Program-made: the position numbers and the translations under genes | IMG/VR virus record: IMGVR_UViG_3300003332_000015 | Location: 18,576 to 82,575 of that record | DNA: 64,000 nucleotides | Direction: 5' to 3' (one strand) | Origin: a virus | Part shown: positions 1-64,000 of the stretch, in pieces | Layout: every line of letters begins with the position of its first letter | How positions within the stretch are numbered: the stretch's first letter is position 1 | The notes under the pieces: generated by a model | The model's database searches: none | The model's input: only the letters and a program-made list of their open reading frames with translations | Told to the model about the DNA's origin: nothing

Positions 1-1814
1 GGAAAAGAATAATATGAAAACTCTAAATACCCTGGTGATAAATTAGGAAACTCTAATGTTTCGTTTATAGTAATAGTTACATCATCACCTACAAAAACTG
101 TTTCATCATTAATAGTATTTGCTGGTATAGTACCAACAGCCACATTATAATTACCATCTGTTGATAATTGATTATCAGAAATTTCTTTTCTATATATTTC
201 ATTAGATAAATAGTTTAATGTACCTAACTTTCTACTAAATAATTCTAGTCTATCAGCGGCTAATAATACTTTTGAATAAATTCTAAATTCATCTATTTTA
301 CCAACGAAGAAATTACTTGCATCAGCTGAACCAATATATAAATCATCAGTTGTTGTAAAAGTTCCTATACCAGATACATCAACACTGTCTTGTTCAACTG
401 AATCTACAAAAAGCTTCAATGTAGCACCTTGAGTAAAAGAAACGGATAACATGAACTCACCAGCTTCGAACGTTGCTAGTGCCATTGTATAACTTGCTGT
501 AGCTGAACCTGATCCACCTGTTACAGTTACATCGATAGAAGTATTTGATGTATTATAAAAAACATTTATATACCCATTAATATAAGCCATTGAAGGATCT
601 GTAACAATTTGAGTTCCTGGTGTTATCCAAAAATTCCATTCACGATCATCATCATCAAGTGTCATACCTGCTACTAGTGCCTCAGTATCTGTTCCATTCC
701 AACCAATAGTTTTACCTGATACTCCATCTTCAATAGTAAAAGTTCCTAACATATTTGCTTCAAAATTTCCATAGTTATCATTAAAAGTAGTAGTGTTTAT
801 ATCCTCAAAGGATACATGAAAATCAACATCAGTCATTAATGCTTGATTGTCTATATTGAAAAAACTTTTTGTTCCTGTACCAACTACAATATATTTAAAT
901 AGACTGCTTAATATTGTTATTAAAGGAGGATCTTCTATAGGAGTTGCATTGTCAATAAATCTATAATTATCTGTTACTGAAGCATATGTTTTTAATAAAG
1001 GAATTGTATATTGTTCAGCAACTGTTCCTTGTGCTATATTTTCTGCAACACTATACTGATTAGCAAATCCTTGATTACCCATTGGTAATGATAAGTTGAT
1101 TCCTATATGTGGTATGTTAGTAACTTTTCTACCGTACTCAACTCCCGCTGATAAGTAAGCTAAATAGTCAGCAGTTATTAAAACATCTTCAAGGGCTCCG
1201 TTTTGTAGTAGGTTACCTATTTGATATTCAATAGCTAAATGTTGAGTTGGTTTAATAACTATGTCTTGATCTAAATACCAAACTTTATCTGAATCTAAAT
1301 ATAAAAGAGGGTCAGCATCTAATGCCGCTGAAAAGTCTTGATATTCATTATAGTGTAATATTGAAGTAAGTCCTGTAAAAGGAGTTGCAATATCATGAGT
1401 TGATAAATTTAGAAAAGTTGCTGTATGATCAATAGCTCTTGCAAGTGTTAATGAGTCTTGAAATAAAATATATGTTTCACCATCTTTAGGAACTAATTTA
1501 AATAGATAATTGTAAAAAGTATATGTTGCTTTACTCTTAATCTTAAAAACAATTGAATCAACTTCTTGTCTTATATAATCTATATCTTCTTTAAGAATTA
1601 AGTTTGGTGAATACCCAAGAGATTTAGATAAATCAATTAACTCATTTATATCTGTATACTGATCAGTTTGAAATAATCTTTTTTTAAGTTCTATTTGAAC
1701 TTTAACTAATTCTAATTCATCTGATACAGCATCTAAAAAATCTTCCCATAGTGGTTGGTTCTTAACCATATTAGGTGTGAAATTTTTAAGATCTATTGTA
1801 GCTGTTGTTGCCAT
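1..1814 (-). CDS. Tail/baseplate protein with LamG-like domain (C-terminus outside window)
   Basis: An open frame from the ATG at 1814 runs without a stop off the left edge (about 604 codons visible). Residues 1-130 form a helical segment typical of wedge proteins that follow gp6/J. Residues about 340-520 look like a concanavalin/LamG jelly-roll: the characteristic end KIDEFRIYSK is present, after strands with many Ser, Thr and Gly. LamG domains in tail proteins usually bind glycans, so a receptor-binding or fibre-attachment role is likely. It is the last gene read in this late run, 12 bases after the gp6-like gene, placing it with gp7/gp8/gp10-type wedge proteins. The exact T4 counterpart cannot be assigned. 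Confidence 0.75.
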   Translation of the reverse strand, partial: MATTATIDLKNFTPNMVKNQPLWEDFLDAVSDELELVKVQIELKKRLFQTDQYTDINELIDLSKSLGYSPNLILKEDIDYIRQEVDSIVFKIKSKATYTFYNYLFKLVPKDGETYILFQDSLTLARAIDHTATFLNLSTHDIATPFTGLTSILHYNEYQDFSAALDADPLLYLDSDKVWYLDQDIVIKPTQHLAIEYQIGNLLQNGALEDVLITADYLAYLSAGVEYGRKVTNIPHIGINLSLPMGNQGFANQYSVAENIAQGTVAEQYTIPLLKTYASVTDNYRFIDNATPIEDPPLITILSSLFKYIVVGTGTKSFFNIDNQALMTDVDFHVSFEDINTTTFNDNYGNFEANMLGTFTIEDGVSGKTIGWNGTDTEALVAGMTLDDDDREWNFWITPGTQIVTDPSMAYINGYINVFYNTSNTSIDVTVTGGSGSATASYTMALATFEAGEFMLSVSFTQGATLKLFVDSVEQDSVDVSGIGTFTTTDDLYIGSADASNFFVGKIDEFRIYSKVLLAADRLELFSRKLGTLNYLSNEIYRKEISDNQLSTDGNYNVAVGTIPANTINDETVFVGDDVTITINETLEFPNLSPGYLEFSYYSF

Positions 1815-1826
1815 TTATGGTTTCCT

Positions 1827-3545
1827 TTACTGTACTATATATTCAGTAGTTACATCTGTTATTTCTTCTACTCTGAATATTTGATTTCTTGTTTTTAGTT
1901 CAATATTAATTTCATCATTTTTATAATAAGTCTTAACAGTATAATCACTAAATGTACCTGATATACCACTTACTATAACAAGAACTCCTTCGCCAGTTAC
2001 ATAGTTAATTGAAGAACCAGTTAGGTCATATCCTGCTTCAGCTGTAAAGCCTCCAAGACCATCGTCAACTCCAATTTTTACATATCCTAAAGCTAATTCT
2101 TGTATATAAATTGAAATAGATTCTTTTTCAATATCATAAATATCTAAATTTATATCCCCTAAGTAAGTATCACTTAAAGTTGAATAACTTATTAAATCTA
2201 AATATGAAGTATGATATTCAATACCATCAATGGATTTAATATAACCTTTCCATTCTACTTCATACATTGGTTGTTTAAAATCCATATTGTCTAAACTATA
2301 TCTTTCTGTAACTCCATCAATAATAGCTGTTTTAACTATTGATAAAATTTTTGTAGGATCTTTGATAAATGCTTGTACATGAAAAGCTAAGTAAATAAAA
2401 TCTGTATCAATAAAACTTACTATATCTGTAGGAGGTTTATCTTCTTTAATACTTGTTATTACTTCTGTTTTTTGTGTGTTATCTAGTTGTTCCCCTAAAG
2501 GAGTGAAAGCAGATACACGAACGAAATTTTCTTCTGTTGGTATGTATGTCCATAAGTCAACATTATTATCTAAGTTATATTCGTATGCACCCCAAACAGT
2601 TGCTTTTAATATATAAGGACTTTCAGCTAATTTAACTCTATAATCTTTTTTAGCAACCGCTTTATCCCCTGCTTGAAAAGTATCAACACCATTTGTTCTG
2701 ATATCTTCTAAATCTTCTTCTTCTTTTCCACCTTCAATGTTAGAAGTGTTTGTACAATAAATATCTATTTGAGCTGCATCTATATCATATATAGTTGAAT
2801 CAACTGTAGTTACTATATTTATACCTAAAACATTTCCAGTTACACCTAATGTTTCAATATACTTAAAAGCAACAGAATCTCCTGACTGTAATTTAGTACC
2901 AAAAATATCATTACCAAAAGTAATATCTATACCGTCAAAATTTAATTTATTTTTTAAAGTATAAACAGTATCAGTTGAAGCAGCTGCATTTAAGTCATCA
3001 ACTTCAGTCCATAAAGCTCCATTAACCCATACTTCATAATATACGTTTTCTATAATACTATTTGTAATTGAGATCTCTTCGTATATGTCACCATTAGCAA
3101 CATAATTAAAAGTTTTTGGTTCACCTTGAACTACTGGTAAATCTATATAATCATCTGTTATTGTAATGTTCGTAGTTATTGTTGAAGTAAACTTTTTAGT
3201 ACCATCTGAAAATATAGTCCATTTTGGGAAAGGAACTATTTTAACAGGAGGGGCATCAAAAGTAGGAGAAGTACTTACTCTTACATAACCAAGTCCTCCT
3301 AGTTTCCTATGAGCTGAATACTGCATAAATTGTGATTGTGAAACTAAAGAACTTTTTTCAGTTGCTAAGTCCCATCTTGTATTACGTGTTAAGAATTCAT
3401 CATAAGCTGCTAGTTCAGCTATTGCTTCTGAAACTGAATCTAATAATCTACTATTTGTACTGAAGAATAATACATCAGCCCATGAGGCTTTTGCTCTAAG
3501 CCCTGATATTAATCTACCTTTTACTGAATCAAAATCGAATTGCAT
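1827..3545 (-). CDS. Baseplate wedge protein, gp6 / J-like
   Basis: 572 residues. The N-terminus (about 1-100) has the helical signature of baseplate J/gp6 proteins: repeated Leu/Ala helices, then a segment in which the wedge dimerises. The middle is beta-rich. At about residues 345-400 there is a J-like stretch with PLGEQLDNTQK followed by DKPPTDIV and then a long beta-hairpin. In contractile tails gp6/J forms the wedge ring that closes on the hub and changes shape at sheath firing. Position supports this: it directly follows the gp25 gene (4 bases apart), the usual 25-6 order. Identity is by gene order and overall character, not a catalytic motif. Confidence 0.75.
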   Translation of the reverse strand: MQFDFDSVKGRLISGLRAKASWADVLFFSTNSRLLDSVSEAIAELAAYDEFLTRNTRWDLATEKSSLVSQSQFMQYSAHRKLGGLGYVRVSTSPTFDAPPVKIVPFPKWTIFSDGTKKFTSTITTNITITDDYIDLPVVQGEPKTFNYVANGDIYEEISITNSIIENVYYEVWVNGALWTEVDDLNAAASTDTVYTLKNKLNFDGIDITFGNDIFGTKLQSGDSVAFKYIETLGVTGNVLGINIVTTVDSTIYDIDAAQIDIYCTNTSNIEGGKEEEDLEDIRTNGVDTFQAGDKAVAKKDYRVKLAESPYILKATVWGAYEYNLDNNVDLWTYIPTEENFVRVSAFTPLGEQLDNTQKTEVITSIKEDKPPTDIVSFIDTDFIYLAFHVQAFIKDPTKILSIVKTAIIDGVTERYSLDNMDFKQPMYEVEWKGYIKSIDGIEYHTSYLDLISYSTLSDTYLGDINLDIYDIEKESISIYIQELALGYVKIGVDDGLGGFTAEAGYDLTGSSINYVTGEGVLVIVSGISGTFSDYTVKTYYKNDEINIELKTRNQIFRVEEITDVTTEYIVQ

Positions 3546-3549
3546 ATTA

Positions 3550-3944
3550 TTACACCTTTGCCTTTATCTTTTCTTCTACAACTACATGAGTTTTTAAATC
3601 TACAGAGTAAACCTCTAAATAAATATACCAATATTTACCTTCGTAATTTGGTTCTACCTCTAGTTTTTCAATTGCTAAAAATGGTTGGTAGTCTTGGTAT
3701 AGTCCATCTCTAATTGCCATTTTTAAACTGTCTGAACTTAGAGTATTCATTGGCTTTGCAAGTAAGGGAGTTAAGTAACCACCTCTATTTGGTGACCTTA
3801 CTAAGTCTGCTTTAAAAGAAGCTAACCAATGTTTCAAAGATTGATTAAGTGCTTCTTCACCCCATACTTGTTTTATAGCACCATCTTCTTGTATAGTACC
3901 TAAGTAGTCATGATAACGTATTTTTCTATTTTTTTTAATCCCAT
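3550..3944 (-). CDS. Baseplate wedge gp25-like protein needing a -1 frameshift (or with an indel)
   Basis: The C-terminal frame reads LNQSLKHWLASFKADLVRSP and continues through a typical gp25/GPW ending. The homologous frame continues upstream of the only in-frame near-cognate start (TTG at 3837) for about 30 further residues, back to an A8 run, and has no ATG of its own. An ATG at 3944 opens the neighbouring frame; it reaches the run as TTA AAA AAA ATA and stops after 14 codons. Slipping -1 on A-AAA-AAA joins the two frames into 131 residues, almost exactly the T4 gp25 length (132). Either a programmed -1 shift or an A8/A9 indel explains this. The late motif TTACTAATATAAT lies 3 bases before the ATG, and no Shine-Dalgarno site is visible. 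Confidence 0.7.
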
Positions 3945-3947
3945 TAT

Positions 3948-3960
3948 ATTATATTAGTAA
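3948..3960 (-). promoter_or_regulatory. Late-type motif TTACTAATATAAT before gp25
   Basis: Exact copy of the recurring motif. It ends three bases before the gp25 ATG, so there is almost no room for a leader. Confidence 0.55.
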
Positions 3961-3966
3961 AAAAAA

Positions 3967-4329
3967 TTACTCTCCTAAAACTTTAGTTTGTCCAGCATTT
4001 GTTATTGTTACTTTAACAGTTAGTGAACAAGCCCCTCCTCCACTTAATACACCAGGAATTAATGGGATTGTTACTTCGTCATCTACTCGTAAAGGAGTAT
4101 TTCCTTCAACTCTATTTTTTAAAGATGTTGCTGGCATATAACCAACACCAGCTGAGGTTGTTGTACAGGTACCATCACTTGCTCCTATAGGTACAGTAAC
4201 TTGTGTATTATTTTTATAAATAAACTGTCCTCCTGCTTTAACTTTTGTAGACGGCGTTTCAGTGAAAGAAGCTGACCCCGCTACATCTAAACTCAAAGTA
4301 CACCCTTCTACAGCAACCTCTTTACCCAT
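3967..4329 (-). CDS. PAAR-like spike-tip protein
   Basis: 120 residues, small, rich in Gly, Val and Thr, with three Cys. It looks like a beta-structured membrane-piercing tip: repeated V-x-x-G-x turns and segments such as VTVPIGASDGT. The start ATG overlaps the stop of the preceding spike gene (TAATG), implying translational coupling and paired production. Tip proteins of the PAAR / gp5.4 type cap the central spike. The family is inferred from size, composition and position between spike and gp25; no decisive motif was seen. Confidence 0.55.
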   Translation of the reverse strand: MGKEVAVEGCTLSLDVAGSASFTETPSTKVKAGGQFIYKNNTQVTVPIGASDGTCTTTSAGVGYMPATSLKNRVEGNTPLRVDDEVTIPLIPGVLSGGGACSLTVKVTITNAGQTKVLGE

Positions 4330-4916
4330 TACTGTAATACCTCAAAATTTCCACCATTTATAGTAACACTTGTTGTACCCATAGTTATATCATTTCCATT
4401 TTTATCTTTTAATTTAGTACCCGAACTATCTATAGTTATTTTATTACCAGAAGACTCAGATAAATATACATAACCATTACTGTCTATTATGTAGTAAGTA
4501 CCTGAATTATGAATAAAACCATTATCTCCTGTTTGCCTATTATAAAAAGATATTGATCCATCATTCAATAATGTGAAATCAACATTTGGATATTCTGTAT
4601 CAGTCATTTCACTTACTGTATCGAGTTTAGTTTTTATTGCATCATAGTCAAACAATCCTTCAATCATTATTCCATGTACATAATAAAAAGTACGAAATTT
4701 ATCGTCTGTTAATATAAGTATTTTACTGCCCACTGTAGGTGGATGAAAGTCATATTCTTTATCTGTCATACCTGTTGTTATAAAAGGTTTTGCCCATGGT
4801 AATAAGTCTTCACTCATGTCATTAAATTCAGGTAAAATTTTAATTTTAATTTTACCCTTTTTATCAGGATCATTTATATCTATTACTTCAGCATAGTGTC
4901 TATTTAATTTTATCAT
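4329..4916 (-). CDS. Central spike protein with OB-fold, gp5/gpV-like
   Basis: 195 residues. The first ~95 residues match the OB-fold of gp5/gpV/VgrG proteins: HYAEVIDINDPDKKGKIKIK opens it, followed by PWAKPF and PPTVGSKILIL, the usual 'P-xx-G-x-V' strand. The remainder (about 105-195) is a repetitive beta-prism region rich in S-G-N and T-I/T-V pairs, as in spike shafts. There is no lysozyme domain, unlike T4 gp5, so cell-wall degradation must lie elsewhere. It sits between the hub gene and the tip gene and overlaps the latter. Confidence 0.8.
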   Translation of the reverse strand: MIKLNRHYAEVIDINDPDKKGKIKIKILPEFNDMSEDLLPWAKPFITTGMTDKEYDFHPPTVGSKILILTDDKFRTFYYVHGIMIEGLFDYDAIKTKLDTVSEMTDTEYPNVDFTLLNDGSISFYNRQTGDNGFIHNSGTYYIIDSNGYVYLSESSGNKITIDSSGTKLKDKNGNDITMGTTSVTINGGNFEVLQ

Positions 4917-4929
4917 ATTATTTTCCTTA

Positions 4930-6126
4930 TTATAAAAGTTTAGGAGTTAATAAATAACTAGAAGGGACTTGAATATATTTTCTTCCTAAAACTAATTTAC
5001 TATAAGCTCTATTACCTTGTCCTTCCCATATATGTTCACACTCAATAATTATATATTTACCTGAAAAGTTTTTAGATAACTGTTCACCTTCCTGTTGAAC
5101 AGTATATACATTAAGCTGTACAGTTTTACCAGCATGATATTTTGGATTCATTGGTTGCAGTATTAAAAAAGTATCTATAAACTGCCCTTCTCTTTGTTCA
5201 TGAGTATGAAACCCTTGTGTATTTTCACTATCCTTTGTTTCATCGTGTGGCATTGGTTCATAAGAAAAATTAAAATCAGTTATATTATCTTGATACTCAT
5301 TTATAATGGGAGTACTTAAATTCGACTTAGGAGGGTAATCAATTAAAGCGTCTTTATCTTCTACTAAATCTCCAGTAGAAATATCAATTGAGAATAATTT
5401 TCTATTTTGTAATTTCCAAAAATGTTTATAATTAGTTTTCCATTTCTTTATTTGAGTAGTATAATTACTTACATCAACTTCTGTTTCTAAATTACCAGGT
5501 ACTACTTTATACTCGATAGTTTCAACTACTCCTTCATCTAACATAGATTGTAAATTTCTAAAATGAAAAATATTATCAGTTGTTACATAAGCATAAAAAG
5601 GAGTATTGTTTGCATTGACTGAAAAAGCAAATGGTAATAGTCCTTCCTGTATAAACTTTGCATCGGTAATTAAAGGTTGATACCATATATCTTCGTTACC
5701 TGTATCATTAATATCTAAAGAGTTAAATGAATACTTTCCTAATAACTTTTTAATTGCTTTTGATATACGGTCTTTGTGTGCTTCACTTCTAATACTTTGT
5801 TGGTTAAACCATTCATGATTCATAAATAAGTCTATATTACCACTTATATATCCTGGTAATTCAGGAGAGTCCATGTAGTCATACAATACTCTATAAGTAG
5901 ACTCATTTATAGTTTTTTCATCTCCAAAACTTATTTTCCATTTTGATCCAATAGTAGTTTGTAAATATTCTTGCATTAAACCAGTACCATCATGTAAAGT
6001 CATATTAGCTGTTGCATACAATTTGTTAATATTATCAATAATAGAAAAAGAATAGTCCTGTGGATCTATTTCAAGTAGTTTATTATTGATTGTTATGTTT
6101 GCTATGTGTATATCATTTAATCTCAT
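4930..6126 (-). CDS. Baseplate hub protein, gp27 / gpD-like
   Basis: 398 residues. It opens MRLNDIHIANITINNK and contains the alternating beta-barrel pattern of hub proteins that adapt the trimeric spike to the six-fold tube. Asp/Asn-rich turns and late segments such as QPMNPKYHAGKTVQLNVY and GKYIIIECEHIW are typical of gpD/gp27 barrels. The spike gene follows 13 bases downstream, the standard hub-spike order. No enzyme motif is present. Confidence 0.7.
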   Translation of the reverse strand: MRLNDIHIANITINNKLLEIDPQDYSFSIIDNINKLYATANMTLHDGTGLMQEYLQTTIGSKWKISFGDEKTINESTYRVLYDYMDSPELPGYISGNIDLFMNHEWFNQQSIRSEAHKDRISKAIKKLLGKYSFNSLDINDTGNEDIWYQPLITDAKFIQEGLLPFAFSVNANNTPFYAYVTTDNIFHFRNLQSMLDEGVVETIEYKVVPGNLETEVDVSNYTTQIKKWKTNYKHFWKLQNRKLFSIDISTGDLVEDKDALIDYPPKSNLSTPIINEYQDNITDFNFSYEPMPHDETKDSENTQGFHTHEQREGQFIDTFLILQPMNPKYHAGKTVQLNVYTVQQEGEQLSKNFSGKYIIIECEHIWEGQGNRAYSKLVLGRKYIQVPSSYLLTPKLL

Positions 6127-6129
6127 ATA

Positions 6130-6441
6130 TTATACTCTATATTTATAATAAAAATTTTCTAAATCAGAACTACTAGGTAATGATAATTCCTCACCAGGAA
6201 CTTTATTTTGTATAAGACCAATACTATTTAACCATAGTATAAAATCATCAAATTCAGATATACCATATCTTTTATTCATCATAACATCAATTCTTAAAAT
6301 GTCAGGTGTTTGCAAGGAGTATATATCTGAACTATCAGTATGAGTAAACTTTTGGATAGGTATAGTAAATATATCTTTATAAGTTTCACCTTTATCTGTT
6401 TTAAATACTGTATCTTGTGCTAAATCATAACGTGATCTCAT
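6130..6441 (-). CDS. Baseplate wedge protein, gp53/LysM-like
   Basis: 103 residues. The segment LRIDVMMNKRYGISEFDDF, then W-L-N-S-I-G and a final P-G-E-E-L-x-L-P, follows the LysM-like arrangement of T4 gp53 and related small baseplate proteins ('RID...YG...W..I...N....PG..L.IP'). In T4 gp53 binds between wedges at the hub. Four bases separate it from the hub gene and it abuts the preceding gene. Assignment rests on this motif pattern and on location. Confidence 0.55.
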   Translation of the reverse strand: MRSRYDLAQDTVFKTDKGETYKDIFTIPIQKFTHTDSSDIYSLQTPDILRIDVMMNKRYGISEFDDFILWLNSIGLIQNKVPGEELSLPSSSDLENFYYKYRV

Positions 6442-7113
6442 TTATACTCCTCCTACTCTTGGTTGAGGTGGTCCATTAAATGTTGTTGATAAAATATTCT
6501 TTGTTGCTGTATAAACTGAAATAACATCTAAAGAAATTTTACCCCATATAGGATAATCGTTTTCGTCTGTCTCACTACTAAATGTTGGTTCAGCTTTTTT
6601 AACTATTGCATTACGAATATTTATTATATTCCCTATTTCTACACCAATTATTTGTGTAGTTGCTTTATCACTTTTATCTCCAAAAGCTGCTAATACACTT
6701 GGACCAGGTGCTACTAAGTTACCAGCCTTTCCTTCACTAGGAAGTGGTAATTTAGACAATTCTATCATAGGTAAATATACCTGTTCATAAGCATCAGGAT
6801 TAGTCTTATCAATGTAAAATCCTATTGTTATAGAACTAACTGATAAAGGATCTGTTCCTGTCCATACTTGCATACCAAGTTGTTTAAACTGTCCTGAAAA
6901 ACCAACTCCAGTAACATCTCTTGATACTGCACCAAGTACATCTATAATTTTACTATTTCCTCCACCTAAGAAAGGTTCAAAACTAGAGGATAAAGAAAGT
7001 GTTATATCCGACTCTATAATTAATTGTTGTTCCGGTAGTATTTGTGTTCCACCTACAGAAATTCTAATTTCTTTACCTTTAGGTATTTTCATTCCTTGTG
7101 TACCAAATGCCAT
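6442..7113 (-). CDS. Baseplate/tube-associated structural protein, unknown
   Basis: 223 residues, beta-rich, with Gly/Pro-rich loops and no catalytic motif. It lies directly after the tape measure gene (one-base overlap) and before the gp53-like and hub genes. In this neighbourhood contractile phages encode tube-initiator or tail-tube-cap proteins (gp48/gp54 in T4). That role is inference from position only. Confidence 0.5.
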   Translation of the reverse strand: MAFGTQGMKIPKGKEIRISVGGTQILPEQQLIIESDITLSLSSSFEPFLGGGNSKIIDVLGAVSRDVTGVGFSGQFKQLGMQVWTGTDPLSVSSITIGFYIDKTNPDAYEQVYLPMIELSKLPLPSEGKAGNLVAPGPSVLAAFGDKSDKATTQIIGVEIGNIINIRNAIVKKAEPTFSSETDENDYPIWGKISLDVISVYTATKNILSTTFNGPPQPRVGGV

Positions 7114-8840
7114 TATAATACCTCTGTTGTTAAGTTGTTCATTATACTATGTGGTGTATATCTTGATACAAAATTCTGTTGTAATACAGTACCACCACCT
7201 GCTATTGTTTCTGGTTTATTTGCAATACTGCTTAGTATGTCTTTTATACTAGTTAATAAATTTTCACTTCTAGAATCTTTAATTGAACTAACATTACCTT
7301 GTGTTGATTTATCAATAAGTCCTATAGGGTTCTTACTAGCAAATATTGTATCATCAGGATGAGTTTCTATTATACTTCCATCAGGTCTTAATATTGCATC
7401 ATTTACAGGACGTGTTAAATAACTCAATGGATTTACAGTAGGAGTACCTAAAGCTGCATTGTACCCTGAATCTGATTTAGCTTTACTTACAAAACTTTCA
7501 TCAATTTCAGGTGTTTCGTATCCTGTTATCCAACCAAACATTGATCCAAATATGTCACCAATTTTATTAAAGAAATCTTTCACAGGTTGTATAAGATCAT
7601 TAACAAAACCAATAGGGTCATCTATAAAGTCAATGAACCCTTGTTTAATATCTTGAAAGATACTTGATACTTTATCTATAATATTTTTAATTAAATTAAT
7701 ACCAAAACCAATAGGATCGTCTATAAAAGATTTTACTCCTTCAATTACACTACTAAATATTTGAGTTACAGTATCACCAATAGAAGTGAATATAGGAGAT
7801 ATCTTAGACCATAAGTTTTTAGCAAAATCAGCAACAGCCCCCATTTCAGATTTAAATTGATCCCATCCTTCTTTAAAACCTTCTGCTAACATTCCTGGTA
7901 ATTCTATAAACCAGTTACCAAGTGTAAAAGCGGCTTTTTTAATTCCACCCCAAAAAACATCTTTAAACCAAATACCTAATTTGTCCATTGCCTTTGCTAT
8001 TTTTTCACCACCGATAAATCCAAGTATACCGCCAATAGCTGCCCCTAAAAGACCACCTACTAAAGTACCTATTCCTGGTGCAACAAGTGTTCCAATACCA
8101 GCACCCATTAGTGCCCATTTACCCATTCCTTTAAAGGCATTCTTCCAACCTTTTCCAGTTCCACCAAGTACTCCACCTATAACAGCAGACAACTTAGATG
8201 TACCCCATTCACCAGCCATACTATATGCTTTGAAACCATCAATAGCCATCCATATCAAACTACCAACGATCATTCCTATTGCTCCTGCTTTCATTAACAT
8301 AGGACCAAGTTTTGCTAGTCCCGCCATCGCTCCTCCACCTAATAACATAGGTAAAAATCCTTTTAACTTATCTAAAAATCCACCTTCTTCTTGTCCTTCT
8401 AAAAGAGTGTCAGCTATGTATACTGCTTCAGGATTAGTTTTTAACATATTAGATCTAGTTGGTTTTCTTTTCTTTTTAATACCAAACATACTACCAAGTG
8501 AAGTAAACATTGTACCCATTTGGTCAAATGGTTTAGTTATAAAACTTGTATCACCTAAAAAAGTATCTTCAACAAAAGATTTAGTTTGAGATCCAAAATC
8601 TTTAACTGATTCAGAAAATTTTTTATTACTCTTAATAGTTTCTTTATCTTCTTTAGTTTTTGGAGTTGGTTTTGTTTTACCTTCCTCTATTTTCTTAAGA
8701 GATGTCTCTTGTTTTTTATTAGATTTTTCTGACTTCTTTAGTGTACCTGTTAGAAATTGAGTCTGTTCAAATATTTCAGTAAGCACATCAACTGCATCTT
8801 TCTCTACTTTGACTGGAGTTAAAATTGGTATATCTGACAC
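7113..8840 (-). CDS. Tail tape measure protein (gp29-like)
   Basis: 575 residues beginning at GTG 8840 (Shine-Dalgarno AAGG eight bases upstream). The N-terminus (1-130) is charged and helical. Residues about 155-290 contain several Gly/Ala-rich hydrophobic segments, e.g. GIGTLVAPGIGTLVGGLLGA, typical of the membrane-inserting part of tape measures. More amphipathic helices with repeated IDDPIGF units follow at about 370-430. Tape measures set tail length and leave the tube at infection; 575 residues would suit a fairly short tail. It follows the gp26/gp51-like chaperone genes, separated from them by a homing-endonuclease insertion. Confidence 0.8.
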   Translation of the reverse strand: MSDIPILTPVKVEKDAVDVLTEIFEQTQFLTGTLKKSEKSNKKQETSLKKIEEGKTKPTPKTKEDKETIKSNKKFSESVKDFGSQTKSFVEDTFLGDTSFITKPFDQMGTMFTSLGSMFGIKKKRKPTRSNMLKTNPEAVYIADTLLEGQEEGGFLDKLKGFLPMLLGGGAMAGLAKLGPMLMKAGAIGMIVGSLIWMAIDGFKAYSMAGEWGTSKLSAVIGGVLGGTGKGWKNAFKGMGKWALMGAGIGTLVAPGIGTLVGGLLGAAIGGILGFIGGEKIAKAMDKLGIWFKDVFWGGIKKAAFTLGNWFIELPGMLAEGFKEGWDQFKSEMGAVADFAKNLWSKISPIFTSIGDTVTQIFSSVIEGVKSFIDDPIGFGINLIKNIIDKVSSIFQDIKQGFIDFIDDPIGFVNDLIQPVKDFFNKIGDIFGSMFGWITGYETPEIDESFVSKAKSDSGYNAALGTPTVNPLSYLTRPVNDAILRPDGSIIETHPDDTIFASKNPIGLIDKSTQGNVSSIKDSRSENLLTSIKDILSSIANKPETIAGGGTVLQQNFVSRYTPHSIMNNLTTEVL

Positions 8841-8854
8841 ATTTTTTTCCTTAT

Positions 8855-8880
8855 ATTACTATATATATTATATTAGTAAT
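8855..8880 (-). promoter_or_regulatory. Late-type motif inside an inverted repeat, before tape measure gene
   Basis: TTACTAATATAAT (8867-8879) lies inside a 7-bp inverted repeat (arms 8855-8861 and 8874-8880). The repeat ends just before the AAGG ribosome-binding site of the tape measure gene. The motif also contains the TAA stop of the upstream endonuclease. Confidence 0.6.
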
Positions 8881-9506
8881 TTTTTGTCCTGTAATGTTTT
8901 TTTTACTTTCTCAGATATTTTTCTTTTAGTTTCTTCAGAATGTTTTTTATCTTTCATTCCTTTACTTTTACTAGGGTTCTCTTTATGAGATTTTGACATT
9001 TTTCTTTTAGTTTCAATATTATGAGTATTTCCATAATTAGCATTATTTTTTCCTTTTTGAGTTATAGACATTTTTTTTCTAGTCTCATCACTACGCTTTT
9101 GACCTCTATTAGATTCTGCTCTTTTTCTTCTAGTTTCAACAGATTGCTTTATTTTTATTTTTCTACCTTTATTTGCTTTCCCTATTTTCTTTTTAGTTTC
9201 TTCAGTGTGTTTCATTTCTTTTTTTAACTGTTCATATTGTTTAGATGTTAACTTATTTTTATATTTAGTAAATCCACACATCATATAAAAAGCTTGAGTC
9301 ATTTGTTTTCCGTAAACTTTCCATAACATTAAGTGGGCTATATAATGCTCACGTGCTGTTAAAATAATTAAGTTTTCATCTTCATCAGAACCGCCCAAAC
9401 TTTTGTGTATAATATGATGATTTTCTGTGTAAACATTTTTTGGGATTGTTCTTAATTTTCTTGAAGATATAAAATTGTCGTATCTGATTTTATAAAGGTT
9501 ATTCAT
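8868..9506 (-). CDS. HNH homing endonuclease with NUMOD3 repeats
   Basis: 212 residues. The N-terminal HNH core contains YTENHHIIHKSLGG (about 25-38), an Asn in DENLIIL, and ILTAREHYIAHLMLWKVYG. Residues about 105-205 are basic NUMOD3-type DNA-binding repeats of the form S-x-E-T-K/R-x-K-M/I-S. Free-standing HNH endonucleases cut intronless alleles and spread by repair. It starts at ATG 9506 after AGGAGTTTCTA. Its stop codon lies within the late motif of the tape measure gene, so it has inserted precisely between a chaperone gene and that promoter. Four related copies occur in this window. Confidence 0.85.
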   Translation of the reverse strand: MNNLYKIRYDNFISSRKLRTIPKNVYTENHHIIHKSLGGSDEDENLIILTAREHYIAHLMLWKVYGKQMTQAFYMMCGFTKYKNKLTSKQYEQLKKEMKHTEETKKKIGKANKGRKIKIKQSVETRRKRAESNRGQKRSDETRKKMSITQKGKNNANYGNTHNIETKRKMSKSHKENPSKSKGMKDKKHSEETKRKISEKVKKTLQDKKLLI

Positions 9507-9552
9507 TAGAAACTCCTATAATTTTTAACTTTTAAGAGTCGGGAAACTCTAC

Positions 9553-9565
9553 ATTATATTAGTAA
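9553..9565 (-). promoter_or_regulatory. Late-type motif before HNH endonuclease gene
   Basis: TTACTAATATAAT, 47 bases before the endonuclease ATG. The leader contains the GGGAAACTC/GAGTTTCCC-like stretch at 9539-9550. Confidence 0.5.
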
Positions 9566-9582
9566 AAGAAGAATTAAAGGTT

Positions 9583-9625
9583 AGATATAGGGAGTTATTC
9601 TATATCAGCAGGTTCCCGCCTGTTG
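9583..9625 (-). other. Conserved double hairpin A downstream of gp51-like gene
   Basis: Minus strand: first stem CAACAGG/CCTGCTG (9606-9625), then stem GATATAG/CTATATC (9583-9605). The same two-hairpin layout, with different stem sequences but the same order after a gene stop and before an HNH endonuclease, occurs at 18161-18201 and 21731-21776. Compensating stem changes suggest selected RNA structure. Function unknown. Confidence 0.55.
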
Positions 9626-9641
9626 TCCCTTTTTATTTAAT

Positions 9642-9770
9642 TTATTTTTTATTTTTTTCCTTCATAACTTTTTTTAAATAGTTTAGTCTATTTCTAATAA
9701 TATGACTAGGCATCTTCATATAGTCTTCATAAGTATCAGAAAAACTACTATAACAAAGAGTACTAATCAT
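9642..9770 (-). CDS. Small gp51-like tail assembly protein, possibly made by frameshift from the gp26-like gene
   Basis: A 42-codon frame from ATG 9770, not preceded by a Shine-Dalgarno site. It contains NQMISTLCYSSFSDTYEDYM-type sequence followed by K-M-P-S-H-I-I-R and a Lys-rich end. This resembles the short 'F/Y-xx-L-x-x-M-P-xx-x-R' proteins that follow gp26 in T4-like phages, or the T extension of tail chaperones. The frame stays open upstream through the last ~18 codons of the gp26-like gene (+1 relative to it), so a +1/-2 shift near its CCT TAA end could yield a fusion. Re-initiation is the alternative. Confidence 0.5.
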   Translation of the reverse strand: MISTLCYSSFSDTYEDYMKMPSHIIRNRLNYLKKVMKEKNKK

Positions 9771-9783
9771 TTGATTAAAAATA

Positions 9784-10740
9784 TTAAGGGTCCATGGACG
9801 GTAAGAAATCCATAAATCGAAAAAGGAAACTCCGAGTTATGTCTTCACCTGTTAAAGGTGATTTCACTTTGATTTCATGTTCTATACCAAACTTCACATT
9901 ATCTTTTAAGTAAGTATTATAGTCTTTCCATACTGTTAAAGGTATTGTAGAATACTCTTCAATAGCTTCTTCAGCACTAACATCAACTTCATCAATTTGA
10001 CTTATTAATTGTATCTGTTGTTGCCTAGCAAAAAACTTTAATCTTTCAATTTGATACTTTTTAAACTTTCTCATTTTAGAAGGAGATATCTTATAATCTA
10101 AAGGTTTCCCTTGTTCCATAAGAAATTCATTATGTTTTAATTGTTGTTCTAATTCAGAGTATTCATCTTCCTCTTCAATAAACTTATCTTCAGTTAATTC
10201 TTTTGCTATTAAAGTTTGTCCTATCCTAGGTAAAATAAAACCGTATGTTCTACCATCAGACTCATCAGTAATAGTTATAGGAGTATTTAAACTAGATAAC
10301 ATTTTAGTTTTTATTTGAGAAGTTCTTATTGATACTACTAATTTTTCACCACCAGTAGATAGAGCATCTTGTCTTTTTTTAGATACTGTTTTAAGTTCTT
10401 CTTCTGTTGGCATATAAGGATACTCTAAGTAATCTTGCCAAAAGTTAAAATAAATGTTTAACATTATTTCTTCTATGTCTTGTTCATGTAAAGTACTAGC
10501 ATCAACATCCTCATAAATCATGTTATTTAATACTGTTAGTAATGATTCAAGAATAGTGTCCTCAGTAGACATTGCTAGATCAAGAGCATCTTGTCCTGAA
10601 TAGTTTCTTACATGTATTTTAGAAGGATAACCTAGTTGACCATTAGAACTTAATTTAATAGGTAAATAACTTTTAGGTATCCCTTTACTTTTTTCTTTTT
10701 TAATTACTTTTTTTTCATCTCCAACAAAAATATCACTCAT
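9784..10740 (-). CDS. Tail/baseplate assembly chaperone, gp26-like
   Basis: 318 residues. The segment KIHVRNYSGQDALDLAM, followed by a helix in ILESLLTVLNNMI and then DIEEIMLNIYFNFW, matches the layout of T4 gp26-type proteins ('VRP.T..EE..L..A.....I...I..C......L...D..Y..L..R'). The C-terminus ends FLFRFMDFLPSMDP. Such proteins act before the tape measure in tail assembly and, in many phages, overlap a second frame that extends them. That overlap is seen here (9642-9770). The tape measure gene would be next but for the inserted endonuclease. Confidence 0.6.
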   Translation of the reverse strand: MSDIFVGDEKKVIKKEKSKGIPKSYLPIKLSSNGQLGYPSKIHVRNYSGQDALDLAMSTEDTILESLLTVLNNMIYEDVDASTLHEQDIEEIMLNIYFNFWQDYLEYPYMPTEEELKTVSKKRQDALSTGGEKLVVSIRTSQIKTKMLSSLNTPITITDESDGRTYGFILPRIGQTLIAKELTEDKFIEEEDEYSELEQQLKHNEFLMEQGKPLDYKISPSKMRKFKKYQIERLKFFARQQQIQLISQIDEVDVSAEEAIEEYSTIPLTVWKDYNTYLKDNVKFGIEHEIKVKSPLTGEDITRSFLFRFMDFLPSMDP

Positions 10741-10761
10741 TTTTATATCCTTTATTTATTT

Positions 10762-11301
10762 TTATACTATAGGTATTGGTACAGCACTACTTCTAATTAT
10801 TTGATCAACTGTAAAATTGCATATTACAGTTTTATTTTCACTTGTATCATATGTTAAATCTATATTTTCAATTCCTGTTATCATCATATTCATAAATCTA
10901 TATGAATATGTACTTTCACCATTAGTAGGAATTAATATATCTGATCTCGTATATTTAAAGAAAGTTACTGTTGCTTGTTTAACATAACTTCCGCCTGTTT
11001 TAAATTTACGAGTCTTTTGATCATAAATATTACCCATCCATTTTTCCATAAATTTCATAACAGTGAAATCAGCTGTTTCATTAAACTCTATAGAAAAGTC
11101 CTCTTCAGGTTCAAATTTCATTAGTACTTTATGACCACTATTTCTAGTTTCTGTTTCAAATTTTAAAAGAGGTATAGTAGTACTTTTAATGAGAAATCTA
11201 ATACTAGGTTCATCATCAAAATAAAATTCCCATAAATTAGGATTCCAATATTCTTTCTGTAATTCAAACAATGTTTCATTAATAGGTTTAAAAAATGCCA
11301 A
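10762..11301 (-). CDS. Second tail-tube-like protein (gp19/gp54 family)
   Basis: 179 residues from a TTG start (11301) with a strong GGAGGG eight bases upstream. The pattern IRFLIKSTTIPLLKFETETR, then EDFSIEFNETADFTVMKFM and a final ENKTVICNFTVDQI, is that of T4 gp19-type tube folds, in which a beta-sandwich dimerises. It is a paralogue of the tube protein at 11802-12323, so it is probably a tube initiator or terminator. The ribosome-binding site lies in the 3' arm of a hairpin that also contains the late promoter motif. Confidence 0.7.
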   Translation of the reverse strand: MAFFKPINETLFELQKEYWNPNLWEFYFDDEPSIRFLIKSTTIPLLKFETETRNSGHKVLMKFEPEEDFSIEFNETADFTVMKFMEKWMGNIYDQKTRKFKTGGSYVKQATVTFFKYTRSDILIPTNGESTYSYRFMNMMITGIENIDLTYDTSENKTVICNFTVDQIIRSSAVPIPIV

Positions 11302-11306
11302 AATAA

Positions 11307-11345
11307 AACCCTCCTATTATTATATTAGTAATAATACAGAGGGTT
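11307..11345 (-). promoter_or_regulatory. Late motif inside RBS-sequestering hairpin before the 10762-11301 gene
   Basis: TTACTAATATAAT (11319-11331) sits in the loop region of an inverted repeat: outer arms AACCCTC (11339-11345) and GAGGGTT (11307-11313), inner arms TATTATTA/TAATAATA. On the minus strand the 3' arm carries the GGAGGG ribosome-binding site and is followed by TTTTATTTT. Read-through RNA could fold and hide the site or terminate; RNA started at the motif would lack the 5' arm. Confidence 0.55.
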
Positions 11346-11379
11346 CAAAACTTTTTATATAAACTTGTTTAAATAAACT

Positions 11380-11790
11380 TTATAACATGTTACTTGCTTT
11401 TTCTAAATACTCACATACACCCATTAAAATCTCTTCACGTATAGTATTATCAACTAGTAGATCTTCAACTCCCATATCAACTGCAAAACCTATATCTTGA
11501 GCTAAGTCATATGGAGACATAGGACCATAAAGTGCTAAGTTAGAAATTCCTGTAGATATTGGACTAAGTTTTCTAATATCAAAATTCTCATCTAATATTT
11601 TTATCTTGTCACCTTTCTCAAGAATGGTATTCCCAATAGGAGTGTCTTGTGTAATCTCAATAGTAAGACTATCTTCTTTCTTTTTATCTTTCTTACCAAC
11701 TTTTTTCTTACACGATACACAATACCCAGTCTGTATTAGATACTTACTACCACAGTCAGGACATTTTGCTGTTTTACTTGCTTCTCTCAT
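11380..11790 (-). CDS. Zinc-ribbon protein with ILExGDKI module
   Basis: 136 residues. The N-terminus has two CxxC pairs (CPDC ... CVSC) forming a zinc ribbon (about 9-30), then a Lys-rich linker. The recurring module LTIEITQDTPIGNTILEKGD (about 43-70) follows, then a helical C-terminal domain of about 65 residues not recognised elsewhere. The module's I-L-E fits the T4 gp21 cleavage rule, so it may be an internal head protein, although it lies between tube genes. It is unlike any tail protein I know. Confidence 0.55.
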   Translation of the reverse strand: MREASKTAKCPDCGSKYLIQTGYCVSCKKKVGKKDKKKEDSLTIEITQDTPIGNTILEKGDKIKILDENFDIRKLSPISTGISNLALYGPMSPYDLAQDIGFAVDMGVEDLLVDNTIREEILMGVCEYLEKASNML

Positions 11791-11801
11791 AATATTTTTC
11801 C

Positions 11802-12323
11802 TTAAATTATGTTATCATCTAATGCTAAGAAACCAAAAGTTACATTAACAATAATTGGATCACCACTACTATAATCAAAACTAATGTCTCCAACTGTCAT
11901 TGGAAAACAACCTTTAAAATTCCAACTACCAAAACCTGGTATAGGAATATTCTCTGGAGTAACTGCCCAAACTGTCATGTTTACTCTGTTGTTTGAAAGT
12001 ACATTATCAGGAGCAATAACTCCTGTATAACTATTTGCTACTTTATTTTTCCAAGCTACTAACCCTTTATATACAAGCCAGTTTCTATCAACTCTTAAAT
12101 CAAAACTAAATTCATTCGGTGCTTCAATCTTACCAGAAGGTTTTGTGATCTTCTGTGTTTTATGATGAACCTCATAAGTACTCGTCCCTGTTGCAGGAAC
12201 AGTAAAGTTTTGAATTCTTAAAAGAGTAGAAGTAATGTCGTCTATAAATGCTATAGGTTCAATTGATACATCAAATAAATTCGATAGTGCATCATCCCCC
12301 ATTTGATAAATTTTATCTACCAT
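11802..12323 (-). CDS. Major tail tube protein (gp19-like)
   Basis: 173 residues. The features LFDVSIEPIAFIDD, TVPATGTSTYEVHHKTQK and RVDRNWLVYKGLVAWKNK, then the C-terminal GDISFDYSSGDPIIVNVTF, follow the T4 gp19 plan in which hexameric rings stack into the inner tube. The start ATG (12323) is preceded by AAGGAGATATACTA. The upstream endonuclease gene reads through this promoter and ribosome-binding site and ends in TAATG on the start codon. The sheath gene lies just upstream of the endonuclease, the normal 18-19 order. Confidence 0.85.
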   Translation of the reverse strand: MVDKIYQMGDDALSNLFDVSIEPIAFIDDITSTLLRIQNFTVPATGTSTYEVHHKTQKITKPSGKIEAPNEFSFDLRVDRNWLVYKGLVAWKNKVANSYTGVIAPDNVLSNNRVNMTVWAVTPENIPIPGFGSWNFKGCFPMTVGDISFDYSSGDPIIVNVTFGFLALDDNII

Positions 12324-13264
12324 TAGTATATCTCCTTATTCTGTATATTAATATTAGTAAAAATTTCATCAAAAGGAATATTTTTATTTTGTTTTATTCT
12401 TAAAAAAGTATAATCCTTTAATTCATTACTACTCATAATTTTATTTTGTCGTTCTTGGTCTTTCTTTTTAAGTTGACCTTTTGCTGTAAAATGGTATGAC
12501 TCATCCCATTCCATAATTAATTTTAAATCATTATTAACATAATCTAAAAAATATCTATCTTTAGTACAGTACTCTTTACCTTTATTTCCGTATTGTCCAT
12601 TGGTGTTTAATCTTTCATCAAAGTAATCAAAAAATTCACAAGCGTAATGATTAAAACGTCCACCACCTTTAAGGTTAAGTTTTCGTTCCTTAGCTTTTTT
12701 TATACCCGATATTTCCTCATAAGTTTTACCTTTTTTGGCTTTACTCATTTTAAGTTTTATTTCTTGTGCTTTTTCAGAACCATACTCTTCTTCCATAGAT
12801 ACACCTTTTCTTTTAGTGTTTCTACCAAAAAGAGTTTTGGAAATTTTATTACGAACCTCTAATTTTTTAGCTGAATTATTTTTACCTTTTTGTCTTTCAG
12901 ACTGTTTTCTTTTAAATTCTTCTGTGTGTTTAGGGACTTTTATTAATCCTTGTTCCCTTAAACTAGTTTTATATTCTTCAGTACAAATTCTTGAACAAGT
13001 TTTATAATATCCTATTTTATAACTTTCATATACTACATTACCTTGACCACAAATTAAACATTTTTTATTTGTTTTTATATCATTAAGTATACAATAAATT
13101 CTCTCACCTATTCTTGATTCACTAGATAAAAAATGAGTTTCTTTATAAATTTCTTTTAGTCTTTCTTCAAAATTATTTCGTAAATATTTAGGGAGACCTG
13201 CATTGATACTCCCTGTTCGAGTAAAAGTATGTTTATCTGTTAAAAGAAACTCTTTAATAGTCAC
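12323..13264 (-). CDS. Homing endonuclease, Vsr/EDxHD-like, with N-terminal zinc motif
   Basis: 313 residues from GTG 13264. Residues about 65-105 hold CLICGQG...CSRICTEEY, a likely Zn finger. The middle (about 110-190) carries NUMOD-like basic repeats (TEEFKRKQSERQKGKNN). The C-terminus has the nuclease-like segment DLKLIMEWDESYH followed by a Lys-rich helix and FLRIKQN, resembling Vsr-fold/EDxHD homing endonucleases such as I-Bth0305I (inferred). Its last codons encode T-N-I-N-I-Q-N-K-E-I-Y across the late promoter and ribosome-binding site of the tube gene. A homologue is at 30019-31092. Confidence 0.65.
   Translation of the reverse strand: MTIKEFLLTDKHTFTRTGSINAGLPKYLRNNFEERLKEIYKETHFLSSESRIGERIYCILNDIKTNKKCLICGQGNVVYESYKIGYYKTCSRICTEEYKTSLREQGLIKVPKHTEEFKRKQSERQKGKNNSAKKLEVRNKISKTLFGRNTKRKGVSMEEEYGSEKAQEIKLKMSKAKKGKTYEEISGIKKAKERKLNLKGGGRFNHYACEFFDYFDERLNTNGQYGNKGKEYCTKDRYFLDYVNNDLKLIMEWDESYHFTAKGQLKKKDQERQNKIMSSNELKDYTFLRIKQNKNIPFDEIFTNINIQNKEIY
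12347..12360 (-). promoter_or_regulatory. Late-type motif variant before the tube gene
   Basis: TTACTAATATTAAT, one base longer than the consensus, 24 bases before the tube ATG and embedded in the 3' coding end of the endonuclease gene. Confidence 0.5.
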
Positions 13265-13267
13265 TTA

Positions 13268-14809
13268 CTATACGCCTATGACTTCACTCAAAATGGTGGT
13301 CTGTCCCACATTTACGAATTCAAGTACTATTCTTTCTGAATAAGGTGTTACTTGTATTCCAAGTGTATAAACAAATTTTCTAGCTGCTCTAGCTGCTCCG
13401 TCATTATTGTTTAAATCACATTGGATAATATAATCTGATAAAAGACCCGATGCTAAAATAGGATCCATTAAAGTTTCACCTTTTGAAACAGCTAGTCTTC
13501 TATGTAATTCGTCATTAAGTTTTACTATTTGATAAGTAAGTACACCTTTTAACATGTTAGAAATAATATAATCAAAAAGTCTTGCATGAGCAATCCAACT
13601 TGTATCTGATAATGAAAGAGGTGATTGTGCTGTTCTTTGTGATGTTATCATAACACCATAACTTGCATACTGTACAATAGGATTTATTCCAGCTTCATCT
13701 AATGATTGTAGAGTTGCCTCACTAGGATCGTATTCCATCTGTACAATACCAGCACCTAATTGTCCACCATGTTTATTTTCATCGATCCATGCTGGAGCAC
13801 CACCATTAAATATATTTGTCATCTGTGCATATTTTACACCAACTCTTCCAATTAAAGAAGTCCAAAAGTATGAGTTGTTATAAGTGTCTTTTACTTTTGC
13901 ATGATTCCAATAAAAAGCTAATCCTTTATTATTTATACTAAAACCATCTTTAGTTGTAATAGAAGATGCCGCATCTGAACCTGCTGGTAAAGCTAAAATA
14001 TAAGAAGCATACTTTTGGTATGTACTTCTTAATGTATCAAACAAAGCTTCTACACCAGCTATTGCTGTAGGATCCATAAATATGTCTGCTTTATATGTAT
14101 TTGACTGTTGAAAAAATGCCCAACCTAATGTTAACTCAGTTATTGTAATTGTTGCACCTCTGGCTCCATCTGAAAAAGCAACTTCAGCAGTGTCGTCAGT
14201 AAAAGATGTTATTGCTGATAGTGGATTAACTACTGCTTGAATATAATCATCACCATCTAATACATCTAATATATATATATTTTTTCCAAATCCATCTTTT
14301 GCTCCTACTACTAAAGACACATCATATGTTTCTATTAATACACTATCTTTATATAACTTTATAGTAAAAACCGAATTAGTATCATTATAAGATACTAATA
14401 CACCTAAGTCATCTACATATGGACTAGCTGCTGCAATAACGAAATGGTCTGTTACTAATGGAAAAGTAAAATCTTCAATTGTTGAAGGATCTTCACCTGC
14501 ACCAAAAACTGCTGATCCAGCATCAGATACTAAAACTCCACCTAATAATGCTGTTGCATCGTAAGGAGCTGATATCCATAAACCTGACTGTTTGTTATAC
14601 TGTATTGCTTCCCATACATCAGGGTAAGCTACAGATGGTTTACCAAATAAATCAATTATTCTTTTTTCTTGACCGGCATCTACGAAGATAGGAGTAGCTC
14701 CCCCTTTCCCGGCTCTTATTGTCATTGCACCAACAGATCCTTCTGTACCAATTACGGTAGAAGACTTGTCTATTTTGTCAACTGTTAATCTCCAACTATT
14801 TGAAGGCAT
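13268..14809 (-). CDS. Tail sheath protein (gp18-like)
   Basis: 513 residues. The N-terminus carries the T4/phage sheath signature: DKSSTVIGTEGSVGAMTIRA, then IDLFGKP and DVWEAIQYNKQSGLWISAP. The C-terminal domain (about 400-513) has DYIISNMLKGVLTYQIVK, a helical stretch and the typical ending RKFVYTLGIQVTPYSERIVL. These terminal domains hold the contractile lattice; the middle (about 85-230) is a variable surface insertion. It is preceded by a late motif whose inverted copy abuts the ribosome-binding site GGAG. Confidence 0.9.
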   Translation of the reverse strand: MPSNSWRLTVDKIDKSSTVIGTEGSVGAMTIRAGKGGATPIFVDAGQEKRIIDLFGKPSVAYPDVWEAIQYNKQSGLWISAPYDATALLGGVLVSDAGSAVFGAGEDPSTIEDFTFPLVTDHFVIAAASPYVDDLGVLVSYNDTNSVFTIKLYKDSVLIETYDVSLVVGAKDGFGKNIYILDVLDGDDYIQAVVNPLSAITSFTDDTAEVAFSDGARGATITITELTLGWAFFQQSNTYKADIFMDPTAIAGVEALFDTLRSTYQKYASYILALPAGSDAASSITTKDGFSINNKGLAFYWNHAKVKDTYNNSYFWTSLIGRVGVKYAQMTNIFNGGAPAWIDENKHGGQLGAGIVQMEYDPSEATLQSLDEAGINPIVQYASYGVMITSQRTAQSPLSLSDTSWIAHARLFDYIISNMLKGVLTYQIVKLNDELHRRLAVSKGETLMDPILASGLLSDYIIQCDLNNNDGAARAARKFVYTLGIQVTPYSERIVLEFVNVGQTTILSEVIGV

Positions 14810-14822
14810 TGTATATTTCTCC

Positions 14823-14862
14823 TTTACTAATATTTTTTATATTGTGTTATTATATTAGTAAA
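14823..14862 (-). promoter_or_regulatory. Late motif with 11-bp inverted copy before sheath gene
   Basis: TTTACTAATAT (14852-14862) and its perfect reverse complement (14823-14833) can form an 11-bp stem with an 18-base loop. The 3' arm ends in AAA directly before GGAG, the sheath ribosome-binding site. TTACTAATATAAT occupies 14849-14861. Confidence 0.6.
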
Positions 14863-14876
14863 CAAATTGTTAATTT

Positions 14877-15578
14877 TTAGAAGTCTAACTCAACTTCATC
14901 AGTTAAATGATTAATTACAAATTCTAAAGCTTCATCATAATTATCAGTATCAAAATTATATGCTGAAGCAAAATTAAATACTAATGTTTCTGGTATAGTG
15001 ATATCTGTATTTGCTATTAAATTAAATGTTTCTATCTCTATATCTAAAGAAGAAGAATGTATCTTATTTCTTTCTAACCAATCGTTCTCATTATATTGTG
15101 GTTCAAATGACATTCCTGTATAACTTAAATGAGCTGCATATGAAACATCTTCGACATCAACAGTTACATAAGGTGCTAAAATAGTTTTATTATTTGCATC
15201 CCATGTTACATTTGTAAAAGCATATTTATTATCAAAAGAAGTGTGTGACCAAAAAGATACATCATAACTTAAAACCATTGGAGCAAATCTTATTTTAGTT
15301 TCTAAAGCATCAATATAAACACCAGTACTATAAGCTCCAGGATGCCATCTTGAGGCATGACCTAAGTCTATATCTTTGAGTTTAAAATTTAAAAATGGTA
15401 ATTCTAAATTACCTTTGTTTTGATCACTTCGTTTTCTAAAAGCATACTCATTAGAAGAGTATATAACACGAGTTTGGTCTCCTCCAAAAAACATATTTGC
15501 AAAATGTGTTATTAAAGTAAGATCAACCGCATATATAGTATTTAAAAAACTAGGATCATCATAATATCTTTGTGCCAT
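14877..15578 (-). CDS. Tail completion / sheath terminator-like protein
   Basis: 233 residues. No known motif is certain. Segments NLELPFLNFKLKDIDLG and IRFAPMVLSYDVSFWS are beta strands reminiscent of tail terminator and gp15/gp3-type connector proteins that bind the top of the sheath or tube. It lies 67 bases before the sheath gene, where T4-like phages place tail completion proteins. The role is inference from position and secondary structure. Confidence 0.45.
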   Translation of the reverse strand: MAQRYYDDPSFLNTIYAVDLTLITHFANMFFGGDQTRVIYSSNEYAFRKRSDQNKGNLELPFLNFKLKDIDLGHASRWHPGAYSTGVYIDALETKIRFAPMVLSYDVSFWSHTSFDNKYAFTNVTWDANNKTILAPYVTVDVEDVSYAAHLSYTGMSFEPQYNENDWLERNKIHSSSLDIEIETFNLIANTDITIPETLVFNFASAYNFDTDNYDEALEFVINHLTDEVELDF

Positions 15579-15596
15579 TGTTTACCTTAAAATAAT

Positions 15597-15935
15597 TTAT
15601 ATTCTTACCTTATCAAGAGTATAAATAAAATGAGCTATTAATTCTTCTTTAGCTTCTTTTATCATATCATTTATATTTCTATGACCAAATTCTTTAGCAT
15701 CTGCATCAGTAAAATTTTGTTTTGTCTTATATGAATACTGACCAAAAGCTAACATAATATTCTGTATATGTTCAACAACAGAAACATTGTTATCATCATA
15801 CATTAAATAAATAAATTCTTCTTTAAGTTTTTTTGATTCTGTAAGAATTTTTATTTTGTCCCCAGGTTCAAGAATGTTTTCACCTATTTTAATTTCTTGT
15901 GTTATTTCAATTAAATCTTTATCAACTTTTCTCAT
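15597..15935 (-). CDS. Small head-region protein with N-terminal ILExGDKI module
   Basis: 112 residues. After MRKVDK the module DLIEITQEIKIGENILEPGD occupies about residues 7-34. The remaining ~75 residues are a helical domain with no recognised family. The architecture (short basic N-terminus, module, unique C-terminal domain) matches the proteins at 16490, 35528 and 35831. The motif I-L-E followed by P-G could be a prohead-protease site, though Pro after the cut is unfavourable. Preceded by a late motif and AAGGAG. Confidence 0.55.
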   Translation of the reverse strand: MRKVDKDLIEITQEIKIGENILEPGDKIKILTESKKLKEEFIYLMYDDNNVSVVEHIQNIMLAFGQYSYKTKQNFTDADAKEFGHRNINDMIKEAKEELIAHFIYTLDKVRI

Positions 15936-15947
15936 TATAATCTCCTT

Positions 15948-15959
15948 ACTATATTAGTA
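15948..15959 (-). promoter_or_regulatory. Late-type motif TACTAATATAGT
   Basis: Variant of the late motif, itself a small hairpin (TACTA-ATA-TAGTA), directly followed by AAGGAG and the ATG at 15935. Confidence 0.5.
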
Positions 15960-16490
15960 TTTAAATATTGTGTATCCTACACTAACAGAAAAAGTAATAT
16001 CTAAATTATAATAGATACCTATATTAAACTTTTCTAATATAATAGTATTTATACCTATTCCTATTGTTGGTAAGGAGTAAATTCCATCAGGATTATTATG
16101 TTTATAAGTTAGCATAGGACTAAGAGATATAATCTCTGTTTTCATAAACTCTTTTAATTCTTTAGATAAGTCTGTAATACGTTTTTCAAGTACTTCTATA
16201 TTTGGTAATAACTTGTCATCAATACGTGTTGTAAGAGCATCTATGGTGTCTTGCTGTGTCAATGTGATGTCATACACTACATCATACTCTTCTTGTAATG
16301 TCTTATTATTGTCTAATGACTCACTTAAATTATCTTCAGCTTCCAAATATAAATTAGTCATTATGATGTAAGCATTTTTAAGATCAAAATAATCATTAGG
16401 TACACTTAATTCATACTCACCAATATTAATAACTTCTTGTGTAAATACAAAAGAAGTTAAAAATATAAATAAAATTAAAAATTTTTTCAT
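15954..16490 (-). CDS. Secreted coiled-coil/beta protein, possible outer-membrane lysis partner
   Basis: 178 residues. A clear signal peptide (MKKFLILFIFLTSFVFTQ, cleavage about residue 17) without a lipobox Cys. Then a coiled coil (about 45-115) and a beta-rich C-terminus ending with an aromatic residue, resembling a small outer-membrane-associated domain. The gene two upstream (17073-17426) encodes an inner-membrane coiled-coil protein, so together they could act as a spanin-like envelope-disrupting pair. No sequence hallmark of known spanins is present; structural alternatives remain open. Confidence 0.45.
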   Translation of the reverse strand: MKKFLILFIFLTSFVFTQEVINIGEYELSVPNDYFDLKNAYIIMTNLYLEAEDNLSESLDNNKTLQEEYDVVYDITLTQQDTIDALTTRIDDKLLPNIEVLEKRITDLSKELKEFMKTEIISLSPMLTYKHNNPDGIYSLPTIGIGINTIILEKFNIGIYYNLDITFSVSVGYTIFKY

Positions 16491-17080
16491 TATTGATTCT
16501 TATAACTGTCGTAAACAGAAAGACCAGTTCTTCTATATACTTCATCAGAAAAATCTTTCCATTGATCTTTGTCTTGAATATCTGTTATAAATTGTGTCCA
16601 ACCCATATCAAGTAAAGCATCCCATGCAACATCGTTATCTAATAAAACAGCTTCAAGTCTTTTAACATTACCAGCAGCTATATCAGTTATAACATAACCA
16701 CTAAATCCTGAATTCCATTTAGCTTTTTCTTTTAGTATTTTAACTTTGTCACCTTTTTCTAAAATAAAACTACCAATTTTTATGTCTTCGGTAATTGTTA
16801 TTAAATCTTCTTTTTTAATTTCTTTTTCAATTCTCATTATCTTTTCCTCCCACGGCATTCTTGGAAATGTATCTTTATAATCGACTACTTCATCCCACTC
16901 ACAATTTCTTTTTAAAAACGATAGAATAAGTCCTTTATTCCTATTTGCTTTTAAATCAATTACTGCTTTTCTTATTACTTTAGTATCATTACAATCAAAA
17001 TTGTATACTCTTCCATTAATATTTAATTTAAGTGAGTAATCTGTATAGACTAAAATATCTACATTAAATGGACTATCCAT
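16490..17080 (-). CDS. ILExGDKI-module protein with two possible starts
   Basis: 196 residues from ATG 17080, which overlaps the end of the previous gene. A second ATG at 16837 has an excellent ribosome-binding site (GGGAGGAAAAGATA) and gives a 115-residue protein starting MRIEKEIKKEDLITITED, exactly like the other module proteins, with the module at about residues 10-40 of the short form. The N-terminal extension is an acidic/aromatic domain of about 80 residues of unknown role. Long and short products may both be made. Confidence 0.55.
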   Translation of the reverse strand: MDSPFNVDILVYTDYSLKLNINGRVYNFDCNDTKVIRKAVIDLKANRNKGLILSFLKRNCEWDEVVDYKDTFPRMPWEEKIMRIEKEIKKEDLITITEDIKIGSFILEKGDKVKILKEKAKWNSGFSGYVITDIAAGNVKRLEAVLLDNDVAWDALLDMGWTQFITDIQDKDQWKDFSDEVYRRTGLSVYDSYKNQ

Positions 17081-17426
17081 CTATGTTCTTCTTTAGTATA
17101 TCAGCAACAGTCTTTTTTCTATTTGCCTGTTGATCTTCAATACTTTTAGTACTATCTTTTACACTGTCAACTTTTGCTTTACTTACTTTCAGTATTTTTT
17201 TATGTTCAATACTTTTTTCTTTAATAAGTTGAACTTCCTTACTCATTGCTTGTCTAATTTCTTTAGATGTTTCTACTTCTTTCTTAGCATCTTTAATCTT
17301 TTGTTTAGCCTTCTTTACATCTTCAGAATCTAACAAAGATAGATTATTCTTAACATACATAATCCCTAAAATAGAAACTATGATAAGACTTATTACTTCA
17401 ATAATTTTAATAATAGTTTTCTTCAT
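17073..17426 (-). CDS. Inner-membrane coiled-coil protein, i-spanin-like
   Basis: 117 residues: one N-terminal membrane helix (about 8-25, IEVISLIIVSILGIMYV), then a long Lys/Glu-rich coiled coil to the end (N-in, C-out by the positive-inside rule). This shape fits an inner-membrane spanin, but many phage membrane proteins share it. Its ATG overlaps the stop of the broken endonuclease (ATGA), and the late motif lies directly before the ATG, leaving no Shine-Dalgarno site. Confidence 0.45.
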   Translation of the reverse strand: MKKTIIKIIEVISLIIVSILGIMYVKNNLSLLDSEDVKKAKQKIKDAKKEVETSKEIRQAMSKEVQLIKEKSIEHKKILKVSKAKVDSVKDSTKSIEDQQANRKKTVADILKKNIDG

Positions 17427-17439
17427 ATTATATTAGTAA
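17427..17439 (-). promoter_or_regulatory. Late-type motif abutting the 17426 start codon
   Basis: TTACTAATATAAT immediately before ATG. Transcription from this motif would yield leaderless or near-leaderless RNA, or the gene is read from upstream RNA. Confidence 0.45.
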
Positions 17440-17646
17440 CAAGATTAACTTTTTTAGGTCTACCAAATGTCCATCCATTATTTAAATAATTTTGTAAATC
17501 AGTTAGTTTAACAATCTTTCCAATACAATCTTTATTTATATATCGTCTCCCTTTATTTACAGCAGGTTTCCTTCTCTTACTTTCTGACATATGTCTTTTA
17601 CTTTCAGAACTCCGCTTTTTACCTTTAAGAGCTATAGATAACCTTT

Positions 17647-17668
17647 GTCTTGTCATAGTCTTGTCATA
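17647..17668. repeat. 11-bp tandem duplication
   Basis: GTCTTGTCATA present twice in direct succession; responsible for the frameshift in the endonuclease gene at 17423-18099. Confidence 0.95.
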
Positions 17669-18160
17669 TCACTAACTATTCTTCCTTTCTGAGATTCTGA
17701 TATCTTATGTTTATGTTCTTCACTCATATGTTTATTATAGTAATGATGATTTTTACCTTTTTTAGCTTCTGATATTTTTTTACGTGTTTCAATAGTACAT
17801 GGTGGTTTATCTTGACGTAACCTAGCGTGCTGTTTAGAGGTTAACTTAGGAGAATATTTTACATTTTTTGACATAAACATAAAAGCATAAGTCATTGACC
17901 CTCCATAAATCTTCCAAAGAATTAGATGAGCAATGAAATGTTCTCTTGCTGTAAGACGAATTATATTTTCAGGTTCATCACTTCCACCTAAAGCTCTAGG
18001 TATGATATGGTGTTTTTCTGTATAAGTATCTTTTGGGATTTTTCTTAATTTTCTTGAATCGATAAATTTGTCGTATCTAATTTTATGAATAGAATTCATT
18101 GTACTAACCTTTTTAATTTTTAAGTCACTTCAATGACTGTTAATATATTATTAAAAGTTA

Positions 18161-18201
18161 GGGGAGAAGGTTAATCTCCCCAACAGGTTGAAGCCTGATG
18201 T
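18161..18201 (-). other. Conserved double hairpin B before HNH endonuclease
   Basis: Minus strand: stem CAGG/CCTG with a six-base loop (within 18182-18201), then GGGGAGA/TCTCCCC (18161-18181). It begins about 20 bases after the stop of the 18224 gene. Same two-stem layout as 9583-9625 and 21731-21776, with different stem bases. Confidence 0.55.
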
Positions 18202-18223
18202 CCCCATTTTTTACTTTTTTTAA

Positions 18224-18817
18224 TTATTCTGTTGACGCTACTTCTGCAGGTTCACTTGTTGCAGGTTCAGTTTCAAGCGGAAAGACTTGAATTTTATCAC
18301 CAGGTTCTAAAATAAAATCTGTATCTGGTAATCTTACTTCCTGTTCAACATCAATGATGATTGCATCAGCATCAAAAGCTGCTTGAGCTGATTCTAAACC
18401 AGGATCTTTTATTTCGTCCTCTTCTTCTTTCACTTTGTCCTTGTCTTCTAACATTTTGTCTTTCTCCTCGATTGACTCATCTTTACTTAATTTTTTAGAA
18501 ATAGTTGTCATTGCTTTATCCAACTCTTTCATAAATTCATTAGCTATTTTATCATCTGATGTAGCAAGACCTTTTAATAGTTGAAGTCCTTTCATCTGGG
18601 ATTCATTATCACCACCAAAATTACCTTGCATATCTTTTACTATTTTTTTAGTATCTACTTTTTCTTTTATTTTTTCCATCTTTTCTCTCCATTGTGTATA
18701 ACAGACAGCAACTCTTTGTTCCTGTGAATCAAACTCTTTATTTTTAGTTAATGTACTTATACATCGACTTATAAAATCTTTTTCTTTTTCAGCTTTATTA
18801 GGTTTTGGTAAAGGCAT
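18224..18817 (-). CDS. Head-associated protein with FISRC motif and C-terminal ILExGDKI module
   Basis: 197 residues. The N-terminus MPLPKPNKAEKEKDFISRC, followed by DSQEQRVAVCYTQW, is the 'PKP...FISRC...QR.AVCY.QW' motif found in many phage head-maturation proteins and protease-associated proteins. The middle is acidic, lysine-rich coiled coil. Near the C-terminus (about 150-180) lies a variant module DVEQEVRLPDTDFILEPGDK. The combination suggests a prohead core or scaffold-associated protein, processed by the prohead protease. Inference from motifs; no enzyme activity proposed. Confidence 0.6.
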   Translation of the reverse strand: MPLPKPNKAEKEKDFISRCISTLTKNKEFDSQEQRVAVCYTQWREKMEKIKEKVDTKKIVKDMQGNFGGDNESQMKGLQLLKGLATSDDKIANEFMKELDKAMTTISKKLSKDESIEEKDKMLEDKDKVKEEEDEIKDPGLESAQAAFDADAIIIDVEQEVRLPDTDFILEPGDKIQVFPLETEPATSEPAEVASTE

Positions 18818-18821
18818 AATT

Positions 18822-19004
18822 TTATCCTATTAAATTTCTTTGCATCGTATTTATAAATTGACTCATAAATTCTTTATCATTAGGTAATACATCTAAAACT
18901 GCTTGTGCAAATTGTGATCCACCGTTAGGATTCCTCATAAGAAGTTTTACCATATTTTGCATAATAATATCATCTTCTTTTAGACTTTTCTTTATTACTT
19001 TCAT
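18822..19004 (-). CDS. Small head-region protein, unknown
   Basis: 60 residues, helical. The N-terminus MKVIKKSLKEDD contains an L-K-E triplet that fits the T4 prohead-protease rule (L/I-x-E). It overlaps the ADP-ribosyltransferase-like gene by one base and is 4 bases from the FISRC gene, so all three are probably co-translated. Confidence 0.5.
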   Translation of the reverse strand: MKVIKKSLKEDDIIMQNMVKLLMRNPNGGSQFAQAVLDVLPNDKEFMSQFINTMQRNLIG

Positions 19005-20806
19005 TACATAAATTTCCTTAATATACCTATTAAAATTTTAATTATTGGTTTTGGTATTGGTAATGAGTCTGATCTATTTTCCATTTGATCTAACATATAA
19101 GTATAATAAGCTTTATTAGCTATAAAATACTTTGTCATTAAACCAGCTGGAGTATCTACTACAATACCACCATCTTTTTCCACTGAGTGTACTACATCAC
19201 CAAATATATTTTTTATTCTTGGTATCAGAGTTTTAACAAATAATTTAGGAGGTTGTTTAAATTCTCCTCCACTTCTTTTCTCTAACATAATAGCTAGATT
19301 CTGTGTCATTACTCCCCATATAGGATCTCGACCTACTTCTACTTGCATTTGTGTAAATGCACCGATAATAGATTTAGGAGAACCAAAAGTTGCTACTAAT
19401 TTATACATACCACTATTTTGTTTTCTAGCAGCTATTCCACCTGTTTTATCTCCAAAGAAAGTCCATGCTACTGCACGACTTTCAAACTTACCTTGATCCC
19501 AAGAAGCACCTACTGCTTTTTGGTATGAGTCTCTGAAATTAGAATATAGAGCATCTTGCTCTTGTTTTGATAAATCATAGTATTTAAAACTTTCATTAAG
19601 TACATGAGAATATTTAATATTATAAAGTCCATCAATAATACTATCTATATAAACAGATTCATTAAGAGGAGGTTCTGTTGAAATTATAAATCTTTTAGCT
19701 GTTTTAATTTCACCTGTTTTCCATCTAGGAATAGATGTTCCCATTGTACCAATATCTTCTTTCCATTCACCACCTGACCAAATACCGTCATGCCATATTC
19801 CACCAGAAAAAATACCACCTAGAAAATTACCGTAACTCCAATCTCCACCACTAAAATTTCCTTTGTGCCATTTACCTTTTTTCCATATACCATTTAACCA
19901 AACATCACCGTACCATTGACCTGATACCCAAGTACCCTTATTCCAAATAAATTCTTTATCTTCTGATATAATAATTTCAGCTTCTTCTACTTTAGCTTTC
20001 ACAAACCAAGGAAAATCTTTTTGAAAATCTTTAAGACTATACCCTTCAGGGGTATCAATAGACTTTACAGTACCTTTAAAATAGTCTAATAAAATTTCAG
20101 CTTCATCTGCTCTTGACTGTACTTTACCCATGTCCTTTGCAGGTATCCATCCACCATTAGGTAGTTTTTTACCTGTAGAAATTACACCGTCACTTCCTAC
20201 TTCATAGTCAATAATTTTACCGTCATAATCAGTTTTAGCATATTCAAAAGGAATAGCAGTATCATAAGCATATGAAACTACAACATTACCATCATGATTA
20301 CCGGTAAATATAATTCCTCTTACCCCTCGAATACTACATATACCATTTTTTACATAAGAATCAACAAAATTATTATAAGCAACGTCTGCTGAGTAAGATG
20401 GTTCATCTAATGTTTTCTCTAACATCTTTGACCAATTAAATATATTTCTAGGTAAATCAATAGTATCATGATAAATCCTATAATGATCAATTAACTGGTC
20501 ATTCAATGTATATTTATCACCAAAAACAGATTTCGAAATATTATAATCAAAAATAAGTAAATTTTTAGGGTTAATACGACACTTTAATAATGTATCACCA
20601 TAGTGTGTCATATTACTTTTTAGTTGTGAAGAAAGATCATATGTTAAATAAAATCCTTTTCCATACATTGATCCATACCCAGGTTTAAATCCAGTATCAA
20701 TAATTCCTAGAGCATCTCCCATACTTGTTCTATGATAAGCAAGTAAATAATTACTATGATATGTTATGGATTCTTTTAATACTGTTCCAAAATCTATTTT
20801 TCTCAT
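19004..20806 (-). CDS. PARP-like ADP-ribosyltransferase fused to pentapeptide W/F-x-x-G-x repeats
   Basis: 600 residues. Residues about 20-190 resemble the PARP-type transferase core: AYHRTS (H25) for NAD binding, GYGSMYGKGFYLTYD (Y53) matching the PARP G-x-G-K-G-x-Y signature, and VVVSYAYDTAIPFEY near 175-190, where PARPs have NEYVVYD. The usual catalytic Glu position is Asn here, so activity may be mono-ADP-ribosylation or lost. Residues about 288-348 are twelve W/F-x-x-G-x pentads. The C-terminal ~220 residues form an unrecognised domain. The N-terminus ...FGTVLKES has an L-K-E, like the gp21-cleaved leader of T4 Alt, an injected transferase. Confidence 0.6.
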   Translation of the reverse strand: MRKIDFGTVLKESITYHSNYLLAYHRTSMGDALGIIDTGFKPGYGSMYGKGFYLTYDLSSQLKSNMTHYGDTLLKCRINPKNLLIFDYNISKSVFGDKYTLNDQLIDHYRIYHDTIDLPRNIFNWSKMLEKTLDEPSYSADVAYNNFVDSYVKNGICSIRGVRGIIFTGNHDGNVVVSYAYDTAIPFEYAKTDYDGKIIDYEVGSDGVISTGKKLPNGGWIPAKDMGKVQSRADEAEILLDYFKGTVKSIDTPEGYSLKDFQKDFPWFVKAKVEEAEIIISEDKEFIWNKGTWVSGQWYGDVWLNGIWKKGKWHKGNFSGGDWSYGNFLGGIFSGGIWHDGIWSGGEWKEDIGTMGTSIPRWKTGEIKTAKRFIISTEPPLNESVYIDSIIDGLYNIKYSHVLNESFKYYDLSKQEQDALYSNFRDSYQKAVGASWDQGKFESRAVAWTFFGDKTGGIAARKQNSGMYKLVATFGSPKSIIGAFTQMQVEVGRDPIWGVMTQNLAIMLEKRSGGEFKQPPKLFVKTLIPRIKNIFGDVVHSVEKDGGIVVDTPAGLMTKYFIANKAYYTYMLDQMENRSDSLPIPKPIIKILIGILRKFM

Positions 20807-20834
20807 TATTAATTAAACCTTTAAAATTCTTGTT

Positions 20835-20847
20835 ATTATATTAGTAA
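20835..20847 (-). promoter_or_regulatory. Late-type motif before ADP-ribosyltransferase-like gene
   Basis: TTACTAATATAAT, 28 bases before the ATG at 20806; AAAGG precedes the start. Confidence 0.55.
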
Positions 20848-20854
20848 TCAAACT

Positions 20855-21655
20855 TTACTTTTTCTTCTTTTGTTTTTGCCATTGTTTAAGAGCTGCTTGT
20901 CTTAATTTTTCTCTAGTTTCTTTAGATACAATTTTACCTTTATTTGATTTTGATATTTTAAAACGTGTTTCCTTTGTTATAACTCTTCCTTTACTTATTT
21001 CACTTATTCTTTTCTTTTTCTTATCAGCTACATCTTTACCATATCTTTCTTCATATGAAATACCTTTTTGTGATTTACTTATTTTCTTTTTTGATTTATC
21101 AGAATGATGTTTACCTGTCATACCAGGACTAGGATTATCTTTTTTAGAATCACTTATTTTCTTTTTAGTTTCTTCTTATCGAGGTCTCCCTTTTAAAGAA
21201 CTACTAACTTTTTCTTTCCACTTTTTAGCACCTTCTTTGCCCATTGTCTCGATATGTGTTTTACCTTTTTGTATTTTACTAAGATGATTTTTAACTTCTT
21301 TAGAACGTATTTTTCCTCTATTTGAATCACCAATTTTTTTCTTATGTTCTTCGCTCATTTCTATACTTTCTTTTAATCTTTGGTATTGTTTAGATGTTAA
21401 AGTATTAATATGTCTACCGTCTTGTGATAGTAACCAAAAAGCATATGTCATTTGTTTTCCATAAGCTTTCCACAAAATTAGGTGAGCGATATAGTGTTCT
21501 CTTGCTGTTAAGATTATAAGATTTAAAGGTTCATTAGAGCCACCCAAGGATCTTGGGAGAATATGATGTTCTTCTGTATAAAAATTTTTTGATCTTTTTC
21601 TAATAGGACGTGATTGGATAAATTTGTCGTAGCGGATTTTATGAATATTCTTTAT
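20855..21655 (-). pseudogene. HNH homing endonuclease inactivated by stop codon and start loss
   Basis: A single reading frame spans 267 codons and aligns with the other HNH endonucleases. It has KIRYDKFIQSRPIRK, TEEHHILPRSLGGSN and LTAREHYIAHLILWKAYGK, then NUMOD3 repeats. The codon where the relatives have ATG is ATA (21653-21655), after a good AGGAG. An in-frame TAA (21176-21178) lies between SSLKGRPR and EETKKKISDSKK. Both lesions are point changes, so this is a recently decayed copy. The nearest usable start is a TTG inside the HNH core (21547). Confidence 0.8.
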
Positions 21656-21698
21656 GTGTGACTCCTGTAATTTTTAATGGTACTCTAATACCTTTTAC

Positions 21699-21711
21699 AT
21701 TATATTAGTAA
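21699..21711 (-). promoter_or_regulatory. Late-type motif before the decayed HNH endonuclease
   Basis: TTACTAATATAAT, 44 bases before the former start codon; spacing like the copy at 9553-9565. Confidence 0.5.
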
Positions 21712-21730
21712 GAAAAAATAAAAAGAGTTA

Positions 21731-21776
21731 GGAGGAATGGAGTCACCAATTCCTCCGAACAAGTTAGAGCTTGTTT
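21731..21776 (-). other. Conserved double hairpin C before HNH endonuclease
   Basis: Minus strand: stem AACAAG/CTTGTT (21757-21776), then stem GGAGGAAT/ATTCCTCC (21731-21756), starting 5 bases after the AAA+ ATPase stop. Third member of the two-hairpin set. Confidence 0.55.
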
Positions 21777-21780
21777 CTCT

Positions 21781-23265
21781 TTACTTAAATTGATATTCTC
21801 TTAACATTTGAAAAGCTCTTGTTTGCCAAGCTGAATCTGGTCGACCTGCTTCATGAGCTGCAAGTCTAAAAATTAGTATATAATTAAAAGATCTATAATC
21901 CATTTCTGATAATGCAGGAAGAGCTGCTGTAGCAAACTCAAAAACATCATCTCTCATACTATCGGTTATTTCAGTAATTTCGGCATACATATTATATAAT
22001 GAATCTTTTATTAAAGCTAATGATTCTTCTTTAGTCCAATTTAATGTATAAGTAACACCTTTTAATCTTTGTTCTATAGCTGAATTTAAAGTTAATAAAT
22101 TTGATATAAAAATAATTTTTGATTCAAAATCGAAATCTTCATCTATAACAATATCAGTTCCATAAACTTTAATTGGATTAATAACACTTATTCTTCTTAC
22201 TGGTTTCATATCAAGTACTTTTTTAAGTAAGTTAACCATTGCCTCATCTTTAAAAACTGAATCATTATCATCAAAAATAACTATTTCATCTTTTCTATTC
22301 TGATAAAGAGCATTTATAAATCCAGTATAACCACCCATTTTTTGATCAACTTTTACAGGTTTAACACCTTCTTCTTTTAAGACTCTTTCTACTGTTTCAG
22401 TTTTTCCAGTACCAGGCTTCCCATGTAATAATAAACCAGGTAATACTTTTGATCCTTGTGCTAATAAACGAACATCAGCTTCAATATTCTCCATTATAAT
22501 TACTGGTCCTGTTTTAAAAGAAGCTTCATAAATAGCTTGAAGAGCAGGATCTTTTAATGTAGCTGTAACAGGTGTACCAACTTGAACAGTAACACCAGGT
22601 ACTGAAGCTGTATTAACTTGTATTTTACCGTTTTTAGAGAGTTCCTTTACATAATAAGTTAACTTACCAGCATTTAATGTTTTTCCTGATCTATATTTAG
22701 TTTGAAAAAATGTTGTAATAGTTATTGCTTTACTGTGATAATCATATCTACCATCTTTAAGGTCTTGTACATCCTGTGGATTATCATCAAACCATGCCAT
22801 AAGCATATCAGTTATCTTTACTGCTTCATGTAGTTTACCACTTCTATTTGTAGATTCTTCGTATCTTAAGTATTCACCAGTAATTATGTCAACTACTTGA
22901 TCAATAGTTTGTACTATATTAAAACCATTAAGATCAATATTTTGATCAGGAGTTAAACTATCTTCTTCACTATATAAATCAATAGACTGTAATACTTCAC
23001 TACCTGTTATCATGAAATTAAATCTAATAGCCCCTGTTCCCATAAACCCAAAATAAGATTGGAATTTACCATAAGCATCTGTAAACATCTCAGGAATAGG
23101 AGAAATACCAATTGGTATACCTACTCTTCTTGAAATTACAGCAGCTGCTTTCTGTGCTACAAATAAAGATTTACCTTTTCTGAAAGAAGCCTCTTGTAGC
23201 ATAAAGTGATCTTCTAATTCTTTTATATCACTTTTTTCAAATACTTCGTTATTAATTAATCGCAT
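21781..23265 (-). CDS. AAA+ ATPase of the late region, unknown target
   Basis: 494 residues. The ATPase core is C-terminal: Walker A GKPGTGKT (about 282-289), Walker B VIFDDND (about 325-331), sensor-like IIFISN (about 388) and a helical lid to the end. Residues 1-250 form a separate N-terminal domain with no match I recognise. Such single-copy AAA+ proteins can remodel proteins or load complexes, but replication loaders and terminases look different. Its place in a late operon suggests a role in assembly or packaging, or in attack on a host complex. Confidence 0.7.
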   Translation of the reverse strand: MRLINNEVFEKSDIKELEDHFMLQEASFRKGKSLFVAQKAAAVISRRVGIPIGISPIPEMFTDAYGKFQSYFGFMGTGAIRFNFMITGSEVLQSIDLYSEEDSLTPDQNIDLNGFNIVQTIDQVVDIITGEYLRYEESTNRSGKLHEAVKITDMLMAWFDDNPQDVQDLKDGRYDYHSKAITITTFFQTKYRSGKTLNAGKLTYYVKELSKNGKIQVNTASVPGVTVQVGTPVTATLKDPALQAIYEASFKTGPVIIMENIEADVRLLAQGSKVLPGLLLHGKPGTGKTETVERVLKEEGVKPVKVDQKMGGYTGFINALYQNRKDEIVIFDDNDSVFKDEAMVNLLKKVLDMKPVRRISVINPIKVYGTDIVIDEDFDFESKIIFISNLLTLNSAIEQRLKGVTYTLNWTKEESLALIKDSLYNMYAEITEITDSMRDDVFEFATAALPALSEMDYRSFNYILIFRLAAHEAGRPDSAWQTRAFQMLREYQFK

Positions 23266-23282
23266 ATTATATACCTCATCCT

Positions 23283-23307
23283 CTAATTATATTATATTAG
23301 TAATTAG
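23283..23307 (-). promoter_or_regulatory. Late motif in inverted repeat before AAA+ ATPase gene
   Basis: TTACTAATATAAT (23291-23303) inside a 7-bp inverted repeat CTAATTA/TAATTAG (23301-23307 and 23283-23289). The AGGATGAGG ribosome-binding region follows the 3' arm. Confidence 0.55.
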
Positions 23308-23678
23308 TTTTTGCTTTTCTTTTTCTTTTTTATAGTTGGCTTAAAATTATCTTTACCTATCTTTTTATCTAGTAGTACATCTAACCTACTATAAAATCTC
23401 CAACATATTCCTATATAAAATATAGAAGCCATTGTAAGTAGTTCTAAAGTATTCCAAATCAAATCATAAGTAATAATTATACTTCTTTGGTATATAAAAC
23501 TTAATACTAATAAACAAAAAGAAGCTAGTATATTTTTTGAGTGATCTGTTTTAACTGCTTCCCATAACTTCCCAACTATAGATACAAAACCTAATGACAT
23601 AAAAGCAATAGTTGCTATTGGAAGCATAAAGTTTAAAAATTTTAAAATTTGATCTTTAAATTCTATTAAAAATTCCAT
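23304..23678 (-). CDS. Small membrane protein
   Basis: 124 residues with three to four hydrophobic helices (about 15-35, 48-62, 66-80, 83-95) and a very basic tail (KPTIKKKKKSKN). Unknown function; in a late region a holin or membrane-anchor role is possible. The SprT-like gene ends in the start codon region (one-base overlap), suggesting coupled translation. Confidence 0.55.
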   Translation of the reverse strand: MEFLIEFKDQILKFLNFMLPIATIAFMSLGFVSIVGKLWEAVKTDHSKNILASFCLLVLSFIYQRSIIITYDLIWNTLELLTMASIFYIGICWRFYSRLDVLLDKKIGKDNFKPTIKKKKKSKN

Positions 23679-24388
23679 TATAATATTGCCCCTTGTATAT
23701 CTTGTTGAAGTTTTAGATATATTTCATCTTTTAAAATAAAAAATGATCCTTTGTTTAAACTAGTATTTAAAGTTCTTGAAATAGTAAATCTTTGTAATTC
23801 TACTAAATTTGAAATACCAAATTCAATTCTATCAATATCTCTTTTAGACGTAATAGCATGGTCTATATTTCTTCTGAAAGATTTTTTTTCATTATCTAAT
23901 TTACGAAAAACACCTATTAGTAATTGACGCATATTCTTTCTATGTAAAATATAAAAATATAATGGTTGACTAAAAGATACAGATGTTTCAACATTATAAT
24001 CTGTAACATCTTCTGTTCTTTTTACATTATATTGAGGGAACTTTTTATTTATCTCAGCTATAGTTTGTAAAAATTCACGCCCATGTCCCTCTAAAGAATT
24101 TAAAACTTGTAAAAAATAAACATGTACCATTTCATGTATTAAAATATCTCTTAATGTTTCAACAGATACATCAAAAAAAGTTGATAATGTTAATTTAGTA
24201 ATATTAATAGTCTCACTAGGTTGTCCTCTTCTATAAGTATAAGAAACTCGTCCCATTGCGTTTTTTAATTTACTCCATTTTAATGGAAAATCTAAATTTA
24301 AATCATTATTAAAAATTTCAGTGTTTAACTCTTTAAACTCTTGATAGATATCAAATTTAGTATTATTTGCTAATTCGATATATTTCAT
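23678..24388 (-). CDS. SprT-like zinc metalloprotease
   Basis: 236 residues. SprT-type HExxH motif HEMVH (85-89) and third ligand region GHGREF (His102), in the usual order, after the characteristic beta hairpin RVSYTYRRGQPSE. The family includes proteases that act on DNA-bound or folded proteins. The C-terminal ~100 residues are helical and unlike bacterial SprT zinc ribbons. It is coupled with the structural-type gene upstream (4-base ATGA overlap); a role in assembly or against host proteins is inferred. Confidence 0.75.
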   Translation of the reverse strand: MKYIELANNTKFDIYQEFKELNTEIFNNDLNLDFPLKWSKLKNAMGRVSYTYRRGQPSETINITKLTLSTFFDVSVETLRDILIHEMVHVYFLQVLNSLEGHGREFLQTIAEINKKFPQYNVKRTEDVTDYNVETSVSFSQPLYFYILHRKNMRQLLIGVFRKLDNEKKSFRRNIDHAITSKRDIDRIEFGISNLVELQRFTISRTLNTSLNKGSFFILKDEIYLKLQQDIQGAIL

Positions 24389-25356
24389 TTAATAAGACCT
24401 TTATCTTTTAATTTTTTAGTTAACATAGAAGCCATTGGATTATTCCAAAATGATATTTGACGTAAAAGTCCATAAAGATGTTTATCAAGAAAAGCATCTC
24501 CATGAATTTTATCCCACTGTTTTGGTTTAATTGTTTGAGGGTATATACTACCATCAATTTGTGTTAAATTCCATGCAAAACCTTGCCAATTAAAACTTGG
24601 ACTTGTACTTGAAACTTGAATATTACTAACTTCTAAAATATCTTTAATATCTTTTCCTGTTATTTTACTTTCACCAAATGTATCAAGCCATTGATGAAAC
24701 TCTAAAATTTTAATTTGTAATTCATATACCTCAGCACCATTATGTGATAATGCCCAATTATCATCTGGGTTAGCTACTTGGTAGTCATGATCAAGATCAT
24801 CAGGATAAGGGGTTACTGTAGTAAGAAAAGAAAATGTTACACTATCATCAGCTTCTGAAATGAAACAATCAATTAGTTTTACTTGAGTATTCTCTGAACC
24901 CATAAGTGCTGTACGATGTTTTCTAAATCCCATAGTAAAATCTGATATAGTTCCTACATCCTTTAAGTCCGCTAAAGTAACAAACTCTAATAAATTACTA
25001 TTAAATTGAATAGTACTCTCAAATTTCTTAGTAAATGTTTTATCATCAATAAACTTATCACCTGCTAAATCAATTGGAATAACTAAAGAGCCTTTAACAT
25101 TTCCATTAAAGTCAATAAGATCTTGTGGTGGTGTCATAACTGTATATCTTTTAGTATTATGTGTTAGTGCTGTTCCACTAAAGACCGTTGATACCATAGG
25201 GGATTTTTTAATCCTATATGTAGTTACCATCATATCTCTGTAAGAATCATAAAAAACTAAATATATTTTATAGCTACTAATTACTGCTCTAGAAATTTTT
25301 ATAGATTTCAAATTTTCTAAACCTAGTTGTTTTTTTAACTGTAGTCCTGTTGTCAC
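24385..25356 (-). CDS. Conserved structural-type phage protein, unknown
   Basis: 323 residues. I recognise the C-terminal pattern SPSFNWQGFAWNLTQIDGSI, then PKQWDKIHG and DKHLYGLL, from proteins of large T4-related marine phages, where it is annotated only as structural or hypothetical. The N-terminus is a beta-rich domain (about 15-110). No enzyme motif. Four bases separate it from the upstream gene. Confidence 0.5.
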   Translation of the reverse strand: MTTGLQLKKQLGLENLKSIKISRAVISSYKIYLVFYDSYRDMMVTTYRIKKSPMVSTVFSGTALTHNTKRYTVMTPPQDLIDFNGNVKGSLVIPIDLAGDKFIDDKTFTKKFESTIQFNSNLLEFVTLADLKDVGTISDFTMGFRKHRTALMGSENTQVKLIDCFISEADDSVTFSFLTTVTPYPDDLDHDYQVANPDDNWALSHNGAEVYELQIKILEFHQWLDTFGESKITGKDIKDILEVSNIQVSSTSPSFNWQGFAWNLTQIDGSIYPQTIKPKQWDKIHGDAFLDKHLYGLLRQISFWNNPMASMLTKKLKDKGLIK

Positions 25357-25359
25357 TTT

Positions 25360-25863
25360 TTAAGCTCCCTCATACTGAGTAATAAGATCTTGTACTTCTA
25401 CAGGTAAAGGCATATTATAAGGAGAACATTGAAATTCTCTACTTGTTATATGTCTTATTGAAACAGTTGCAATTAATTCAGATACTCTTAATATAAATAA
25501 GTAAGGTGCTGAATGTACGTCATCATAAATTTTATGAATAAGTATATCACCCTTTTCAATATTATCAGTAAATTTAGCATAACCTGATATAGGTAATATT
25601 TCATATAAAAATAAATTTTCAGTAGTAGCAGGTGCTTCAGTAACATTTTGTCTTAATCTAGTATATGGTATTTTTTCTGGTAAGTCTAAAGAAAGTGTTA
25701 TTACATCATCACTAATTAAAGTTATTGTTTCATCATCATACATATCAACATCGGTTTTTAATCTAATTACTTGTCCTTCAAAACCTGATTGTTCAATTTT
25801 ATAATCTCTTAATTTACGTCTTACACTTACTTGAGCTTTTGAAATTTTGTCTTGTATTCCCAC
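25360..25863 (-). CDS. Hypothetical late protein
   Basis: 167 residues, beta-rich second half. Its basic N-terminus KAQVSVRRKLRDYK suggests contact with nucleic acid or a helix anchor. Preceded by a late motif (25890-25902); likely a head-tail or neck component by position. Not recognised. Confidence 0.45.
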   Translation of the reverse strand: MGIQDKISKAQVSVRRKLRDYKIEQSGFEGQVIRLKTDVDMYDDETITLISDDVITLSLDLPEKIPYTRLRQNVTEAPATTENLFLYEILPISGYAKFTDNIEKGDILIHKIYDDVHSAPYLFILRVSELIATVSIRHITSREFQCSPYNMPLPVEVQDLITQYEGA

Positions 25864-25889
25864 GAGATTTCCTCATTACTATTCTTATT

Positions 25890-25902
25890 ACTATATTAGT
25901 AA
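25890..25902 (-). promoter_or_regulatory. Late-type motif TTACTAATATAGT
   Basis: Variant that is itself a 6-bp hairpin (TTACTA-ATA-TAGTAA), 27 bases before the ATG at 25863. Confidence 0.5.
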
Positions 25903-25924
25903 CAAGTTAATAAATTTTATGTCA

Positions 25925-25953
25925 TAAAAAAACCCTCCAGTAAAGGAGGGTTT
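25925..25953 (-). terminator. Rho-independent terminator after hsp20
   Basis: Minus strand AAACCCTCC-TTTACT-GGAGGGTTTTTTT: nine-base GC-rich stem then a T7 run, 4 bases after the Hsp20 stop. Confidence 0.9.
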
Positions 25954-25956
25954 AAT

Positions 25957-26385
25957 TTATTTAATGTTAATCGTTTTCGATTTCATCTCTTCTTTCGCAG
26001 GTACTTCAATTAGTAACATTCCATCTTTTAATGCTACATTAATTTTATCTAATTGATAACGGCTTATCGGTACATAAAATTTTCTTCTTACTGAAGAATG
26101 TTTTATTCCTTGTTGAAGAATAGTGTATCCTTCTTTTAGTCCTTCTTTTAAAGGATCAATATTTAAAAATAAATAATCACCTTCAGATTTAAGACTAATC
26201 TCATCTTTTGAGATTCCTGCTACTGCCAATTTAATAATCATGTCTTTTGATTCGTCATTTAAAACGACATCACATGGAGGAAAATTTCCAGTATAAATTG
26301 GGGTATTTGTTGGAAACCTTACTGAATCCAAATCTTCAAAAATTGCATTAAAAAAATCTAATGCATTGTCTAAGTTAGCTACCAT
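25957..26385 (-). CDS. Small heat shock protein, Hsp20/alpha-crystallin family
   Basis: 142 residues. The alpha-crystallin domain (about 50-138) includes DMIIKLAVAGISKDEISLKS, a beta region, FYVPISRYQLDKINVALKDG and the ending LLIEVPAKEE. Hsp20 is a frequent gene of T4-like marine phages and is thought to help assembly or protein stability. It is followed by a strong terminator and preceded by a homing endonuclease. AAGGAGTGTACC lies before the ATG. Confidence 0.9.
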   Translation of the reverse strand: MVANLDNALDFFNAIFEDLDSVRFPTNTPIYTGNFPPCDVVLNDESKDMIIKLAVAGISKDEISLKSEGDYLFLNIDPLKEGLKEGYTILQQGIKHSSVRRKFYVPISRYQLDKINVALKDGMLLIEVPAKEEMKSKTINIK

Positions 26386-26415
26386 TTTGGTACACTCCTT
26401 AATAAAATATATTTA

Positions 26416-26434
26416 GACCCTCATACGAGGCGTC
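26416..26434 (-). terminator. Hairpin after HNH endonuclease gene
   Basis: Minus strand GACGCCTC-GTAT-GAGGGTC, stem with one bulged G, one base after the endonuclease stop and before TAAATATATTTT. It could terminate or protect the transcript end. Confidence 0.5.
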
Positions 26435-26435
26435 T

Positions 26436-27323
26436 TTATTTTCTTGTGGTTCCAAACCACCACCCATCTAAAGGTAGTTCCTGTGCATCAATTCTTTTAT
26501 TAACTACACCGTTTGTTATTCCTTTTTTACCTTTATTTTTACTAGGTTTACCTAGCTTACCTAAAGATATTTTATTTCCTATTTCTTGTTTTTCTTTTTC
26601 AGTTCTATTATTCCATATTTTCTGACTACCATTAGAAATATTTAGTCGATTTTGTTTACTACGTACAACACCTTTTGCATTTTGTTTACCTTTCATACCT
26701 TTACTTCTAAGTTTAGACAATCTATCCCTTTCCTGTTTAGACGTGTTAATCCATTGTAATTTTGCAGCTTTACTAATTTTATTTCTTCTTATTTTTTCTA
26801 CAATAGGATTAACAACCTTATTCAACTGTGCAATAGACATTCTATTTTTTTGTTCCTCAGTACGTGGTAAATTCTTTCTATTACGTTGTGCTTTTTGTTG
26901 TACATCTTTTTCTTTAAAAGGAGAGTTAATAGAAGCCCATTTCTTTTTTCGAGTCTTCATTTCCTTTCCAAGTTCTACTCCATATATCTCCTCATAAGTT
27001 TTACTTTTTTTTAAAAAAGACAAATATTTTATACTTTCCTCTCTTAGTTTAGAATATTGTCTAGAAGTTAATCTATAGTTATATCTATTAAACCCTTGCA
27101 TCATATAAAAAGCTTGAGCCATTTTCCCACCATAAACTTTCCAAAGAATCATATGAGCTATAAAATGTTCTCTTGCCGTTAATATAATTATATTTTCTTT
27201 TAAGTCATTTCCACCAAGAGACCTTGGAAGAATATGATGATTTTCTGTATAAGTATCTTTTGGGATTGTTCTTAGTTCCCGTGACTTAATAAATTTATTA
27301 TACTTATCTTTATATATCTCCAT
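26436..27323 (-). CDS. HNH homing endonuclease with NUMOD3 repeats, full length
   Basis: 295 residues. HNH core TENHHILPRSLGG, then LTAREHFIAHMILWKVYGG; after it a long basic NUMOD3 region and a C-terminal domain ending in DGWWFGTTRK. It is the longest intact member in the window. Its ATG (27323) directly follows the late motif (TACTAATATAAT-ATGGAG), so a transcript started there would be leaderless. Inserted between the UvsY-like gene and hsp20. Confidence 0.85.
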   Translation of the reverse strand: MEIYKDKYNKFIKSRELRTIPKDTYTENHHILPRSLGGNDLKENIIILTAREHFIAHMILWKVYGGKMAQAFYMMQGFNRYNYRLTSRQYSKLREESIKYLSFLKKSKTYEEIYGVELGKEMKTRKKKWASINSPFKEKDVQQKAQRNRKNLPRTEEQKNRMSIAQLNKVVNPIVEKIRRNKISKAAKLQWINTSKQERDRLSKLRSKGMKGKQNAKGVVRSKQNRLNISNGSQKIWNNRTEKEKQEIGNKISLGKLGKPSKNKGKKGITNGVVNKRIDAQELPLDGWWFGTTRK

Positions 27324-27335
27324 ATTATATTAGTA
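27324..27335 (-). promoter_or_regulatory. Late-type motif abutting the HNH endonuclease start
   Basis: TACTAATATAAT ends at the base before ATG. Same arrangement as 17427-17439 and 63920-63932. Confidence 0.45.
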
Positions 27336-27362
27336 TAGATATTTGGAAAAGATAGGACTAAA

Positions 27363-27908
27363 TTAATTAACAGGTTTCCTTAATGGATTTCTAATCTTAG
27401 CTCTTACCTCTGGAGGATGGTTAGCTCTATCTTCGACAGATAAAGCTCTCATCTCACTTCTCATATTATAAGACAATTGAGACAAAATATTATCCCATTT
27501 TTTCCATATATCAATTAAGTTACTATATAACTTTAATTCTTCTTTTATAGCAAAAACTTGTGCATTCTTATTCATATATTCAGTTTTAAAACGTACTTTA
27601 GTTTCAGCTTCTAATTCATTCTTTGATAACCATTTACTAGCTGCTAAATTATTATCATTAAACTCTCTACGTATTGAAACAAACTTTTCATTCCACCACA
27701 TTTTAAAATTTTCTTCAATAGTAAATACTTCAGCTTTCTTTCTACTATACTCAGCTGATAATGTAAACAAAATTGCACCATAATTTGCTAAACCTTCGTT
27801 TATCATCTGTGGTGTTATTACATCGTGATTTATTATCTCAGTATATTTCTTGTATTCAGTAATAATTTTATTAACATTTTGAATGTACTCTTGTAATTCT
27901 TTAGTCAT
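27363..27908 (-). CDS. UvsY-like recombination mediator (candidate)
   Basis: 181 residues, fully helical. The C-terminal part, FAIKEELKLYSNLIDIWKK, then DNILSQLSYNMRSEMRAL, follows the T4 UvsY pattern (K-x-D-x-x-L-x-Y-W-x-x-L-L-D ... R-G-F-x-I-K-x-x-x-x-x-x-x-F), and the middle has the same K/W-rich spacing. UvsY loads UvsX on SSB-coated DNA. Unlike its late neighbours it is preceded by an early-type promoter motif (27921-27940) and GGAG, which fits a recombination role. No UvsX is visible in this window, so this is tentative. Confidence 0.4.
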   Translation of the reverse strand: MTKELQEYIQNVNKIITEYKKYTEIINHDVITPQMINEGLANYGAILFTLSAEYSRKKAEVFTIEENFKMWWNEKFVSIRREFNDNNLAASKWLSKNELEAETKVRFKTEYMNKNAQVFAIKEELKLYSNLIDIWKKWDNILSQLSYNMRSEMRALSVEDRANHPPEVRAKIRNPLRKPVN

Positions 27909-27920
27909 TTAAGAAACTCC

Positions 27921-27940
27921 TATATTACTATAATAATAAT
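27921..27940 (-). promoter_or_regulatory. Early-type promoter motif before UvsY-like gene
   Basis: ATTATTATTATAGTAATATA, followed by GGAG. Matches the motif at 33846, 50664, 55713, 60284 and 62346. Confidence 0.6.
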
Positions 27941-27965
27941 TTTTTAAACTTTTTTAAATGTTTTA

Positions 27966-28376
27966 TTAGTCTATACGTGTTTTTCCACTAAAGATTTTTT
28001 CATCCTCTAATTGTTCTTGAGTCTTAATAACTTTAGTAGGTTTTTTCTTTTTTTCTTTTTCTTCTTCATCATCTTTTGTTTTTTTAGTAATACTTTTGTT
28101 AATACCAAAAGAATCAGAACTTTGTATAGATGCTTCTATAAAATCATCAGCACTTAATTCAGATGTAATAAAGTTAGAAATATTATATTCATCACTTACT
28201 CCCATCATTTTATAAACTAAATCTTTAGTATAAGCATACTCTTTTTGTGTAAAATCTTCTAAAGTAACATCTAATTCTTCAGAAACAATAGTCTTTGCTG
28301 TTTCCCAATGTTTTGTTAATTCCTCTTCTGATTTATCTGTTTCCTTCATTAATGCTGTTATATATGGGCTTATCAT
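27966..28376 (-). CDS. Hypothetical protein with Lys/Glu-rich segment
   Basis: 136 residues. Helical N-terminus, then an acidic-basic linker KKTKDDEEEKEKKKKP (about 98-113) and a short tail ending GKTRID. No motif recognised. It abuts the next gene upstream (one base). Confidence 0.4.
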   Translation of the reverse strand: MISPYITALMKETDKSEEELTKHWETAKTIVSEELDVTLEDFTQKEYAYTKDLVYKMMGVSDEYNISNFITSELSADDFIEASIQSSDSFGINKSITKKTKDDEEEKEKKKKPTKVIKTQEQLEDEKIFSGKTRID

Positions 28377-28377
28377 C

Positions 28378-29088
28378 TTAACTTACTCCTCTACCTAATA
28401 ATATTTCTAATTTTCCAACTATCTCATGTTCATTATAAACTTGTATCATATTAAACTCTTTATAATAAGTTTCAGGATTAAGTAATTCAATATCAGTATA
28501 TAACCCACTGCCTTCTAAATATAGTCTAAATTGTATAATAACTCTGTCTCCTGACAGTCTAAAATAATCATCAAATATTCTTAATTCAAACTGTATATAT
28601 AAAGTATGTTCGTCTATTGGATAATCATCAATTTCGTTAGTATTATATTTATGATCTGAAACTTCTATAGTATCAAATATGCCTACTTGTGATAAAATTT
28701 GATTATCTAAGTATTCCATTAATTCATTAATTTTAGTTTCAGTAAAAAATATTTGTTCTTCTTTAATTATAATTTTATTACCTATTAACCAAACATTAGA
28801 CCATACCCAAATAAAAGGATCTGTTCCATCTTTAGCTGTTTCAATCATATCTTTATATTTTTTATTACGTGATGTGGCTGGCTCTGATTCAGCGTCTTTT
28901 ACTTTTAACTTCATTAAAAATTTAGCAAAAGTTTCTTCTGTACCTCTAAAACGAATAGGTTTTTTGTTAAGTACTTTAGTACCGTCTTTTTTTTCTATAG
29001 CTAAAATACGGAATTGAGTTGGTCCCTCTATCATAATTTTTGCTTTAATTAAAAAAGGTAATTCTTCATTAACTAATATTTTTCTCAT
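28378..29088 (-). CDS. Hypothetical structural-type protein
   Basis: 236 residues from ATG 29088 (AGAGGAAC upstream). Mixed alpha/beta with late beta strands (HTLYIQFELRIFDDYFRL; IQFRLYLEGSGLYTDIEL). It lies in the region where T4 places neck genes 13-14. Not recognised. Confidence 0.45.
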   Translation of the reverse strand: MRKILVNEELPFLIKAKIMIEGPTQFRILAIEKKDGTKVLNKKPIRFRGTEETFAKFLMKLKVKDAESEPATSRNKKYKDMIETAKDGTDPFIWVWSNVWLIGNKIIIKEEQIFFTETKINELMEYLDNQILSQVGIFDTIEVSDHKYNTNEIDDYPIDEHTLYIQFELRIFDDYFRLSGDRVIIQFRLYLEGSGLYTDIELLNPETYYKEFNMIQVYNEHEIVGKLEILLGRGVS

Positions 29089-29101
29089 TATTTGTTCCTC
29101 T

Positions 29102-29114
29102 ATTATATTAGTAA
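29102..29114 (-). promoter_or_regulatory. Late-type motif before the 28378-29088 gene
   Basis: TTACTAATATAAT containing the stop of the 29103 gene; 13 bases before the ATG. Confidence 0.5.
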
Positions 29115-29336
29115 CTGTAATTCTGCGAATTGTTCAACTGTAAAATCATATTTACCAAACAATACAACAGTATTACTATCTATAAATTTGAATCTATCTA
29201 CAAATTCATAAAAATTTGAATCATCACATTCAGCATACCACTCTTTATGTGTTCTATTATAATATATAGTGTAGTGATCAAAAATGAATTTTACTTCTTC
29301 TTCAAATTCTATTTCTATATCTAAATCGTTAATCAT
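29103..29336 (-). CDS. Small hypothetical protein
   Basis: 77 residues, very acidic and aromatic, no motif. Overlaps the upstream gene by 8 bases and ends in the late motif of the next gene. Confidence 0.45.
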   Translation of the reverse strand: MINDLDIEIEFEEEVKFIFDHYTIYYNRTHKEWYAECDDSNFYEFVDRFKFIDSNTVVLFGKYDFTVEQFAELQLLI

Positions 29337-30018
29337 CTTTAAGTATACCTCTTTGAAGTAAAATATCTATTAATCTAATAGTATGCTTAGGAAAAAAAGG
29401 AATAGCCCCAGGATTAGTCTCAGGACTAGGCATTACTCCACTATATTGTCTTCCAAATAAATGTCCATGTTTATGAAATGCCCAAACATCCCTAAAATAA
29501 AAATCAGCATTGATACCATTAACTTTTGAGTTATAGTCACCTACATCTAAGTACTTAGCTCTTTTACGATGTTTAGCAACTAACTCTCTATACAACTGTA
29601 GTCTTTCTTTATTAGTAGAACCTCTTCTATCAGCTCTCCTCTTCATTATTCTACGTGTTTTTTTATATATTTGTTTTATTTGACTTTGTGGTGGGGAATC
29701 TTCCCATTTCCTACCACTACCTAATCTATAAACCCAAGCTGTACTATTAACAGATAAAACATCTAACTCTAATACACTGTCATATTCATGACGATATTTT
29801 CTTTGTACTCCGCCAGTATGTTTATTATATGGATAATACTGTGGATATGATTGAGTCTCTATAATAAACTTAATTTGAGGTCTAGTTTTATCTTTAACAT
29901 TTATTATTTTTTGTTCCTTTATAATAACCTTTATTAAGACATCACGTTTCATATAATCTATTCTATTACTAAAATATTTTTGAGTTAATAACGCAACTTC
30001 TTTGATTGTGAAGGACAT
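29329..30018 (-). CDS. Neck-region protein, unknown (gp14-like by position)
   Basis: 229 residues, strongly basic in the middle (RRIMKRRADRRGSTNKERLQ, about 120-140), beta-rich at both ends. It contains PFFPKHTIRLIDILLQRGIL at the C-terminus. Position after a neck-type gene, and the basic character, suggest a portal- or tail-joining protein. The upstream endonuclease ends TAAATG on its start codon. Confidence 0.45.
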   Translation of the reverse strand: MSFTIKEVALLTQKYFSNRIDYMKRDVLIKVIIKEQKIINVKDKTRPQIKFIIETQSYPQYYPYNKHTGGVQRKYRHEYDSVLELDVLSVNSTAWVYRLGSGRKWEDSPPQSQIKQIYKKTRRIMKRRADRRGSTNKERLQLYRELVAKHRKRAKYLDVGDYNSKVNGINADFYFRDVWAFHKHGHLFGRQYSGVMPSPETNPGAIPFFPKHTIRLIDILLQRGILKDD

Positions 30019-31092
30019 TTAAACTACCTCTGTCTTTATTAAATTTATTTCTTTACAGTAAGTACTAATATCGTTTTCTCTAATACGAATAAATTTAAAT
30101 TGTGGTAAAAATTGTTCAATTCTATTTTGTCTAATAATATCTTTTTCTTTTAGTTTATCTTGTTTAAAATGTCCTTCTTCATCCCATTCGATAATTAATT
30201 TTTTATCAAAATTAATATAGTCTGGCCAATAACCTAATTCTTCAATTAAGTATTCACCATTTCCATATACAGCATATCTACCTTTAGTATTTAAAATCTT
30301 ATCTAGTAATTGAAAAAATTCACAAGCTTTTTTATTGTATGCTGGAAATCCAATTTGATAGTTATTCTTAATTTCTTTAGCTCTTTGTATAGTAGCAATT
30401 CTACTTAAATATTCTTTTTGTTCTTTACTTCTTATTTTATTAGTATTTCCTTCACTAATTTTATTGGAAGTTTCCAATGCTTTTTCTTTACCATACCTAT
30501 CTATATAATTTTTATTTCTGAATTCCTGCCATTCTTCATAATAAACTTTATTGTTATTCTGCATAATTTTAGCAGCTTTTTCTTTACGTTTATATAATGT
30601 ATCTATACTACCTTTCCAAGTAACTCCTTTTTTAGATTGTGAAAGAGTTACTTTCATTTTTTCCGCTTTATTAACACCATATCTTTCTTCCCAAGTTTTA
30701 CCTTTATATTTTTTACTTATAATAGATTTACTTACTTTAACTTTAGACTCTTTTGAATTCTTTCTACCTTTCCCTCTAATAGAATTATGTTGTTTTTTAC
30801 ATGAGTTTAAAAAACAAGTTTTACTATACCCATACTTCATTGTTTTATATTGTAGTTTATTTGTATCACAAATAGGGCAGTATAATTGAATTTCTATATC
30901 ATTTAATATACAATAAATTCTTTCAAATAAAGAGGAATCGTCACTTAAAAAAGATGTATAAAAATACAAACTATTTTTAATTTCTAATCTATTATATATA
31001 AATTCTTTTAAATTACCTTTAAGTCGCCCTTTTATATCATAAGCATTATTAGTAATCCAAGTATATAATTGTTTTTTACTATAATTAATCAT
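30019..31092 (-). CDS. Homing endonuclease, Vsr/EDxHD-like
   Basis: 357 residues, homologous in layout to the 12323-13264 protein. Zn-binding CPICDTN...CFLNSCKKQH (about 70-100), NUMOD-like repeats (about 105-240), and a C-terminal nuclease-like domain with NFDKKLIIEWDEEGHF and FKFIRIREN. The E-W-D-E-x-x-H motif is shared by both copies. Its ATG overlaps the neck gene's stop (one base) and its stop abuts the next start, so it is cleanly embedded between two co-directional genes. Confidence 0.7.
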   Translation of the reverse strand: MINYSKKQLYTWITNNAYDIKGRLKGNLKEFIYNRLEIKNSLYFYTSFLSDDSSLFERIYCILNDIEIQLYCPICDTNKLQYKTMKYGYSKTCFLNSCKKQHNSIRGKGRKNSKESKVKVSKSIISKKYKGKTWEERYGVNKAEKMKVTLSQSKKGVTWKGSIDTLYKRKEKAAKIMQNNNKVYYEEWQEFRNKNYIDRYGKEKALETSNKISEGNTNKIRSKEQKEYLSRIATIQRAKEIKNNYQIGFPAYNKKACEFFQLLDKILNTKGRYAVYGNGEYLIEELGYWPDYINFDKKLIIEWDEEGHFKQDKLKEKDIIRQNRIEQFLPQFKFIRIRENDISTYCKEINLIKTEVV

Positions 31093-31826
31093 TATTTCCT
31101 TACTATACTAATTTTAGGATACTTAGCCCATTTTTCTGTAACTCTTTTGTAAAGTTCATCTGCTCTATCAATAAAAGCATCACCATTAACTTCATCAGGC
31201 ATATTAGTATTCATTTGATTTCTTAAATCTCCAAAATATTGTAATATGTAAGATTGAGCTAATTGAATAACATCCTCTTGAAATCTATAATCTACATTAG
31301 CCCAGTCTTCACTATACTTTGCCCATGTTACACTTATAGTTCCCATTGTATTTGTATACCCTGTTATCTTTCTATTAGGATAATCAATTATCTTTTTAAA
31401 TGCTTGATAAGTAGCTTTATTAGAACCTTGATAAGAACGTTCATCATACAGTGCTTGTGTCATACCATAATCGTTTTCTGTACCCCAAACACCAAGACTT
31501 CCTGTTCCACCACCTTGCTTAATATTAATTTCATTTATAAGAGGATTACCACTTTTTTGTGCTGTTGAAAAAGCTGCTGTATTTAAGCTAACATTAAGTA
31601 CTCCCCAAGTATCATCATCAGGAAATGGAATATCAAAAGTAGTAGTAACTTGATAAGAAGAAAACTCTTTTAATGGAAATCTTTTAAAGTATATATCTTT
31701 AATCGCTGGTAAAATAAATAATTCCTTTATATCAGTAGATGTAACTTTAAAATCAGCCTCTGTTAAGACAGGGTAACCGATACATGTCATTATTCTTCTG
31801 TATATAGTATCTGGTAATGTTAACAT
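31092..31826 (-). CDS. Head-tail joining (neck, gp13-like) protein candidate
   Basis: 244 residues. N-terminal helices with TEADFKVTSTDIKELFILPA, a beta-rich middle with Gly-rich loop (INIKQGGGTGSLGVWG) and C-terminal helices (RFQEDVIQLAQSYILQYFGD). This is the layout of adaptor/neck proteins of T4-like phages, but no single diagnostic motif is present. Preceded by a late motif. Confidence 0.45.
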   Translation of the reverse strand: MLTLPDTIYRRIMTCIGYPVLTEADFKVTSTDIKELFILPAIKDIYFKRFPLKEFSSYQVTTTFDIPFPDDDTWGVLNVSLNTAAFSTAQKSGNPLINEINIKQGGGTGSLGVWGTENDYGMTQALYDERSYQGSNKATYQAFKKIIDYPNRKITGYTNTMGTISVTWAKYSEDWANVDYRFQEDVIQLAQSYILQYFGDLRNQMNTNMPDEVNGDAFIDRADELYKRVTEKWAKYPKISIVRK

Positions 31827-31850
31827 TATTATAGTCCTTTCACTTAGTAT

Positions 31851-31863
31851 ATTATATTAGTAA
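31851..31863 (-). promoter_or_regulatory. Late-type motif before the neck-type gene
   Basis: TTACTAATATAAT, 25 bases before the ATG at 31826, with AAAGGAC as ribosome-binding site; it marks the return to late genes after the methyltransferase island. Confidence 0.55.
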
Positions 31864-32622
31864 TTAAAATAACTTTCTTAGGGGTTTATAACTATGTATT
31901 CTATGATTTGCAATATTAAAATATTTTTTATTGTCATCAATTCCAATAAAATTTCTATTTAAATATTTACAAGCTACTCCAGTAGTCCCTGATCCCATTG
32001 TAAAATCTAGTACAGTATCTCCTTCATTTGTATAAGTCTTAATTAGAAATTTCATAAGTTTTTCAGGCTTTTGAGTAGTGTGTAAATTCATACCTTTTTT
32101 TAAAGTATCTCTTGATATTTTTAATACTTGTGTAGGATATCTAAAACCATTATCATTATACTCATAAACTTTTTTAGTATTACTATCAACAAGTCCTCCT
32201 AATTTACCTTTAAGAACTTTATTTGTAATTTTTCCATGTTGTCTTGGTTGCATCTGTGGATTATAAGTACATTGTTTATTATAGAATATACAAACTTCTT
32301 CTACTGTTTTACCTGCTCTTCTTTTAGCTTGTAATACATTTGTTAATCTTTCTTTTTCCCAATACCAATTATACTTAAATTCTTTTAAATTTGAACAGAT
32401 CAAAACACTTGTAAAAGGTTGTCCTGCTATTAAGACAATAGCTCCATCAGGTTTAACTAATTTATGTAGTCTTTTCCACATTTTATCTAAAGGGATTACT
32501 TCGTCCCAAGGGCAAGCTGTTGTACCATAAGGAGGATCACAAATAATAGCATCAACTATAATACCTTCTTTTATTAATTTATCCATTTCTTGAAGAGCTT
32601 CACCATTTATAAGTTTAATCAC
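31864..32622 (-). CDS. N6-adenine (or N4-cytosine) DNA methyltransferase
   Basis: About 252 residues. Catalytic DPPYGT early (about residue 30), then the target domain, and the AdoMet motif LDFTMGSGTTG near residue 215: the beta-class order. GTG 32622 overlaps the stop of the upstream gene (GTGATTAA) and follows GGATAAGG; a TTG at 32646 is the alternative. It may protect phage DNA from host restriction, alongside the 7-deazaguanine cassette, or methylate host sites. It belongs to an early-promoter island (32857-33834 upstream). Confidence 0.85.
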   Translation of the reverse strand: MIKLINGEALQEMDKLIKEGIIVDAIICDPPYGTTACPWDEVIPLDKMWKRLHKLVKPDGAIVLIAGQPFTSVLICSNLKEFKYNWYWEKERLTNVLQAKRRAGKTVEEVCIFYNKQCTYNPQMQPRQHGKITNKVLKGKLGGLVDSNTKKVYEYNDNGFRYPTQVLKISRDTLKKGMNLHTTQKPEKLMKFLIKTYTNEGDTVLDFTMGSGTTGVACKYLNRNFIGIDDNKKYFNIANHRIHSYKPLRKLF

Positions 32623-32842
32623 CCTTATCCGCCAAATAGAATACAACTGACATTAGTGCAAATGAAGCACCTACTGACCTCATAAGTCCTACACTCATTC
32701 CATCTATTTTTTTAAAAATAGTTATTGCTTCTAAGAATATAGAAATATCCCAATTTAGAAAACTAAAAAATAGACCAAAAATAGCACAATACATAAAATA
32801 ATTAACTACAAATATAAAAAATACACTTATTATTTTAAACAA
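32615..32842 (-). CDS. Small membrane protein
   Basis: 75 residues with two predicted membrane helices (about 5-30 and 50-70). Unknown. Co-transcribed between the four-helix membrane protein and the methyltransferase and overlapping the latter. Confidence 0.45.
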   Translation of the reverse strand: MFKIISVFFIFVVNYFMYCAIFGLFFSFLNWDISIFLEAITIFKKIDGMSVGLMRSVGASFALMSVVFYLADKGD

Positions 32843-32856
32843 TTAATTTATCTCCT

Positions 32857-33834
32857 TTATAAATTTACCCTTTTTCTTTTCTTATGTATTAGTGGGGGAG
32901 TAAATAAAGGTTCTGATTGCTGTGATATATTCACGTTCTCCTCAATCGAAACATCAGTACCTAATCTTTTAGACATTGTATTAGCTATAGTTTTTTTTAT
33001 TTGTTTTACTTGTTTAGACTTTTTAACTGGTTTTCTTTTTTTAACAGGTTGTATTTTCTTTTCAATAGTGAGTAATTTTTTAGGAATAACTTTTGGTTTC
33101 GATTCAATAGCTATATTTCCTGCAACCATTAAAAGTACAGCAAAAGGGTCAAATACGATAACAAGTAATATAATTAGTAGTCTTGCTGAATTATCATAAT
33201 TAGTTTCAGCATTGTCTTCACCATACATTAAAATTGCTATATATTTTATAGGTCCAACATTTGCTTCAAAAGAATTAATTTCATTTACTAATTGTAGTTT
33301 ATCGTTTTCATAAATTTCTATTAAATCCTCTGATTCATTTATTTCATTCTTTAATAATAATCTTTCTTCTAACTGTTCGGCTCTTTGTTCAAGTCCTTTT
33401 GTTACTACACCTAGTTCAATATATTTGTTAATAGACTCATCCAATAGTATAATAGTATTGTTAGCTTGTTCTATACGTTTAATTTCTCTTTGTATGGATA
33501 AGTCAATACGTTCTATTTTATTTTCAATTGTTATTATTGGAGTATCTTGAGCTATGTAAGCTTTCGCTAAATAACCATAAATTCCAATAGATGATATTAA
33601 AATAAGGATAGTTACAGCAAATAGTAAATAACCTTTTAAAAGTTTTGAACTTTTTTTCCAAAATTGGTATAACCATAGAGTTGATACTATCTTAGCAAAC
33701 TCCATTGAGGAACCCATAATGGTAGCTCCTAAAATTGCACCTGAAAATATTGTTCTAATTCCTGCAATAGAAAAAACTGCTGATATAATTGATAGTACAA
33801 CAGCTGCTATAATTGATAATATTCCTATAAACAT
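32857..33834 (-). CDS. Four-helix membrane protein with coiled coil, T4-like phage family
   Basis: 325 residues. Membrane helices at about 3-30, 32-50, 68-90 and 218-240; between them a coiled coil (about 105-200). The order and several residues resemble a family seen in cyanophages and pelagic T4-like phages ('...GIGIFGFLSKAHIEQ'), here SSIGIYGYLAKAYIAQDTP. Function unknown. It has its own early-type promoter and sits far from replication genes. Confidence 0.55.
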   Translation of the reverse strand: MFIGILSIIAAVVLSIISAVFSIAGIRTIFSGAILGATIMGSSMEFAKIVSTLWLYQFWKKSSKLLKGYLLFAVTILILISSIGIYGYLAKAYIAQDTPIITIENKIERIDLSIQREIKRIEQANNTIILLDESINKYIELGVVTKGLEQRAEQLEERLLLKNEINESEDLIEIYENDKLQLVNEINSFEANVGPIKYIAILMYGEDNAETNYDNSARLLIILLVIVFDPFAVLLMVAGNIAIESKPKVIPKKLLTIEKKIQPVKKRKPVKKSKQVKQIKKTIANTMSKRLGTDVSIEENVNISQQSEPLFTPPLIHKKRKRVNL

Positions 33835-33845
33835 TGAGACTCCTT

Positions 33846-33863
33846 TATACTATAATAATATTT
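33846..33863 (-). promoter_or_regulatory. Early-type promoter motif before the membrane protein gene
   Basis: AATATTATTATAGTATA followed by AAAGGAG; matches the early motif group although surrounded by late genes. Confidence 0.6.
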
Positions 33864-33891
33864 TAGTGTCATTTTTTTAATAAAATATCAT

Positions 33892-33920
33892 AAAAAAACC
33901 CTCCTCAAACTGAGGAAGGT
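33892..33920 (-). terminator. Terminator after major capsid gene
   Basis: Minus strand ACCTTCCTCA-GTT-TGAGGAGGGT, ten pairs with one G-T, then TTTTTT. Placed 24 bases after the capsid stop. Confidence 0.9.
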
Positions 33921-33944
33921 TTATATTAAAATACGAAATGATTT

Positions 33945-35354
33945 TTAAAGGTTATTTAATTTCATTCTTACAAGATAATTAGAATTAAGTACTTTTGAAT
34001 CACCGAAGTGGAAAAGACCCTTTTCTGAATATCCTCTAGCATACTCTAAAGTTGTTGATTCATAAAGTGGAATCAATGAACCGAATAGAATAGCCATATC
34101 AGCTGATTCGTTTGGATTTCTCCAGATACCTAACATCTCATCAGCAGGAATAATACTTGTTGGTGCCTGATATACAGGTTTTCCTAAGAAAGTACCAATT
34201 CTATAAATTCCAATTTCTGGTTGTAATCCAGTTGCATCGAACTTATCATGTAATGTTAAGTATGAACAAGCATCTACACCAGCAACAATAACATTTACTC
34301 CACCTCTTTGAACTGCATTGTAAATAGTTTTACCAGCAGCAGCAATAGTACGAGTAAGTGACTGTGCGTGAGCGATTTCACTATCAGCACCAGCAGCAGC
34401 AAAGTCTGCATTAAAAGTAACAAGTGCATTCTTTAAAGAATGTCTATAAGCCATTTTAACAGCAGCGAAATCTAATGATTTCTTTAACTCGTCAGCAGCT
34501 CCAGCAACAAGTGAACTTTCTACATCTATGTCTAAAGTTGTTCCAAGTAATAACTCAGTCATCTTTGTCCATGAAACATAAAGTGGGTGTGGTTTAGCTC
34601 TTAACTGATAATCTCTTAACTGTAGTTCAACAGACTGAATTTCTCCAGTAGTTGCTTCAGAATCAAAATTGTAAGCCATTAATACTACGTCACCACCACC
34701 TATAGCGGGATTAAAAGTAATCTGTGTTACACCAGTATCATAATTAACTGATCCAGCTGAAAGTAATGTACCTACGATATTCCCAGCACCATCATCAACA
34801 GCAACTGGTTCTTCGTTTACAAAGATTTTAACTGAAAATGGTCTAAGAGGAGCATTTGCTACTGTTAAATCATAAACTGTTTGTGCGCCAGCATCTGTCA
34901 TTTCTTCTTCTTCAACTTCTGATGAGTATCTATAAGAAGGACTTTCGTGTGTTACTGTATCTATTGTAGCACCTCTTTTAGAAGCTGAGTAAACAGGACT
35001 TAAATAGTAAACGCTATCTCTAGCTGTTACCATTGGATAATCACTGAATATTTCACCTCTAACACTATTAGGATAACCTAATCTTACAATTCTTAATACA
35101 TTTTCAGGTGTTGTCTGAAAAGCATTTGAAATCTGTGTTTCTGTTAGTGCTTGTAAATGTTGTGCTTGATTCTCTAGAACAATAGCAGCACCTATAGCTT
35201 TGTTCTCATCTTTATCTCTAAGTTCTTTTAGACCTTCACCTACGCCTTTTTCTTTAGACCAAATCTCAAAGAGTTCGTTTCCTCTTTGTTTTCTTTCTGA
35301 AAGTAACTCAGCTCTTTCTTCAAGAACTACTTTCTCTTCCATTTTTTTACGCAT
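33945..35354 (-). CDS. Major capsid protein (gp23-like)
   Basis: 469 residues from ATG 35354 (AGGAGTG upstream). A longer frame to 35426 lacks a good start. T4 gp23-type signature: N-terminal delta region with AIVLENQAQHLQALTETQIS, where L-T-E fits the gp21 cleavage rule at about residue 72. The mature shell domain follows, opening with LRIVRLGYPNSVRGEIFSDY and RDSVYYLSPVYS. C-terminal KVLNSNYLVRMKLNNL. It forms the HK97-fold shell. The ribosome-binding site lies in the 3' arm of a 9-bp hairpin. A strong terminator follows. Confidence 0.9.
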   Translation of the reverse strand: MRKKMEEKVVLEERAELLSERKQRGNELFEIWSKEKGVGEGLKELRDKDENKAIGAAIVLENQAQHLQALTETQISNAFQTTPENVLRIVRLGYPNSVRGEIFSDYPMVTARDSVYYLSPVYSASKRGATIDTVTHESPSYRYSSEVEEEEMTDAGAQTVYDLTVANAPLRPFSVKIFVNEEPVAVDDGAGNIVGTLLSAGSVNYDTGVTQITFNPAIGGGDVVLMAYNFDSEATTGEIQSVELQLRDYQLRAKPHPLYVSWTKMTELLLGTTLDIDVESSLVAGAADELKKSLDFAAVKMAYRHSLKNALVTFNADFAAAGADSEIAHAQSLTRTIAAAGKTIYNAVQRGGVNVIVAGVDACSYLTLHDKFDATGLQPEIGIYRIGTFLGKPVYQAPTSIIPADEMLGIWRNPNESADMAILFGSLIPLYESTTLEYARGYSEKGLFHFGDSKVLNSNYLVRMKLNNL

Positions 35355-35358
35355 TATT

Positions 35359-35404
35359 ACACTCCTAAATGCTTTATAAAATTTATGTTTTTTTATAAGA
35401 GTGT
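35359..35404 (-). promoter_or_regulatory. Hairpin hiding capsid gene ribosome-binding site
   Basis: Minus strand ACACTCTTA (35396-35404) pairs with TAGGAGTGT (35359-35367), nine pairs with one G-T. AGGAG, the capsid gene Shine-Dalgarno site, is in the 3' arm. Confidence 0.55.
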
Positions 35405-35495
35405 GGTGAATTTCAACTTTCCACAATTCTTTTTTTTTCTATATACTTTTTAATATCTTATTTATAAAATATTACGCTTTTTTCATTTTATTTAT

Positions 35496-35508
35496 ATTGT
35501 ATTAGTAA
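35496..35508 (-). promoter_or_regulatory. Late-type motif variant before capsid gene
   Basis: TTACTAATACAAT, 142 bases before the capsid ATG. The leader it would create contains the RBS-hiding hairpin. Confidence 0.5.
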
Positions 35509-35527
35509 CTGTTTAAAAAAAGGTTAC

Positions 35528-35818
35528 TTACATCATACTTGTATCAGCAAAAATATCATATGGCTCAATATCATTAAGTATATTCTTATAAGTTTCAACT
35601 ATTTGAATTAAATTTTGTTCAGTATTATCAAAACCTCTAGGTCCTTCAAACCATTGAATTATAGATTGAGTTATATTATCAAACTCAGTATCATATACTT
35701 TTCCAGTATCTACTCTACCTGACTCAATTATTAAAGCAATTCGATCACCTGCTTCTAATACTGTTTCACCAACTGTCACTTCTTCTTTTATTTTAATTAA
35801 ATTTTTGTTATTTTTCAT
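35528..35818 (-). CDS. Small head protein with ILExGDKI module
   Basis: 96 residues. MKNNK then the module NLIKIKEEVTVGETVLEAGD (about 6-25, followed by R-I-A-L-I); the remaining ~65 residues are unrecognised. V-L-E-A is an especially good match to the T4 gp21 site (x-E followed by small residue). Placed between the capsid and scaffold genes, in keeping with a core/internal protein. Confidence 0.6.
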   Translation of the reverse strand: MKNNKNLIKIKEEVTVGETVLEAGDRIALIIESGRVDTGKVYDTEFDNITQSIIQWFEGPRGFDNTEQNLIQIVETYKNILNDIEPYDIFADTSMM

Positions 35819-35830
35819 TATATTTCCTTT

Positions 35831-36241
35831 TTATATAAAAGAGAGTTGTTTAGCTTTAACTGCAAAATAGAAATACATACCTGAAGATGTAAGAACAATT
35901 ACATCATCATTAACTTCATCATACTGTTCAATTTGATCTATATCATTCCAAGCTATACCAACTTCAAATGATTTTGTTCCATAATAAAAATGTCCCATAT
36001 TTTTAGTTTCATACCAATCAATTTTGAATGGTTTATCAAACTTAATATAAGTACCTTTACCACTTCCTATATTATATTCAGTAGCTCCAACAGTATACTT
36101 TTCTATCACAGATTTAAAAGTTTCAATATCCATAGGTTTTAACTGTTCATTAATTAAACGTATTTTATCACCTTTTTCAAGAATAATATCACCTACTTTA
36201 ACTTCACTTTTAATTTCTATTAATTCGTTTTTCTTTCTCAT
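35831..36241 (-). CDS. Small head protein with ILExGDKI module
   Basis: 136 residues from ATG 36241 (AAAGGAACTATA upstream), giving MRKKNELIEIKSEVKVGDII; a frame to 36265 has no better start. The module spans about 6-32, and the remaining ~100 residues form a beta-rich domain (KPFKIDWYETKNMGHFYYG). Same layout as 35528 and 15597. No known family. Confidence 0.6.
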   Translation of the reverse strand: MRKKNELIEIKSEVKVGDIILEKGDKIRLINEQLKPMDIETFKSVIEKYTVGATEYNIGSGKGTYIKFDKPFKIDWYETKNMGHFYYGTKSFEVGIAWNDIDQIEQYDEVNDDVIVLTSSGMYFYFAVKAKQLSFI

Positions 36242-36267
36242 TATAGTTCCTTTAAATATGAGCATAC

Positions 36268-36297
36268 TAAAACTCTTTTGTCTTAAGACAAAAGAGT
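36268..36297. terminator. 13-bp perfect palindrome, likely bidirectional terminator
   Basis: ACTCTTTTGTCTT/AAGACAAAAGAGT (36272-36297). On the minus strand it is followed by TTTAG. It lies 24 bases after the 36321 gene. Confidence 0.65.
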
Positions 36298-36320
36298 AAA
36301 AGTCTACTAATATTCTTTAT

Positions 36321-36599
36321 TTACGCTGAAGCTCTATTAGCTACAATAACAATTACATCATCAACTGCGATAACATAAGTAGTGTCTTCAGTAATAGTTA
36401 CTTTCCCAGCCGCTGGGAAAGTAATTACTGCGTCTCCAGTTACATCAACACCAGCTCTTAAAATCTGTACAACAGCAGCAAGGTCGTAATCAACTTGAAA
36501 GTCAATTGTAATTGCCCCATCTGTATCATCTTGTGCAACGGCAACATACTTGTAGCCGAATGAAACTCCGTTTGTAGGGCGAGTTTGAATTACACTCAT
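36321..36599 (-). CDS. Small beta-rich head or decoration protein
   Basis: 92 residues, Val/Thr/Ala-rich, no Cys or Trp, short beta strands (VTITEDTTYVIAVDDVIVIV). This suits a capsid decoration, head-stabilising or head-fibre base protein. Followed by a strong palindrome, so it is likely transcribed to high level. Unknown family. Confidence 0.5.
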   Translation of the reverse strand: MSVIQTRPTNGVSFGYKYVAVAQDDTDGAITIDFQVDYDLAAVVQILRAGVDVTGDAVITFPAAGKVTITEDTTYVIAVDDVIVIVANRASA

Positions 36600-36623
36600 T
36601 GTATTTCTCCTTTAAATTCTAAA

Positions 36624-37352
36624 TTATAAATCTATAGGCTTAGTCATATCAAAAGTTGCTATAACATTTTGATTATGAATAAGTTCTACTTCATCTTGAT
36701 ATGAATTAAAATAAATTCTATATTTTTTATTATATGAGTCAAAAGCTTGCTCATCATAATGGCTTTCTTTAATTAGTTTTTTTTTTTCAGAAACTAATAT
36801 AATTTTATCACCTTTCTCAAGTATAATATCTGTACCTGGTATTGGTGTGTCTTCCTCAACTGTGATAATTTCTTCGTCTTTTTTAGAATCTTTATCATCT
36901 TTAGCATCGTCTTTAGCGTCTGCTTTACGATCATTATCTTTTTTCTTATCATCAGCTTTCTGTTTAGCTTTTTCTTTTTCTCTATCATCTGCTTTGTCTG
37001 TATTAGCAGCCGTTGCTTCTTTTTTCTTATCGTCTTTTTTGTCAGGATCATCATCATCTTTTTTATCAGAATCTTTTTTATCCTTATCATCTTTATCTTT
37101 ATCATCTTTTTTGTCATCTTTTTTGTCATCTTTTTTGTCATCAGCTTCATCGATAACAACTTTTTTAGTATCAGAATCCTCACGAATACCCATACCGTTT
37201 AACATGTCAACAACTTCATCAAAAGCAATATTATAAATCTGTGCTACCATAGAGGAAGCATCTTTAAAATTAAGACCATCTTCTTGTACAAAATCTAAAA
37301 AAGCCTCTTTAACATCTTTATCAAAAGATTTTTCTTTAATTATTTTTCTCAT
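36624..37352 (-). CDS. Prohead core-type protein with KKDD repeats and ILExGDKI module
   Basis: 242 residues. N-terminal ~70 residues helical (MRKIIKEKSFDKDVKEAFLD, with an I-K-E triplet). Then about 90 residues of Lys/Asp repeats (KKDDKKDD type), encoded by a 12-base tandem unit, then the module VEEDTPIPGTDIILEKGDKI (about 160-190) and a C-terminal domain. Very charged and extended, as prohead core proteins gp67/gp68 are. Two bases after the protease-scaffold gene. Confidence 0.6.
   Translation of the reverse strand: MRKIIKEKSFDKDVKEAFLDFVQEDGLNFKDASSMVAQIYNIAFDEVVDMLNGMGIREDSDTKKVVIDEADDKKDDKKDDKKDDKDKDDKDKKDSDKKDDDDPDKKDDKKKEATAANTDKADDREKEKAKQKADDKKKDNDRKADAKDDAKDDKDSKKDEEIITVEEDTPIPGTDIILEKGDKIILVSEKKKLIKESHYDEQAFDSYNKKYRIYFNSYQDEVELIHNQNVIATFDMTKPIDL
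37093..37143. repeat. Tandem 12-base repeats encoding K-K-D-D
   Basis: The plus strand repeats GTCATCTTTTTT (K-K-D-D) at least three times here. A nearly identical tract is in the neighbouring scaffold gene (37675-37750). Confidence 0.7.
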
Positions 37353-37353
37353 C

Positions 37354-38922
37354 TTAGTTCCATCCCTTTCTAATTTTTAAAGGAGAAGATTTGTATTTAG
37401 AAACAATAGTTTGTTTTTCTTCTGCACTCTCTTTAATAATTGGTTTAACCTTAATTGGAGATACATAATCTTCAACTAAATCTCTTAAATTAAGATAAGT
37501 TTTCTGTGCTTCAAATACTGTTCTACACTTCATAATTTCTGATTTAATACTAACTATTTTTGGATTAGCTATTTTAAGGTCTTCATAGTAGTATTGAACA
37601 CTATCTGATTTAAAGTTATTAGCAACTTCTTCTACGACTTCATCTTTTTTCTTGTCATCTTTATCTTTGTCGTCTTTTTTATCAGAGTCCTTATCATCTT
37701 TTTTGTCGTCTTTTTTGTCGTCTTTTTTGTCGTCTTTTTTATCAGGATCTTTTTTATCTTCAGCTTCTTTTTGAAGTTTAAGATTTTCTTTCTTAAGAAG
37801 AATAAGTTCCTTTCTAAGTCTATCTACTTCAGTTTCCTGAGTTTCAGCATAAACAAGTAACTCTTTATACTCTTTAGCAGAAGCCATTGTATTCTTTTCT
37901 GCTAATGCTATTTTATACATTTCAGTTATTTTCTTTTCACGAAGTTTAATATCGTCCAGCATCTCTTTTGCTTTGTCATATTTCTTTTCGATTAAGTCAA
38001 TATTTTTCTGTATATCTAATTTTTCTTTTTTAGTTTCCTCATCTTTGACTTTAACTTCTTCTTTAAGAGTATCAACTTCACCAGCTTTTTCAGCTAACGA
38101 ATAAATTTCTTCATTAAGTGTTTTAATTCCTTCTGTAGCTTCTGTGATATACTCACTAGCAATATCCTCCATACCATCACAGTATTCAAGAATTTCATTA
38201 TAAGCATACACTTTCTCTTTTAAAGAATCAGTTTCATTAACTGCTTTAAAAAGTTGTTTAACACCTAATCTAAGATTTTTCTCTTCTATGGTTAACTTTT
38301 TAGTTTTACTTTTTTCCATAATTGGTTCCCTATCCTTTGTCTCCTTTTTAATATTGTCAATTACAACTTCTTTAATTTCTTCTTTAGTTTTAATTGACTC
38401 CTTTGTTAAATATACTTGATAACTAGGATCAAGAACAAAGTCAAAATATCTTTCTAATTCATAAGATTCAGTAATAATGTTTTTATTTTCATCTACTTCT
38501 CCATAACCTGAAGAAGAAACACCTAAACCGATACCTCTACTTATAATTTTTTCTAATTTAATTTCAAAAGCTTCATCTACAATGTATACATCAGCATACA
38601 GTATACCTTCTTTTATATGAGGATTTTCAGCAACACCAACAATTCTGTCTACTGATCCCGAATCTTCTGGATGATCCTTAAGAGAAAAAGTTTTTTTATT
38701 TTCTTTTACTACTTTTTCACCAAGTGACTCTAAGTAAGTACGTCCATTTAAATTCTCTTCATTAAGTTTCCAAACTGGTACTTCATAAAAAGAAATGGCT
38801 TGATATGTTTTACCTTCTGCTTCTACTATCTTTTTAGTAGGTTTACTATGTTCTGTTAAAGGTAGAACATTGTTGTTCCAGTCTTTAGCGAAATTTTCTA
38901 TTAAATGGAGTTTTTCACTCAT
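37354..38922 (-). CDS. Prohead protease fused to scaffold (gp21+gp22-like)
   Basis: 522 residues. Protease part (about 1-190): catalytic His in LKDHPEDSG (H84), Ser in GLGVSSSGYGEV (about 136-138) and late YFDFVLDPSYQ, as in T4 gp21/HK97 proteases. After LTKES comes a long coiled coil (about 200-395) and a KKDD repeat tract (about 398-440), then a C-terminal ~80 residues. In T4 these are two genes, 21 and 22; here they are one frame. Self-cleavage sites L/I-x-E are frequent. Preceded by a late motif. Confidence 0.8.
   Translation of the reverse strand: MSEKLHLIENFAKDWNNNVLPLTEHSKPTKKIVEAEGKTYQAISFYEVPVWKLNEENLNGRTYLESLGEKVVKENKKTFSLKDHPEDSGSVDRIVGVAENPHIKEGILYADVYIVDEAFEIKLEKIISRGIGLGVSSSGYGEVDENKNIITESYELERYFDFVLDPSYQVYLTKESIKTKEEIKEVVIDNIKKETKDREPIMEKSKTKKLTIEEKNLRLGVKQLFKAVNETDSLKEKVYAYNEILEYCDGMEDIASEYITEATEGIKTLNEEIYSLAEKAGEVDTLKEEVKVKDEETKKEKLDIQKNIDLIEKKYDKAKEMLDDIKLREKKITEMYKIALAEKNTMASAKEYKELLVYAETQETEVDRLRKELILLKKENLKLQKEAEDKKDPDKKDDKKDDKKDDKKDDKDSDKKDDKDKDDKKKDEVVEEVANNFKSDSVQYYYEDLKIANPKIVSIKSEIMKCRTVFEAQKTYLNLRDLVEDYVSPIKVKPIIKESAEEKQTIVSKYKSSPLKIRKGWN
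37675..37750. repeat. Tandem 12-base repeats encoding K-K-D-D (second tract)
   Basis: Plus strand GTCGTCTTTTTT units, five or more, inside the scaffold part of the protease gene. Similar tract, with the same neighbouring S-D-K-K-D-D and D-P-D-K-K-D-D pieces, at 37020-37143. Confidence 0.7.
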
Positions 38923-38934
38923 TAGTTTACCACC

Positions 38935-38962
38935 TTCCTTATTATTATATTAGTAGTAGGAA
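38935..38962 (-). promoter_or_regulatory. Late motif in short inverted repeat before protease gene
   Basis: CTACTAATATAAT (38944-38956) between arms TTCCT (38958-38962) and AGGAA (38935-38939). The 3' arm is part of the AAGGAAGG ribosome-binding site. Confidence 0.5.
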
Positions 38963-38984
38963 AATAAAAAAGTTTTCATTATTT

Positions 38985-40814
38985 CTAATCTACTAATTGT
39001 TTATCATTTTCTAAATCATCAACTTCTTGTTTAAACATATCTAATATAATTTTTTCTTTATAATTAATTGATCTATCGTTAGAATTATAAAAGTGTCTAG
39101 TTGTTCTTACACCTTCAGTAAAGTTTAATTCTTTTGTAGTATTAAAATATATATCCCTTATAAGGTCATCACTTATTCTTTCGACATACTTAGGAGCATC
39201 CTCTGATATAACATTTTTCTTGTCTCTCATGTAGTTATTAAAGAAACCACCTTTATCTCCAGAATCGTCATCTTTAGGTATTGCATCAACACTAGCATCT
39301 ACCCATGCTTCTACATCCTCAGATGATATAAAAGATAATTGACTAAATACTTGTTTAACTACTTCTGGTGGTAATGCTTCATCTCTACCTAAACCAATAG
39401 CAGTACCAATATTATCTAGTACATCTTTAGCAAGTCGTAAAGTATCGTTTTTAGCACTTATTCTATCTCTACTTTCTTCTACTTCTGGAAAATTCATAGA
39501 TAATTCAAATGGTTCTTCATAATCAAAATCACCAGTAGCCGCAAAATGTAGTCGTACCATTTCTGTTAATGCTTTAAGTATTGTTGACTGTATTCTAAAT
39601 ACTGCTCTTGAAAAAGGTTTATGTTGTCTTAGTAGTGCTTGTCCACTAGTACCAAAACTTCCTTTATCAACTATTAAATAACCTTTAGGAACTCTAGTAC
39701 CCATTATTAATTCATCTCTTAAATATTCTACATCAGCAATTTGATCTAAATTTAAATTAGGGTCAATTTGTGTAAAGTTAAGTTGTCCTGATGCTGTCCA
39801 TATTTCAGAATTAATAACAAATTCTTCCGATCCTGCTTGTGTATTTGCTAAATTATGATATTCTTCTCTTGCTTCATCCACTGCTTCCCATGCTGATGCA
39901 GGGTCAGTATCCCTATCTATTTCAACTTCAAAATGTTTAATAGGAAAGTTAGAACCTCTTGCTAAAGCCATTAAATTTTTAGATGATTGTAATTGTCTAA
40001 AAGGGCCTAAAGAGTTAATCATTAATGAACGACCAAAAGGCCAAAATTCTGATTGTTGAGTTTGTAATCTAAAGTGAGACATATACCAAGGTGGTATAAT
40101 TAAATCACCGTCTAATTCAAACCCGAATAAATATGTTTTAAAGAAATCAGCTAAACTACCTGCGTCTTTTTCATTAAATTGATCTAACATTTTTTGTATT
40201 TTTTTATTTTTATTAGAATAATTTTTCATTGCTTTATTCTTATTCATCTTTTTGTTAGCTTCACTTGCTTTAAATTCAAATCTATCTTTTACTGAAAAAA
40301 CATCTAAAGCAACAAAATCCTGTATACCTGTTCCTGCTTCAACTGGTGTAATACGAAAAGCATCACCATATAAACAAACATCCCAAGCTAAATTTCTAAT
40401 TTCTTCAGCATCTATTTTAAGGCGAGTAAATAGTTCATCTATATACTTTTTAACTTTTGTATCTTTTGCATCAACTAGTATTACTGTTTCACCTTGATCA
40501 GCTTGTGGTGTTTCATCAGCAAAAAGATCGACAGTCATAGAGAAAATAGAGTTGTTATACCAAGCAAACTGTAGTGATGAGTATCTATTAAAACGATTTT
40601 TTAAGGAGTTTGAGTCTTCAAAAACATCTGATAACCATAGTTTATATAACTTGTCTAAATCAGGAGGTAAACTTATATTTTTAGGGGTTGTTTTTTTACC
40701 GGGATCTTTTTTAGCAGGTACAACAGTTGACTGTTGAGATACCTTACTTGTTTCCATTCCAATACCAAATAGATTTTTTAATCTATTGGTAAATGTTTTA
40801 TTTGATTGTGCCAT
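38985..40814 (-). CDS. Portal protein (gp20-like)
   Basis: 609 residues. T4 gp20-type features: LYKLWLSDVFEDSNSLKNRF; SMTVDLFADETPQADQ; YMSHFRLQTQQSEFWPFGRS; ELIMGTRVPKGYLIVDKG (the portal crown/clip motif). The dodecamer forms the vertex through which DNA enters. The C-terminal ~100 residues are an acidic extension (KDDDSGDKGG) beyond T4 gp20. ATG 40814 follows AAGAAAGGG, which lies in a 10-bp hairpin. The gene order portal-protease-core-capsid is the T4 order. Confidence 0.9.
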   Translation of the reverse strand: MAQSNKTFTNRLKNLFGIGMETSKVSQQSTVVPAKKDPGKKTTPKNISLPPDLDKLYKLWLSDVFEDSNSLKNRFNRYSSLQFAWYNNSIFSMTVDLFADETPQADQGETVILVDAKDTKVKKYIDELFTRLKIDAEEIRNLAWDVCLYGDAFRITPVEAGTGIQDFVALDVFSVKDRFEFKASEANKKMNKNKAMKNYSNKNKKIQKMLDQFNEKDAGSLADFFKTYLFGFELDGDLIIPPWYMSHFRLQTQQSEFWPFGRSLMINSLGPFRQLQSSKNLMALARGSNFPIKHFEVEIDRDTDPASAWEAVDEAREEYHNLANTQAGSEEFVINSEIWTASGQLNFTQIDPNLNLDQIADVEYLRDELIMGTRVPKGYLIVDKGSFGTSGQALLRQHKPFSRAVFRIQSTILKALTEMVRLHFAATGDFDYEEPFELSMNFPEVEESRDRISAKNDTLRLAKDVLDNIGTAIGLGRDEALPPEVVKQVFSQLSFISSEDVEAWVDASVDAIPKDDDSGDKGGFFNNYMRDKKNVISEDAPKYVERISDDLIRDIYFNTTKELNFTEGVRTTRHFYNSNDRSINYKEKIILDMFKQEVDDLENDKQLVD

Positions 40815-40818
40815 AATT

Positions 40819-40861
40819 ACCCTTTCTTACACTTAGATATTATATTAGTACAAGAAAGGGT
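40819..40861 (-). promoter_or_regulatory. Late motif within RBS-sequestering hairpin before portal gene
   Basis: ACCCTTTCTT (40852-40861) and AAGAAAGGGT (40819-40828) form a 10-bp stem around the late motif TACTAATATAAT (40839-40850). AAAGGG in the 3' arm is the portal ribosome-binding site. RNA begun at the motif would lack the 5' arm. Confidence 0.65.
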
Positions 40862-40868
40862 TCAAATG

Positions 40869-41081
40869 TTAGTAATATTTTTTATGTACTTTTTTAGTAA
40901 AATTGAAAGGGTTATTACGTATAAAACCTTCTGGGATAACTACTGAAGTAGATCCTATAACTTGTATCATACTCATTTTACCACATTCAGGACACTTTAA
41001 TTTTTTAGGATTACTATTAACCATTGGTATGTCAATTTCTTTTAATGTTCCATCTTCTTCACATTTATATTCATATTTCAC
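40869..41081 (-). CDS. Small zinc-ribbon protein
   Basis: 70 residues. One CPEC pair with an N-terminal Cys (YKCEEDG) suggests an FmdB-like zinc ribbon. Ends in a basic KKVHKKYY tail. Overlaps the nuclease gene by 4 bases. Function unknown; often near T4-like gp47 and sigma genes. Confidence 0.55.
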   Translation of the reverse strand: MKYEYKCEEDGTLKEIDIPMVNSNPKKLKCPECGKMSMIQVIGSTSVVIPEGFIRNNPFNFTKKVHKKYY

Positions 41082-42061
41082 TCTTCAACTCCTATCAGTT
41101 CTTTTAGCTTTGTTACTATGTTAGTAGGAGTTTTTTTTACTTTAAAATATTGTTTTAAATAATCTGAGATAGAATTAGTTTTTATAACTGTATCTTCTGT
41201 ATCAGTTTCACTGTCAACAATAATTTTTTCTTTAAACCATTCGTGTAAAAAAACATTCTTTTTAATATATTTTTTTACAATAGTATCTTCATCAGGAGCA
41301 TTGTGTACAGTTAATAAAGAATATGTACTATCAAACTTAATATCATCAGGATATGTAACAGAGTAATAATCTAAAAAGATAGGAATAGGTATTAAACCCT
41401 CTTTTTTAGTTTCAAGATTAACTATATTCAATGTTGGTTTAATTCCAGCTTCATCTTTACGTGTTATAGTATTAATACCTACATATTCCAAATCATCAGT
41501 AGGTATATGGTAATGTCCCATACGAATTTTAGTATTTAACATATCTAAAGATATTTCTTCACCAAATCCATTTTTATGAAAGAAGTGACCAAAAGTATAG
41601 TCATAGTCTGTTTCACTTTTACCAATTAAATTTATTAAATACTTTTCATAATATTCAGACATTTTTAAATTATCAAACTTACCATCAGGAATACTAGGTA
41701 AGAATAAACATTTTAAATCTTTAATGTGTATAACCTGTGGTTCATATATAATTTCCATATTAGGTAATTCTTGTAAAGGATCAACAGCATAACAATCTTT
41801 ACTTCTATTATACTCATGTAAACCATTACCGACTAACATGTACATTTTTTTAAATTTTAACTTACTGAAAAAATTTATCGCTAAAGCATTCTCTTTTGGT
41901 GAAGGTTTTTTTCTATGGAAGAAATCACCTACATGTACAAAATAGTTATTTTCATTATTAAAACTCTGACTAGCGAACCAATCAAAGTATTGTTCTTTTA
42001 CTGATAAAAAGGGTTCCTCATCTCTTGTATGATCATCCCCTGCAATAATTAAATCTGACAT
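41078..42061 (-). CDS. SbcD/Mre11-like nuclease, gp47-type
   Basis: 327 residues. Calcineurin-like metal-binding motifs in order: IIAGDDHTRD, FVHVGDFFHR, LVGNGLHE (Asn-Gly in place of N-H), GHFFHKNG and MGHYH. T4 gp47 pairs with gp46 (Rad50-like) in recombination-dependent replication and host DNA degradation. No gp46 is visible in this window; it could lie outside. It comes just before the late block and next to the sigma-like gene. Confidence 0.75.
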   Translation of the reverse strand: MSDLIIAGDDHTRDEEPFLSVKEQYFDWFASQSFNNENNYFVHVGDFFHRKKPSPKENALAINFFSKLKFKKMYMLVGNGLHEYNRSKDCYAVDPLQELPNMEIIYEPQVIHIKDLKCLFLPSIPDGKFDNLKMSEYYEKYLINLIGKSETDYDYTFGHFFHKNGFGEEISLDMLNTKIRMGHYHIPTDDLEYVGINTITRKDEAGIKPTLNIVNLETKKEGLIPIPIFLDYYSVTYPDDIKFDSTYSLLTVHNAPDEDTIVKKYIKKNVFLHEWFKEKIIVDSETDTEDTVIKTNSISDYLKQYFKVKKTPTNIVTKLKELIGVEE

Positions 42062-42071
42062 TTACTCTCCT

Positions 42072-42725
42072 TCAAGCAGTAACTTTGTAATATAACTTTT
42101 CTATTTTATCTAGTTTAAGTTTTATAGAAGCTGCTGTATAACCTACAAACTCACCAATCTCTCTTAATTTGTAACCTTGAGATCTATATTTAACTATTTG
42201 TTTTTGAGTTTCATCTAAATACTTATTAATAAAGTCCTCAAAATTTACAGTGTAAATATGATCATCTTCTTTTCCACTAACATTCTGTATATAGTCATGC
42301 ATGAACTCAGCATGATCAACACCTTCTGACATAGTATTTTTAGCAAATACATAACTCTCATTTAAACCAATAAACTTTTTATGAGAGTCTTTACTATCTA
42401 ATTCAAAATACAAAAATCTTTCTTTTTTTGTATAACGATAATTAATTTCATTTCTTATGAAATTATTAAAGTGTACATAAAAATAAAATTTGTTAGGATC
42501 TTTAATTTTATCTATTTTAATAAAGTCTAAAGCCTTTTTAAATAAAACATAAGAGTCTTGTACAAAATCTTCCAAGTCCTCATGACCAAAACCAATTCTA
42601 AATAACATAGTTTTATGTTTACCTATTAGTGGTTGGTACTTTTCCCATAACTGACATTCAGCTAACTCAACTTCTCTTTTGTTAGTACTTTCTTTAATCT
42701 TTTGTATTAAACAGTAATCACTCAT
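42072..42725 (-). CDS. Sigma-70-type RNA polymerase sigma factor (late, gp55-like)
   Basis: 217 residues. Region 2-like segment EDFVQDSYVLFKKALDFI ... FYFYVHFNNFIRNEINYRY (about 50-120) and a region 4-like helix-turn-helix QKQIVKYRSQGYKLREIGEF, then TAASIKLKLDKIEKLYY (about 170-215). T4 gp55 has no region 4, so this could bind DNA alone. It is the natural candidate to recognise TTACTAATATAAT, found before most structural genes downstream. Confidence 0.75.
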   Translation of the reverse strand: MSDYCLIQKIKESTNKREVELAECQLWEKYQPLIGKHKTMLFRIGFGHEDLEDFVQDSYVLFKKALDFIKIDKIKDPNKFYFYVHFNNFIRNEINYRYTKKERFLYFELDSKDSHKKFIGLNESYVFAKNTMSEGVDHAEFMHDYIQNVSGKEDDHIYTVNFEDFINKYLDETQKQIVKYRSQGYKLREIGEFVGYTAASIKLKLDKIEKLYYKVTA

Positions 42726-42775
42726 TTTTTTTGTTTTACTCCTTAAAATAGATAATAATATGTAGAGGGTAAACC

Positions 42776-43216
42776 CTACACTTTTTTTGCATGTTCAGTC
42801 AACTCATCCTTGGTCATTTTCTTTACAGAAATTGAATCTTTTCCAGTACCAGTATCTTTCTTATGTAGTGCAATAAGTTTATTACCTTCTGGTAATTTTT
42901 TCAATTCAGCTGCTACTACTGTAACAATTTTAAGAAAATCATCATTTGACAATTTGTTAAAAATCTCAGATGCTGGAATTGTTGTTTGAGTCTTACCCTG
43001 AGTATAAACAATTTTCTTCTTTTGTTCAAGAAAATACTGTTCAGGTTTTACACCATTTTTAAATAAGTAGTTAATCAAAGTATCCATACCAAGTTTCACT
43101 TTCTCTTTAATTTCATCTAAGTGTATAAGTGATGCATACACTTCTTCCAATGATAATACAGTAACTTCTTTTTCTATGAAATTACTAATCCGCATCATCT
43201 CCGCTTTCTTACTCAT
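42776..43216 (-). CDS. Hypothetical early protein
   Basis: 146 residues, helical with a Lys-rich C-terminus (KKMTKDELTEHAKKV). No motif recognised. The first gene after the sigma factor in the early block; its stop coincides with a short hairpin. The next gene's start overlaps it by 4 bases. Confidence 0.45.
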   Translation of the reverse strand: MSKKAEMMRISNFIEKEVTVLSLEEVYASLIHLDEIKEKVKLGMDTLINYLFKNGVKPEQYFLEQKKKIVYTQGKTQTTIPASEIFNKLSNDDFLKIVTVVAAELKKLPEGNKLIALHKKDTGTGKDSISVKKMTKDELTEHAKKV

Positions 43217-43518
43217 TTAATTTTCTCCTCTAAATCTTTTATTGTTATATTAAAATGTTTATAACTTAAACTTGGTCCATTACTACAATAAGTATAACTT
43301 TTGAAAGTTTCACGTTCACCAACCTCAACATTAACAGGTGTAAACGGTATATAATTATATATCGTTTTAGTATATTTTTTTAATTTTGAAGTAAACTTTT
43401 TGGCTTCAGTTTTAGTCAAAAAACCAATACCATTTTCTTTTGAAAGAAGAACACGATATCGCTCTCCATACCAATTATCTGATATGTAAAAACTAACTGT
43501 TAAAACTATGTCTTTCAT
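43213..43518 (-). CDS. Hypothetical early protein
   Basis: 101 residues, alpha/beta, with basic N-terminal half. Not recognised. Start preceded by AAAGGAGGAAAT. Confidence 0.45.
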   Translation of the reverse strand: MKDIVLTVSFYISDNWYGERYRVLLSKENGIGFLTKTEAKKFTSKLKKYTKTIYNYIPFTPVNVEVGERETFKSYTYCSNGPSLSYKHFNITIKDLEEKIK

Positions 43519-43676
43519 ATTTCCTCCTTTTTCTTTTTCAATACAATCTTACCAACTTCTTTAACTTTTCCATTTTGAATAGTTAATTTAGAATAACTTG
43601 TGCCACTGTCATTAAGTACAACAGCGACAACATTATCTTTACTTTTATTAGTTACTTTAGAAGTTTGTGCTTTCAT
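43515..43676 (-). CDS. Tiny early protein, unknown
   Basis: 53 residues (MKAQTSKVTNKSKDNVV...KKKKEEI). Its stop overlaps the next gene's ATG (ATGA) and the Shine-Dalgarno site AAGGAGG for that gene lies within its last codons. Alternating hydrophobic beta strand and a basic tail. No homologue recognised. Confidence 0.55.
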   Translation of the reverse strand: MKAQTSKVTNKSKDNVVAVVLNDSGTSYSKLTIQNGKVKEVGKIVLKKKKEEI

Positions 43677-43677
43677 T

Positions 43678-43893
43678 TTAATCACCACTCTCTTCAGTTT
43701 GGTATACTTGATGATCTCCTAAATCAAGTTCTTCAATAGTCCAGTTTCCAACTACTGTATTAGGGTACTTTTCTAAACATAATCCTAAAGCAACACTTTC
43801 TGTTTCAGCTTTAACAATACAACCATATGATTGGTATGCACCATATCCAAATGTATCATAATAATTTCCTGTATAAAGTTTCATTTCATCCAT
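43678..43893 (-). CDS. Small early protein
   Basis: 71 residues from ATG 43893 in TAATG overlap with the previous stop; GAAGG upstream. Tyr/Gly-rich N-terminal half, acidic end. Unknown. Confidence 0.5.
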   Translation of the reverse strand: MDEMKLYTGNYYDTFGYGAYQSYGCIVKAETESVALGLCLEKYPNTVVGNWTIEELDLGDHQVYQTEESGD

Positions 43894-44204
43894 TACAATA
43901 CCTTCCAATCTTTACCAGGTTCTTTGTACTTCATATAAGTACAACCAGCATTCCAAGTTGCCCAATCAAGTGGTTCAAAAGCATTTTCTCCATCATCCAT
44001 CAAATGCTGTGTCATCCATCCACTGTAGTATAACTCATTATCGTCGTCATATAAACGAATTGGAATTATCATATCAGGAGTTTTTTCTGAGATTTTTTCA
44101 ACTCCTTCCAAGTGGTCAACTGTTATACACCAATGTGCTTTTACATAGTGTGTTCTAACTTCTTCGTTAGTTTCTAAATTATCTAAAGTTGCTTGTATGT
44201 CCAT
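43893..44204 (-). CDS. Small early protein
   Basis: 103 residues, acidic, Trp-rich C-terminal half. No motif recognised. Ends in translational coupling with the next gene. Confidence 0.45.
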   Translation of the reverse strand: MDIQATLDNLETNEEVRTHYVKAHWCITVDHLEGVEKISEKTPDMIIPIRLYDDDNELYYSGWMTQHLMDDGENAFEPLDWATWNAGCTYMKYKEPGKDWKVL

Positions 44205-44213
44205 ATTCCCTCC

Positions 44214-44588
44214 CTATTCTATTACTGACATCATATGAGTGAAAACAGCTTTTGTTTCACATCCAATATAATATTGTATCATTTTAAGTGTTACAGACTT
44301 ACTTGTATAGTAATGTCCAGCCATCCATTTTTTCATACAGTTGAATTTTGAGAAATATGTCTGTAAAGTTGAACGATTAATATGATGTATTTCTTCTAAA
44401 TAATCTGTAAGTTTATCATAATTTATATAATCTTCAGATTTAATCCATTCTTCCTGTCTGTATACCTCTTCCATTGGTATACACTTTGTTGATTTTGATC
44501 TGATGTTTCGTTTTTTAATATTTTGTGAAATACATGATGCTGAAACATTCCATCTTTTTGCTAAACTACCTTGATTAATTACTTCCAT
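44214..44588 (-). CDS. Possible helix-turn-helix regulator
   Basis: 124 residues. The N-terminal segment SLAKRWNVSASCISQNIKKR fits a helix-turn-helix (about 8-27); the rest is helical with two Cys. Could control early transcription or block a host factor; the sequence cannot decide. ATG preceded by AAGGAG. Confidence 0.45.
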   Translation of the reverse strand: MEVINQGSLAKRWNVSASCISQNIKKRNIRSKSTKCIPMEEVYRQEEWIKSEDYINYDKLTDYLEEIHHINRSTLQTYFSKFNCMKKWMAGHYYTSKSVTLKMIQYYIGCETKAVFTHMMSVIE

Positions 44589-44654
44589 TATTTTCTCCTT
44601 AAAATTAAAGTTTAAACAGGGGGTTAATTACTGACTCCTAATTTAATCTGTAAT

Positions 44655-44879
44655 TTAACAAGGAGGTAAATTACCACCATATCCACAAAAATCACACATT
44701 ATTCCTTCACAATTTCTACATGTTAACATTTGTTCGGGAAAATCTTTTATCATATGTAAGTGTTCTTCAGACTCTTCTTTATCTGATGTTCCCCAAGGAT
44801 TTACAATTGTACTTGCAGTAAGTATATCCTTTTCTACTTCTTCTATGTACTGTTCCATTGTTACTGTATTTGTTTCCAT
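44655..44879 (-). CDS. Small zinc-binding early protein
   Basis: 74 residues from ATG 44879 (AAGGAGAACAG upstream). The C-terminus has a Cys-rich ribbon, CRNC...CDFCGYGGNLPPC. An RNA- or protein-binding zinc protein; role unknown. Confidence 0.55.
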   Translation of the reverse strand: METNTVTMEQYIEEVEKDILTASTIVNPWGTSDKEESEEHLHMIKDFPEQMLTCRNCEGIMCDFCGYGGNLPPC

Positions 44880-44909
44880 TCTGTTCTCCTTTATATTTAA
44901 CATACTTAT

Positions 44910-44938
44910 ATTATAGTACATTACTACAAAGAACACAA
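44910..44938 (-). promoter_or_regulatory. Sigma-70-type promoter before 44879
   Basis: TTGTGT (44933-44938), 17-base spacer, TATAAT (44910-44915). The best classical host-type promoter in the window. Confidence 0.65.
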
Positions 44939-44963
44939 GGTTTTTTTTAAATTTTTTTAAAAA

Positions 44964-47693
44964 TTATACTTTTATTTCACTTCCAAAGCCCCAAACTTCC
45001 CCTTTCCTGTAATAATCTGAAGATTCTACATCTAATAGTAGTGGAATTCCTTTTGCTTCCGGTATTGCTTCTTCAAATATACGTTTTGCTTCTGTATATA
45101 TAATGTGAGCTTCAGATCGATGTGTATACAATACTATTGAATCATGTACATTCCCAACAACTCTACTTTTATAATTATTTGCTTTTATGAATAGAATGAG
45201 TTCAGATATAAGTTTATTCATTAAAACAGCTTCAAAATTTTGAACAGGAGAGTTTAAAGAGATATTCTGTAAGTTTTTAAAAATACTTCTATAATCTGAC
45301 TTCCCTCTGTGTAATAGTCTTGGTAAGCGACGTATTGCTCCGAATCCTGATCGAATATAACCATTGGACTCAGCAAATTCAATTGTCTCATCAATCCAAG
45401 TTTTTAAACCTGAATATGTTTCAAAATGCTTTGTACGTATATCATTAGCAACTACCCAATAATAAACAAATTCATCATTATCATTCTCATTTAATAATCC
45501 TCTAAAAAATGTTAATCGTTTTCTTAACTGATTTTTAGTTATATAGTCTTTACATTCCTGTAGTGACCAATTCTGTGTTAATACACTTTTTGCAAAGTTA
45601 TAAGCAGTAGCACCAAACTCTAACTGGAAATTAATAGATTTTGCTTTAAATCTTACAGCTTTAATTTCTGATTCACCTTTACGTGATAAGAATTCTTCAA
45701 GTGTAATATCATTCTTTAAAACTTTTTGTGCTGTCATACTATGTAAATCACCACCAAGTTCTATAAATGCTTCTCTCATATACTCATCACCACTATATAT
45801 TGCACCTATACGTAATTGAAAACCAGCGGCATCTATTTCATCTATTGTATAATCATTATTTGGTGGAATAAATATTCTTCTTAAAATTTTAGCTTTTTTA
45901 GAGTGTTTAGGGTTGTTTTGCATATTAGGGTTTCTACTCCAATTTCTATGTGAATTAGCTAACATAGCTCCAAAAGTAGAATGTACTCTATCATCATATT
46001 TTCTATATTGCCAAAAACCTGACCCTAACTCTTTATTACCTATAAAAGTTTTATATATTGTTGATATTTCTCTATACTCTAATAGTATTGTCATTTCTTT
46101 TTCATAACCATGAGTTTTCCAAAAATGTAAATGAGGTTCACCGGTAAGTAATAATTTTTTTTGAAAATGTTTTTTATCCGGTCTTGCTATAGACTCATTT
46201 AAACATTTCAATACTTTATTAATAGAAGATTCTTTTGGTTTAGTTTTACCTCTATCATTGTCAGTATAATTAAGTAAATCAAACAGTATTGCAATATCTT
46301 GTTCACTATTCCAATTTATAGAATTATGTTTAACTTTAAATATATCATCCATCTTAATTATAATTTCTTCAATTTCTTTTTTTGTCTCTATTGATATTTT
46401 TTCAAGTTCATCCCAATCAATTATCATACCTTCTAATTCAATATCAAGAAAAGCTCTTACTGATGGCATAGTCTTGTCAAAGAAGTAATCTTTGACACTA
46501 TGCTCACTAGGAAAATTAATATCAGTATTTTGCATAACATTTAATTGAGCTTCATAAATTTGGAATGTCATAATAGGATCCATAGTAGCATAAGGGAATC
46601 TTATATCATAAGGAATCTTTCCGTAATCTTTTTTTGATTTAGGATGTTTATCTTTATATTTTTCTAAATCATTATCATAACCACCGAATTGAGTATACAA
46701 CCATACATCAGATTTTAAACTAGATCTTTGTAATTCATTTACAACATGAGAACCATTCCAAGTATCATAGTAAATGTAAATATTTTCACGTTTTACATGA
46801 GCTTTTAAAATCATAAATTTTGCATCAAACTTTCCATTCTGTAAAATACCTAATTTATTTTTAAAGAAATTATTTAATAAAGATTTATCTTTTATATTAC
46901 CAAAATCAATATGATAACCAGTTACACCATCAAAACTAACAGTAAGACAAATTATTTTTGTTTCTTTATTCCATGGATCTAAACCATTACCTTCAATTTT
47001 TGGGTTCTTCCATCCTGTTTCAATATCCCATGCCATTTTTATAAGTTCATCACTTGTATTTTCAATAAGCCATTTATCACCATCAAGTATATCAATAAGA
47101 TTTAATATAGGTTTTCTTTTAGGTTTTACTACAAAACTATAAGCTTCATTAAATTGTTTTAAAGCAAAAAAGTAAGGCCAAGTATCAATACAAAAATAAT
47201 TATTTTCACTTCCTTTTATCCATCCTTCATAACTGTCTATAGGAAAAACATATGACTTTAATTCAGGTAAGTACAAATGACTTTGATTAAAAATAAAATC
47301 ATAAAAACCATCTATTTCAAAATCATCACTTTCAGTAAGTGCATATAAAGAACGAGGATCAGCAATAATTTTAGAGTGTGGTTTTATATATTTTTTAAAA
47401 TCAATATGATTATAAGTATAAAATTTAATTAAACCTGTTTTCAAATCTCTTTGTTCAGGTTTAAAAGGAAAAGTTGATATTATATTAATAGTCGGAGTTA
47501 CTTTATGCTTAGATATAACTTCCTTTTCTATTTGCTTTATTATATGTTGATAAAAAGAAGAGTTATATGGTTTATCTAATACAAGCCATATATCGGGATT
47601 CTCATGTGTAAAATATACAACAGGATTTTTTAAAACTTTAGTTGCTCTTTTTATTTCTATATTTTTCTTTATTGGTGCATTAAAAAATTCCAT
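44964..47693 (-). CDS. Family A DNA polymerase with 3'-5' exonuclease
   Basis: 909 residues. Exonuclease motifs are intact: MAWDIETGW (D223/E225), LQNGKFDAKF and YATMDPIMTF. Polymerase motifs: A YTIDEIDAAGFQLRIGA (about 630), B RFKAKSINFQLEFGATAY (about 690) and C NVHDSIVLY (about 850). The N-terminal 200 residues are an extra domain. T4 uses a family B enzyme, so this phage pairs a T4-type particle with a different replicase. The DHH gene precedes it by 13 bases. The residues around motif A differ from the usual DYSQIELR. Confidence 0.9.
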   Translation of the reverse strand: MEFFNAPIKKNIEIKRATKVLKNPVVYFTHENPDIWLVLDKPYNSSFYQHIIKQIEKEVISKHKVTPTINIISTFPFKPEQRDLKTGLIKFYTYNHIDFKKYIKPHSKIIADPRSLYALTESDDFEIDGFYDFIFNQSHLYLPELKSYVFPIDSYEGWIKGSENNYFCIDTWPYFFALKQFNEAYSFVVKPKRKPILNLIDILDGDKWLIENTSDELIKMAWDIETGWKNPKIEGNGLDPWNKETKIICLTVSFDGVTGYHIDFGNIKDKSLLNNFFKNKLGILQNGKFDAKFMILKAHVKRENIYIYYDTWNGSHVVNELQRSSLKSDVWLYTQFGGYDNDLEKYKDKHPKSKKDYGKIPYDIRFPYATMDPIMTFQIYEAQLNVMQNTDINFPSEHSVKDYFFDKTMPSVRAFLDIELEGMIIDWDELEKISIETKKEIEEIIIKMDDIFKVKHNSINWNSEQDIAILFDLLNYTDNDRGKTKPKESSINKVLKCLNESIARPDKKHFQKKLLLTGEPHLHFWKTHGYEKEMTILLEYREISTIYKTFIGNKELGSGFWQYRKYDDRVHSTFGAMLANSHRNWSRNPNMQNNPKHSKKAKILRRIFIPPNNDYTIDEIDAAGFQLRIGAIYSGDEYMREAFIELGGDLHSMTAQKVLKNDITLEEFLSRKGESEIKAVRFKAKSINFQLEFGATAYNFAKSVLTQNWSLQECKDYITKNQLRKRLTFFRGLLNENDNDEFVYYWVVANDIRTKHFETYSGLKTWIDETIEFAESNGYIRSGFGAIRRLPRLLHRGKSDYRSIFKNLQNISLNSPVQNFEAVLMNKLISELILFIKANNYKSRVVGNVHDSIVLYTHRSEAHIIYTEAKRIFEEAIPEAKGIPLLLDVESSDYYRKGEVWGFGSEIKV

Positions 47694-47706
47694 TAATTCC
47701 CTTATA

Positions 47707-48690
47707 CTAAAATGCTATATCATCATCAAAAGTTGCTGTATTATCTTTTGCATATTTAAGTTCATTAATAGAACCATTTAAAAGTTCAGTTGCTTGCTGT
47801 GGGTGCATACTACCACCTCCAGCTAAAACATGCCCATTAATAATTTCAAAGTTATTAACATTAAATGGGTCTCTTGCTCTAACAGAAAGTTTACCATTTA
47901 TTTCTTCTTTGAATTTAGCAAAAGTATTAACATTTATAACATAACTTATATCTGTATATTTTTCAAGGAGCATTGAACATACTAAACTTATTTTAGATTT
48001 TCCTTCATATATTAAAAAACTAAAACCTTTTTCATCAACACGCTTTTGCATACGTTCCTCAGCAATTCTAAACTGAGTAGTTTCTTTTTGTATTGCTTGC
48101 TGTATTAACATGAGTTCATAATCATCAAAATAAAATTCTTTTGATTTTTCTTCTTTTAATTTAAATAATTGTCTATCAATAAAAGATTCATATTTATGCC
48201 ATCCAGTTTTATTATAAGAAATAGACTCCCATAATACTCTATTTAAATTTTGAGCTTCTTCCCATAATGGATCTGTTTTTTTCCATAAATCATAAGTATC
48301 AATTAATGTTACCATTTGTTTTACTTTAATAGGAACTCTTTTCTTTTTAGTTATATAATCATAAAACAATTTAGTTCCACTTCTCTTCATATCAATAAAA
48401 CAATTAGGGTCATCGGTTAACTGTAAAGAAGGTTCGTGATGATCAAATATTTTATAAGAGTCAAAATGTTTTATTATGTAATTATAAAAATCACCATAAG
48501 GTGAAAAATCAGTAAGTATTAAATTCTTATAATTAGTTGGGAAAGTTGGTTTTCCATCTTCATCAAATTCATCATCATACGAAATAAGATGAAATTTATC
48601 TATAGCAAAATTATAATATTTAGAAAGTATTAAACTACCTACACCATCTAAATCTATATTATGTGAAATTAGTAATAAATCTTTTTTCAT
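47707..48690 (-). CDS. DHH-family phosphoesterase
   Basis: 327 residues. DHH motifs: SHNIDLDGVGS (first Asp pair), ILTDFSPYGD, and KIFDHHEPS (central DHH). DHHA1-like ending GHVLAGGGSMHPQQA. Members include RecJ, nanoRNases and cyclic dinucleotide phosphodiesterases. Here it could remove short RNA or DNA oligomers, or cleave a cyclic-nucleotide signal used in host defence. Overlaps the ParB-like gene by one base. Confidence 0.8.
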   Translation of the reverse strand: MKKDLLLISHNIDLDGVGSLILSKYYNFAIDKFHLISYDDEFDEDGKPTFPTNYKNLILTDFSPYGDFYNYIIKHFDSYKIFDHHEPSLQLTDDPNCFIDMKRSGTKLFYDYITKKKRVPIKVKQMVTLIDTYDLWKKTDPLWEEAQNLNRVLWESISYNKTGWHKYESFIDRQLFKLKEEKSKEFYFDDYELMLIQQAIQKETTQFRIAEERMQKRVDEKGFSFLIYEGKSKISLVCSMLLEKYTDISYVINVNTFAKFKEEINGKLSVRARDPFNVNNFEIINGHVLAGGGSMHPQQATELLNGSINELKYAKDNTATFDDDIAF

Positions 48691-49115
48691 TAGAAAAACT
48701 TCCCTATATCTTTTGTTTTATATTTATATTTACTCCAATCAAAATGAAGTAATTCTTTCATAGCAAATAACTTTTCATATGCAACAGGGATAAGAGTTGT
48801 CTTCAAATTTATATTTGGTAATATACTTAAAAAGTATTTAAAATCAACAGGTGCTTGTAATTTAGATAATTCAATATTAAGTAATTCTTTATTTTCTACA
48901 TTATCTATTCTATGTATAAAAACCCAAGGTTGATTTTGTGCTACCAAACAATCATAAACAGTATTACCTTTTATAATAACATTATCTTCATCTACCAATA
49001 TAGGGTAAATTTGTCCATACTTCATAATACTCTTTTGTAGTTTTCTTCGTGATAGAGTATTATACTTTTTTACTGTTCCACTTTTAGTTATTTTTTCTAT
49101 TTCTATGCGCTCCAT
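48690..49115 (-). CDS. ParB-like protein in DNA-modification cassette
   Basis: 141 residues. ParB/sulfiredoxin-like N-terminus: RRKLQKSIMKYGQIYPILVD, then DNVIIKGNTVYDCLVAQ (about 25-60). ParB-like proteins (e.g. DpdB of bacterial Dpd systems) occur with 7-deazaguanine DNA insertion. It overlaps dpdA by 13 bases, supporting a joint role. No catalytic residues could be assigned. Confidence 0.65.
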   Translation of the reverse strand: MERIEIEKITKSGTVKKYNTLSRRKLQKSIMKYGQIYPILVDEDNVIIKGNTVYDCLVAQNQPWVFIHRIDNVENKELLNIELSKLQAPVDFKYFLSILPNINLKTTLIPVAYEKLFAMKELLHFDWSKYKYKTKDIGKFF

Positions 49116-49954
49116 ACAACACCTCTATTCTCCCAAATCTTTGTTAAATTATATTCTAAGTCATGAAAAATAGAAGCATTAAAAAGATTTCTTTCCTTCC
49201 AAGATTTAATACCTTCTACCATATTAATATTTAAATAATTTTCATTAAAGAATTCTTTTGGTACTGGATCCTTAATATTAAAACTTTTTAAAGTCGCATA
49301 ATTCTGTAAATAGTAAAGTTTGTTACTTATACCACCATGTACCCATGAAGTTGAATCAGCACTATAAAAAGGATAATTTAAAAATACTTTATTATTTGTT
49401 TGTCCTAGTGCATGTAACTTTCTTTTATATTTAAAATTTAAAGCAAATATTTCATCAAGTGTTGGTTTAAGATTAAACTTCTCTCCTGCCATCCCACCTA
49501 TCATTACAAATTCATATTTTTCAAGTAACTCTTCTAAATATGGAAGAGTATATGTAACTGCATGATAAACAGGAATAGGATTTAAACCAGCTTCTTCCAT
49601 AATTCTACAATTCTCTTTTGTTTTTATAATACTTTGTTCAACAGTATTATTTTTGTCTGCTTTTACGTCTAACTGTATATAGTTCCAAAGATCATCTTTA
49701 AACTCATGTAGTAACTCTATGTAAGCATCAACATCAATTTCTGTATTACGTGTCCAAGCTCCATATGCACCTGAATCTAAAAATAAATTTTTATTATTAT
49801 CAGTAGTAATTTTCATCATTTTTCTAAATAACTCAAATTTAGGTTTCTTTAATTTAAAATTATAAAAACTAAAAAAAGTTGATAAAAAATTAATATGCTC
49901 ATGTGGAGCTACATGAGGGTGCATAGATTCATAACTTGCTAAAAATAATTTCAT
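49103..49954 (-). CDS. dpdA: DpdA-like DNA guanine transglycosylase
   Basis: 283 residues. Key segments: FLDSGAYGAWTR, NYIQLDVKAD, FVMIGGMAGE, LHALGQTN and YSADSTSWVHGG, matching the phage DpdA type of the tRNA-guanine transglycosylase family, which exchanges guanine in DNA for a 7-deazaguanine base. Start ATG overlaps the queC stop by 4 bases. Exact DpdA subclass is not decided. With the genes upstream this makes modified DNA, generally protective against restriction enzymes. Confidence 0.85.
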   Translation of the reverse strand: MKLFLASYESMHPHVAPHEHINFLSTFFSFYNFKLKKPKFELFRKMMKITTDNNKNLFLDSGAYGAWTRNTEIDVDAYIELLHEFKDDLWNYIQLDVKADKNNTVEQSIIKTKENCRIMEEAGLNPIPVYHAVTYTLPYLEELLEKYEFVMIGGMAGEKFNLKPTLDEIFALNFKYKRKLHALGQTNNKVFLNYPFYSADSTSWVHGGISNKLYYLQNYATLKSFNIKDPVPKEFFNENYLNINMVEGIKSWKERNLFNASIFHDLEYNLTKIWENRGVVWSA

Positions 49955-50652
49955 TGTTTACCCTTAATATGATCTTGATAATAATTATAAACAGACACTA
50001 TTAAATCTTCTTCTTTACTATCACGACCGTATGAATTATCTGCAATTAAAGGTAATACATTTTTTTCAATATAAGGAATTGGTTTATAATGTTTTATAAA
50101 ACCTTCAGCAGCAAAAGTTACCCATTTACGAAAGCAAGGTTTACAGTTCCAACATTCATGACCATCTTCTGTAGGTTCATAACAAGAGAAAGAACTATCA
50201 TAAACTTCTTCTAAACTACCACCCTGATCCATATACATATGTAATAATTCTGATTTAGTATAATTTTTATAATCTAAATTAATCTTTAATTTTTTACCAT
50301 CTGGTAACCACCATTGTGGTGTATAAAGATAATTTAGTAAATGTTCAGTCATTGTCGCAAAAAGAAAACTCTTATCAAGTACTCTATCCCCTGCTGTAGC
50401 TCCTAAACAAATTTCTTCTCCATAATAAGAAGCAATCATTATTAGATATAAATTACGGAGAGGGATTATTTTGTCATCTCTCTCGAATTTTGATAAATCT
50501 AATTTTTCAATAATAACATCATTTGGTAATTTTGAAATTTCTTGTTTTGAGTATCTTCCATTTATATCAATGTATAATTTAATATCAGGCTTCCATATCT
50601 TATCTATTAACCAGGAATCCATTCCACCACTATACAGTAACACTTTCTTCAT
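49951..50652 (-). CDS. queC: QueC, 7-cyano-7-deazaguanine synthase
   Basis: 233 residues. PP-loop YSGGMDSW (about 7-14) for ATP, and a C-terminal zinc site SCYEPTEDGHECWNCKPC (about 155-175) of the CxxxxxxC..C..C kind. It makes preQ0 from 7-carboxy-7-deazaguanine. No amidotransferase domain is fused, so the amide-type ADG base is not expected. An early-type promoter lies directly upstream. Confidence 0.9.
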   Translation of the reverse strand: MKKVLLYSGGMDSWLIDKIWKPDIKLYIDINGRYSKQEISKLPNDVIIEKLDLSKFERDDKIIPLRNLYLIMIASYYGEEICLGATAGDRVLDKSFLFATMTEHLLNYLYTPQWWLPDGKKLKINLDYKNYTKSELLHMYMDQGGSLEEVYDSSFSCYEPTEDGHECWNCKPCFRKWVTFAAEGFIKHYKPIPYIEKNVLPLIADNSYGRDSKEEDLIVSVYNYYQDHIKGKQ

Positions 50653-50663
50653 TTTAGTTCTCC

Positions 50664-50683
50664 TATACTATTATAATAATAAA
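50664..50683 (-). promoter_or_regulatory. Early-type promoter motif before queC
   Basis: TTTATTATTATAATAGTATA followed by GGAG; good copy of the early motif. Confidence 0.65.
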
Positions 50684-50693
50684 AAAATCATCT

Positions 50694-51311
50694 TTATTTA
50701 ATCATATTATAAAATTCATTTCTTGTTGATAAGTTCTCTCTAAAAGCACCTCTAAGATCTGATGTTTTCATTTGAGCTTCTTTATGTTCTTTAACACCTC
50801 TCATTACCATACAAAGATGTGTTGCTTCTATGTGTACTGCAACTCCAAGGGGATTAAGTTTTTCAGTAATATAATCTGCTATCTGACAGGTAAGCTCTTC
50901 CTGTATTTGTGGTCTTTTCATAAACCATTTAACTATTCTCGCTAACTTACTTATACCAACTACTTTATCTCCAGGTATATAAGCTATGTAAGCATTTCCT
51001 GTAAAAGGAACCCAATGATGAGAACACATACTTTTAACTTCTATAGGACCTAAAAATACCATTTCATCATATTCTCTAGTGTTCGGGAATACAGTCATAT
51101 TCGGTTCAGTACTATAGTTACCTGCAAATAACTCATTAACATACATTTTTGCAATACGCTTTGGTGAACCTTCCATTTGAGGATCTGTTTTATCGAAACG
51201 AAGGATATCTACTATATCACTAAATTTCTTTTCTAACTCAAAAATCATTTTGTTTTTCTGTTCTTCATTTAAAACAACATTTTCATTTGCCATAATTTTT
51301 TCTACCATCAT
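50694..51311 (-). CDS. folE: GTP cyclohydrolase I
   Basis: 205 residues from ATG 51311, four bases after the queE stop, with GAGGAG upstream (a start at 51338 is less favoured). Conserved zinc/active site SMCSHHWVPFTG, HLCMVMRGV and the N-terminal DKTDPQMEGSPKRIAKMY are all present. It makes dihydroneopterin triphosphate, the precursor for QueD. First step of the preQ0 pathway. Confidence 0.95.
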   Translation of the reverse strand: MMVEKIMANENVVLNEEQKNKMIFELEKKFSDIVDILRFDKTDPQMEGSPKRIAKMYVNELFAGNYSTEPNMTVFPNTREYDEMVFLGPIEVKSMCSHHWVPFTGNAYIAYIPGDKVVGISKLARIVKWFMKRPQIQEELTCQIADYITEKLNPLGVAVHIEATHLCMVMRGVKEHKEAQMKTSDLRGAFRENLSTRNEFYNMIK

Positions 51312-51315
51312 TCTA

Positions 51316-52011
51316 CTAAACTCCTCTTTTATTATCAAATAATATTGTATGTAATCTTAATGATAAATTGTACCCACCTTGTACAATTATATCTATATAC
51401 CTTTTTGCTAATCGAATTGAATTATCACCTTCTATCGAAATTGGTTGAAAGTAAACTTTACTTGATCGAACACCCAAACTATCTATAAATATTTTAGTAT
51501 TAGTAAAATCATGTATACTATTAAATAATATTTTGACTATATAATCAAACTTTGGATTTTGTATAGTTTGAATCTGTTCAAGTAAATAATAACCAGGAAC
51601 ACTTACACCATCATCTTGATCAATATTATTTTTAGGTGAAATATTAAAAATAACATTTTCATACTCAAAATATTTTTCATCCATTAATTCTAAAGAACCA
51701 TTAGTTTCAATTTCAAAAAACTTATTAGGAAACATATCAATTAGTTTAAAAATTAAAGTTTGATATTTACCTAGTAGGGGTTCTCCTCCTGTAAAAACAA
51801 TATGACCTTCAAATACATGTACAAGATTTATTATTTCATCTTCAGTATATGATAATGTTTCTTCTTTTGAATCAACAGCATATCTTGAATCACAAAGTGT
51901 ACATCTTAAATTACAACCATAAAATCTAATAAATAATGAGTTTGTCCCTTGATACTTACCTTCACCTTGAATACCAACAAAAGCTTCCTCAGCTAATAAA
52001 TATGTATCCAC
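51316..52011 (-). CDS. queE: QueE, 7-carboxy-7-deazaguanine synthase (radical SAM)
   Basis: 231 residues. Radical SAM cysteines in GCNLRCTLCDSRYA (CxxxCxxC), with FVGIQGEG before and FTGGEPLL (the SAM-binding GGEP) after. Third step of the pathway. Stop TAG overlaps the folE start region; three bases separate it from queD. Confidence 0.95.
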   Translation of the reverse strand: MDTYLLAEEAFVGIQGEGKYQGTNSLFIRFYGCNLRCTLCDSRYAVDSKEETLSYTEDEIINLVHVFEGHIVFTGGEPLLGKYQTLIFKLIDMFPNKFFEIETNGSLELMDEKYFEYENVIFNISPKNNIDQDDGVSVPGYYLLEQIQTIQNPKFDYIVKILFNSIHDFTNTKIFIDSLGVRSSKVYFQPISIEGDNSIRLAKRYIDIIVQGGYNLSLRLHTILFDNKRGV

Positions 52012-52014
52012 TAT

Positions 52015-52476
52015 TTACTCCTTTATAAAAAATGTACAACTATCGGAAGGATCACTTTCATTTGAAATTGCTGATCCTGTTGCTGTTTCCCATACACGAA
52101 CAGATACTTTAAAATTTTTATTATTATTTAAAAATTTGTCTACCACTAGAGCATGAACTACTCTTGCCATATTCTCAGCAGTACAATTCTTATTCATGAT
52201 AATAACTCTTTTAAACTTATCAAGAAAAAATTCTAGTATCTCTGGTTCCTCTTTACTCCAAAAGACACAAGAGTGATCGAAGTGATCTATAAATTCTTTA
52301 ATAGGTTTAAGTTGTTTAAAATCTAAAACCATTCCATTTTGTTGTATTGGCCCTGTTATAAGTATTTCCCATGTATAACTATGCCCGTGAATGTTATGTT
52401 TACACCTTTCTGATATTGCTTCTCTAACAATATGAGCTGTTTCGGTAATATACGTCTTTACTATTGATCCTGTCAT
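52015..52476 (-). CDS. queD: QueD, 6-carboxy-tetrahydropterin synthase
   Basis: 153 residues from ATG 52476 (AAGGAG upstream; ATGA overlap with the previous stop). Zinc ligands and catalysts: ETAHIVREA, CKHNIHGHSY, DHFDHSC, NCTAENMA and a C-terminal VWETATGSA. Second step of preQ0 synthesis. Confidence 0.95.
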   Translation of the reverse strand: MTGSIVKTYITETAHIVREAISERCKHNIHGHSYTWEILITGPIQQNGMVLDFKQLKPIKEFIDHFDHSCVFWSKEEPEILEFFLDKFKRVIIMNKNCTAENMARVVHALVVDKFLNNNKNFKVSVRVWETATGSAISNESDPSDSCTFFIKE

Positions 52477-52808
52477 TCTTTGTACTCCTTTATTCTTTTT
52501 TCCCAATTATCTTTAACTAAATTAAACTCTTCTTCTTCTAATCCTTCTTCTAAAATTTCTATTCTTTCTACATAAACAATATGAAGCTTTGTCATATCAA
52601 CAGGCTCTTGGTATTCTTCAATTACTAAAGAATAAGGAATAAAAATAAAACCTTTTATATAACTATGTGCCATACCACCATTTATGGTCATCCTTTTTTT
52701 AACTGACTTATATAGAATTGATTCAGGATCAGGATATTCTGACATAATTTTTCCTTTCATAGAACTAGGAAACTTTTTTCTTACAATAGGAAATATTATA
52801 TCACTCAA
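52473..52808 (-). CDS. Hypothetical protein next to queD
   Basis: 111 residues, basic N-terminus, acidic C-terminal helix (EEGLEEEEFNLVKD). Overlaps both neighbours, so it is part of the preQ0 operon. Not recognised. Confidence 0.45.
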   Translation of the reverse strand: MSDIIFPIVRKKFPSSMKGKIMSEYPDPESILYKSVKKRMTINGGMAHSYIKGFIFIPYSLVIEEYQEPVDMTKLHIVYVERIEILEEGLEEEEFNLVKDNWEKRIKEYKE

Positions 52809-53238
52809 CTTTGTACTCCTTTAAAATTTTACTTACTATTTCATATAATTTTCTATGCATATAATTTTGTACTGTGAATATAGAACATATTTTATATCTA
52901 TCTATTTCAGGATAATTTATAATTGGAACTATCGAGGAACAAGATAATTTTTTTATATCAAACTCTTTTTTTACATTAGTACTTTTATATAAAAATAAAT
53001 GTAAATCTTTATTTGACCTATATTTAAATGTACCTAAATCAAGTAGATCTGTAGGTTTTAAAATAATACCCGATTCCTCTTTAAGTTCCCTTAAAGCTGC
53101 TGATTTATGATTTTCTATATTAAACCATACCCAACCTTTAAATATATCATAACTATGATATTTACCCATACCAGTTGTATGACCAATAAGTATATCTTTA
53201 AAATCAGTTATAATTACTCCTGCACTTACCTTTTTCAT
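52801..53238 (-). CDS. Nudix hydrolase
   Basis: 145 residues. Nudix box AALRELKEESGI (R-E-L-x-E-E) preceded by Glu seven residues before R; the glycine of the usual G-x5-E is displaced by one position. Acts on nucleoside diphosphate-linked compounds; could clean pools of modified nucleotides or alter host NAD/ADP-ribose. Coupled to the previous gene by overlap. Confidence 0.75.
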   Translation of the reverse strand: MKKVSAGVIITDFKDILIGHTTGMGKYHSYDIFKGWVWFNIENHKSAALRELKEESGIILKPTDLLDLGTFKYRSNKDLHLFLYKSTNVKKEFDIKKLSCSSIVPIINYPEIDRYKICSIFTVQNYMHRKLYEIVSKILKEYKVE

Positions 53239-53246
53239 TTGTTTCC

Positions 53247-53864
53247 TTAATTGTGTATATCAATCATAATAGCAAAATAATTTTCTATATCTTCAGGAAT
53301 TGAGTAATTACATTCTTTTATATTGAAAACATTAGTATCAAAACTAAAATTCTGTTTATATAAATTACTGGCTTTTTGTAAACAATATCCATACATATAC
53401 CAATTATCATATTTAGTACCATCCTCTTTTTCTTTTTGTAACCAATCTTTAGCTTCCATTTCCGCTTTTTTTGCATCATCAAGAGTTTGATTCCATTCTT
53501 GTACTATTGTAGTACAATTAGATAAAGGAACAATATCAAATATTTCACCTTCCTCTGGTAAGCTATAATGATCTGAATAAGGATGATTTCCTTCCCCTCC
53601 CAAACTTTCCCATAATTCTATAAATTGTGTTTGTAAAGAATCAATTGTTGATTGTGTAGTAAAACCATGTTCATTTGGAATAATAAAGGATTTAGCTTCT
53701 TCCATAAATTCCTTATACATTGGAGATAATGTTTGTGACCATCTTCCTCCAACCATATACCAATCCCAAACATCGTCTTTATACCTATCCAAAAATTCTT
53801 TTGCTTTATGTAAAGTTTCTGTTTTATTATTAGCTTTAACTAATAAAATAATTCCTTTGTGCAT
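53247..53864 (-). CDS. Conserved hypothetical phage protein (WYMVGGRWSQ type)
   Basis: 205 residues. I recognise the segment VWDWYMVGGRWSQTL (about 31-45) from uncharacterised proteins of several large phages. No enzymatic motif known to me. Acidic central helix, aromatic C-terminus. Confidence 0.5.
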   Translation of the reverse strand: MHKGIILLVKANNKTETLHKAKEFLDRYKDDVWDWYMVGGRWSQTLSPMYKEFMEEAKSFIIPNEHGFTTQSTIDSLQTQFIELWESLGGEGNHPYSDHYSLPEEGEIFDIVPLSNCTTIVQEWNQTLDDAKKAEMEAKDWLQKEKEDGTKYDNWYMYGYCLQKASNLYKQNFSFDTNVFNIKECNYSIPEDIENYFAIMIDIHN

Positions 53865-53867
53865 TTT

Positions 53868-55697
53868 TTATCTCCCTTTAAATATATCTTTCCATTTACC
53901 TTTTGCTATTGACTCTTTATTAAAAATGGAACTATCTAAATCCTTTTTTCTTTTTAAAGCTTCATCTAATCTTACATCTAAAGAATCAGTAAAAATCATA
54001 TTGTGTAATATTACTGGATCATTCTGTTTAAAACGATGAAACCTTTTCATAAATTGAGCAGATGTAGTATAGTCATAACTTCTACTAAAATTTATTATTC
54101 TTTTACATTCAACTATATTAACAGCAGTACGCAATACAGTTGAAGAAGTTATAAGTAACATTCTATCAGGATCATTTTTAAATAATTCTAATTGTTCATT
54201 TCTAAATTGAACCTTATCAACACCAGGAGGAACATTTTGACCATGTATAACTATAGGGTTATACTCTTTATATATCTCTGCTAAAGTGTCTAATGTCAAT
54301 GGGTGAAAATCAGCGATAGTAACTTTTAAACCTTCACCTAAATACTTTTTAAGTAAAGCATCTACAATTTCCATTTTTCCATGATCTTTTACAAAATTAA
54401 AATTATTAACTAATTTATATAAATCTTTAGATTTACTAGGATCTATTTTCCCTACTAGTAAAGAAGCATTTTCATAAGCTTGAGAAATATAAGGAAAAGA
54501 ATTAAATACACTTCTTGGTATTATTCTTCCTTCCTTTTCTCTAAGTACAGTTATTCTATAATTAATTAACTTTTCATATATGTCTTTTTGCTTTTTTGTC
54601 ATTTCAGCAAAAGTATCTACAATATATAATGCAGGTAAATCTAATATTTCATCTGATGTATATCTTGTAACCCATTTAGAAAAAATTATTTCCCATTTTT
54701 TAACTTTCTCTGGGTATAAATAATTTATTTTATACTTACTAAATCTTCCACCTAAATTAGCAATATCTTCTAACCATTCAAAATAGTTAGATGGTAGTAT
54801 TCCTCCATCAAGAAAAAGCATTTGTGTAAATATTTCTTCAAAGCTATTAGGTGTTGGTGTTCCTGTTAATAAATAACGATATTTAAAATAACTCTTATGT
54901 AAATTAATAAGATACCTTTGTCGAGACTTAGTATTTTTAATCGAGTGTGATTCATCAATTACTATAGCTAAGTTCTCTCCCATCCAATCAAAAGGAATAG
55001 TTGGTTTTCTATATTTTTTAACTTTCTTTTTATGTGTTTTTGCATAGTAATCGTCTGACAAAGTAACAAAATGTCTATAAGTCATAATAACAACTTTAAA
55101 TTGTTTTCCTGTTTCAAAAGGATCTCTATTATTTGTTGCTGTTGAAATAATAATATAATCATTTGTTTTAGCAAACAAAGAAAACATCTTTAATTCTTCT
55201 CGCCAATTATATACACCTTCTGGTGGTGTAACTACTATCACACCTTCTAAACTATCTTTTATAAACCAATGATTTAAAACTGAAATTGTGACATACGTTT
55301 TCCCACTACCCATTCCTAAAAAGAATGCATATCGATTTTGACTTATACCTTTTTTTATACACTCAATTTGAAAATCCTCGTAAGGATGTTTTCCTTTTAT
55401 TGGAGGTGATAATAAACAATCTTCATTTAATTTAACTCTTTTAAATTGTGTTTCAAGTTCTCCATAATTATTTTTATTTAGTAAAACTGATTCCCAATTA
55501 ACAGTATTAACTATATCAACATTTTCTAGTTTATCATATACTTCTATAAGTTTTTTAGGGGTTCCTATCCATCTAGTATAACTCGAGTCATATTTCATTT
55601 TAGCATTTTTTACTATTTCTAAACATTCATGAAAAGCTACACCATTAAATTTGACGAAGTATTTTGAAGTCATATTGTCGAAACCTATACTAACCAT
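53868..55697 (-). CDS. SNF2-type helicase with HARP-like N-terminus (UvsW-like role)
   Basis: 609 residues. Walker A LGMGSGKTYVT (about 130), motif II IVIDESHSIKN (about 248), TGTPTPN (motif III), and C-terminal helicase motifs VIHGQNV, LLITSSTVLRTAVN and QFMKRFHRFKQ. The first ~70 residues (KYFVKFNGVAFHECLEIV) recall the HARP domain of annealing helicases. Likely acts on forks and R-loops during replication restart. An early-type promoter lies upstream. Confidence 0.8.
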   Translation of the reverse strand: MVSIGFDNMTSKYFVKFNGVAFHECLEIVKNAKMKYDSSYTRWIGTPKKLIEVYDKLENVDIVNTVNWESVLLNKNNYGELETQFKRVKLNEDCLLSPPIKGKHPYEDFQIECIKKGISQNRYAFFLGMGSGKTYVTISVLNHWFIKDSLEGVIVVTPPEGVYNWREELKMFSLFAKTNDYIIISTATNNRDPFETGKQFKVVIMTYRHFVTLSDDYYAKTHKKKVKKYRKPTIPFDWMGENLAIVIDESHSIKNTKSRQRYLINLHKSYFKYRYLLTGTPTPNSFEEIFTQMLFLDGGILPSNYFEWLEDIANLGGRFSKYKINYLYPEKVKKWEIIFSKWVTRYTSDEILDLPALYIVDTFAEMTKKQKDIYEKLINYRITVLREKEGRIIPRSVFNSFPYISQAYENASLLVGKIDPSKSKDLYKLVNNFNFVKDHGKMEIVDALLKKYLGEGLKVTIADFHPLTLDTLAEIYKEYNPIVIHGQNVPPGVDKVQFRNEQLELFKNDPDRMLLITSSTVLRTAVNIVECKRIINFSRSYDYTTSAQFMKRFHRFKQNDPVILHNMIFTDSLDVRLDEALKRKKDLDSSIFNKESIAKGKWKDIFKGR

Positions 55698-55712
55698 TTT
55701 ACACCTTTTTCA

Positions 55713-55733
55713 TATACTATTATAATAATAAAA
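55713..55733 (-). promoter_or_regulatory. Early-type promoter motif before helicase gene
   Basis: TTTTATTATTATAATAGTATA, 16 bases before the helicase ATG. Confidence 0.65.
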
Positions 55734-55752
55734 TTATCTCATTTTTTAAATT

Positions 55753-56739
55753 TTATCTTCTTTTTATTTTAGGTGGCCTAAAAAAGTCGTCTTGATATTT
55801 ATAATGTTCTGATATAAATTTTTGTTTTAATATATAGTCAAATACTCTTGAGTCAAATGTTCTTATTTTAAAACCTAAAGATTCATATAATCTTTTTAAA
55901 TAAGAAGGTCTATACTTACCTTTAGTTACAAATTGTTTAAAATAAGATTGGTCAACAGGAATAAAAGATACTAACTGATAGTTTAATCTCAGTCTTGATC
56001 TGTTGTCACTAAAATCTTTTTTCCATTTATCAGTTAAAATGTTTGTATACCTAATATTTTCAATTAAGTCATATATATCTTTATATGCTTCTATTAACTC
56101 AATAACTTTTTTAGTAGGGACTCTAGGAATACCAATAGGTATATCATCTGACTTATCCCCTTTGATTGCTTTATACATTGAAACTTTATTGTTAGTTGGG
56201 AAAAAATTATATTTGTTATTAAACTTTATACCATCAAATACTTGTTTTTTCATAAACTGATGAATAGGTCTTTTATTGTATTCTATTAATCGAGACCAAT
56301 CTAAATCTTCACTAACTAATAAAATTGAGTCATTAAAAGAAATTTCTTTTAATATATTTGGTACTAAATCATCTGCTTCAAATCCAGTACCGTATATAAC
56401 TTTTATATTAGAATCGTAGTTCATTAAAATAAGTCTTAAATAGTCCAAACTACGATAAAATGGTTTGGATCTTTTTTTACGTGACACCTTATAAGTAGGG
56501 TCAATCATACGTTGTCTCATATTCTGTTTTGATGTTGCATTATCAAAGACACACCATACAGTACCATACTCACCTAGAAAATCTCTAATAAGTTTTTTAA
56601 TGGAAATAATACTTCCGTATATACCTCCAGTCACAATTTTTTTACCTTTAACTTCATAGGTCAAGTCTTCATGTGTAGAGTAATTTTTATAATAGAGTAA
56701 ATTTGTATCTATAATAATGTGATCATATTTTTTATTCAT
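55753..56739 (-). CDS. 5'-3' exonuclease / RNase H of the FEN family
   Basis: 328 residues. Acidic metal-binding motifs: HIIIDTNLLYYKN, TVWCVFDNA, TGFEADDLV, LLVSEDLDWSRL and KAIKGDKSDDIP, in the order of T4 RNase H and T5 exonuclease. It removes RNA primers in lagging-strand synthesis. The C-terminal ~100 residues are more divergent and end PPKIKRR. Separated from the helicase gene by the early promoter. Confidence 0.85.
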   Translation of the reverse strand: MNKKYDHIIIDTNLLYYKNYSTHEDLTYEVKGKKIVTGGIYGSIISIKKLIRDFLGEYGTVWCVFDNATSKQNMRQRMIDPTYKVSRKKRSKPFYRSLDYLRLILMNYDSNIKVIYGTGFEADDLVPNILKEISFNDSILLVSEDLDWSRLIEYNKRPIHQFMKKQVFDGIKFNNKYNFFPTNNKVSMYKAIKGDKSDDIPIGIPRVPTKKVIELIEAYKDIYDLIENIRYTNILTDKWKKDFSDNRSRLRLNYQLVSFIPVDQSYFKQFVTKGKYRPSYLKRLYESLGFKIRTFDSRVFDYILKQKFISEHYKYQDDFFRPPKIKRR

Positions 56740-56760
56740 TTAGTTTTATTCCATATTTAA

Positions 56761-58203
56761 TTATTTAACACTAATACGATCTAAGAATCTAACTCCTACA
56801 TCCTTTTTTACTATATAAAAAGTTTGTGATGGAGATTCACCTTTCTTTAAAGCCCCAAGTGAAAACTCATTAGCTCCTATTAAGGAACCATTCATAATAA
56901 TTTCAGCTCCGTTAAAGGATTTAGTTTCATTAGCACTATGGAAATGTCCCATATTAACATAATCAAAATACATATTAGCTTGACCAAGTGTACCTGCTAA
57001 TAATGATATATCTCTTGACAAATTACCTGGTACAGAGTTTAATCCATTTCCACCTCTAACCATGTCACCATGTGTACTTAGAAAGTTAACACCATTTATT
57101 TCATGTATTAAAAAGAAAGACTCAGGTAAAATAAAATCCATGATATCTTTTGTTTCTCGTTTTATAAACTCATAAAGAATATATTCAAAATTAAGAACTT
57201 GTTTATGTTTAAAATAAGGTTTAACTTTTAGACGGGAATGATTACCAACTAAACCTATTCCTTTTATTTTTTTAAAATATTTAGATAAATTACGTATATG
57301 TTGAGAAATGTAATTAGCTAATTCAATAGTTGCTTTTATTATACCTCTCTCATTGTTCTCTGCTAAGTCATGTAAGTTCCCTGAAATCATATCTCCTAAA
57401 AACAATAAGTTTATAACATCTACTTTTAAATAAAGTGAATTCTCTGTAATTACTTTAAATAGTTGATCAATTCTTTTTTTAGCAATAGAGATACTGTATT
57501 CGTTTAAATTGTGCATTTCAGCTCTATTAACTATTTCATCATAATGCCAATCAGAAAGTAGAGCAACCGCTTCATAACCTAGCTTAGGATACTTTACTTC
57601 TCCATGATTAAACCGTGATGGTTTATACTGAACTACTATAGAATCCAATATATTAAGTACTTTATCATTATAGTAGTCATTGTCTTTATAATATTTTAAT
57701 TCTTTTTTAGTAACTTGTAATTCTTTTTGTAATGCAAGAACTTTTTTATCGTTTTGAACATGAAACAGATTAACTTTATATAGATCCTGTAACACTTTTT
57801 CCAAATTTTTAATTTTTAATGTAAATAGTTTAACAGGAAATTTATTCTCAGTTGCTATTTGTACTAAATCAGTATATTTTAATGTCGTACGTCTTTCTTG
57901 TATTTCATATTCAAGAATATCTAATAAAGTAGTTTCGCCAATATATGAATATTTCTCAAGTAATTCTATTCGATCATCTTCTTTTAATTTAGAATCAAGT
58001 AAAATATTGTCTTCCTTTACTTCTTGACCTGTTTCTTTCATATACTCATTATAATATCTTCTTACTTGTTTATAATAAGAATCGTAATTTGACTTTGAGT
58101 ATGTTCTTGTTATAAACAAATCATACATATCTTGTGTTATTAAAGAATATGAGTCATAATCATTTTCCTTTAATTTTTCTATAATCCAATCTTTTGCTTT
58201 CAT
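56761..58203 (-). CDS. Metallophosphoesterase with N-terminal helical domain
   Basis: 480 residues. C-terminal phosphoesterase: VALLSDWHYDE (about 210), LLFLGDMISG, GLVGNHSRLK, LSTHGDMVRGG and MGHFHSANE. The N-terminal 200 residues are helical and likely DNA- or protein-binding. This type occurs with replication genes in many large phages; a nuclease in repair is plausible, but substrate is unknown. Confidence 0.75.
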   Translation of the reverse strand: MKAKDWIIEKLKENDYDSYSLITQDMYDLFITRTYSKSNYDSYYKQVRRYYNEYMKETGQEVKEDNILLDSKLKEDDRIELLEKYSYIGETTLLDILEYEIQERRTTLKYTDLVQIATENKFPVKLFTLKIKNLEKVLQDLYKVNLFHVQNDKKVLALQKELQVTKKELKYYKDNDYYNDKVLNILDSIVVQYKPSRFNHGEVKYPKLGYEAVALLSDWHYDEIVNRAEMHNLNEYSISIAKKRIDQLFKVITENSLYLKVDVINLLFLGDMISGNLHDLAENNERGIIKATIELANYISQHIRNLSKYFKKIKGIGLVGNHSRLKVKPYFKHKQVLNFEYILYEFIKRETKDIMDFILPESFFLIHEINGVNFLSTHGDMVRGGNGLNSVPGNLSRDISLLAGTLGQANMYFDYVNMGHFHSANETKSFNGAEIIMNGSLIGANEFSLGALKKGESPSQTFYIVKKDVGVRFLDRISVK

Positions 58204-58217
58204 GTTTAAAGTTACCT

Positions 58218-58490
58218 TTAATAAGTTTTATGCTGTGTCTTATGTTCAACATTATTTTTTTGAAATCCATTACGCCAATGTGTTTTATATTGAGCTCTTC
58301 TTCTATCAGCTCGATTTGGTTTATTACTACGAGGAGTAAGATGATTATTAAACTCAGTGTCTAAAGCTTCATCTAAATTTCTAAATTCACCATAATTATT
58401 TTGTAATGTTTGTAATTTTTGAGGAGAATTTTTAGTTAAATACTTTAGTTCTTCATTTGAGATATATAAAAAGTTATTTATCTTATACAT
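58218..58490 (-). CDS. Small basic protein
   Basis: 90 residues. The C-terminal half is very basic, with NRADRRRAQYKTHWRNG, a short motif seen in several small phage proteins. Possibly nucleic-acid binding. No domain. Confidence 0.45.
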   Translation of the reverse strand: MYKINNFLYISNEELKYLTKNSPQKLQTLQNNYGEFRNLDEALDTEFNNHLTPRSNKPNRADRRRAQYKTHWRNGFQKNNVEHKTQHKTY

Positions 58491-58509
58491 TTTTATAGTC
58501 CTTATTTAA

Positions 58510-59076
58510 TTAAATTTCTGTTACTAAAACAGCTTTACGAATAAACACATTCCACTTTTCATTTTTTGGTAATGTACTTATATCCCTTAAAAATTTTATT
58601 ACAGGTATTTTAGTTCTATACCTGAAATACCTTTTATCTTCCATATTCTTAATTAAAATTTCATCTCTTGCTATAACTACTTTATCAATAATCCAAGTTA
58701 CTTCACTTTCTACATAGTATCCTTTATTACTTAAAGAATCAAAACTAATCTCACCACTTGTTACTAACTCATTCAAAGTTAGAACATCAGCGATAATTTC
58801 TTTTTTGGTAGTTTGTTGTAATGTAGGAAAAAATAAAGATAACTCTTGTTTAATATTATAAATATTAACTTTTGGTTTTTCATTAAAATTAAGTTTATAA
58901 GTTACAATAGATATTTTTTCATCATAGTTATGACTATCATGTTTATAAACAGTTACAGTATCATTAGCAATTGTATAGGATGCCATAATAGGTAACTTAT
59001 TACAAAAATTCATAAATTTTTTATTGAAAATTAATATAAAATTTTCTATATCAATTCTTTCTTTCTCTATTAACAT
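58510..59076 (-). CDS. Hypothetical replication-region protein
   Basis: 188 residues, alpha/beta, no known motif. 12 bases before the clamp start in the same operon, so perhaps a replication accessory factor, in the place where clamp-loader genes lie in other phages; however no Walker motif is present. Confidence 0.45.
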   Translation of the reverse strand: MLIEKERIDIENFILIFNKKFMNFCNKLPIMASYTIANDTVTVYKHDSHNYDEKISIVTYKLNFNEKPKVNIYNIKQELSLFFPTLQQTTKKEIIADVLTLNELVTSGEISFDSLSNKGYYVESEVTWIIDKVVIARDEILIKNMEDKRYFRYRTKIPVIKFLRDISTLPKNEKWNVFIRKAVLVTEI

Positions 59077-59088
59077 AAGTAAATCCTT

Positions 59089-60204
59089 TTAGTCGAGGTC
59101 GTCTGCTAACATTATAATTGCAATAGATCTTGATGTTTGTGATTCACCAATAACATTAAAAGCAGGTTCATTAACATCTATCTTAATTCTTATGAAATCA
59201 TCTTTAATAGATGTAACAGCTTTAGCTAAATATTTTCTTGCAAACCATAAACCTGCACCAACTAGCTCGGTAGAACATTCTTTTAAACCAATTTGTCTAT
59301 TACCTTGATTTTCGCTTTTTGATTCTATAGACAGTATATTATCATCTAATACACTCATATACATTTGTTCGTTTCTTAAATCTTTTACAAATACTTCAAA
59401 GAAATTTAGTATTTCGAGTAAAGCTTGTTTCTCTACTACTATTTGAGTATCATGATCATATTTATCTATATAGTCTTGATCTTTAATTGGAGGAACTCTT
59501 AAATTATCGATTTGTGTTGAAGCAATATGTAAAAGTTCATCTTCACCAAATGTAAAGTATAAGTCATCAGTATCATCGTTATGGTACATTTTACAGGTAT
59601 GTTCTTCTGATCCTGTTAAAATAACACGTAATACATTTGCTGAAATTTGTATGTCAGGAAAAGTTTCATCTACTGTATAAGCCTCAAATACAGCTGCTCC
59701 ATCAGAAGCTACTATAGCATTATCAAAAAGTTGTATACCTGCAAAGTTTTCATTAAAATCGTCAGCACCCATATAACTTTGTGCAGTTTTTAAATTTTCT
59801 ATAAGTTCTGAATGTATGTTAAATACTTCGAAATCGTCTTTGTTAACATCAGGGTAATCGGAAGCTTCTGAAAAACATGGTATCTTAAATTTTTCATCTC
59901 CATTATAAAATTCATAATCTGTTGACATATATAGTTCTTCATATTGTTTAGCTAAAGTTAAAAATAGTCTAGTATTAAACCACATATTTTCAAAATCATC
60001 TTTAGTATCATTTTCAAACTCAAAGTCAAAAGCAAGGTGTCCTAGTATACCTTCAGCAGCTGCTGAATATTCTCCATTTCCAAAGTATACTATAGATTGT
60101 TCAAAGTCAAAGTATATTGATTCCTCAACTCTTGTTCCACCTTTTTTATCAAACATTTCTATAATTTTAGAAAAAGTTCTAAAATTCTTAGTTTTGATAA
60201 TCAT
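59089..60204 (-). CDS. DnaN-like sliding clamp
   Basis: 371 residues. Length and the repeated alternating beta pattern fit three clamp subdomains (about 1-115, 116-245, 246-371). Signature residues: DDFNENFAGIQLFDNAIVAS and DGAAVFEAY, then DETFPDIQISANVL; ending RSIAIIMLADDL, like the DnaN M-P-M-R-L end. T4 uses a two-domain gp45, so this again differs. First gene left of the divergent region. Confidence 0.75.
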   Translation of the reverse strand: MIIKTKNFRTFSKIIEMFDKKGGTRVEESIYFDFEQSIVYFGNGEYSAAAEGILGHLAFDFEFENDTKDDFENMWFNTRLFLTLAKQYEELYMSTDYEFYNGDEKFKIPCFSEASDYPDVNKDDFEVFNIHSELIENLKTAQSYMGADDFNENFAGIQLFDNAIVASDGAAVFEAYTVDETFPDIQISANVLRVILTGSEEHTCKMYHNDDTDDLYFTFGEDELLHIASTQIDNLRVPPIKDQDYIDKYDHDTQIVVEKQALLEILNFFEVFVKDLRNEQMYMSVLDDNILSIESKSENQGNRQIGLKECSTELVGAGLWFARKYLAKAVTSIKDDFIRIKIDVNEPAFNVIGESQTSRSIAIIMLADDLD

Positions 60205-60231
60205 TTATTATCTCCTTATTTTCTGCTTTAT

Positions 60232-60244
60232 TCTATATTAGTAG
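60232..60244 (-). promoter_or_regulatory. Late-type motif before clamp gene
   Basis: CTACTAATATAGA, 28 bases before the clamp ATG; the only late motif in the replication region. Confidence 0.4.
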
Positions 60245-60256
60245 TCAAAATTTGTT

Positions 60257-60281
60257 ACTAATACAAAATATAAGTATTAGT
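60257..60281. promoter_or_regulatory. Inverted repeat in the divergent intergenic region
   Basis: ACTAATAC (60257-60264), nine-base spacer, GTATTAGT (60274-60281): perfect 8-bp arms. It lies between divergent genes and could be an operator or origin-associated element. Confidence 0.5.
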
Positions 60282-60283
60282 CT

Positions 60284-60303
60284 TATATTACTATAATAAT
60301 AAA
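60284..60303 (-). promoter_or_regulatory. Early-type promoter motif toward clamp gene (possibly bidirectional)
   Basis: Minus strand TTTATTATTATAGTAATATA matches the early motif. On the plus strand the same stretch carries a -10-like TATAAT, leading into GGAG and the GTG at 60321. Confidence 0.55.
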
Positions 60304-60320
60304 AAAATGGAGTTTTTTAA

Positions 60321-60734
60321 GTGATTCACAAAATAAAATCGATTTTAGTAGAAGCTAAGAATACTAGATACTATAAGTATTATATAAATAATAACTTCAG
60401 TGATGGTTATTCTCTTAAAAAAGATGACATGTATTTATTATTATGTAAGTATGTACAATCAACTATGACATCAAAAATTTATAACTTATTAAGTAAATTT
60501 CAAAAATTCTTATTAGATGTAGATAAACAAGAGATATATGTTATAAAAATAGAATCACAAACAGATAAATTATCAAAATCAATAAAACAAATTCCTTTAA
60601 AAAATTTAAATAAAATTAAAAAAGCACAAATAAAAGAAAATTTAAAAAAGAGTAAAAAATTATTATTATATAGTAATATAAACACCAATGAGAGGTTAAA
60701 TCAAAAATTAATTGATAGATACGAAAGACTCTAA
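60321..60734 (+). CDS. Small basic protein, first plus-strand gene
   Basis: 137 residues from GTG 60321, preceded by GGAG. Strongly basic, Lys/Asn-rich, helical, no motif recognised. Its end overlaps the primase-like gene start by 23 bases, so the two are translated together. Candidate DNA-binding partner of the primase-like protein. Confidence 0.5.
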   Translation: MIHKIKSILVEAKNTRYYKYYINNNFSDGYSLKKDDMYLLLCKYVQSTMTSKIYNLLSKFQKFLLDVDKQEIYVIKIESQTDKLSKSIKQIPLKNLNKIKKAQIKENLKKSKKLLLYSNINTNERLNQKLIDRYERL

Positions 60735-62334
60735 TTATATATTATGTAAAAGGTTTCCCTATATCTCAGGGCTCAATTTTACCAATCGTTCTTTTTCTAT
60801 TAAGACAGAAAAAAGTTGGGTATATATACATGCTCGCAAAAATATCTCAACAAAGCGTTTATATAACCATTTTACAGGAGAATGTACAATAGGGCTTAAT
60901 CCTTTTGATACATCGAAAATACTTATTATAGATATTGATAAACGTTCTCAAAAAAAATCAATCCTTACTAAAGATATTTTACAACAACTTATTACAGACT
61001 TTGGTAAACCTTTTTATTATGAAGAAAGTGATGAGACAAATATACATGTCTACTTTTTATTAAAAGATTATATAAATGTATCTGGTGCTAAATTTTTAGA
61101 AAAATATTATAAATATAAACATAATTATGTTATTGAACCTATTTATGAAAACAAAGCCATAAGAATACCATTCTCAAAACAGTATCAGGAAAAAGCTTTT
61201 AATGGTAATAGTTTACAAATCACAAATATAAAACAGTTAGTAACAACTTTTGAATCGCAAAATGAATACATATGTAAGATACCTTCTTGGTTAATTCCTT
61301 TTAATAAAGAAGGAACAGCTATTAAAAAATCTCGTGATTTAGGTAATAGACTTTCAAACTATGATTTATCTATCTCGTATTCATATGGTAGAGGCACTAG
61401 ACATTACAATCAAATTAAAATAGCGTTCTATTGTGTAAATAATAAAATGTCCGAACAGCACTTTAGAAATTTATGTGAGCATTTAAACGATGGTTCTTCT
61501 AAAGATATGAAATTAGATGTAGTTAAAAGAAATAAAATTATGAGTTCTGTATGGGAATGGAGTAATAACCATTTTAAAGAACTAAAAAATAATAATAATT
61601 TGATTACCTCTGATTTTGAAAAATATTTAAAAACTTTTAATTTTTATGATGTAGAACAATTTGAGTATGACAGTAGTAATTGGTCTAAAATAAATACAGT
61701 TATAAAATATTTTTATAAAGCTTATAAGGTTGGAAAATTAGGTGGAGTAAAAGAAAAACAATTTATAACAGATTGTATTGTTCTATTAGAGACTATTAAT
61801 AGTAAAAGAATTTATGATAGTAAAACACATGCTAGTTATGAAGACAGTTTTGGAAATAAGTTTAAAAAATTAGATGGTGGTACATTATTTAATTCAAAGT
61901 TTAGAAATGACATAGCAAAGTTTTTGAAGATTAAGAATATAAATAAGGTATGGAAATTCCTTGTTAAGATAAAAGCAGTACAAGCTATTAATATTAAGGG
62001 ATATACTTATTCTTATAAAAAATTTAGGTGGGCTGAACATTTTATTATTCATTCAAGTTCTTATTTATTAAGAAGAATGCAAAGACATTATAAACAAATA
62101 AATTTAAAATATTTTAAAAAAGGTACAAGTACATATATTAATAACTATAGTAAATATTATAAGAGTATTAATAATGTATATATTTTTAAGTTTCCTCCTT
62201 ATAAATTATGTTTAAACGTTTTTTATGAAACACACATATTAACAGATGGAATACTTAGTGATAGACTGGAAAAAGTAAGAAGATGGAAACTAAGTAAGCA
62301 GGGATTACCAAATAAAGTACCAATATTCATTTAA
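60712..62334 (+). CDS. Primase-like protein (AEP-type catalytic core, candidate)
   Basis: 540 residues. The N-terminal ~200 residues carry the AEP pattern: a D-x-D in KILIIDIDKRSQKK (about 70), the His in TNIHVYFLLKDY (about 105), and NKAIRIPFSKQY, where AEP enzymes have K-x-R. Residues about 230-285 look like a PriCT-type helical domain, and the C-terminus is very basic. A primase would complete the replication set. The TTG start is uncertain, without a clear Shine-Dalgarno site. Confidence 0.5.
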   Translation: MIDTKDSNYILCKRFPYISGLNFTNRSFSIKTEKSWVYIHARKNISTKRLYNHFTGECTIGLNPFDTSKILIIDIDKRSQKKSILTKDILQQLITDFGKPFYYEESDETNIHVYFLLKDYINVSGAKFLEKYYKYKHNYVIEPIYENKAIRIPFSKQYQEKAFNGNSLQITNIKQLVTTFESQNEYICKIPSWLIPFNKEGTAIKKSRDLGNRLSNYDLSISYSYGRGTRHYNQIKIAFYCVNNKMSEQHFRNLCEHLNDGSSKDMKLDVVKRNKIMSSVWEWSNNHFKELKNNNNLITSDFEKYLKTFNFYDVEQFEYDSSNWSKINTVIKYFYKAYKVGKLGGVKEKQFITDCIVLLETINSKRIYDSKTHASYEDSFGNKFKKLDGGTLFNSKFRNDIAKFLKIKNINKVWKFLVKIKAVQAINIKGYTYSYKKFRWAEHFIIHSSSYLLRRMQRHYKQINLKYFKKGTSTYINNYSKYYKSINNVYIFKFPPYKLCLNVFYETHILTDGILSDRLEKVRRWKLSKQGLPNKVPIFI

Positions 62335-62345
62335 AAAATTGCTAA

Positions 62346-62367
62346 AAAATATTATTATAATAGTATA
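62346..62367 (+). promoter_or_regulatory. Early-type promoter motif before ssDNA-binding protein gene
   Basis: AAATATTATTATAATAGTATAC, the fullest copy of the early motif, on the plus strand. Confidence 0.65.
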
Positions 62368-62405
62368 CGGTGTTACCGTTAAAAAATTAAACTCGTGGTA
62401 CGAGT
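62367..62405 (+). promoter_or_regulatory. Two-hairpin leader before ssDNA-binding protein gene
   Basis: ACGG-TGTTA-CCGT (62367-62379) and ACTCGT-GGT-ACGAGT (62391-62405), followed by A7 and then AGGAG. It lies between promoter and start, as the autoregulated leader of T4 gene 32 does. Confidence 0.5.
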
Positions 62406-62442
62406 AAAAAAAATTCTTATCGTTTATAGGAGAAAAAGAATT

Positions 62443-63861
62443 ATGAGTGTAGACAGAGATGCTTTATTTAAACAAGCAAAAAGTCAAAGAAAGGAAGACC
62501 AGAAAAATGAGAATCGTGACGGTGGTGGTAACTTTACCATGTTTACCGATTACGCCGCTTTAGAAACTGATCAGTTTAAACTTTTCAGATTTTTAGGATT
62601 ACCAATGTCAATTTCAGGTGACGATCCATTTTCACCAAAACTTGTTAATATTTCAATGATATCAGGTGATGATGATAAAAAGTTTAGATGTGTTTGGCCT
62701 GATAGAAGTGAAAGATCAGATTGGATACTTTGGAAGATCTTCTCAAAAGTACTTGCGTATAATTGGGATGCTGAAAAAGAAGAAAGGAATTATAACCATA
62801 GATTAACGCATCCTTCCATTTTTAATAAAGTTCGTAAGAATGGGAAAGTAGATAACATCTATGAAAAAGGTTGGGAGCCAGCAAAGTTTATTATTTGGAA
62901 TGTAATTGATAAAAGTCCAAAAGTGTATGATTGGCATAAAGAAAATAAGAAGACTCTCATTCTTTCAAAAAAAGCATCTGTTAGTAGAGATGGTAACAAT
63001 GTATTTTATGAACCAGGAGTTCCATTAAGTGTTTATAATATAATTCTTGATGAAGTTGTTGAAGTAAATGGTGACTGGGAAAAGTATGATATATTTGTAC
63101 AGAAAAAGAAAAGTGATCCTTGGTATAATGTTTATCATTCAGTTGATGATCTTAAAAAAGTTGTTGCAAAAAATGATTGGTTAATAGAAGAAGAACTGGA
63201 TGAGAAAGGTAATGTTGTAACTGAAGGTGGTTTTAAACCAGCTCTTTACGATACCGGTTTTGATATGATAAAATCTTTACAACCGTTAACACCAGAAGAA
63301 CAAGCTTGGGAACAGCATAATATTTCTAATCTATATCCTATTACTACTTATTCAAAAATTTATAATCGTCTTAAATTAACTATCAACCAGATAGATGCTG
63401 CTTTCGGTACAAAGTATCTTGAAGAACTTGAGTATCTAAAAGATAAAGAAGTTAAAGAAAAGAAAGAACAGGACAAAGCAACACAAAATTCTACACCAAC
63501 TGAAACTCATGTTGCAGAAAAGAAAGCAGTTCCTGGTTTTGAAGCTTCAACTCCTAAGGAAGAAGTTAAAGAGGAAGTTAAAGAGGAAGCTGCCCCTGTA
63601 AGAAGAAGACCAAAAGCTCCTGAACCTGAAGTTAAAGGTTTTGATTTAGATACAATTGTAAAAACACTCGACTTTAAATCTATGTCAACACTAACTGATG
63701 AACAAAGGAAACTTATTGTTGGTTATGATGAGGATAAAGAATCATTTATATATGATACTAAAGAAACAGTATATGAATGTTTAAATGCTGATGAAGGTTG
63801 TAAAATGCAATCACCGGAAAGTTTTAGTAACTGTCCTGCTTGTGGTGCGGCTTTTGTGTAA
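62443..63861 (+). CDS. Probable ssDNA-binding protein with C-terminal zinc ribbon
   Basis: 472 residues from ATG 62443 (AGGAG upstream). Aromatic/basic core (about 30-290), Glu/Lys/Pro linker (about 325-400) and C-terminal CLNADEGCKMQSPESFSNCP, then C-G (a CxC/CxxC ribbon). Position after the primase-like gene, high expression signals and linker structure suit a single-strand DNA-binding protein, but no gp32 signature (LAST motif, C-terminal acidic tail) is certain. A strong terminator follows, so it is its own unit. Confidence 0.55.
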   Translation: MSVDRDALFKQAKSQRKEDQKNENRDGGGNFTMFTDYAALETDQFKLFRFLGLPMSISGDDPFSPKLVNISMISGDDDKKFRCVWPDRSERSDWILWKIFSKVLAYNWDAEKEERNYNHRLTHPSIFNKVRKNGKVDNIYEKGWEPAKFIIWNVIDKSPKVYDWHKENKKTLILSKKASVSRDGNNVFYEPGVPLSVYNIILDEVVEVNGDWEKYDIFVQKKKSDPWYNVYHSVDDLKKVVAKNDWLIEEELDEKGNVVTEGGFKPALYDTGFDMIKSLQPLTPEEQAWEQHNISNLYPITTYSKIYNRLKLTINQIDAAFGTKYLEELEYLKDKEVKEKKEQDKATQNSTPTETHVAEKKAVPGFEASTPKEEVKEEVKEEAAPVRRRPKAPEPEVKGFDLDTIVKTLDFKSMSTLTDEQRKLIVGYDEDKESFIYDTKETVYECLNADEGCKMQSPESFSNCPACGAAFV

Positions 63862-63885
63862 AATGATTTATTAAATAAAGTAAAG

Positions 63886-63916
63886 GACTAGGATTATTAT
63901 CTCCTAGTCTTTTTTT
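63886..63916 (+). terminator. Rho-independent terminator
   Basis: GACTAGGA-TTATTATC-TCCTAGTC followed by T7, 25 bases after the ssDNA-binding protein stop. Confidence 0.9.
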
Positions 63917-63919
63917 GTC

Positions 63920-63932
63920 TTACTAATATAAT
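63920..63932 (+). promoter_or_regulatory. Late-type motif abutting the last start codon
   Basis: TTACTAATATAAT directly before ATG 63933; the only plus-strand copy of this motif that I noticed. Confidence 0.5.
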
Positions 63933-64000
63933 ATGAAAGAAGCACAAACGAATACAGTATTTAATAATAGTTTAAAAAAGAAAGGTTTTTCTCATAAGAT
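63933..64000 (+). CDS. Start of a further gene (C-terminus outside window)
   Basis: Open frame MKEAQTNTVFNNSLKKKGFS to the window edge. The pattern N-S-L-K-K-K-G-F-S-H-K recalls small restriction-endonuclease-fold/resolvase proteins, but 22 residues are too few to decide. Confidence 0.45.
   Translation, partial: MKEAQTNTVFNNSLKKKGFSHK

Follow-up and report, generated by a model that had tools for sequence, protein, structure and literature searches.

The T4-type gp25 gene of an uncultivated phage contig has probably been broken in frame by a small indel, either a mutation or a consensus error, and is not likely to be expressed by a programmed frameshift. Its coding region is divided between two reading frames, the product is homologous to gp25, the relatives carry the gene unbroken, and the A8 run near its beginning is an ordinary feature of the record; where exactly the indel lies and how it arose are inferred. 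The analysis covers a window of 64,000 nt, bases 18,576-82,575 of a 146,575-nt IMG/VR virus record.

Results

The product of the long frame (P0001) is a genuine relative of gp25, the T4-type baseplate wedge protein and sheath initiator. A profile of P0001 and its relatives matched T4 gp25 in the PDB (5iv5_T, E 7e-4; 5iw9_A, E 9e-4), colinearly over positions 4-103, and tblastn aligned P0001 with cyanophage gp25 at E 3e-3. As a single sequence P0001 gave no Pfam match, and one of its relatives, L002, reached 18.8 bits against GPW_gp25 (PF04965), below the curated cut-off of 27.2. The AlphaFold2 model of the product joined across both frames (mean pLDDT 74) has the gp25 fold, with 5iw9 (T4 gp25; E 1e-3) and 2ia7 (TM 0.66/0.75) as best Foldseek matches. 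Residues 1-12 of the joined product are of low confidence in the model, as are residues 1-16 of L002, and the N-terminus is probably disordered in both. Given this predicted disorder, an altered gp25 N-terminus could be tolerated.

The surroundings agree with this identity. Genes for a gp5-like and other tail proteins precede gp25, and the gp6-like gene that follows matches phrog_219 (E 1e-37), giving the gp25-gp6 order of the baseplate cluster of T4-like cyanophages. With T4 gp25, a baseplate wedge protein and initiator of sheath polymerization, the gene shares fold, length (about 131-132 aa) and position directly before a gp6-like gene; it differs in being frame-broken near its start and in a single-sequence Pfam match that stays under the curated cut-off. 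The gp25 of cyanophages (Kyanoviridae, e.g., S-IOM18 and P-SSM7) has the same gene order but is distant (about 26% identity, covering 82% of the protein), and there it is a single intact ORF.

No single ORF led by ATG, GTG or TTG encodes the whole of gp25. Downstream of its bounding TAA, the gp25 frame has none of these codons before TTG 3837, from which a 95-aa product would lack about 36 of the 131 residues, the conserved WGEEALNQSLKHW segment among them. The short frame starts at ATG 3944-3942 and reads ATG GGA TTA AAA AAA ATA GAA AAA TAC GTT ATC ATG ACT ACT TAG, that is, 14 codons and an in-frame TAG at 3902-3900. Since both frames are open from this ATG to the TAG (3944-3900), the change of frame could have occurred anywhere between them, and the A8 run is one possible site. 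An earlier note, made from the letters of the window, was accurate on all of this: on the two-frame arrangement with its ATG, A8, TAG and open gp25 frame, on the identity of the product, which the T4 profile match and the fold bear out, and on the conserved part that a TTG start would delete.

Table 1. Features of the gp25 locus and recurrent elements, in window positions
Feature	Position	Strand	Remark
gp25 reading frame	3550..3948	minus	Open from TAA 3951-3949 down to the stop at 3550
ATG-led short frame, MGLKKIEKYVIMTT followed by a stop	3900..3944	minus	Taken as the original gp25 start
A8 run	3936-3929	minus	A-AAA-AAA when read in the ATG frame; candidate slippage site
Most likely place of the frame break	3910..3918	minus	Position moderately supported; 4 nt shorter than both close relatives
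Late-promoter-like box CTAATATAAT	3948..3957	minus	3 nt before the ATG
gp6-like baseplate wedge gene	1827..3545	minus	Directly downstream of gp25; used for finding relatives
Other copies of CTAATATAAT (examples)	8867-8876, 11319-11328, 14849-14858	minus	
Other copies of CTAATATAAT (further examples)	23291-23300, 27324-27333, 38944-38953, 40839-40848	minus	
Module ...ILEKGDKIKIL...	near 11622, 15872, 16762, 18310, 36181, 36821	minus	

No close relatives were retrieved by a direct search with the gp25 of the window or by a DNA search in named phages, and a search of genome contigs with a gp6 alignment also returned none. Those used here were obtained through gp6-like protein and alignment searches. 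They comprise two close contigs, L001 (gp25 of 132 aa) and L002 (131 aa), whose gp25 is 50-53% identical to that of the window, and two distant ones, L014 (L015 being the same sequence) and L044. An alignment with related phages had been proposed in the earlier note as a check on a frameshift, and its outcome goes against one: in all four contigs gp25 lies in one frame with an ATG start, and in none of them is there an A8 at the corresponding place (L001 has A6G). The ATG of the relatives stands in the same place, adjoining the promoter box.

The resemblance between the ATG frame and the relatives runs beyond the A8. The window reads M-GLKKIE-KYV where L001 has MKR-LKKYV and L002 ...IYV, so that KYV (codons 8-10) is common to the window and L001, and YV is found in L002 as well; the relatives then continue with YD(V/T)DY.G. 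In the MAFFT alignment the window has a gap of 4 nt that opens directly behind the first bases of that Val codon, and the shortfall relative to both close relatives falls just before or inside a conserved D-x-D motif. This stretch is kept in all four relatives, and the T4 alignment shows SDID there too. One event within it would explain the lost residue and the change of frame together. Continued similarity to codon 10 and a 4-nt deficit in the next motif do not support the placing of the shift at A8 (codons 3-5) in the earlier note.

A localization test, in which a -1 shift was tried after each of codons 1-14 and scored against the relatives, pointed the same way. A shift after codon 10 was best with L001 (362 vs 343 at A8) and with L014 (124 vs 114 at A8, codon 12 tying), while L002 hardly discriminated (364 vs 361). 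When the 16 nt between A8 and CATGAC were shuffled, 26 of 3000 shuffled sequences equaled or exceeded the gain with L001, and 173 of 3000 did so for the gain summed over three relatives; an HMM of the four relatives preferred codon 10 by 2.6 bits, a value reached in 59 of 400 shuffles. These comparisons moderately favor a frame break near codons 10-12, and the A8 run is not the frame-change site favored by the data. An indel in the homopolymer itself (A9 misread as A8), the simple alternative of the earlier note, is possible, but the nucleotide deficit is more likely to lie downstream of A8 than within it. A programmed frameshift at the GTT/ATC site was also considered and rejected, as C-GTT-ATC is not a slippery heptamer.

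Runs of eight A are common in this genome. In ORFs of at least 100 aa, the coding strand of the 146.6-kb record holds one A11 run and 23 runs of A8; of the latter, 19 share the A-AAA-AAA register and lie inside intact ORFs. An A8 near a gene start therefore carries little information. At the gp25 start the slippery heptamer falls where the two frames overlap, and its register is correct. Neither this slip site nor the two-frame arrangement is conserved in any of the four relatives, and the RNA downstream shows no notable structure (z -0.32; 66 of 200 shuffled sequences folded equally well or better).

The box in front of gp25 recurs throughout the record. The box CTAATATAAT, or (TA)CTAATATAAT in its longer form, has 26 copies, compared to 3.2 for shuffled motifs. 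Fifteen of the 26 copies are found no more than 50 nt ahead of an ORF of at least 80 aa that starts with ATG (controls, 8%). In the related contigs G002 and G001 together 17 of 20 copies are so placed, and 16 of the 17 copies in G002 are on one strand. The copies mostly stand just upstream of late genes, and the gap between box and ATG is either 0-3 nt, as in several genes, or at least 9 nt. In G002, exactly the same CTAATATAATATAATG leads an intact ORF of 228 aa, which, together with the placement of the box, supports ATG 3944 as the original gp25 start. The short gaps suggest that some late mRNAs may be leaderless or nearly so, with the ATG 0-3 nt after the box; a search of the phage literature turned up no leaderless late promoter with TATAAT.

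Other elements of the late region deserve mention. A 217-aa protein (42072-42725, minus strand) weakly resembles sigma factors of RNA polymerase (phrog_1740, E 0.01), which makes it a candidate for the late sigma factor acting on the CTAATATAAT box. The promoter-like box and the ATG of gp25 lie between the T8/A8 arms (3928-3937 and 3958-3967) of a perfect 10-nt inverted repeat. In an mRNA that reads through from upstream, the start codon could come to lie in the loop of this repeat, which may also be a product of chance in AT-rich DNA. Six proteins of the late strand share a module of about 30 residues (Table 1).

Two homing endonuclease genes in the window look damaged, and the record holds at least one frame break besides that of gp25. 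In an HNH/NUMOD3 endonuclease (17653-18099, minus strand, extending to about 17480) the frame is interrupted by an exact tandem duplication of 11 nt (TATGACAAGAC twice), and beyond its end at 17653 an endonuclease-like C-terminal tail continues in another frame. A paralogue, the gene at 21547 (21176 to about 21656, minus strand), has an N-terminal part without ATG; its apparent start is an ATA preceded by AGGAG, at the place of the ATG in the paralogues, and is either a non-AUG start or a decayed one.

Discussion

The events at this locus can be pictured as follows. The gp25 gene would originally have started, as it still does in the relatives, at the ATG beside the late-promoter box and would have run in one frame throughout. 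The frame would then have been broken by a small indel, whose most likely place is the conserved D-x-D motif near codons 10-12. This indel may be real, having arisen recently in the phage population that was sampled, or it may be a local error of consensus or assembly.

Among 95 homologous gene pairs with G002 and 72 with G001, none has homologous segments in two frames, so indels are rare in the genes shared with these relatives, which counts against a small indel in gp25. The flagged starts that were inspected belonged to antisense shadow ORFs or lay inside or next to the aligned part, and in view of this and of the lack of two-frame homology a general failure of the assembly was rejected as the cause. 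On the other hand, the two seemingly damaged homing endonuclease genes, both beyond what the comparisons with G002 and G001 could judge, indicate that small sequence defects do occur in the contig. Assembly of the T4 wedge is strictly ordered and includes gp25 (PMC3004832), so that a null allele, once fixed, would probably not last. The data fit a minority variant, a recent mutation or a local consensus error.

The earlier note had concluded that gp25 needs a -1 frameshift, and in an insertion sequence A_AAA_AAA has indeed been proven to act as a shift motif (PMC4066793). As in the programmed -1 frameshifting on A_AAA_AAA/G known from bacteria and insertion sequences, the slip heptamer stands here in the correct register, and the overlap of the frames is permissive. 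However, no stimulator is seen, the site would lie at codons 3-5, and among the E. coli heptamers lacking a stimulator those classed as shift-prone attain only 2.1-10 times background (PMC4066793). Four one-frame relatives lacking the A8 largely refute a selected ribosomal shift near the gp25 start, A8 runs in register are ordinary in the record, and the break fits better downstream of A8. Programmed frameshifting is thus extremely improbable, and the claimed need for it is not supported. That gp25 is initiated in its own frame at an ATT or ATA, with no change of frame, is very unlikely as well. Such codons are present in the open frame, and the endonuclease with the apparent ATA start behind AGGAG offers a precedent within the window; yet that case may itself be a decayed start, no Shine-Dalgarno sequence was found at a usable distance from the gp25 candidates, and all relatives use ATG.

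There is a small chance that a real indel is rescued by slippage on the A8, with the polymerase adding an A or the ribosome shifting by -1 in a fraction of cases to give MGLKKNRKIRYHDYLG... and enough gp25. The run lies in the right register within the overlap, the N-terminus predicted to be disordered might accept the change, and single-A insertions in transcripts climb steeply with the length of an A run (PMC5574713). In some broken genes of insect endosymbionts, slippage on long poly(A) runs corrects 12-50% of transcripts (PMC5009743), and these genes resemble the present one in their AT-rich genome and in an A run close to the frame break. The run here is only eight long, though, and the rescue hypothetical; efficient bacterial transcriptional slippage is documented for runs of nine (PMC5009743), 19 other in-register A8 runs lie within intact genes, and the downstream structure is unremarkable. 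Slimmer still is the chance that the phage lives with a fixed indel in a needed structural gene by slippage on an A8 at the 5' end of a leaderless or nearly leaderless late mRNA. If true, this would be slippage rescue in a free-living phage, with a baseplate protein dependent on slippage.

Under the preferred and more probable reading, a small indel, the gain is a practical one: the annotation of gp25 in this record should show a frame break near codons 10-12 and not a recoded gene. The CTAATATAAT box, for its part, provides a handle on late transcription in an unstudied phage group.

Follow-up and report, generated by a model that had tools for sequence, protein, structure and literature searches.

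Why should seven late proteins of one phage, otherwise unrelated, carry the same stretch of about 28 residues, joined to different partners? The question is raised by a T4-type myophage record of 146,575 bp (IMG/VR record IMGVR_UViG_3300003332_000015), of which a stretch of 64,000 nucleotides (positions 18,576 to 82,575 of the record; hereafter, the window, to which coordinates given without a contig name refer) holds the genes concerned. In phage T4, the prohead protease gp21 cuts after L/I-x-E, and the propeptides of the internal proteins (IPs), which are 10 to 19 residues long, direct these proteins to the core (PMC9026906). A first, sequence-only reading of the window had proposed that the module is likewise a capsid-targeting and processing tag, cut after an I-L-E within it, that carries diverse cargo proteins into the head. 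Here, we weigh this proposal against the gene order, the cargo, and the candidate cleavage sites of the phage and its relatives, together with the predicted fold of the module and the rival explanations that these observations invite.

Seven late proteins share one module

A profile hidden Markov model (HMM) built from the seven copies and searched against a six-frame translation of the window matched these seven open reading frames (ORFs) only, at E-values of 2e-16 to 3e-13, with the next best match at 0.97. Each copy was also recovered by a model of the other six (E 1.6e-13 to 3.3e-7), with the best non-copy match in these leave-one-out controls at 0.65 to 3.3. The module was thus confirmed in exactly the seven late proteins claimed, whose ORFs all lie where the sequence-only reading had placed them. 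When the search was extended to all 146,575 bp of the record, the same seven came back and no more, all of them on the minus strand and within 26 kb of the late region.

The copies differ in where they lie along the chain. Directly after a short start come those at 15834..15923 (ORF 15597-15935, 112 aa; MRKVDKD followed by the module, which ends ILTE), 35720..35809 (ORF 35528-35818, 96 aa), and 36143..36232 (ORF 35831-36241, 136 aa; start MRKK, end LINE; structure modelled). The copy at 16724..16813, in ORF 16490-17080 (196 aa), would join them if an internal start at codon 82 were used, where a good Shine-Dalgarno sequence and an ATG (GGGAGGAAAAGATA-ATG) stand right ahead of the module. Elsewhere, the module is found between a zinc ribbon and a cargo of ~68 aa (11584..11673; ORF 11380-11790, 136 aa, whose gene is flanked by the tail-tube gene at 11802 and a gene at 10762), near the C-terminus, preceded by a QR..CY..WR domain and by a helical domain linked to the module in six genomes (18272..18367; ORF 18224-18817, 197 aa), or, in a long form (IPGTDIILEKGDKI), at residue ~162 after a Lys/Asp-rich linker (36783..36878; ORF 36624-37352, 242 aa, encoded immediately after the protease gene). 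The original description, of a module joined to different C-terminal domains and mostly following an MRK-type start, therefore suits about half of the copies and not the rest.

Module copies were found in one clade of uncultured phages

Relatives were gathered by scanning IMG/VR for the module and for degenerate DNA patterns, and by record-wide profile searches, yielding ~50 module copies in about 15 distinct contigs of one uncultured clade, whose portal and capsid protein are of T4 type and whose protease is of gp21 type. Of the portal, protease, capsid, sheath, and tube genes of this phage, one or more had homologs in every contig checked for gene content. The number of HMM matches was 11 in contig G002 (147 kb), including one short remnant and one weak partial match, 7 in G007, 6 each in G010 and three near-identical relatives, 5 strong ones in G005, and 3 to 4 each in G003, G004, and G006; single proteins of G003 and G006 hold two strong copies plus one degenerate copy. 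Placement is free here as well: many proteins carry the module N-terminally, after M-K/R, others carry it mid-protein, and several terminate with it (e.g., G003 6141-6392, ending KIKILN, and G006 10079-10705, ending QFKVL). Many of the middle copies have a good Shine-Dalgarno sequence and an ATG directly ahead of them, which may allow shorter products.

Within the viral collection, scans for exact patterns matched this clade only, an equivalent search of the genomes of 84,980 prokaryote species found no exact match, targeted module searches of cultured phages were empty, and the plasmids searched gave no match. Cultured phages matched only distantly, and only the portal and the capsid protein; a portal profile found no match in the genomes searched, and a single-protein portal query found none among viral contigs. 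A gp21-type protease, whose co-occurrence with the module the sequence-only reading had proposed to check, was present in 8/8 contigs holding both portal and capsid genes. Counting against a tag, a 155-kb relative (G021) whose capsid protein is 51% identical had no detectable module. Two other relatives (capsid proteins 47% identical) had weak module variants only, in the same slots.

Searches of Pfam, PHROGs, PDB sequences, and Foldseek gave no significant match to the module, and its sequence strings were not found in a literature search. Fold matches to P450 and SH3 were insignificant, and the TrkA_C/RCK_C domain scored 13.9-15 bits against a Pfam cut-off of 27. The weak TrkA_C resemblance, together with the occurrence of the string ILExGDKI in unrelated phage proteins of ~117 aa, could suggest that the copies are convergent beta-hairpins (xLExGDxI) of no common origin or function. 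However, the unrelated proteins with that string, of which there are many, lack the rest of the module, and the similarity among the copies spans ~28 residues, with leave-one-out E-values down to 1e-13. Moreover, strong matches are confined to one phage clade, and a decayed remnant lies at a syntenic slot. The profile statistics contradict convergence, to which we give hardly any credence.

A conserved protein module with a predicted beta-meander fold

The module begins with a hydrophobic strand, followed by E/D-[VI]-[RK]-[IV], a G or PGTD, and [IV]-[IV]-L-E-x-G-D-[KR]-[IF]-x-[IV]-L. Across 51 aligned copies, the L is kept in 50, the G and the D in 49 each, and the E in 47. At synonymous sites the copies are close to saturation, whereas nonsynonymous differences amount to 0.25-0.46 in most genomes, which places selection at the protein level and rules out both a DNA or RNA element and a recent duplication. 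AlphaFold2, supplied with 46 copies, gave four short strands (pLDDT ~95 in the core), and placed the same four strands (pLDDT ~95) in a ferritin-like protein of G002, behind a linker below 50; the module is accordingly predicted to be a compact four-strand beta-meander.

Module genes lie between the portal and capsid genes and near the tail genes

The head genes of the window, all on the minus strand, are those for the portal protein (T4 gp20 family; 38985..40814; Pfam Portal_T4 E 3e-14), a gp21-type prohead protease (37354..38922; PHROG 207 E 3e-12), which is the candidate processing enzyme and has an acidic, scaffold-like C-terminal half, and the major capsid protein (Gp23 family; 33945..35354 from the likely ATG; Pfam Gp23 E 4e-7). 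An HMM of the clade's proteases matched T4 gp21 at E 1.7e-10, the match covering the region of the His and Ser motifs. Between the protease and capsid genes, a small conserved gene without a module (36321..36599, minus strand) is found across the clade. Eight contigs show both a portal and a capsid gene, and in seven of them one or more module genes lie in between, either in the portal-protease or in the protease-capsid interval, slots that T4 fills with the core genes 67/68 and the scaffold gene 22.

This gene order raises the alternative that the tagged proteins are themselves prohead core components (gp67-, gp68-, or gp22-like), with the module making core-core contacts and most of the protein being degraded in maturation. 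Many of the products are small and acidic, some are Lys/Asp-rich, and the proteins of G003 and G006, with three repeats and charged linkers, resemble a multivalent scaffold. However, the matches to gp67 are weak (E ~0.002-0.003) and probably driven by composition, and ferritins with apparently intact metal sites, described below, would be an unlikely throw-away scaffold; we judge this alternative to be rather unlikely.

A second hotspot of module genes is marked by a neck gene at 14877, the tail sheath gene (13268..14809, minus strand; PHROG 23 E 1e-28), and the tube gene at 11802. In the slot that follows the tube gene, G000 and G001 have an intact module gene, whereas G002 and G008 have a decayed remnant of 35 residues. 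Several module genes have neck and tail genes as neighbours and lie outside the head cluster, which counts against a head tag and would suit a module that fixes accessory proteins to the virion exterior, as head decoration or at the neck or tail; an outside attachment would also suit one copy that stands ahead of W-G repeats, found in many genes of G010. Such an outside attachment is opposed by a cargo homologous to encapsulated ferritins, which points inwards, by protease sites at the module junction, which suit an internal location, and by searches of Pfam, PHROG, PDB, and Foldseek that revealed no similarity to known decoration proteins, and we consider it improbable. The weaker claim, that virion-associated late proteins share a genuine module here, is highly probable.

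The module end carries candidate protease sites

The sequence of T4 gp23 reads SFLTE-AEIGG at residue 65, which we take to be its cut site. The capsid protein of this phage has L-T-E at residues 70-72, where the T4 cut (LTE65) falls, and this L-T-E is invariant in 8 relatives; because the capsid proteins keep it at the matching place, the same cut specificity is plausible in the clade. L/I-x-E lies across the module end in 30/42 copies that have cargo behind them; shuffling the 30 residues downstream gave an expectation of 6.0, and none of 20,000 simulations exceeded 16. Because the copies share ancestry, the effective independent cases are fewer and the statistic overstates independence. In the window, such junctions (ILDE, ILTE, ILKE, LIIE, and LINE) are present in five of the six copies with sizeable cargo behind.

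The I-L-E inside the module, after which the sequence-only reading had placed the cut, fits L/I-x-E in 35/50 copies, and G, H, or T stands in place of its E in 4/51; we rejected cleavage there as the main function, and the L/I-x-E at the module end is, from these residue patterns, the better candidate site. A second general tag was also considered, namely a short MRR..[LI]-x-E start that stands out among the untagged homologs of cargo; genome-wide, it was not significant (p 0.087).

Alternatively, the module could remain in place as a docking domain at the core or the interior of the virion and never be removed, the L/I-x-E being just the edge of the fold. The conserved columns (L, E, G, D, and alternating hydrophobics) look structural, I is no more predominant at the candidate sites than in other columns, and the C-terminal copies end their proteins with no room for tag release. 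On the other hand, the C-terminal copies lack the trailing E and yet look complete, which makes that E dispensable for the fold, and the excess of L/I-x-E at the junction is as given above. There is also the T4 precedent of Alt, in which both ends can carry a propeptide (PMC9026906). On balance, permanent docking seems unlikely, and a tag that is usually removed by the protease remains our preferred reading.

Cargo exchange and ferritin fusions

Five cargo families occur both tagged and untagged. A bacterial ferritin family is tagged in G007 and untagged in G004 (58% identical) and G003; the gene-28378 family carries the module in G010 only, at the C-terminus; the cargo of ORF 35528-35818 has an untagged homolog in G003 and that of ORF 11380-11790 one in G006; and the W-G repeats make up the fifth. 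Since relatives have untagged ferritin homologs, the tag is not obligatory for ferritin cargo. Exchange is also seen on the other side of the module, where the product of ORF 16490-17080 and the ferritin protein of G007 have related N-domains (27% identity, E 2e-4) and, despite these, different cargo behind it. Shuffling around the module extends to the zinc ribbon and the helical domain.

Two of the fusions involve ferritins. A complete non-heme ferritin (Pfam 4e-26) lies within the G007 protein (15065-15907), its best solved relative being a bacterial non-heme ferritin (9e-21). The G002 protein (36398-36754) is a homolog of encapsulated ferritins, which are classic cargo of encapsulins, matching PFC_05175 (3e-17), the ferritin portion of the virus-like particle of Pyrococcus (6e-17), and further TM1526 and the Myxococcus encapsulin cargos EncB/EncC (~2e-3), and here the module forms the C-terminal tail (last ~27 residues). 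The alignments indicate that the metal-binding E and E..H positions are apparently kept in both. The cargo proteins as a whole are mostly acidic, which counts against a T4-like head tag, the internal proteins of T4 being unlike this.

A proposed transferable tag for loading the head

We propose that the ~28-residue beta-meander is a transferable tag that would bring proteins into the assembling prohead of this T4-type clade. The tag would probably dock on the prohead core or the inner shell, and the gp21-type protease would usually remove it by cutting at the L/I-x-E at its end, after which the released cargo might be ejected or be active inside the capsid. We give the mechanism as a whole, from head entry through docking and cleavage to the fate of the cargo, about an even chance. 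The targeting half of the sequence-only reading is matched by the portal-protease-capsid interval, the gp21-type protease, and the encapsulated-ferritin cargo, and its I-L-E cut less so; the T4 propeptide is short, unstructured, and N-terminal, unlike the module, for which a folded structure is predicted and which may stand at the C-terminus.

The T4 tags (IPI, IPII, IPIII, and Alt) share with the module that one tag stands on several unrelated late proteins in a genome with a gp21-type protease, and that L/I-x-E lies at the boundary of tag and cargo, which for the module is sequence evidence only. They differ in being 10-19 residues long and N-terminal on the IP proteins, while the module has ~28 residues, is predicted to be folded, occurs at N-terminal, internal, and C-terminal positions, and is found in up to ~11 genes per genome. 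The module HMM gave nothing significant in a 42-kb stretch of T4 that covers ipI and genes 20-24 (ipII, ipIII, and alt lie outside it). The T4 core proteins gp67, gp68, and gp22 occupy the same gene slots between portal, protease, and capsid; however, convincing sequence similarity to them is lacking, and the tagged proteins include ferritins and zinc ribbons.

Encapsulin cargo is loaded by C-terminal peptides (PMC8346489), and the parallel is that of a modular tag on ferritin-like cargo of an HK97-fold shell, with a C-terminal module on an encapsulated-ferritin homolog in one case (G002). These peptides are short linear motifs that bind an encapsulin shell, whereas here we find a folded meander, by prediction, and a T4 Gp23-family capsid in place of such a shell; no encapsulin motif was seen in the G002 ferritin homolog. 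In phiKZ and SPN3US, many head and ejection proteins have propeptides removed by a gp21 homolog, with cuts after S/A-x-E in phiKZ (PMC9026906), and our literature search found no description of a shared folded module in these phages. Because size, fold, position, and shell differ, the module should not be classed as a T4 capsid targeting sequence or as an encapsulin peptide; the simplest account would be that it works like these cargo signals, yet is folded and independent of position. A bolder version, which we think rather doubtful, is that these heads are encapsulin-like, with an exchangeable folded tag loading a rotating set of proteins, including iron-handling ferritins, which the protease would free for storage or ejection.

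Conclusions

If the proposed reading is right, a sequence tag would flag the head-packaged proteins of uncultured phages directly from DNA, proteins that are otherwise hard to identify because they are fast-evolving and unannotated. It would also tie the internal proteins of T4 to the cargo of encapsulins by way of ferritin-type proteins in the capsid of a phage, and a folded tag usable at either end could serve as a loading handle. Which proteins these phages carry into their hosts would then become testable.

Repeated N-terminal motifs and a decayed copy of the module

In G021, the clade member in which the module is not detectable, four small genes upstream of the portal gene (L149:2302-4486) share the start MK[RSK]R[KQL]TFVSNSSSSSF, a repeated N-terminal motif that possibly represents a different tag system. 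Untagged homologs of module cargo in relatives (L030:6925-7461, L030:10886-11092, L055:12338-12586, and L054:41-574) start with MRR or MRK, followed in most by [LIV]-K-E (MRRIKLKE, MRRTNKIKE, MRKVKE). This start is possibly a short alternative tag, though an excess of starts of this type, tested genome-wide, was not significant (p 0.087). Separately, a decayed 35-residue module remnant was found in the tube/tail slot of two relatives (L027:6498-6602 and L061:3927-4031), where this phage and its relative G001 have intact module genes.

Other genes of the window and of related phages

The 600-aa protein encoded at 19004-20806 starts MRKIDFGTVLKES, contains W-G repeats, and has an N-terminus weakly resembling PARP/ADP-ribosyltransferases (Pfam E 0.006, below cut-off); it could be an Alt-like internal protein. 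Tandem G-T-W-x-x-G repeats occur in more than ten genes of a single related phage, within its late region (L131-L133, G010:26417-50427). A small heat-shock protein (HSP20, E 6e-10; 25957-26385) is retained within the structural region, and in the relative G002 its gene lies between the protease and capsid genes. Homing-endonuclease-like ORFs, recognized by eye and some apparently broken, are dispersed in the late block (8868-9506, 12323-13264, 17423-18099, 20855-21547, 26436-27323, and 30019-31092). Finally, a run of genes resembling, also by eye, queuosine-pathway enzymes (QueC, GTP cyclohydrolase, QueE, and QueD; 49951-52506) suggests 7-deazaguanine DNA modification in this phage.

What the first reader, a model, noticed from the sequence alone, without database searches (positions are those of the whole stretch)
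19004..20806. PARP-like transferase fused to twelve W/F-x-x-G-x pentads
A PARP-type core (H25, GKGFYLT with Y53, then VVVSYAYD) with the third catalytic position changed to Asn is followed by a repeat of aromatic-Gly pentapeptides and a novel C-terminal domain. The N-terminal L-K-E resembles the gp21-cut leader of T4 Alt, an injected ADP-ribosyltransferase. Combined domain order is unfamiliar to me.
Basis: partly seen in the sequence, partly recalled or inferred. Interest (0 to 1): 0.75.

Follow-up and report, generated by a model that had tools for sequence, protein, structure and literature searches.

The report
Phage PARP-like, W-repeat, acetyltransferase-fold fusion
A large phage carries, among its virion genes, a 600-residue protein that joins a PARP-like ADP-ribosyltransferase domain, a run of tryptophan/glycine repeats and an acetyltransferase-fold domain; other phages keep the two end domains but swap the repeat between them, as expected for a multi-part protein used to modify the host.

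Summary
The ORF (window 20806..19004, minus strand, 600 aa) is real, and so are H25, GKGFY53, L-K-E at 10-12 and twelve in-register W/F-x-x-G-x pentads (11 with Gly; 20,000 shuffles gave at most 5).

Three corrections. (1) The 'novel' C-terminal domain is a divergent GNAT acetyltransferase fold: AlphaFold pLDDT 89, and all 50 listed PDB matches are GNATs. (2) The third catalytic residue is probably not Asn174, which is variable and usually basic, but D172, invariant in 15 relatives (H-Y-D). (3) The domain order is not unique. PARP-like domain, repeat, GNAT recurs in phage contigs with other repeats: RHS/YD (L025), LPQL-type (L034, L051, L057, L095) and helical (L073). The GNAT domain is also fused to the anti-CBASS domain Acb1, Nudix and polyvalent-type proteins.

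The PARP assignment rests on motifs and sub-threshold profile scores; its own structure model failed (pLDDT 38). It is not T4 Alt (R-S-E class).

Best reading: a virion-cluster, probably head-packaged, two-enzyme host-modifying effector of the 'polyvalent protein' kind. L-x-E-(S) motifs at the N-terminus and before the GNAT domain suggest prohead-protease sites. Packaging, cleavage and activity are inferred. ART plus GNAT in one phage polypeptide is published (PMC5512222); the swappable-repeat layout is the new part.

The parts
19004..20806 (-). 600-aa ORF: PARP-like domain, W/F-x-x-G-x repeat, GNAT-fold domain
20771..20806 (-). N-terminal leader, residues 1-12 (MRKIDFGTVLKE), candidate prohead-protease propeptide ending at L-K-E
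   Evidence: E12 invariant in 15 relatives; L-x-E site list; cleavage inferred
20207..20770 (-). PARP-like ART domain, about residues 13-200; H25 at 20732-20734, Y53 at 20648-20650, invariant D172 at 20291-20293
   Evidence: PF00644 sub-threshold match; family alignment
19946..20017 (-). cap before the repeat, residues 264-287, homologous to caps of W-repeat proteins in huge phages and PspYZU05
19766..19945 (-). twelve W/F-x-x-G-x pentads, residues 288-347
19589..19666 (-). junction, residues 381-406, with two L-N-E-S motifs (381-384, 403-406), candidate internal protease sites
   Evidence: cleavage inferred
19007..19579 (-). GNAT-fold domain, about residues 410-600
18822..19004 (-). downstream 60-aa gene, translationally coupled by a one-base overlap, with an L-K-E near its own N-terminus; function not known, may belong to the same unit

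Best explanation
A two-enzyme phage effector, made with the virion proteins and probably carried in the phage head and injected with the DNA. The N-terminal PARP-like ART (H25-Y53-D172) would transfer ADP-ribose from NAD+ to a host target, the C-terminal GNAT-fold domain would acylate a host target or bind CoA, and the aromatic/Gly repeat between them acts as a spacer or target-recognition module. The short L-x-E leader, and probably the L-N-E-S at the junction before the GNAT domain, would be recognised by the phage's prohead protease, as the leaders of T4 Alt and the T4 internal proteins are. Shown: ORF, domain order, GNAT fold (predicted), family-wide architecture, location in the virion gene cluster. 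Inferred: ART fold and activity, D172 as third catalytic residue, packaging, cleavage, host target.
For: GNAT fold: AF2 pLDDT 89; 50 of 50 listed PDB matches are GNATs, best E 2.1e-3, prob 1.0; BFVD includes a NAT_SF-annotated phage protein at 1.4e-13. PARP: PF00644 match and motif; H25, Y53 and D172 invariant in 15 sequences; PARP16/PARP10 weakly matched by the family profile. Recurrent architecture with different repeats in L025, L034/L051/L057/L095 and L073; YD repeat in L025 confirmed at 4.7e-7. Location: same strand and direction as portal, protease, major head protein, tail tube and sheath genes. Leader: E12 invariant; L-x-E at GNAT junctions, 12/18 against 19% background; L-x-E N-termini over-represented around the PARP-family genes, 38-56% against 0-19% further into the same proteins. 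Literature: phage ARTs are often encoded beside head genes and likely packaged (PMC9503650); ART and GNAT occur in the same injected polypeptide (PMC5512222).
Against: The PARP Pfam score is below the curated cut-off and no usable PARP model was obtained; Foldseek on that model was meaningless. In this phage's own proteome L-x-E N-termini are not enriched (25% against 25-28%), so packaging rests on homology and gene position. The GNAT domain lacks a recognisable R/Q-x-x-G-x-G/A CoA loop and has no Pfam match, so it may be inactive or merely a binding fold. The prohead protease's cleavage specificity in this phage is unknown.
Confidence: 0.6

Rival explanations
1. A host-modifying enzyme made and used inside the infected cell and not packaged, as T4 ModA and ModB are; it rewires host transcription or translation, or blocks a nucleotide-based defence, during infection.
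For: The same GNAT domain is fused to Acb1 and Nudix, enzymes that act on nucleotide signals in the cell. No L-x-E leader enrichment in this phage.
Against: The gene lies in the virion cluster on the same strand; the family conserves an L-x-E just before the domain.
Confidence: 0.2
2. A tail or head structural protein in which the PARP-like and GNAT-fold domains are relics or binding folds and the W-repeat is the working part.
For: The W-repeat module with the same cap sits at the C-terminal end of 1335- and 1696-residue proteins of huge phages that have no PARP or GNAT similarity. No CoA-loop motif; no Glu at the third PARP position.
Against: H25, Y53 and D172 stay invariant in relatives as low as 25% identity, while the repeat is the part that is replaced.
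Confidence: 0.1
3. A toxin paired with the coupled 60-aa gene as its antidote, used for superinfection exclusion or competition.
For: One-base overlap of the two genes; ART toxins occur in phage toxin-antitoxin pairs (PMC9503650).
Against: No comparable small gene directly follows L034, L051, L057, L095 or L025; no PADLOC match for the window protein; the 60-aa protein has no family match.
Confidence: 0.05

Closest known systems
Phage polyvalent proteins with ART plus GNAT domains (Iyer et al. 2017, PMC5512222)
   Same: ART and RimI-like GNAT domains in the same phage polypeptide, predicted to be injected with the DNA; the ART described there is an H-Y-D type. The GNAT family found here also occurs inside giant multi-domain proteins (L026-L028, L094).
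   Different: Here a compact 600-aa, two-enzyme protein with a PARP-like ART and a swappable repeat between the enzymes, in a phage with a T4-type portal; no giant multidomain array.
T4 Alt
   Same: Possible delivery route: short N-terminal propeptide, prohead protease, ART injected with DNA (PMC9026906).
   Different: Alt belongs to the R-S-E ART class (PMC5512222); this is H-Y-x with no detected similarity, and it carries a repeat and a GNAT domain.
PARP/PART family (PF00644), including phage PARPs noted in jumbo phages (PMC7824862)
   Same: H...MYGKGFY motif aligned to PARP16 and PARP10.
   Different: Score below the family cut-off; no Glu in the last strand.
W-x-x-G-x repeat proteins of huge phages and PspYZU05 gp54 (annotated 'PIP5K-like')
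   Same: Homologous cap plus W-x-x-G-x repeats.
   Different: No PARP or GNAT similarity was detected in those proteins; only the repeat module is shared.

Membership tests
PARP catalytic domain (PF00644) | Score over the curated Pfam cut-off (26.7 bits) | tested here: not met
   16.6, 17.6 and 19.7 bits
PARP catalytic domain (PF00644) | His of strand 1 and Tyr of the [MF][FY]GKG-x-Y motif | tested here: met
   H25 and Y53 invariant in 15 sequences; aligned with PARP16/PARP10
PARP catalytic domain (PF00644) | Catalytic Glu in the last strand (poly-ADP-ribosylating members) | tested here: not met
   No Glu at 172-175 in the window protein or relatives; D172 invariant, 174 is N/R/K/H
PARP catalytic domain (PF00644) | ART fold | tested here: inconclusive
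   AF2 model pLDDT 38; Foldseek matches meaningless
H-Y-D ARTs of polyvalent proteins (Tox-ART-HYD2 clade) | H, Y and an Asp on strand 5 | tested here: inconclusive
   H25, Y53, D172 all invariant, but strand position and homology to that clade were not established
T4 Alt/VIP2 (R-S-E) ARTs | R-S-E active site | tested here: not met
   The conserved active-site candidates are H, Y and D; no Alt-type Pfam or PHROG match
GNAT acetyltransferases | GNAT fold | tested here: met
   Confident model; top 50 PDB matches all GNATs
GNAT acetyltransferases | R/Q-x-x-G-x-G/A pyrophosphate loop | tested here: not met
   The strand-to-helix turn reads GSPKSI (residues 475-480) in the window protein; alignments
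GNAT acetyltransferases | CoA binding and acyl transfer | not testable with these tools
   needs biochemistry
Polyvalent (multi-effector) phage proteins | Two or more effector domains in one phage polypeptide | tested here: met
   PARP-like plus GNAT-fold domains
Polyvalent (multi-effector) phage proteins | Packaged in the virion and injected | not testable with these tools
   Only gene position and leader motif bear on it
T4-type capsid-targeted internal proteins | Short N-terminal propeptide (10-19 residues in the T4 internal proteins) ending at (L/I)-x-E | tested here: inconclusive
   Sequence fits (12 residues, LKE) and E12 is conserved, but there is no genome-wide enrichment in this phage

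The most novel reading that the evidence does not exclude
A cleavable effector polyprotein: the prohead protease cuts at the L-x-E leader and again at the L-N-E-S junction before the GNAT domain, so one gene delivers two separate injected enzymes, and the repeat between the fixed catalytic domains is an exchangeable aiming part (W-pentads, YD, LPQL-type and helical repeats in different phages; LRR-like in relatives without the GNAT domain).
Probability: 0.3. Interest if true: 0.75.

Novelty: new variant of a known kind. Interest (0 to 1): 0.55.

Why it matters
If the reading holds, the protein shows a modular plan for phage host-takeover proteins: constant NAD-using and CoA-type domains with an exchangeable repeat between them. 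It also identifies a GNAT-fold family that no Pfam model recognises and that recurs beside counter-defence enzymes (Acb1, Nudix, PARP-like). That family could be used as a marker for finding unknown injected or anti-defence enzymes, and the L-x-E junctions make a direct test by virion mass spectrometry possible.

Tried and rejected
Whole-protein and N-terminal single-sequence scans of viral contigs found no relatives; the two-sequence alignments did. Scans of bacterial and archaeal genomes with the GNAT and PARP alignments found none. tblastn of the PARP part against phage records: no match. AF2 of PARP plus repeat gave pLDDT 38, and Foldseek on it gave nothing useful; not used as evidence either way. 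PF00644 rings in the window's phage but at none of the relatives' PARP-like loci when their contigs were searched; the one other match there is a different ART-like ORF. I read several GNAT partners (TPxGVY and LYHFTP groups) as ART-like by eye, but profile-profile comparison with the PARP family found no homology, so that stays a motif-level lead. The idea that the whole phage uses L-x-E leaders was tested and not supported for this genome. Whether the pentads are of the Qnr pentapeptide type: only E 0.065, not claimed. PADLOC gave no hit for the window protein. A tblastn of the prohead protease found no phage relative, so its specificity could not be inferred. Two further literature searches for this layout returned no paper; only open-licence papers are held, so this is weak evidence of novelty.

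Full report
What is there. The window is part of a 146,575-base IMG/VR virus contig (window = bases 18576-82575 of it), 29% G+C. Window 20806..19004 on the minus strand is a single 600-aa ORF with a weak ribosome site and a one-base stop/start overlap with a 60-aa gene. The gene is read in the same direction as a phage structural cluster: tail tube (11802-12323), tail sheath (13268-14809), major head protein (33945-35426), head-maturation protease with a long charged tail (37354-38922) and T4-type portal (38985-40814).

The repeat. Twelve W/F-x-x-G-x units run in one frame from residue 288 to 347; 11 of the 12 have Gly at position 4. In 20,000 shuffles of that segment the best in-phase count was 5 and the longest run 4, against 11 and 9 observed. 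The repeat, with the cap before it (residues 264-287), is homologous to a module in two huge-phage ORFs and in a Pseudomonas phage protein; a query ending just after the first pentads (residues 226-300) matches L004, L005 and L003 at 4e-9, 3e-7 and 8e-6 in direct comparisons. It is a mobile phage module and was seen nowhere else in this phage. A beta-solenoid is the natural guess, but no model supports it.

The N-terminal domain. PF00644 (PARP) aligns to residues 17-60 below its cut-off and is the only such match in the whole phage (E 3.6e-5). Relatives were found only after pairing the window with L025 (39% identity), then with more rows. In 15 aligned sequences E12, H25, G49, G51, Y53, Y56, Y69, G70, A143, G164, G169 and D172 are invariant (the numbers there are lower by 3). 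A profile of the family gives PARP16 and PARP10 as coherent but statistically weak PDB matches over the H...GxY region. D172, two residues earlier, never changes. Polyvalent-protein ARTs are described as H-Y-D (PMC5512222), so D172 is the better candidate. This is inference: the structure model of this region failed.

The C-terminal domain. It matches a 735-kb phage protein at 41% identity and, through growing alignments, about 50 viral loci, some of which are overlapping or near-identical copies. The AF2 model of residues 385-600 has pLDDT 89.2 and pTM 0.81. Every one of the 50 listed PDB matches is a GNAT-type acyltransferase (best E 2.1e-3, probability 1.0, TM-score 0.33-0.47 on the query). 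The two best BFVD matches are phage proteins, one annotated NAT_SF. The usual CoA-loop motif is not visible, so activity is open.

Architecture across phages. The layout PARP-like, repeat, GNAT recurs in L025 (YD/RHS repeats, 4.7e-7), L034, L051, L057 and L095 (LPQL-type repeats) and L073 (helical repeats). L073 also has an N-terminal nucleotidyltransferase-like stretch, weakly similar to NadD and CoaD (E 0.006-0.007, far below cut-off). Other PARP relatives carry LRR-like repeats (L031, L032, L035, L036, L038; LRR_4 at 1e-9 in L032) or helical repeats (L040, L058) without GNAT. One 257-kb contig holds six PARP copies. The GNAT domain is also fused to Acb1 (PF23474, 1e-28 to 1e-37: L010, L015, L070, L082; the same layout by eye in L076 and L080), to Nudix (L029, 7e-17) and to giant multi-domain proteins, and stands alone in many phages. 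Two further partner groups look ART-like by eye, but profile comparison did not link them to the PARP family.

Leader and junction. L-x-E occurs at residues 10-12 and, as L-N-E-S, at 381-384 and 403-406. Of 18 proteins with an internal GNAT domain, 12 have [LIVMF]-x-E-[SAGTD] just before it, against 19% in random windows of the same proteins. Some of these are close relatives; merging them by eye leaves about 9 of 13. In the loci of PARP relatives L-x-E N-termini are over-represented (38-56% against 0-19% further into the same proteins), but not in the window's own phage. Genes next to the PARP-repeat-GNAT genes often start alike (MITFRKFLVEK, MIKFKEFILREG, MKFKDILKEVLTE), and a similar stretch (VTFKKYLMLKES) sits inside L034, L051, L057 just before the GNAT domain, as if a gene with its own leader had been fused on. 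T4 targets internal proteins, including the injected ART Alt, with short propeptides removed by its prohead protease (PMC9026906). The analogy is good; it is not shown.

Mechanism and verdict. Most likely this is a virion-cluster, injected host-modifying effector with two enzymes and a repeat between them. It belongs with the published polyvalent proteins, in which ART and GNAT domains already share a polypeptide (PMC5512222; see also PMC9503650 and PMC7824862). New here are the fixed-ends/variable-repeat layout, a GNAT family without a Pfam model and the L-x-E junctions. Novelty: new variant of a known kind.

Noticed in passing
window 11380-11790, 15597-15935, 16490-17080, 18224-18817, 35528-35818, 35831-36265, 36624-37352 (all -): Seven proteins of the virion cluster share a short motif, roughly I-x-[IV]-x-x-[ED]-x-x-[IVL]-...-[IV]LE-x-GD[KR][IV], at an N-terminal, internal or C-terminal position; possibly a docking or assembly tag.
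   Followed up: partly
L010, L015, L070, L082 (also L076, L080 by eye): The anti-CBASS domain Acb1 (PF23474) is fused to the same GNAT-fold domain in several phage contigs.
   Followed up: partly
L029:7506-8486 and L105:4506-5486: Nudix hydrolase fused to the GNAT-fold domain, with L-T-E-S between them.
   Followed up: partly
L073:2973-5594: Nucleotidyltransferase-like start (weak NadD/CoaD resemblance) fused to PARP-like domain, helical repeats and GNAT: domains linked to NAD and CoA in one protein.
   Followed up: no
G001 (contig of L031), six places: Six PARP-like copies on one 257-kb contig; those read (L031, L035, L036) carry varied LRR-like repeats.
   Followed up: partly
L051:6908-8224, L057:7127-8440: Gene directly downstream of PARP-repeat-GNAT reads as ART-like by eye (VGVHFSKG...DPIGIYAFP...IHSNEPNQ), also with a F[KR]KYILLNE leader.
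   Followed up: partly
window 8868-9506, 17653-18099, 20855-21547, 26436-27323: Several HNH/homing-endonuclease-like ORFs by reading (TENHHI / TEKHHI...LGG motifs, basic repeat-rich tails); the 20855-21547 stretch looks like one such gene split into two ORFs.
   Followed up: no
window 21781-23265: AAA ATPase gene (PF00004 1.1e-5; PHROG 1250 of unknown function 1.3e-19) upstream of the target, same strand.
   Followed up: no
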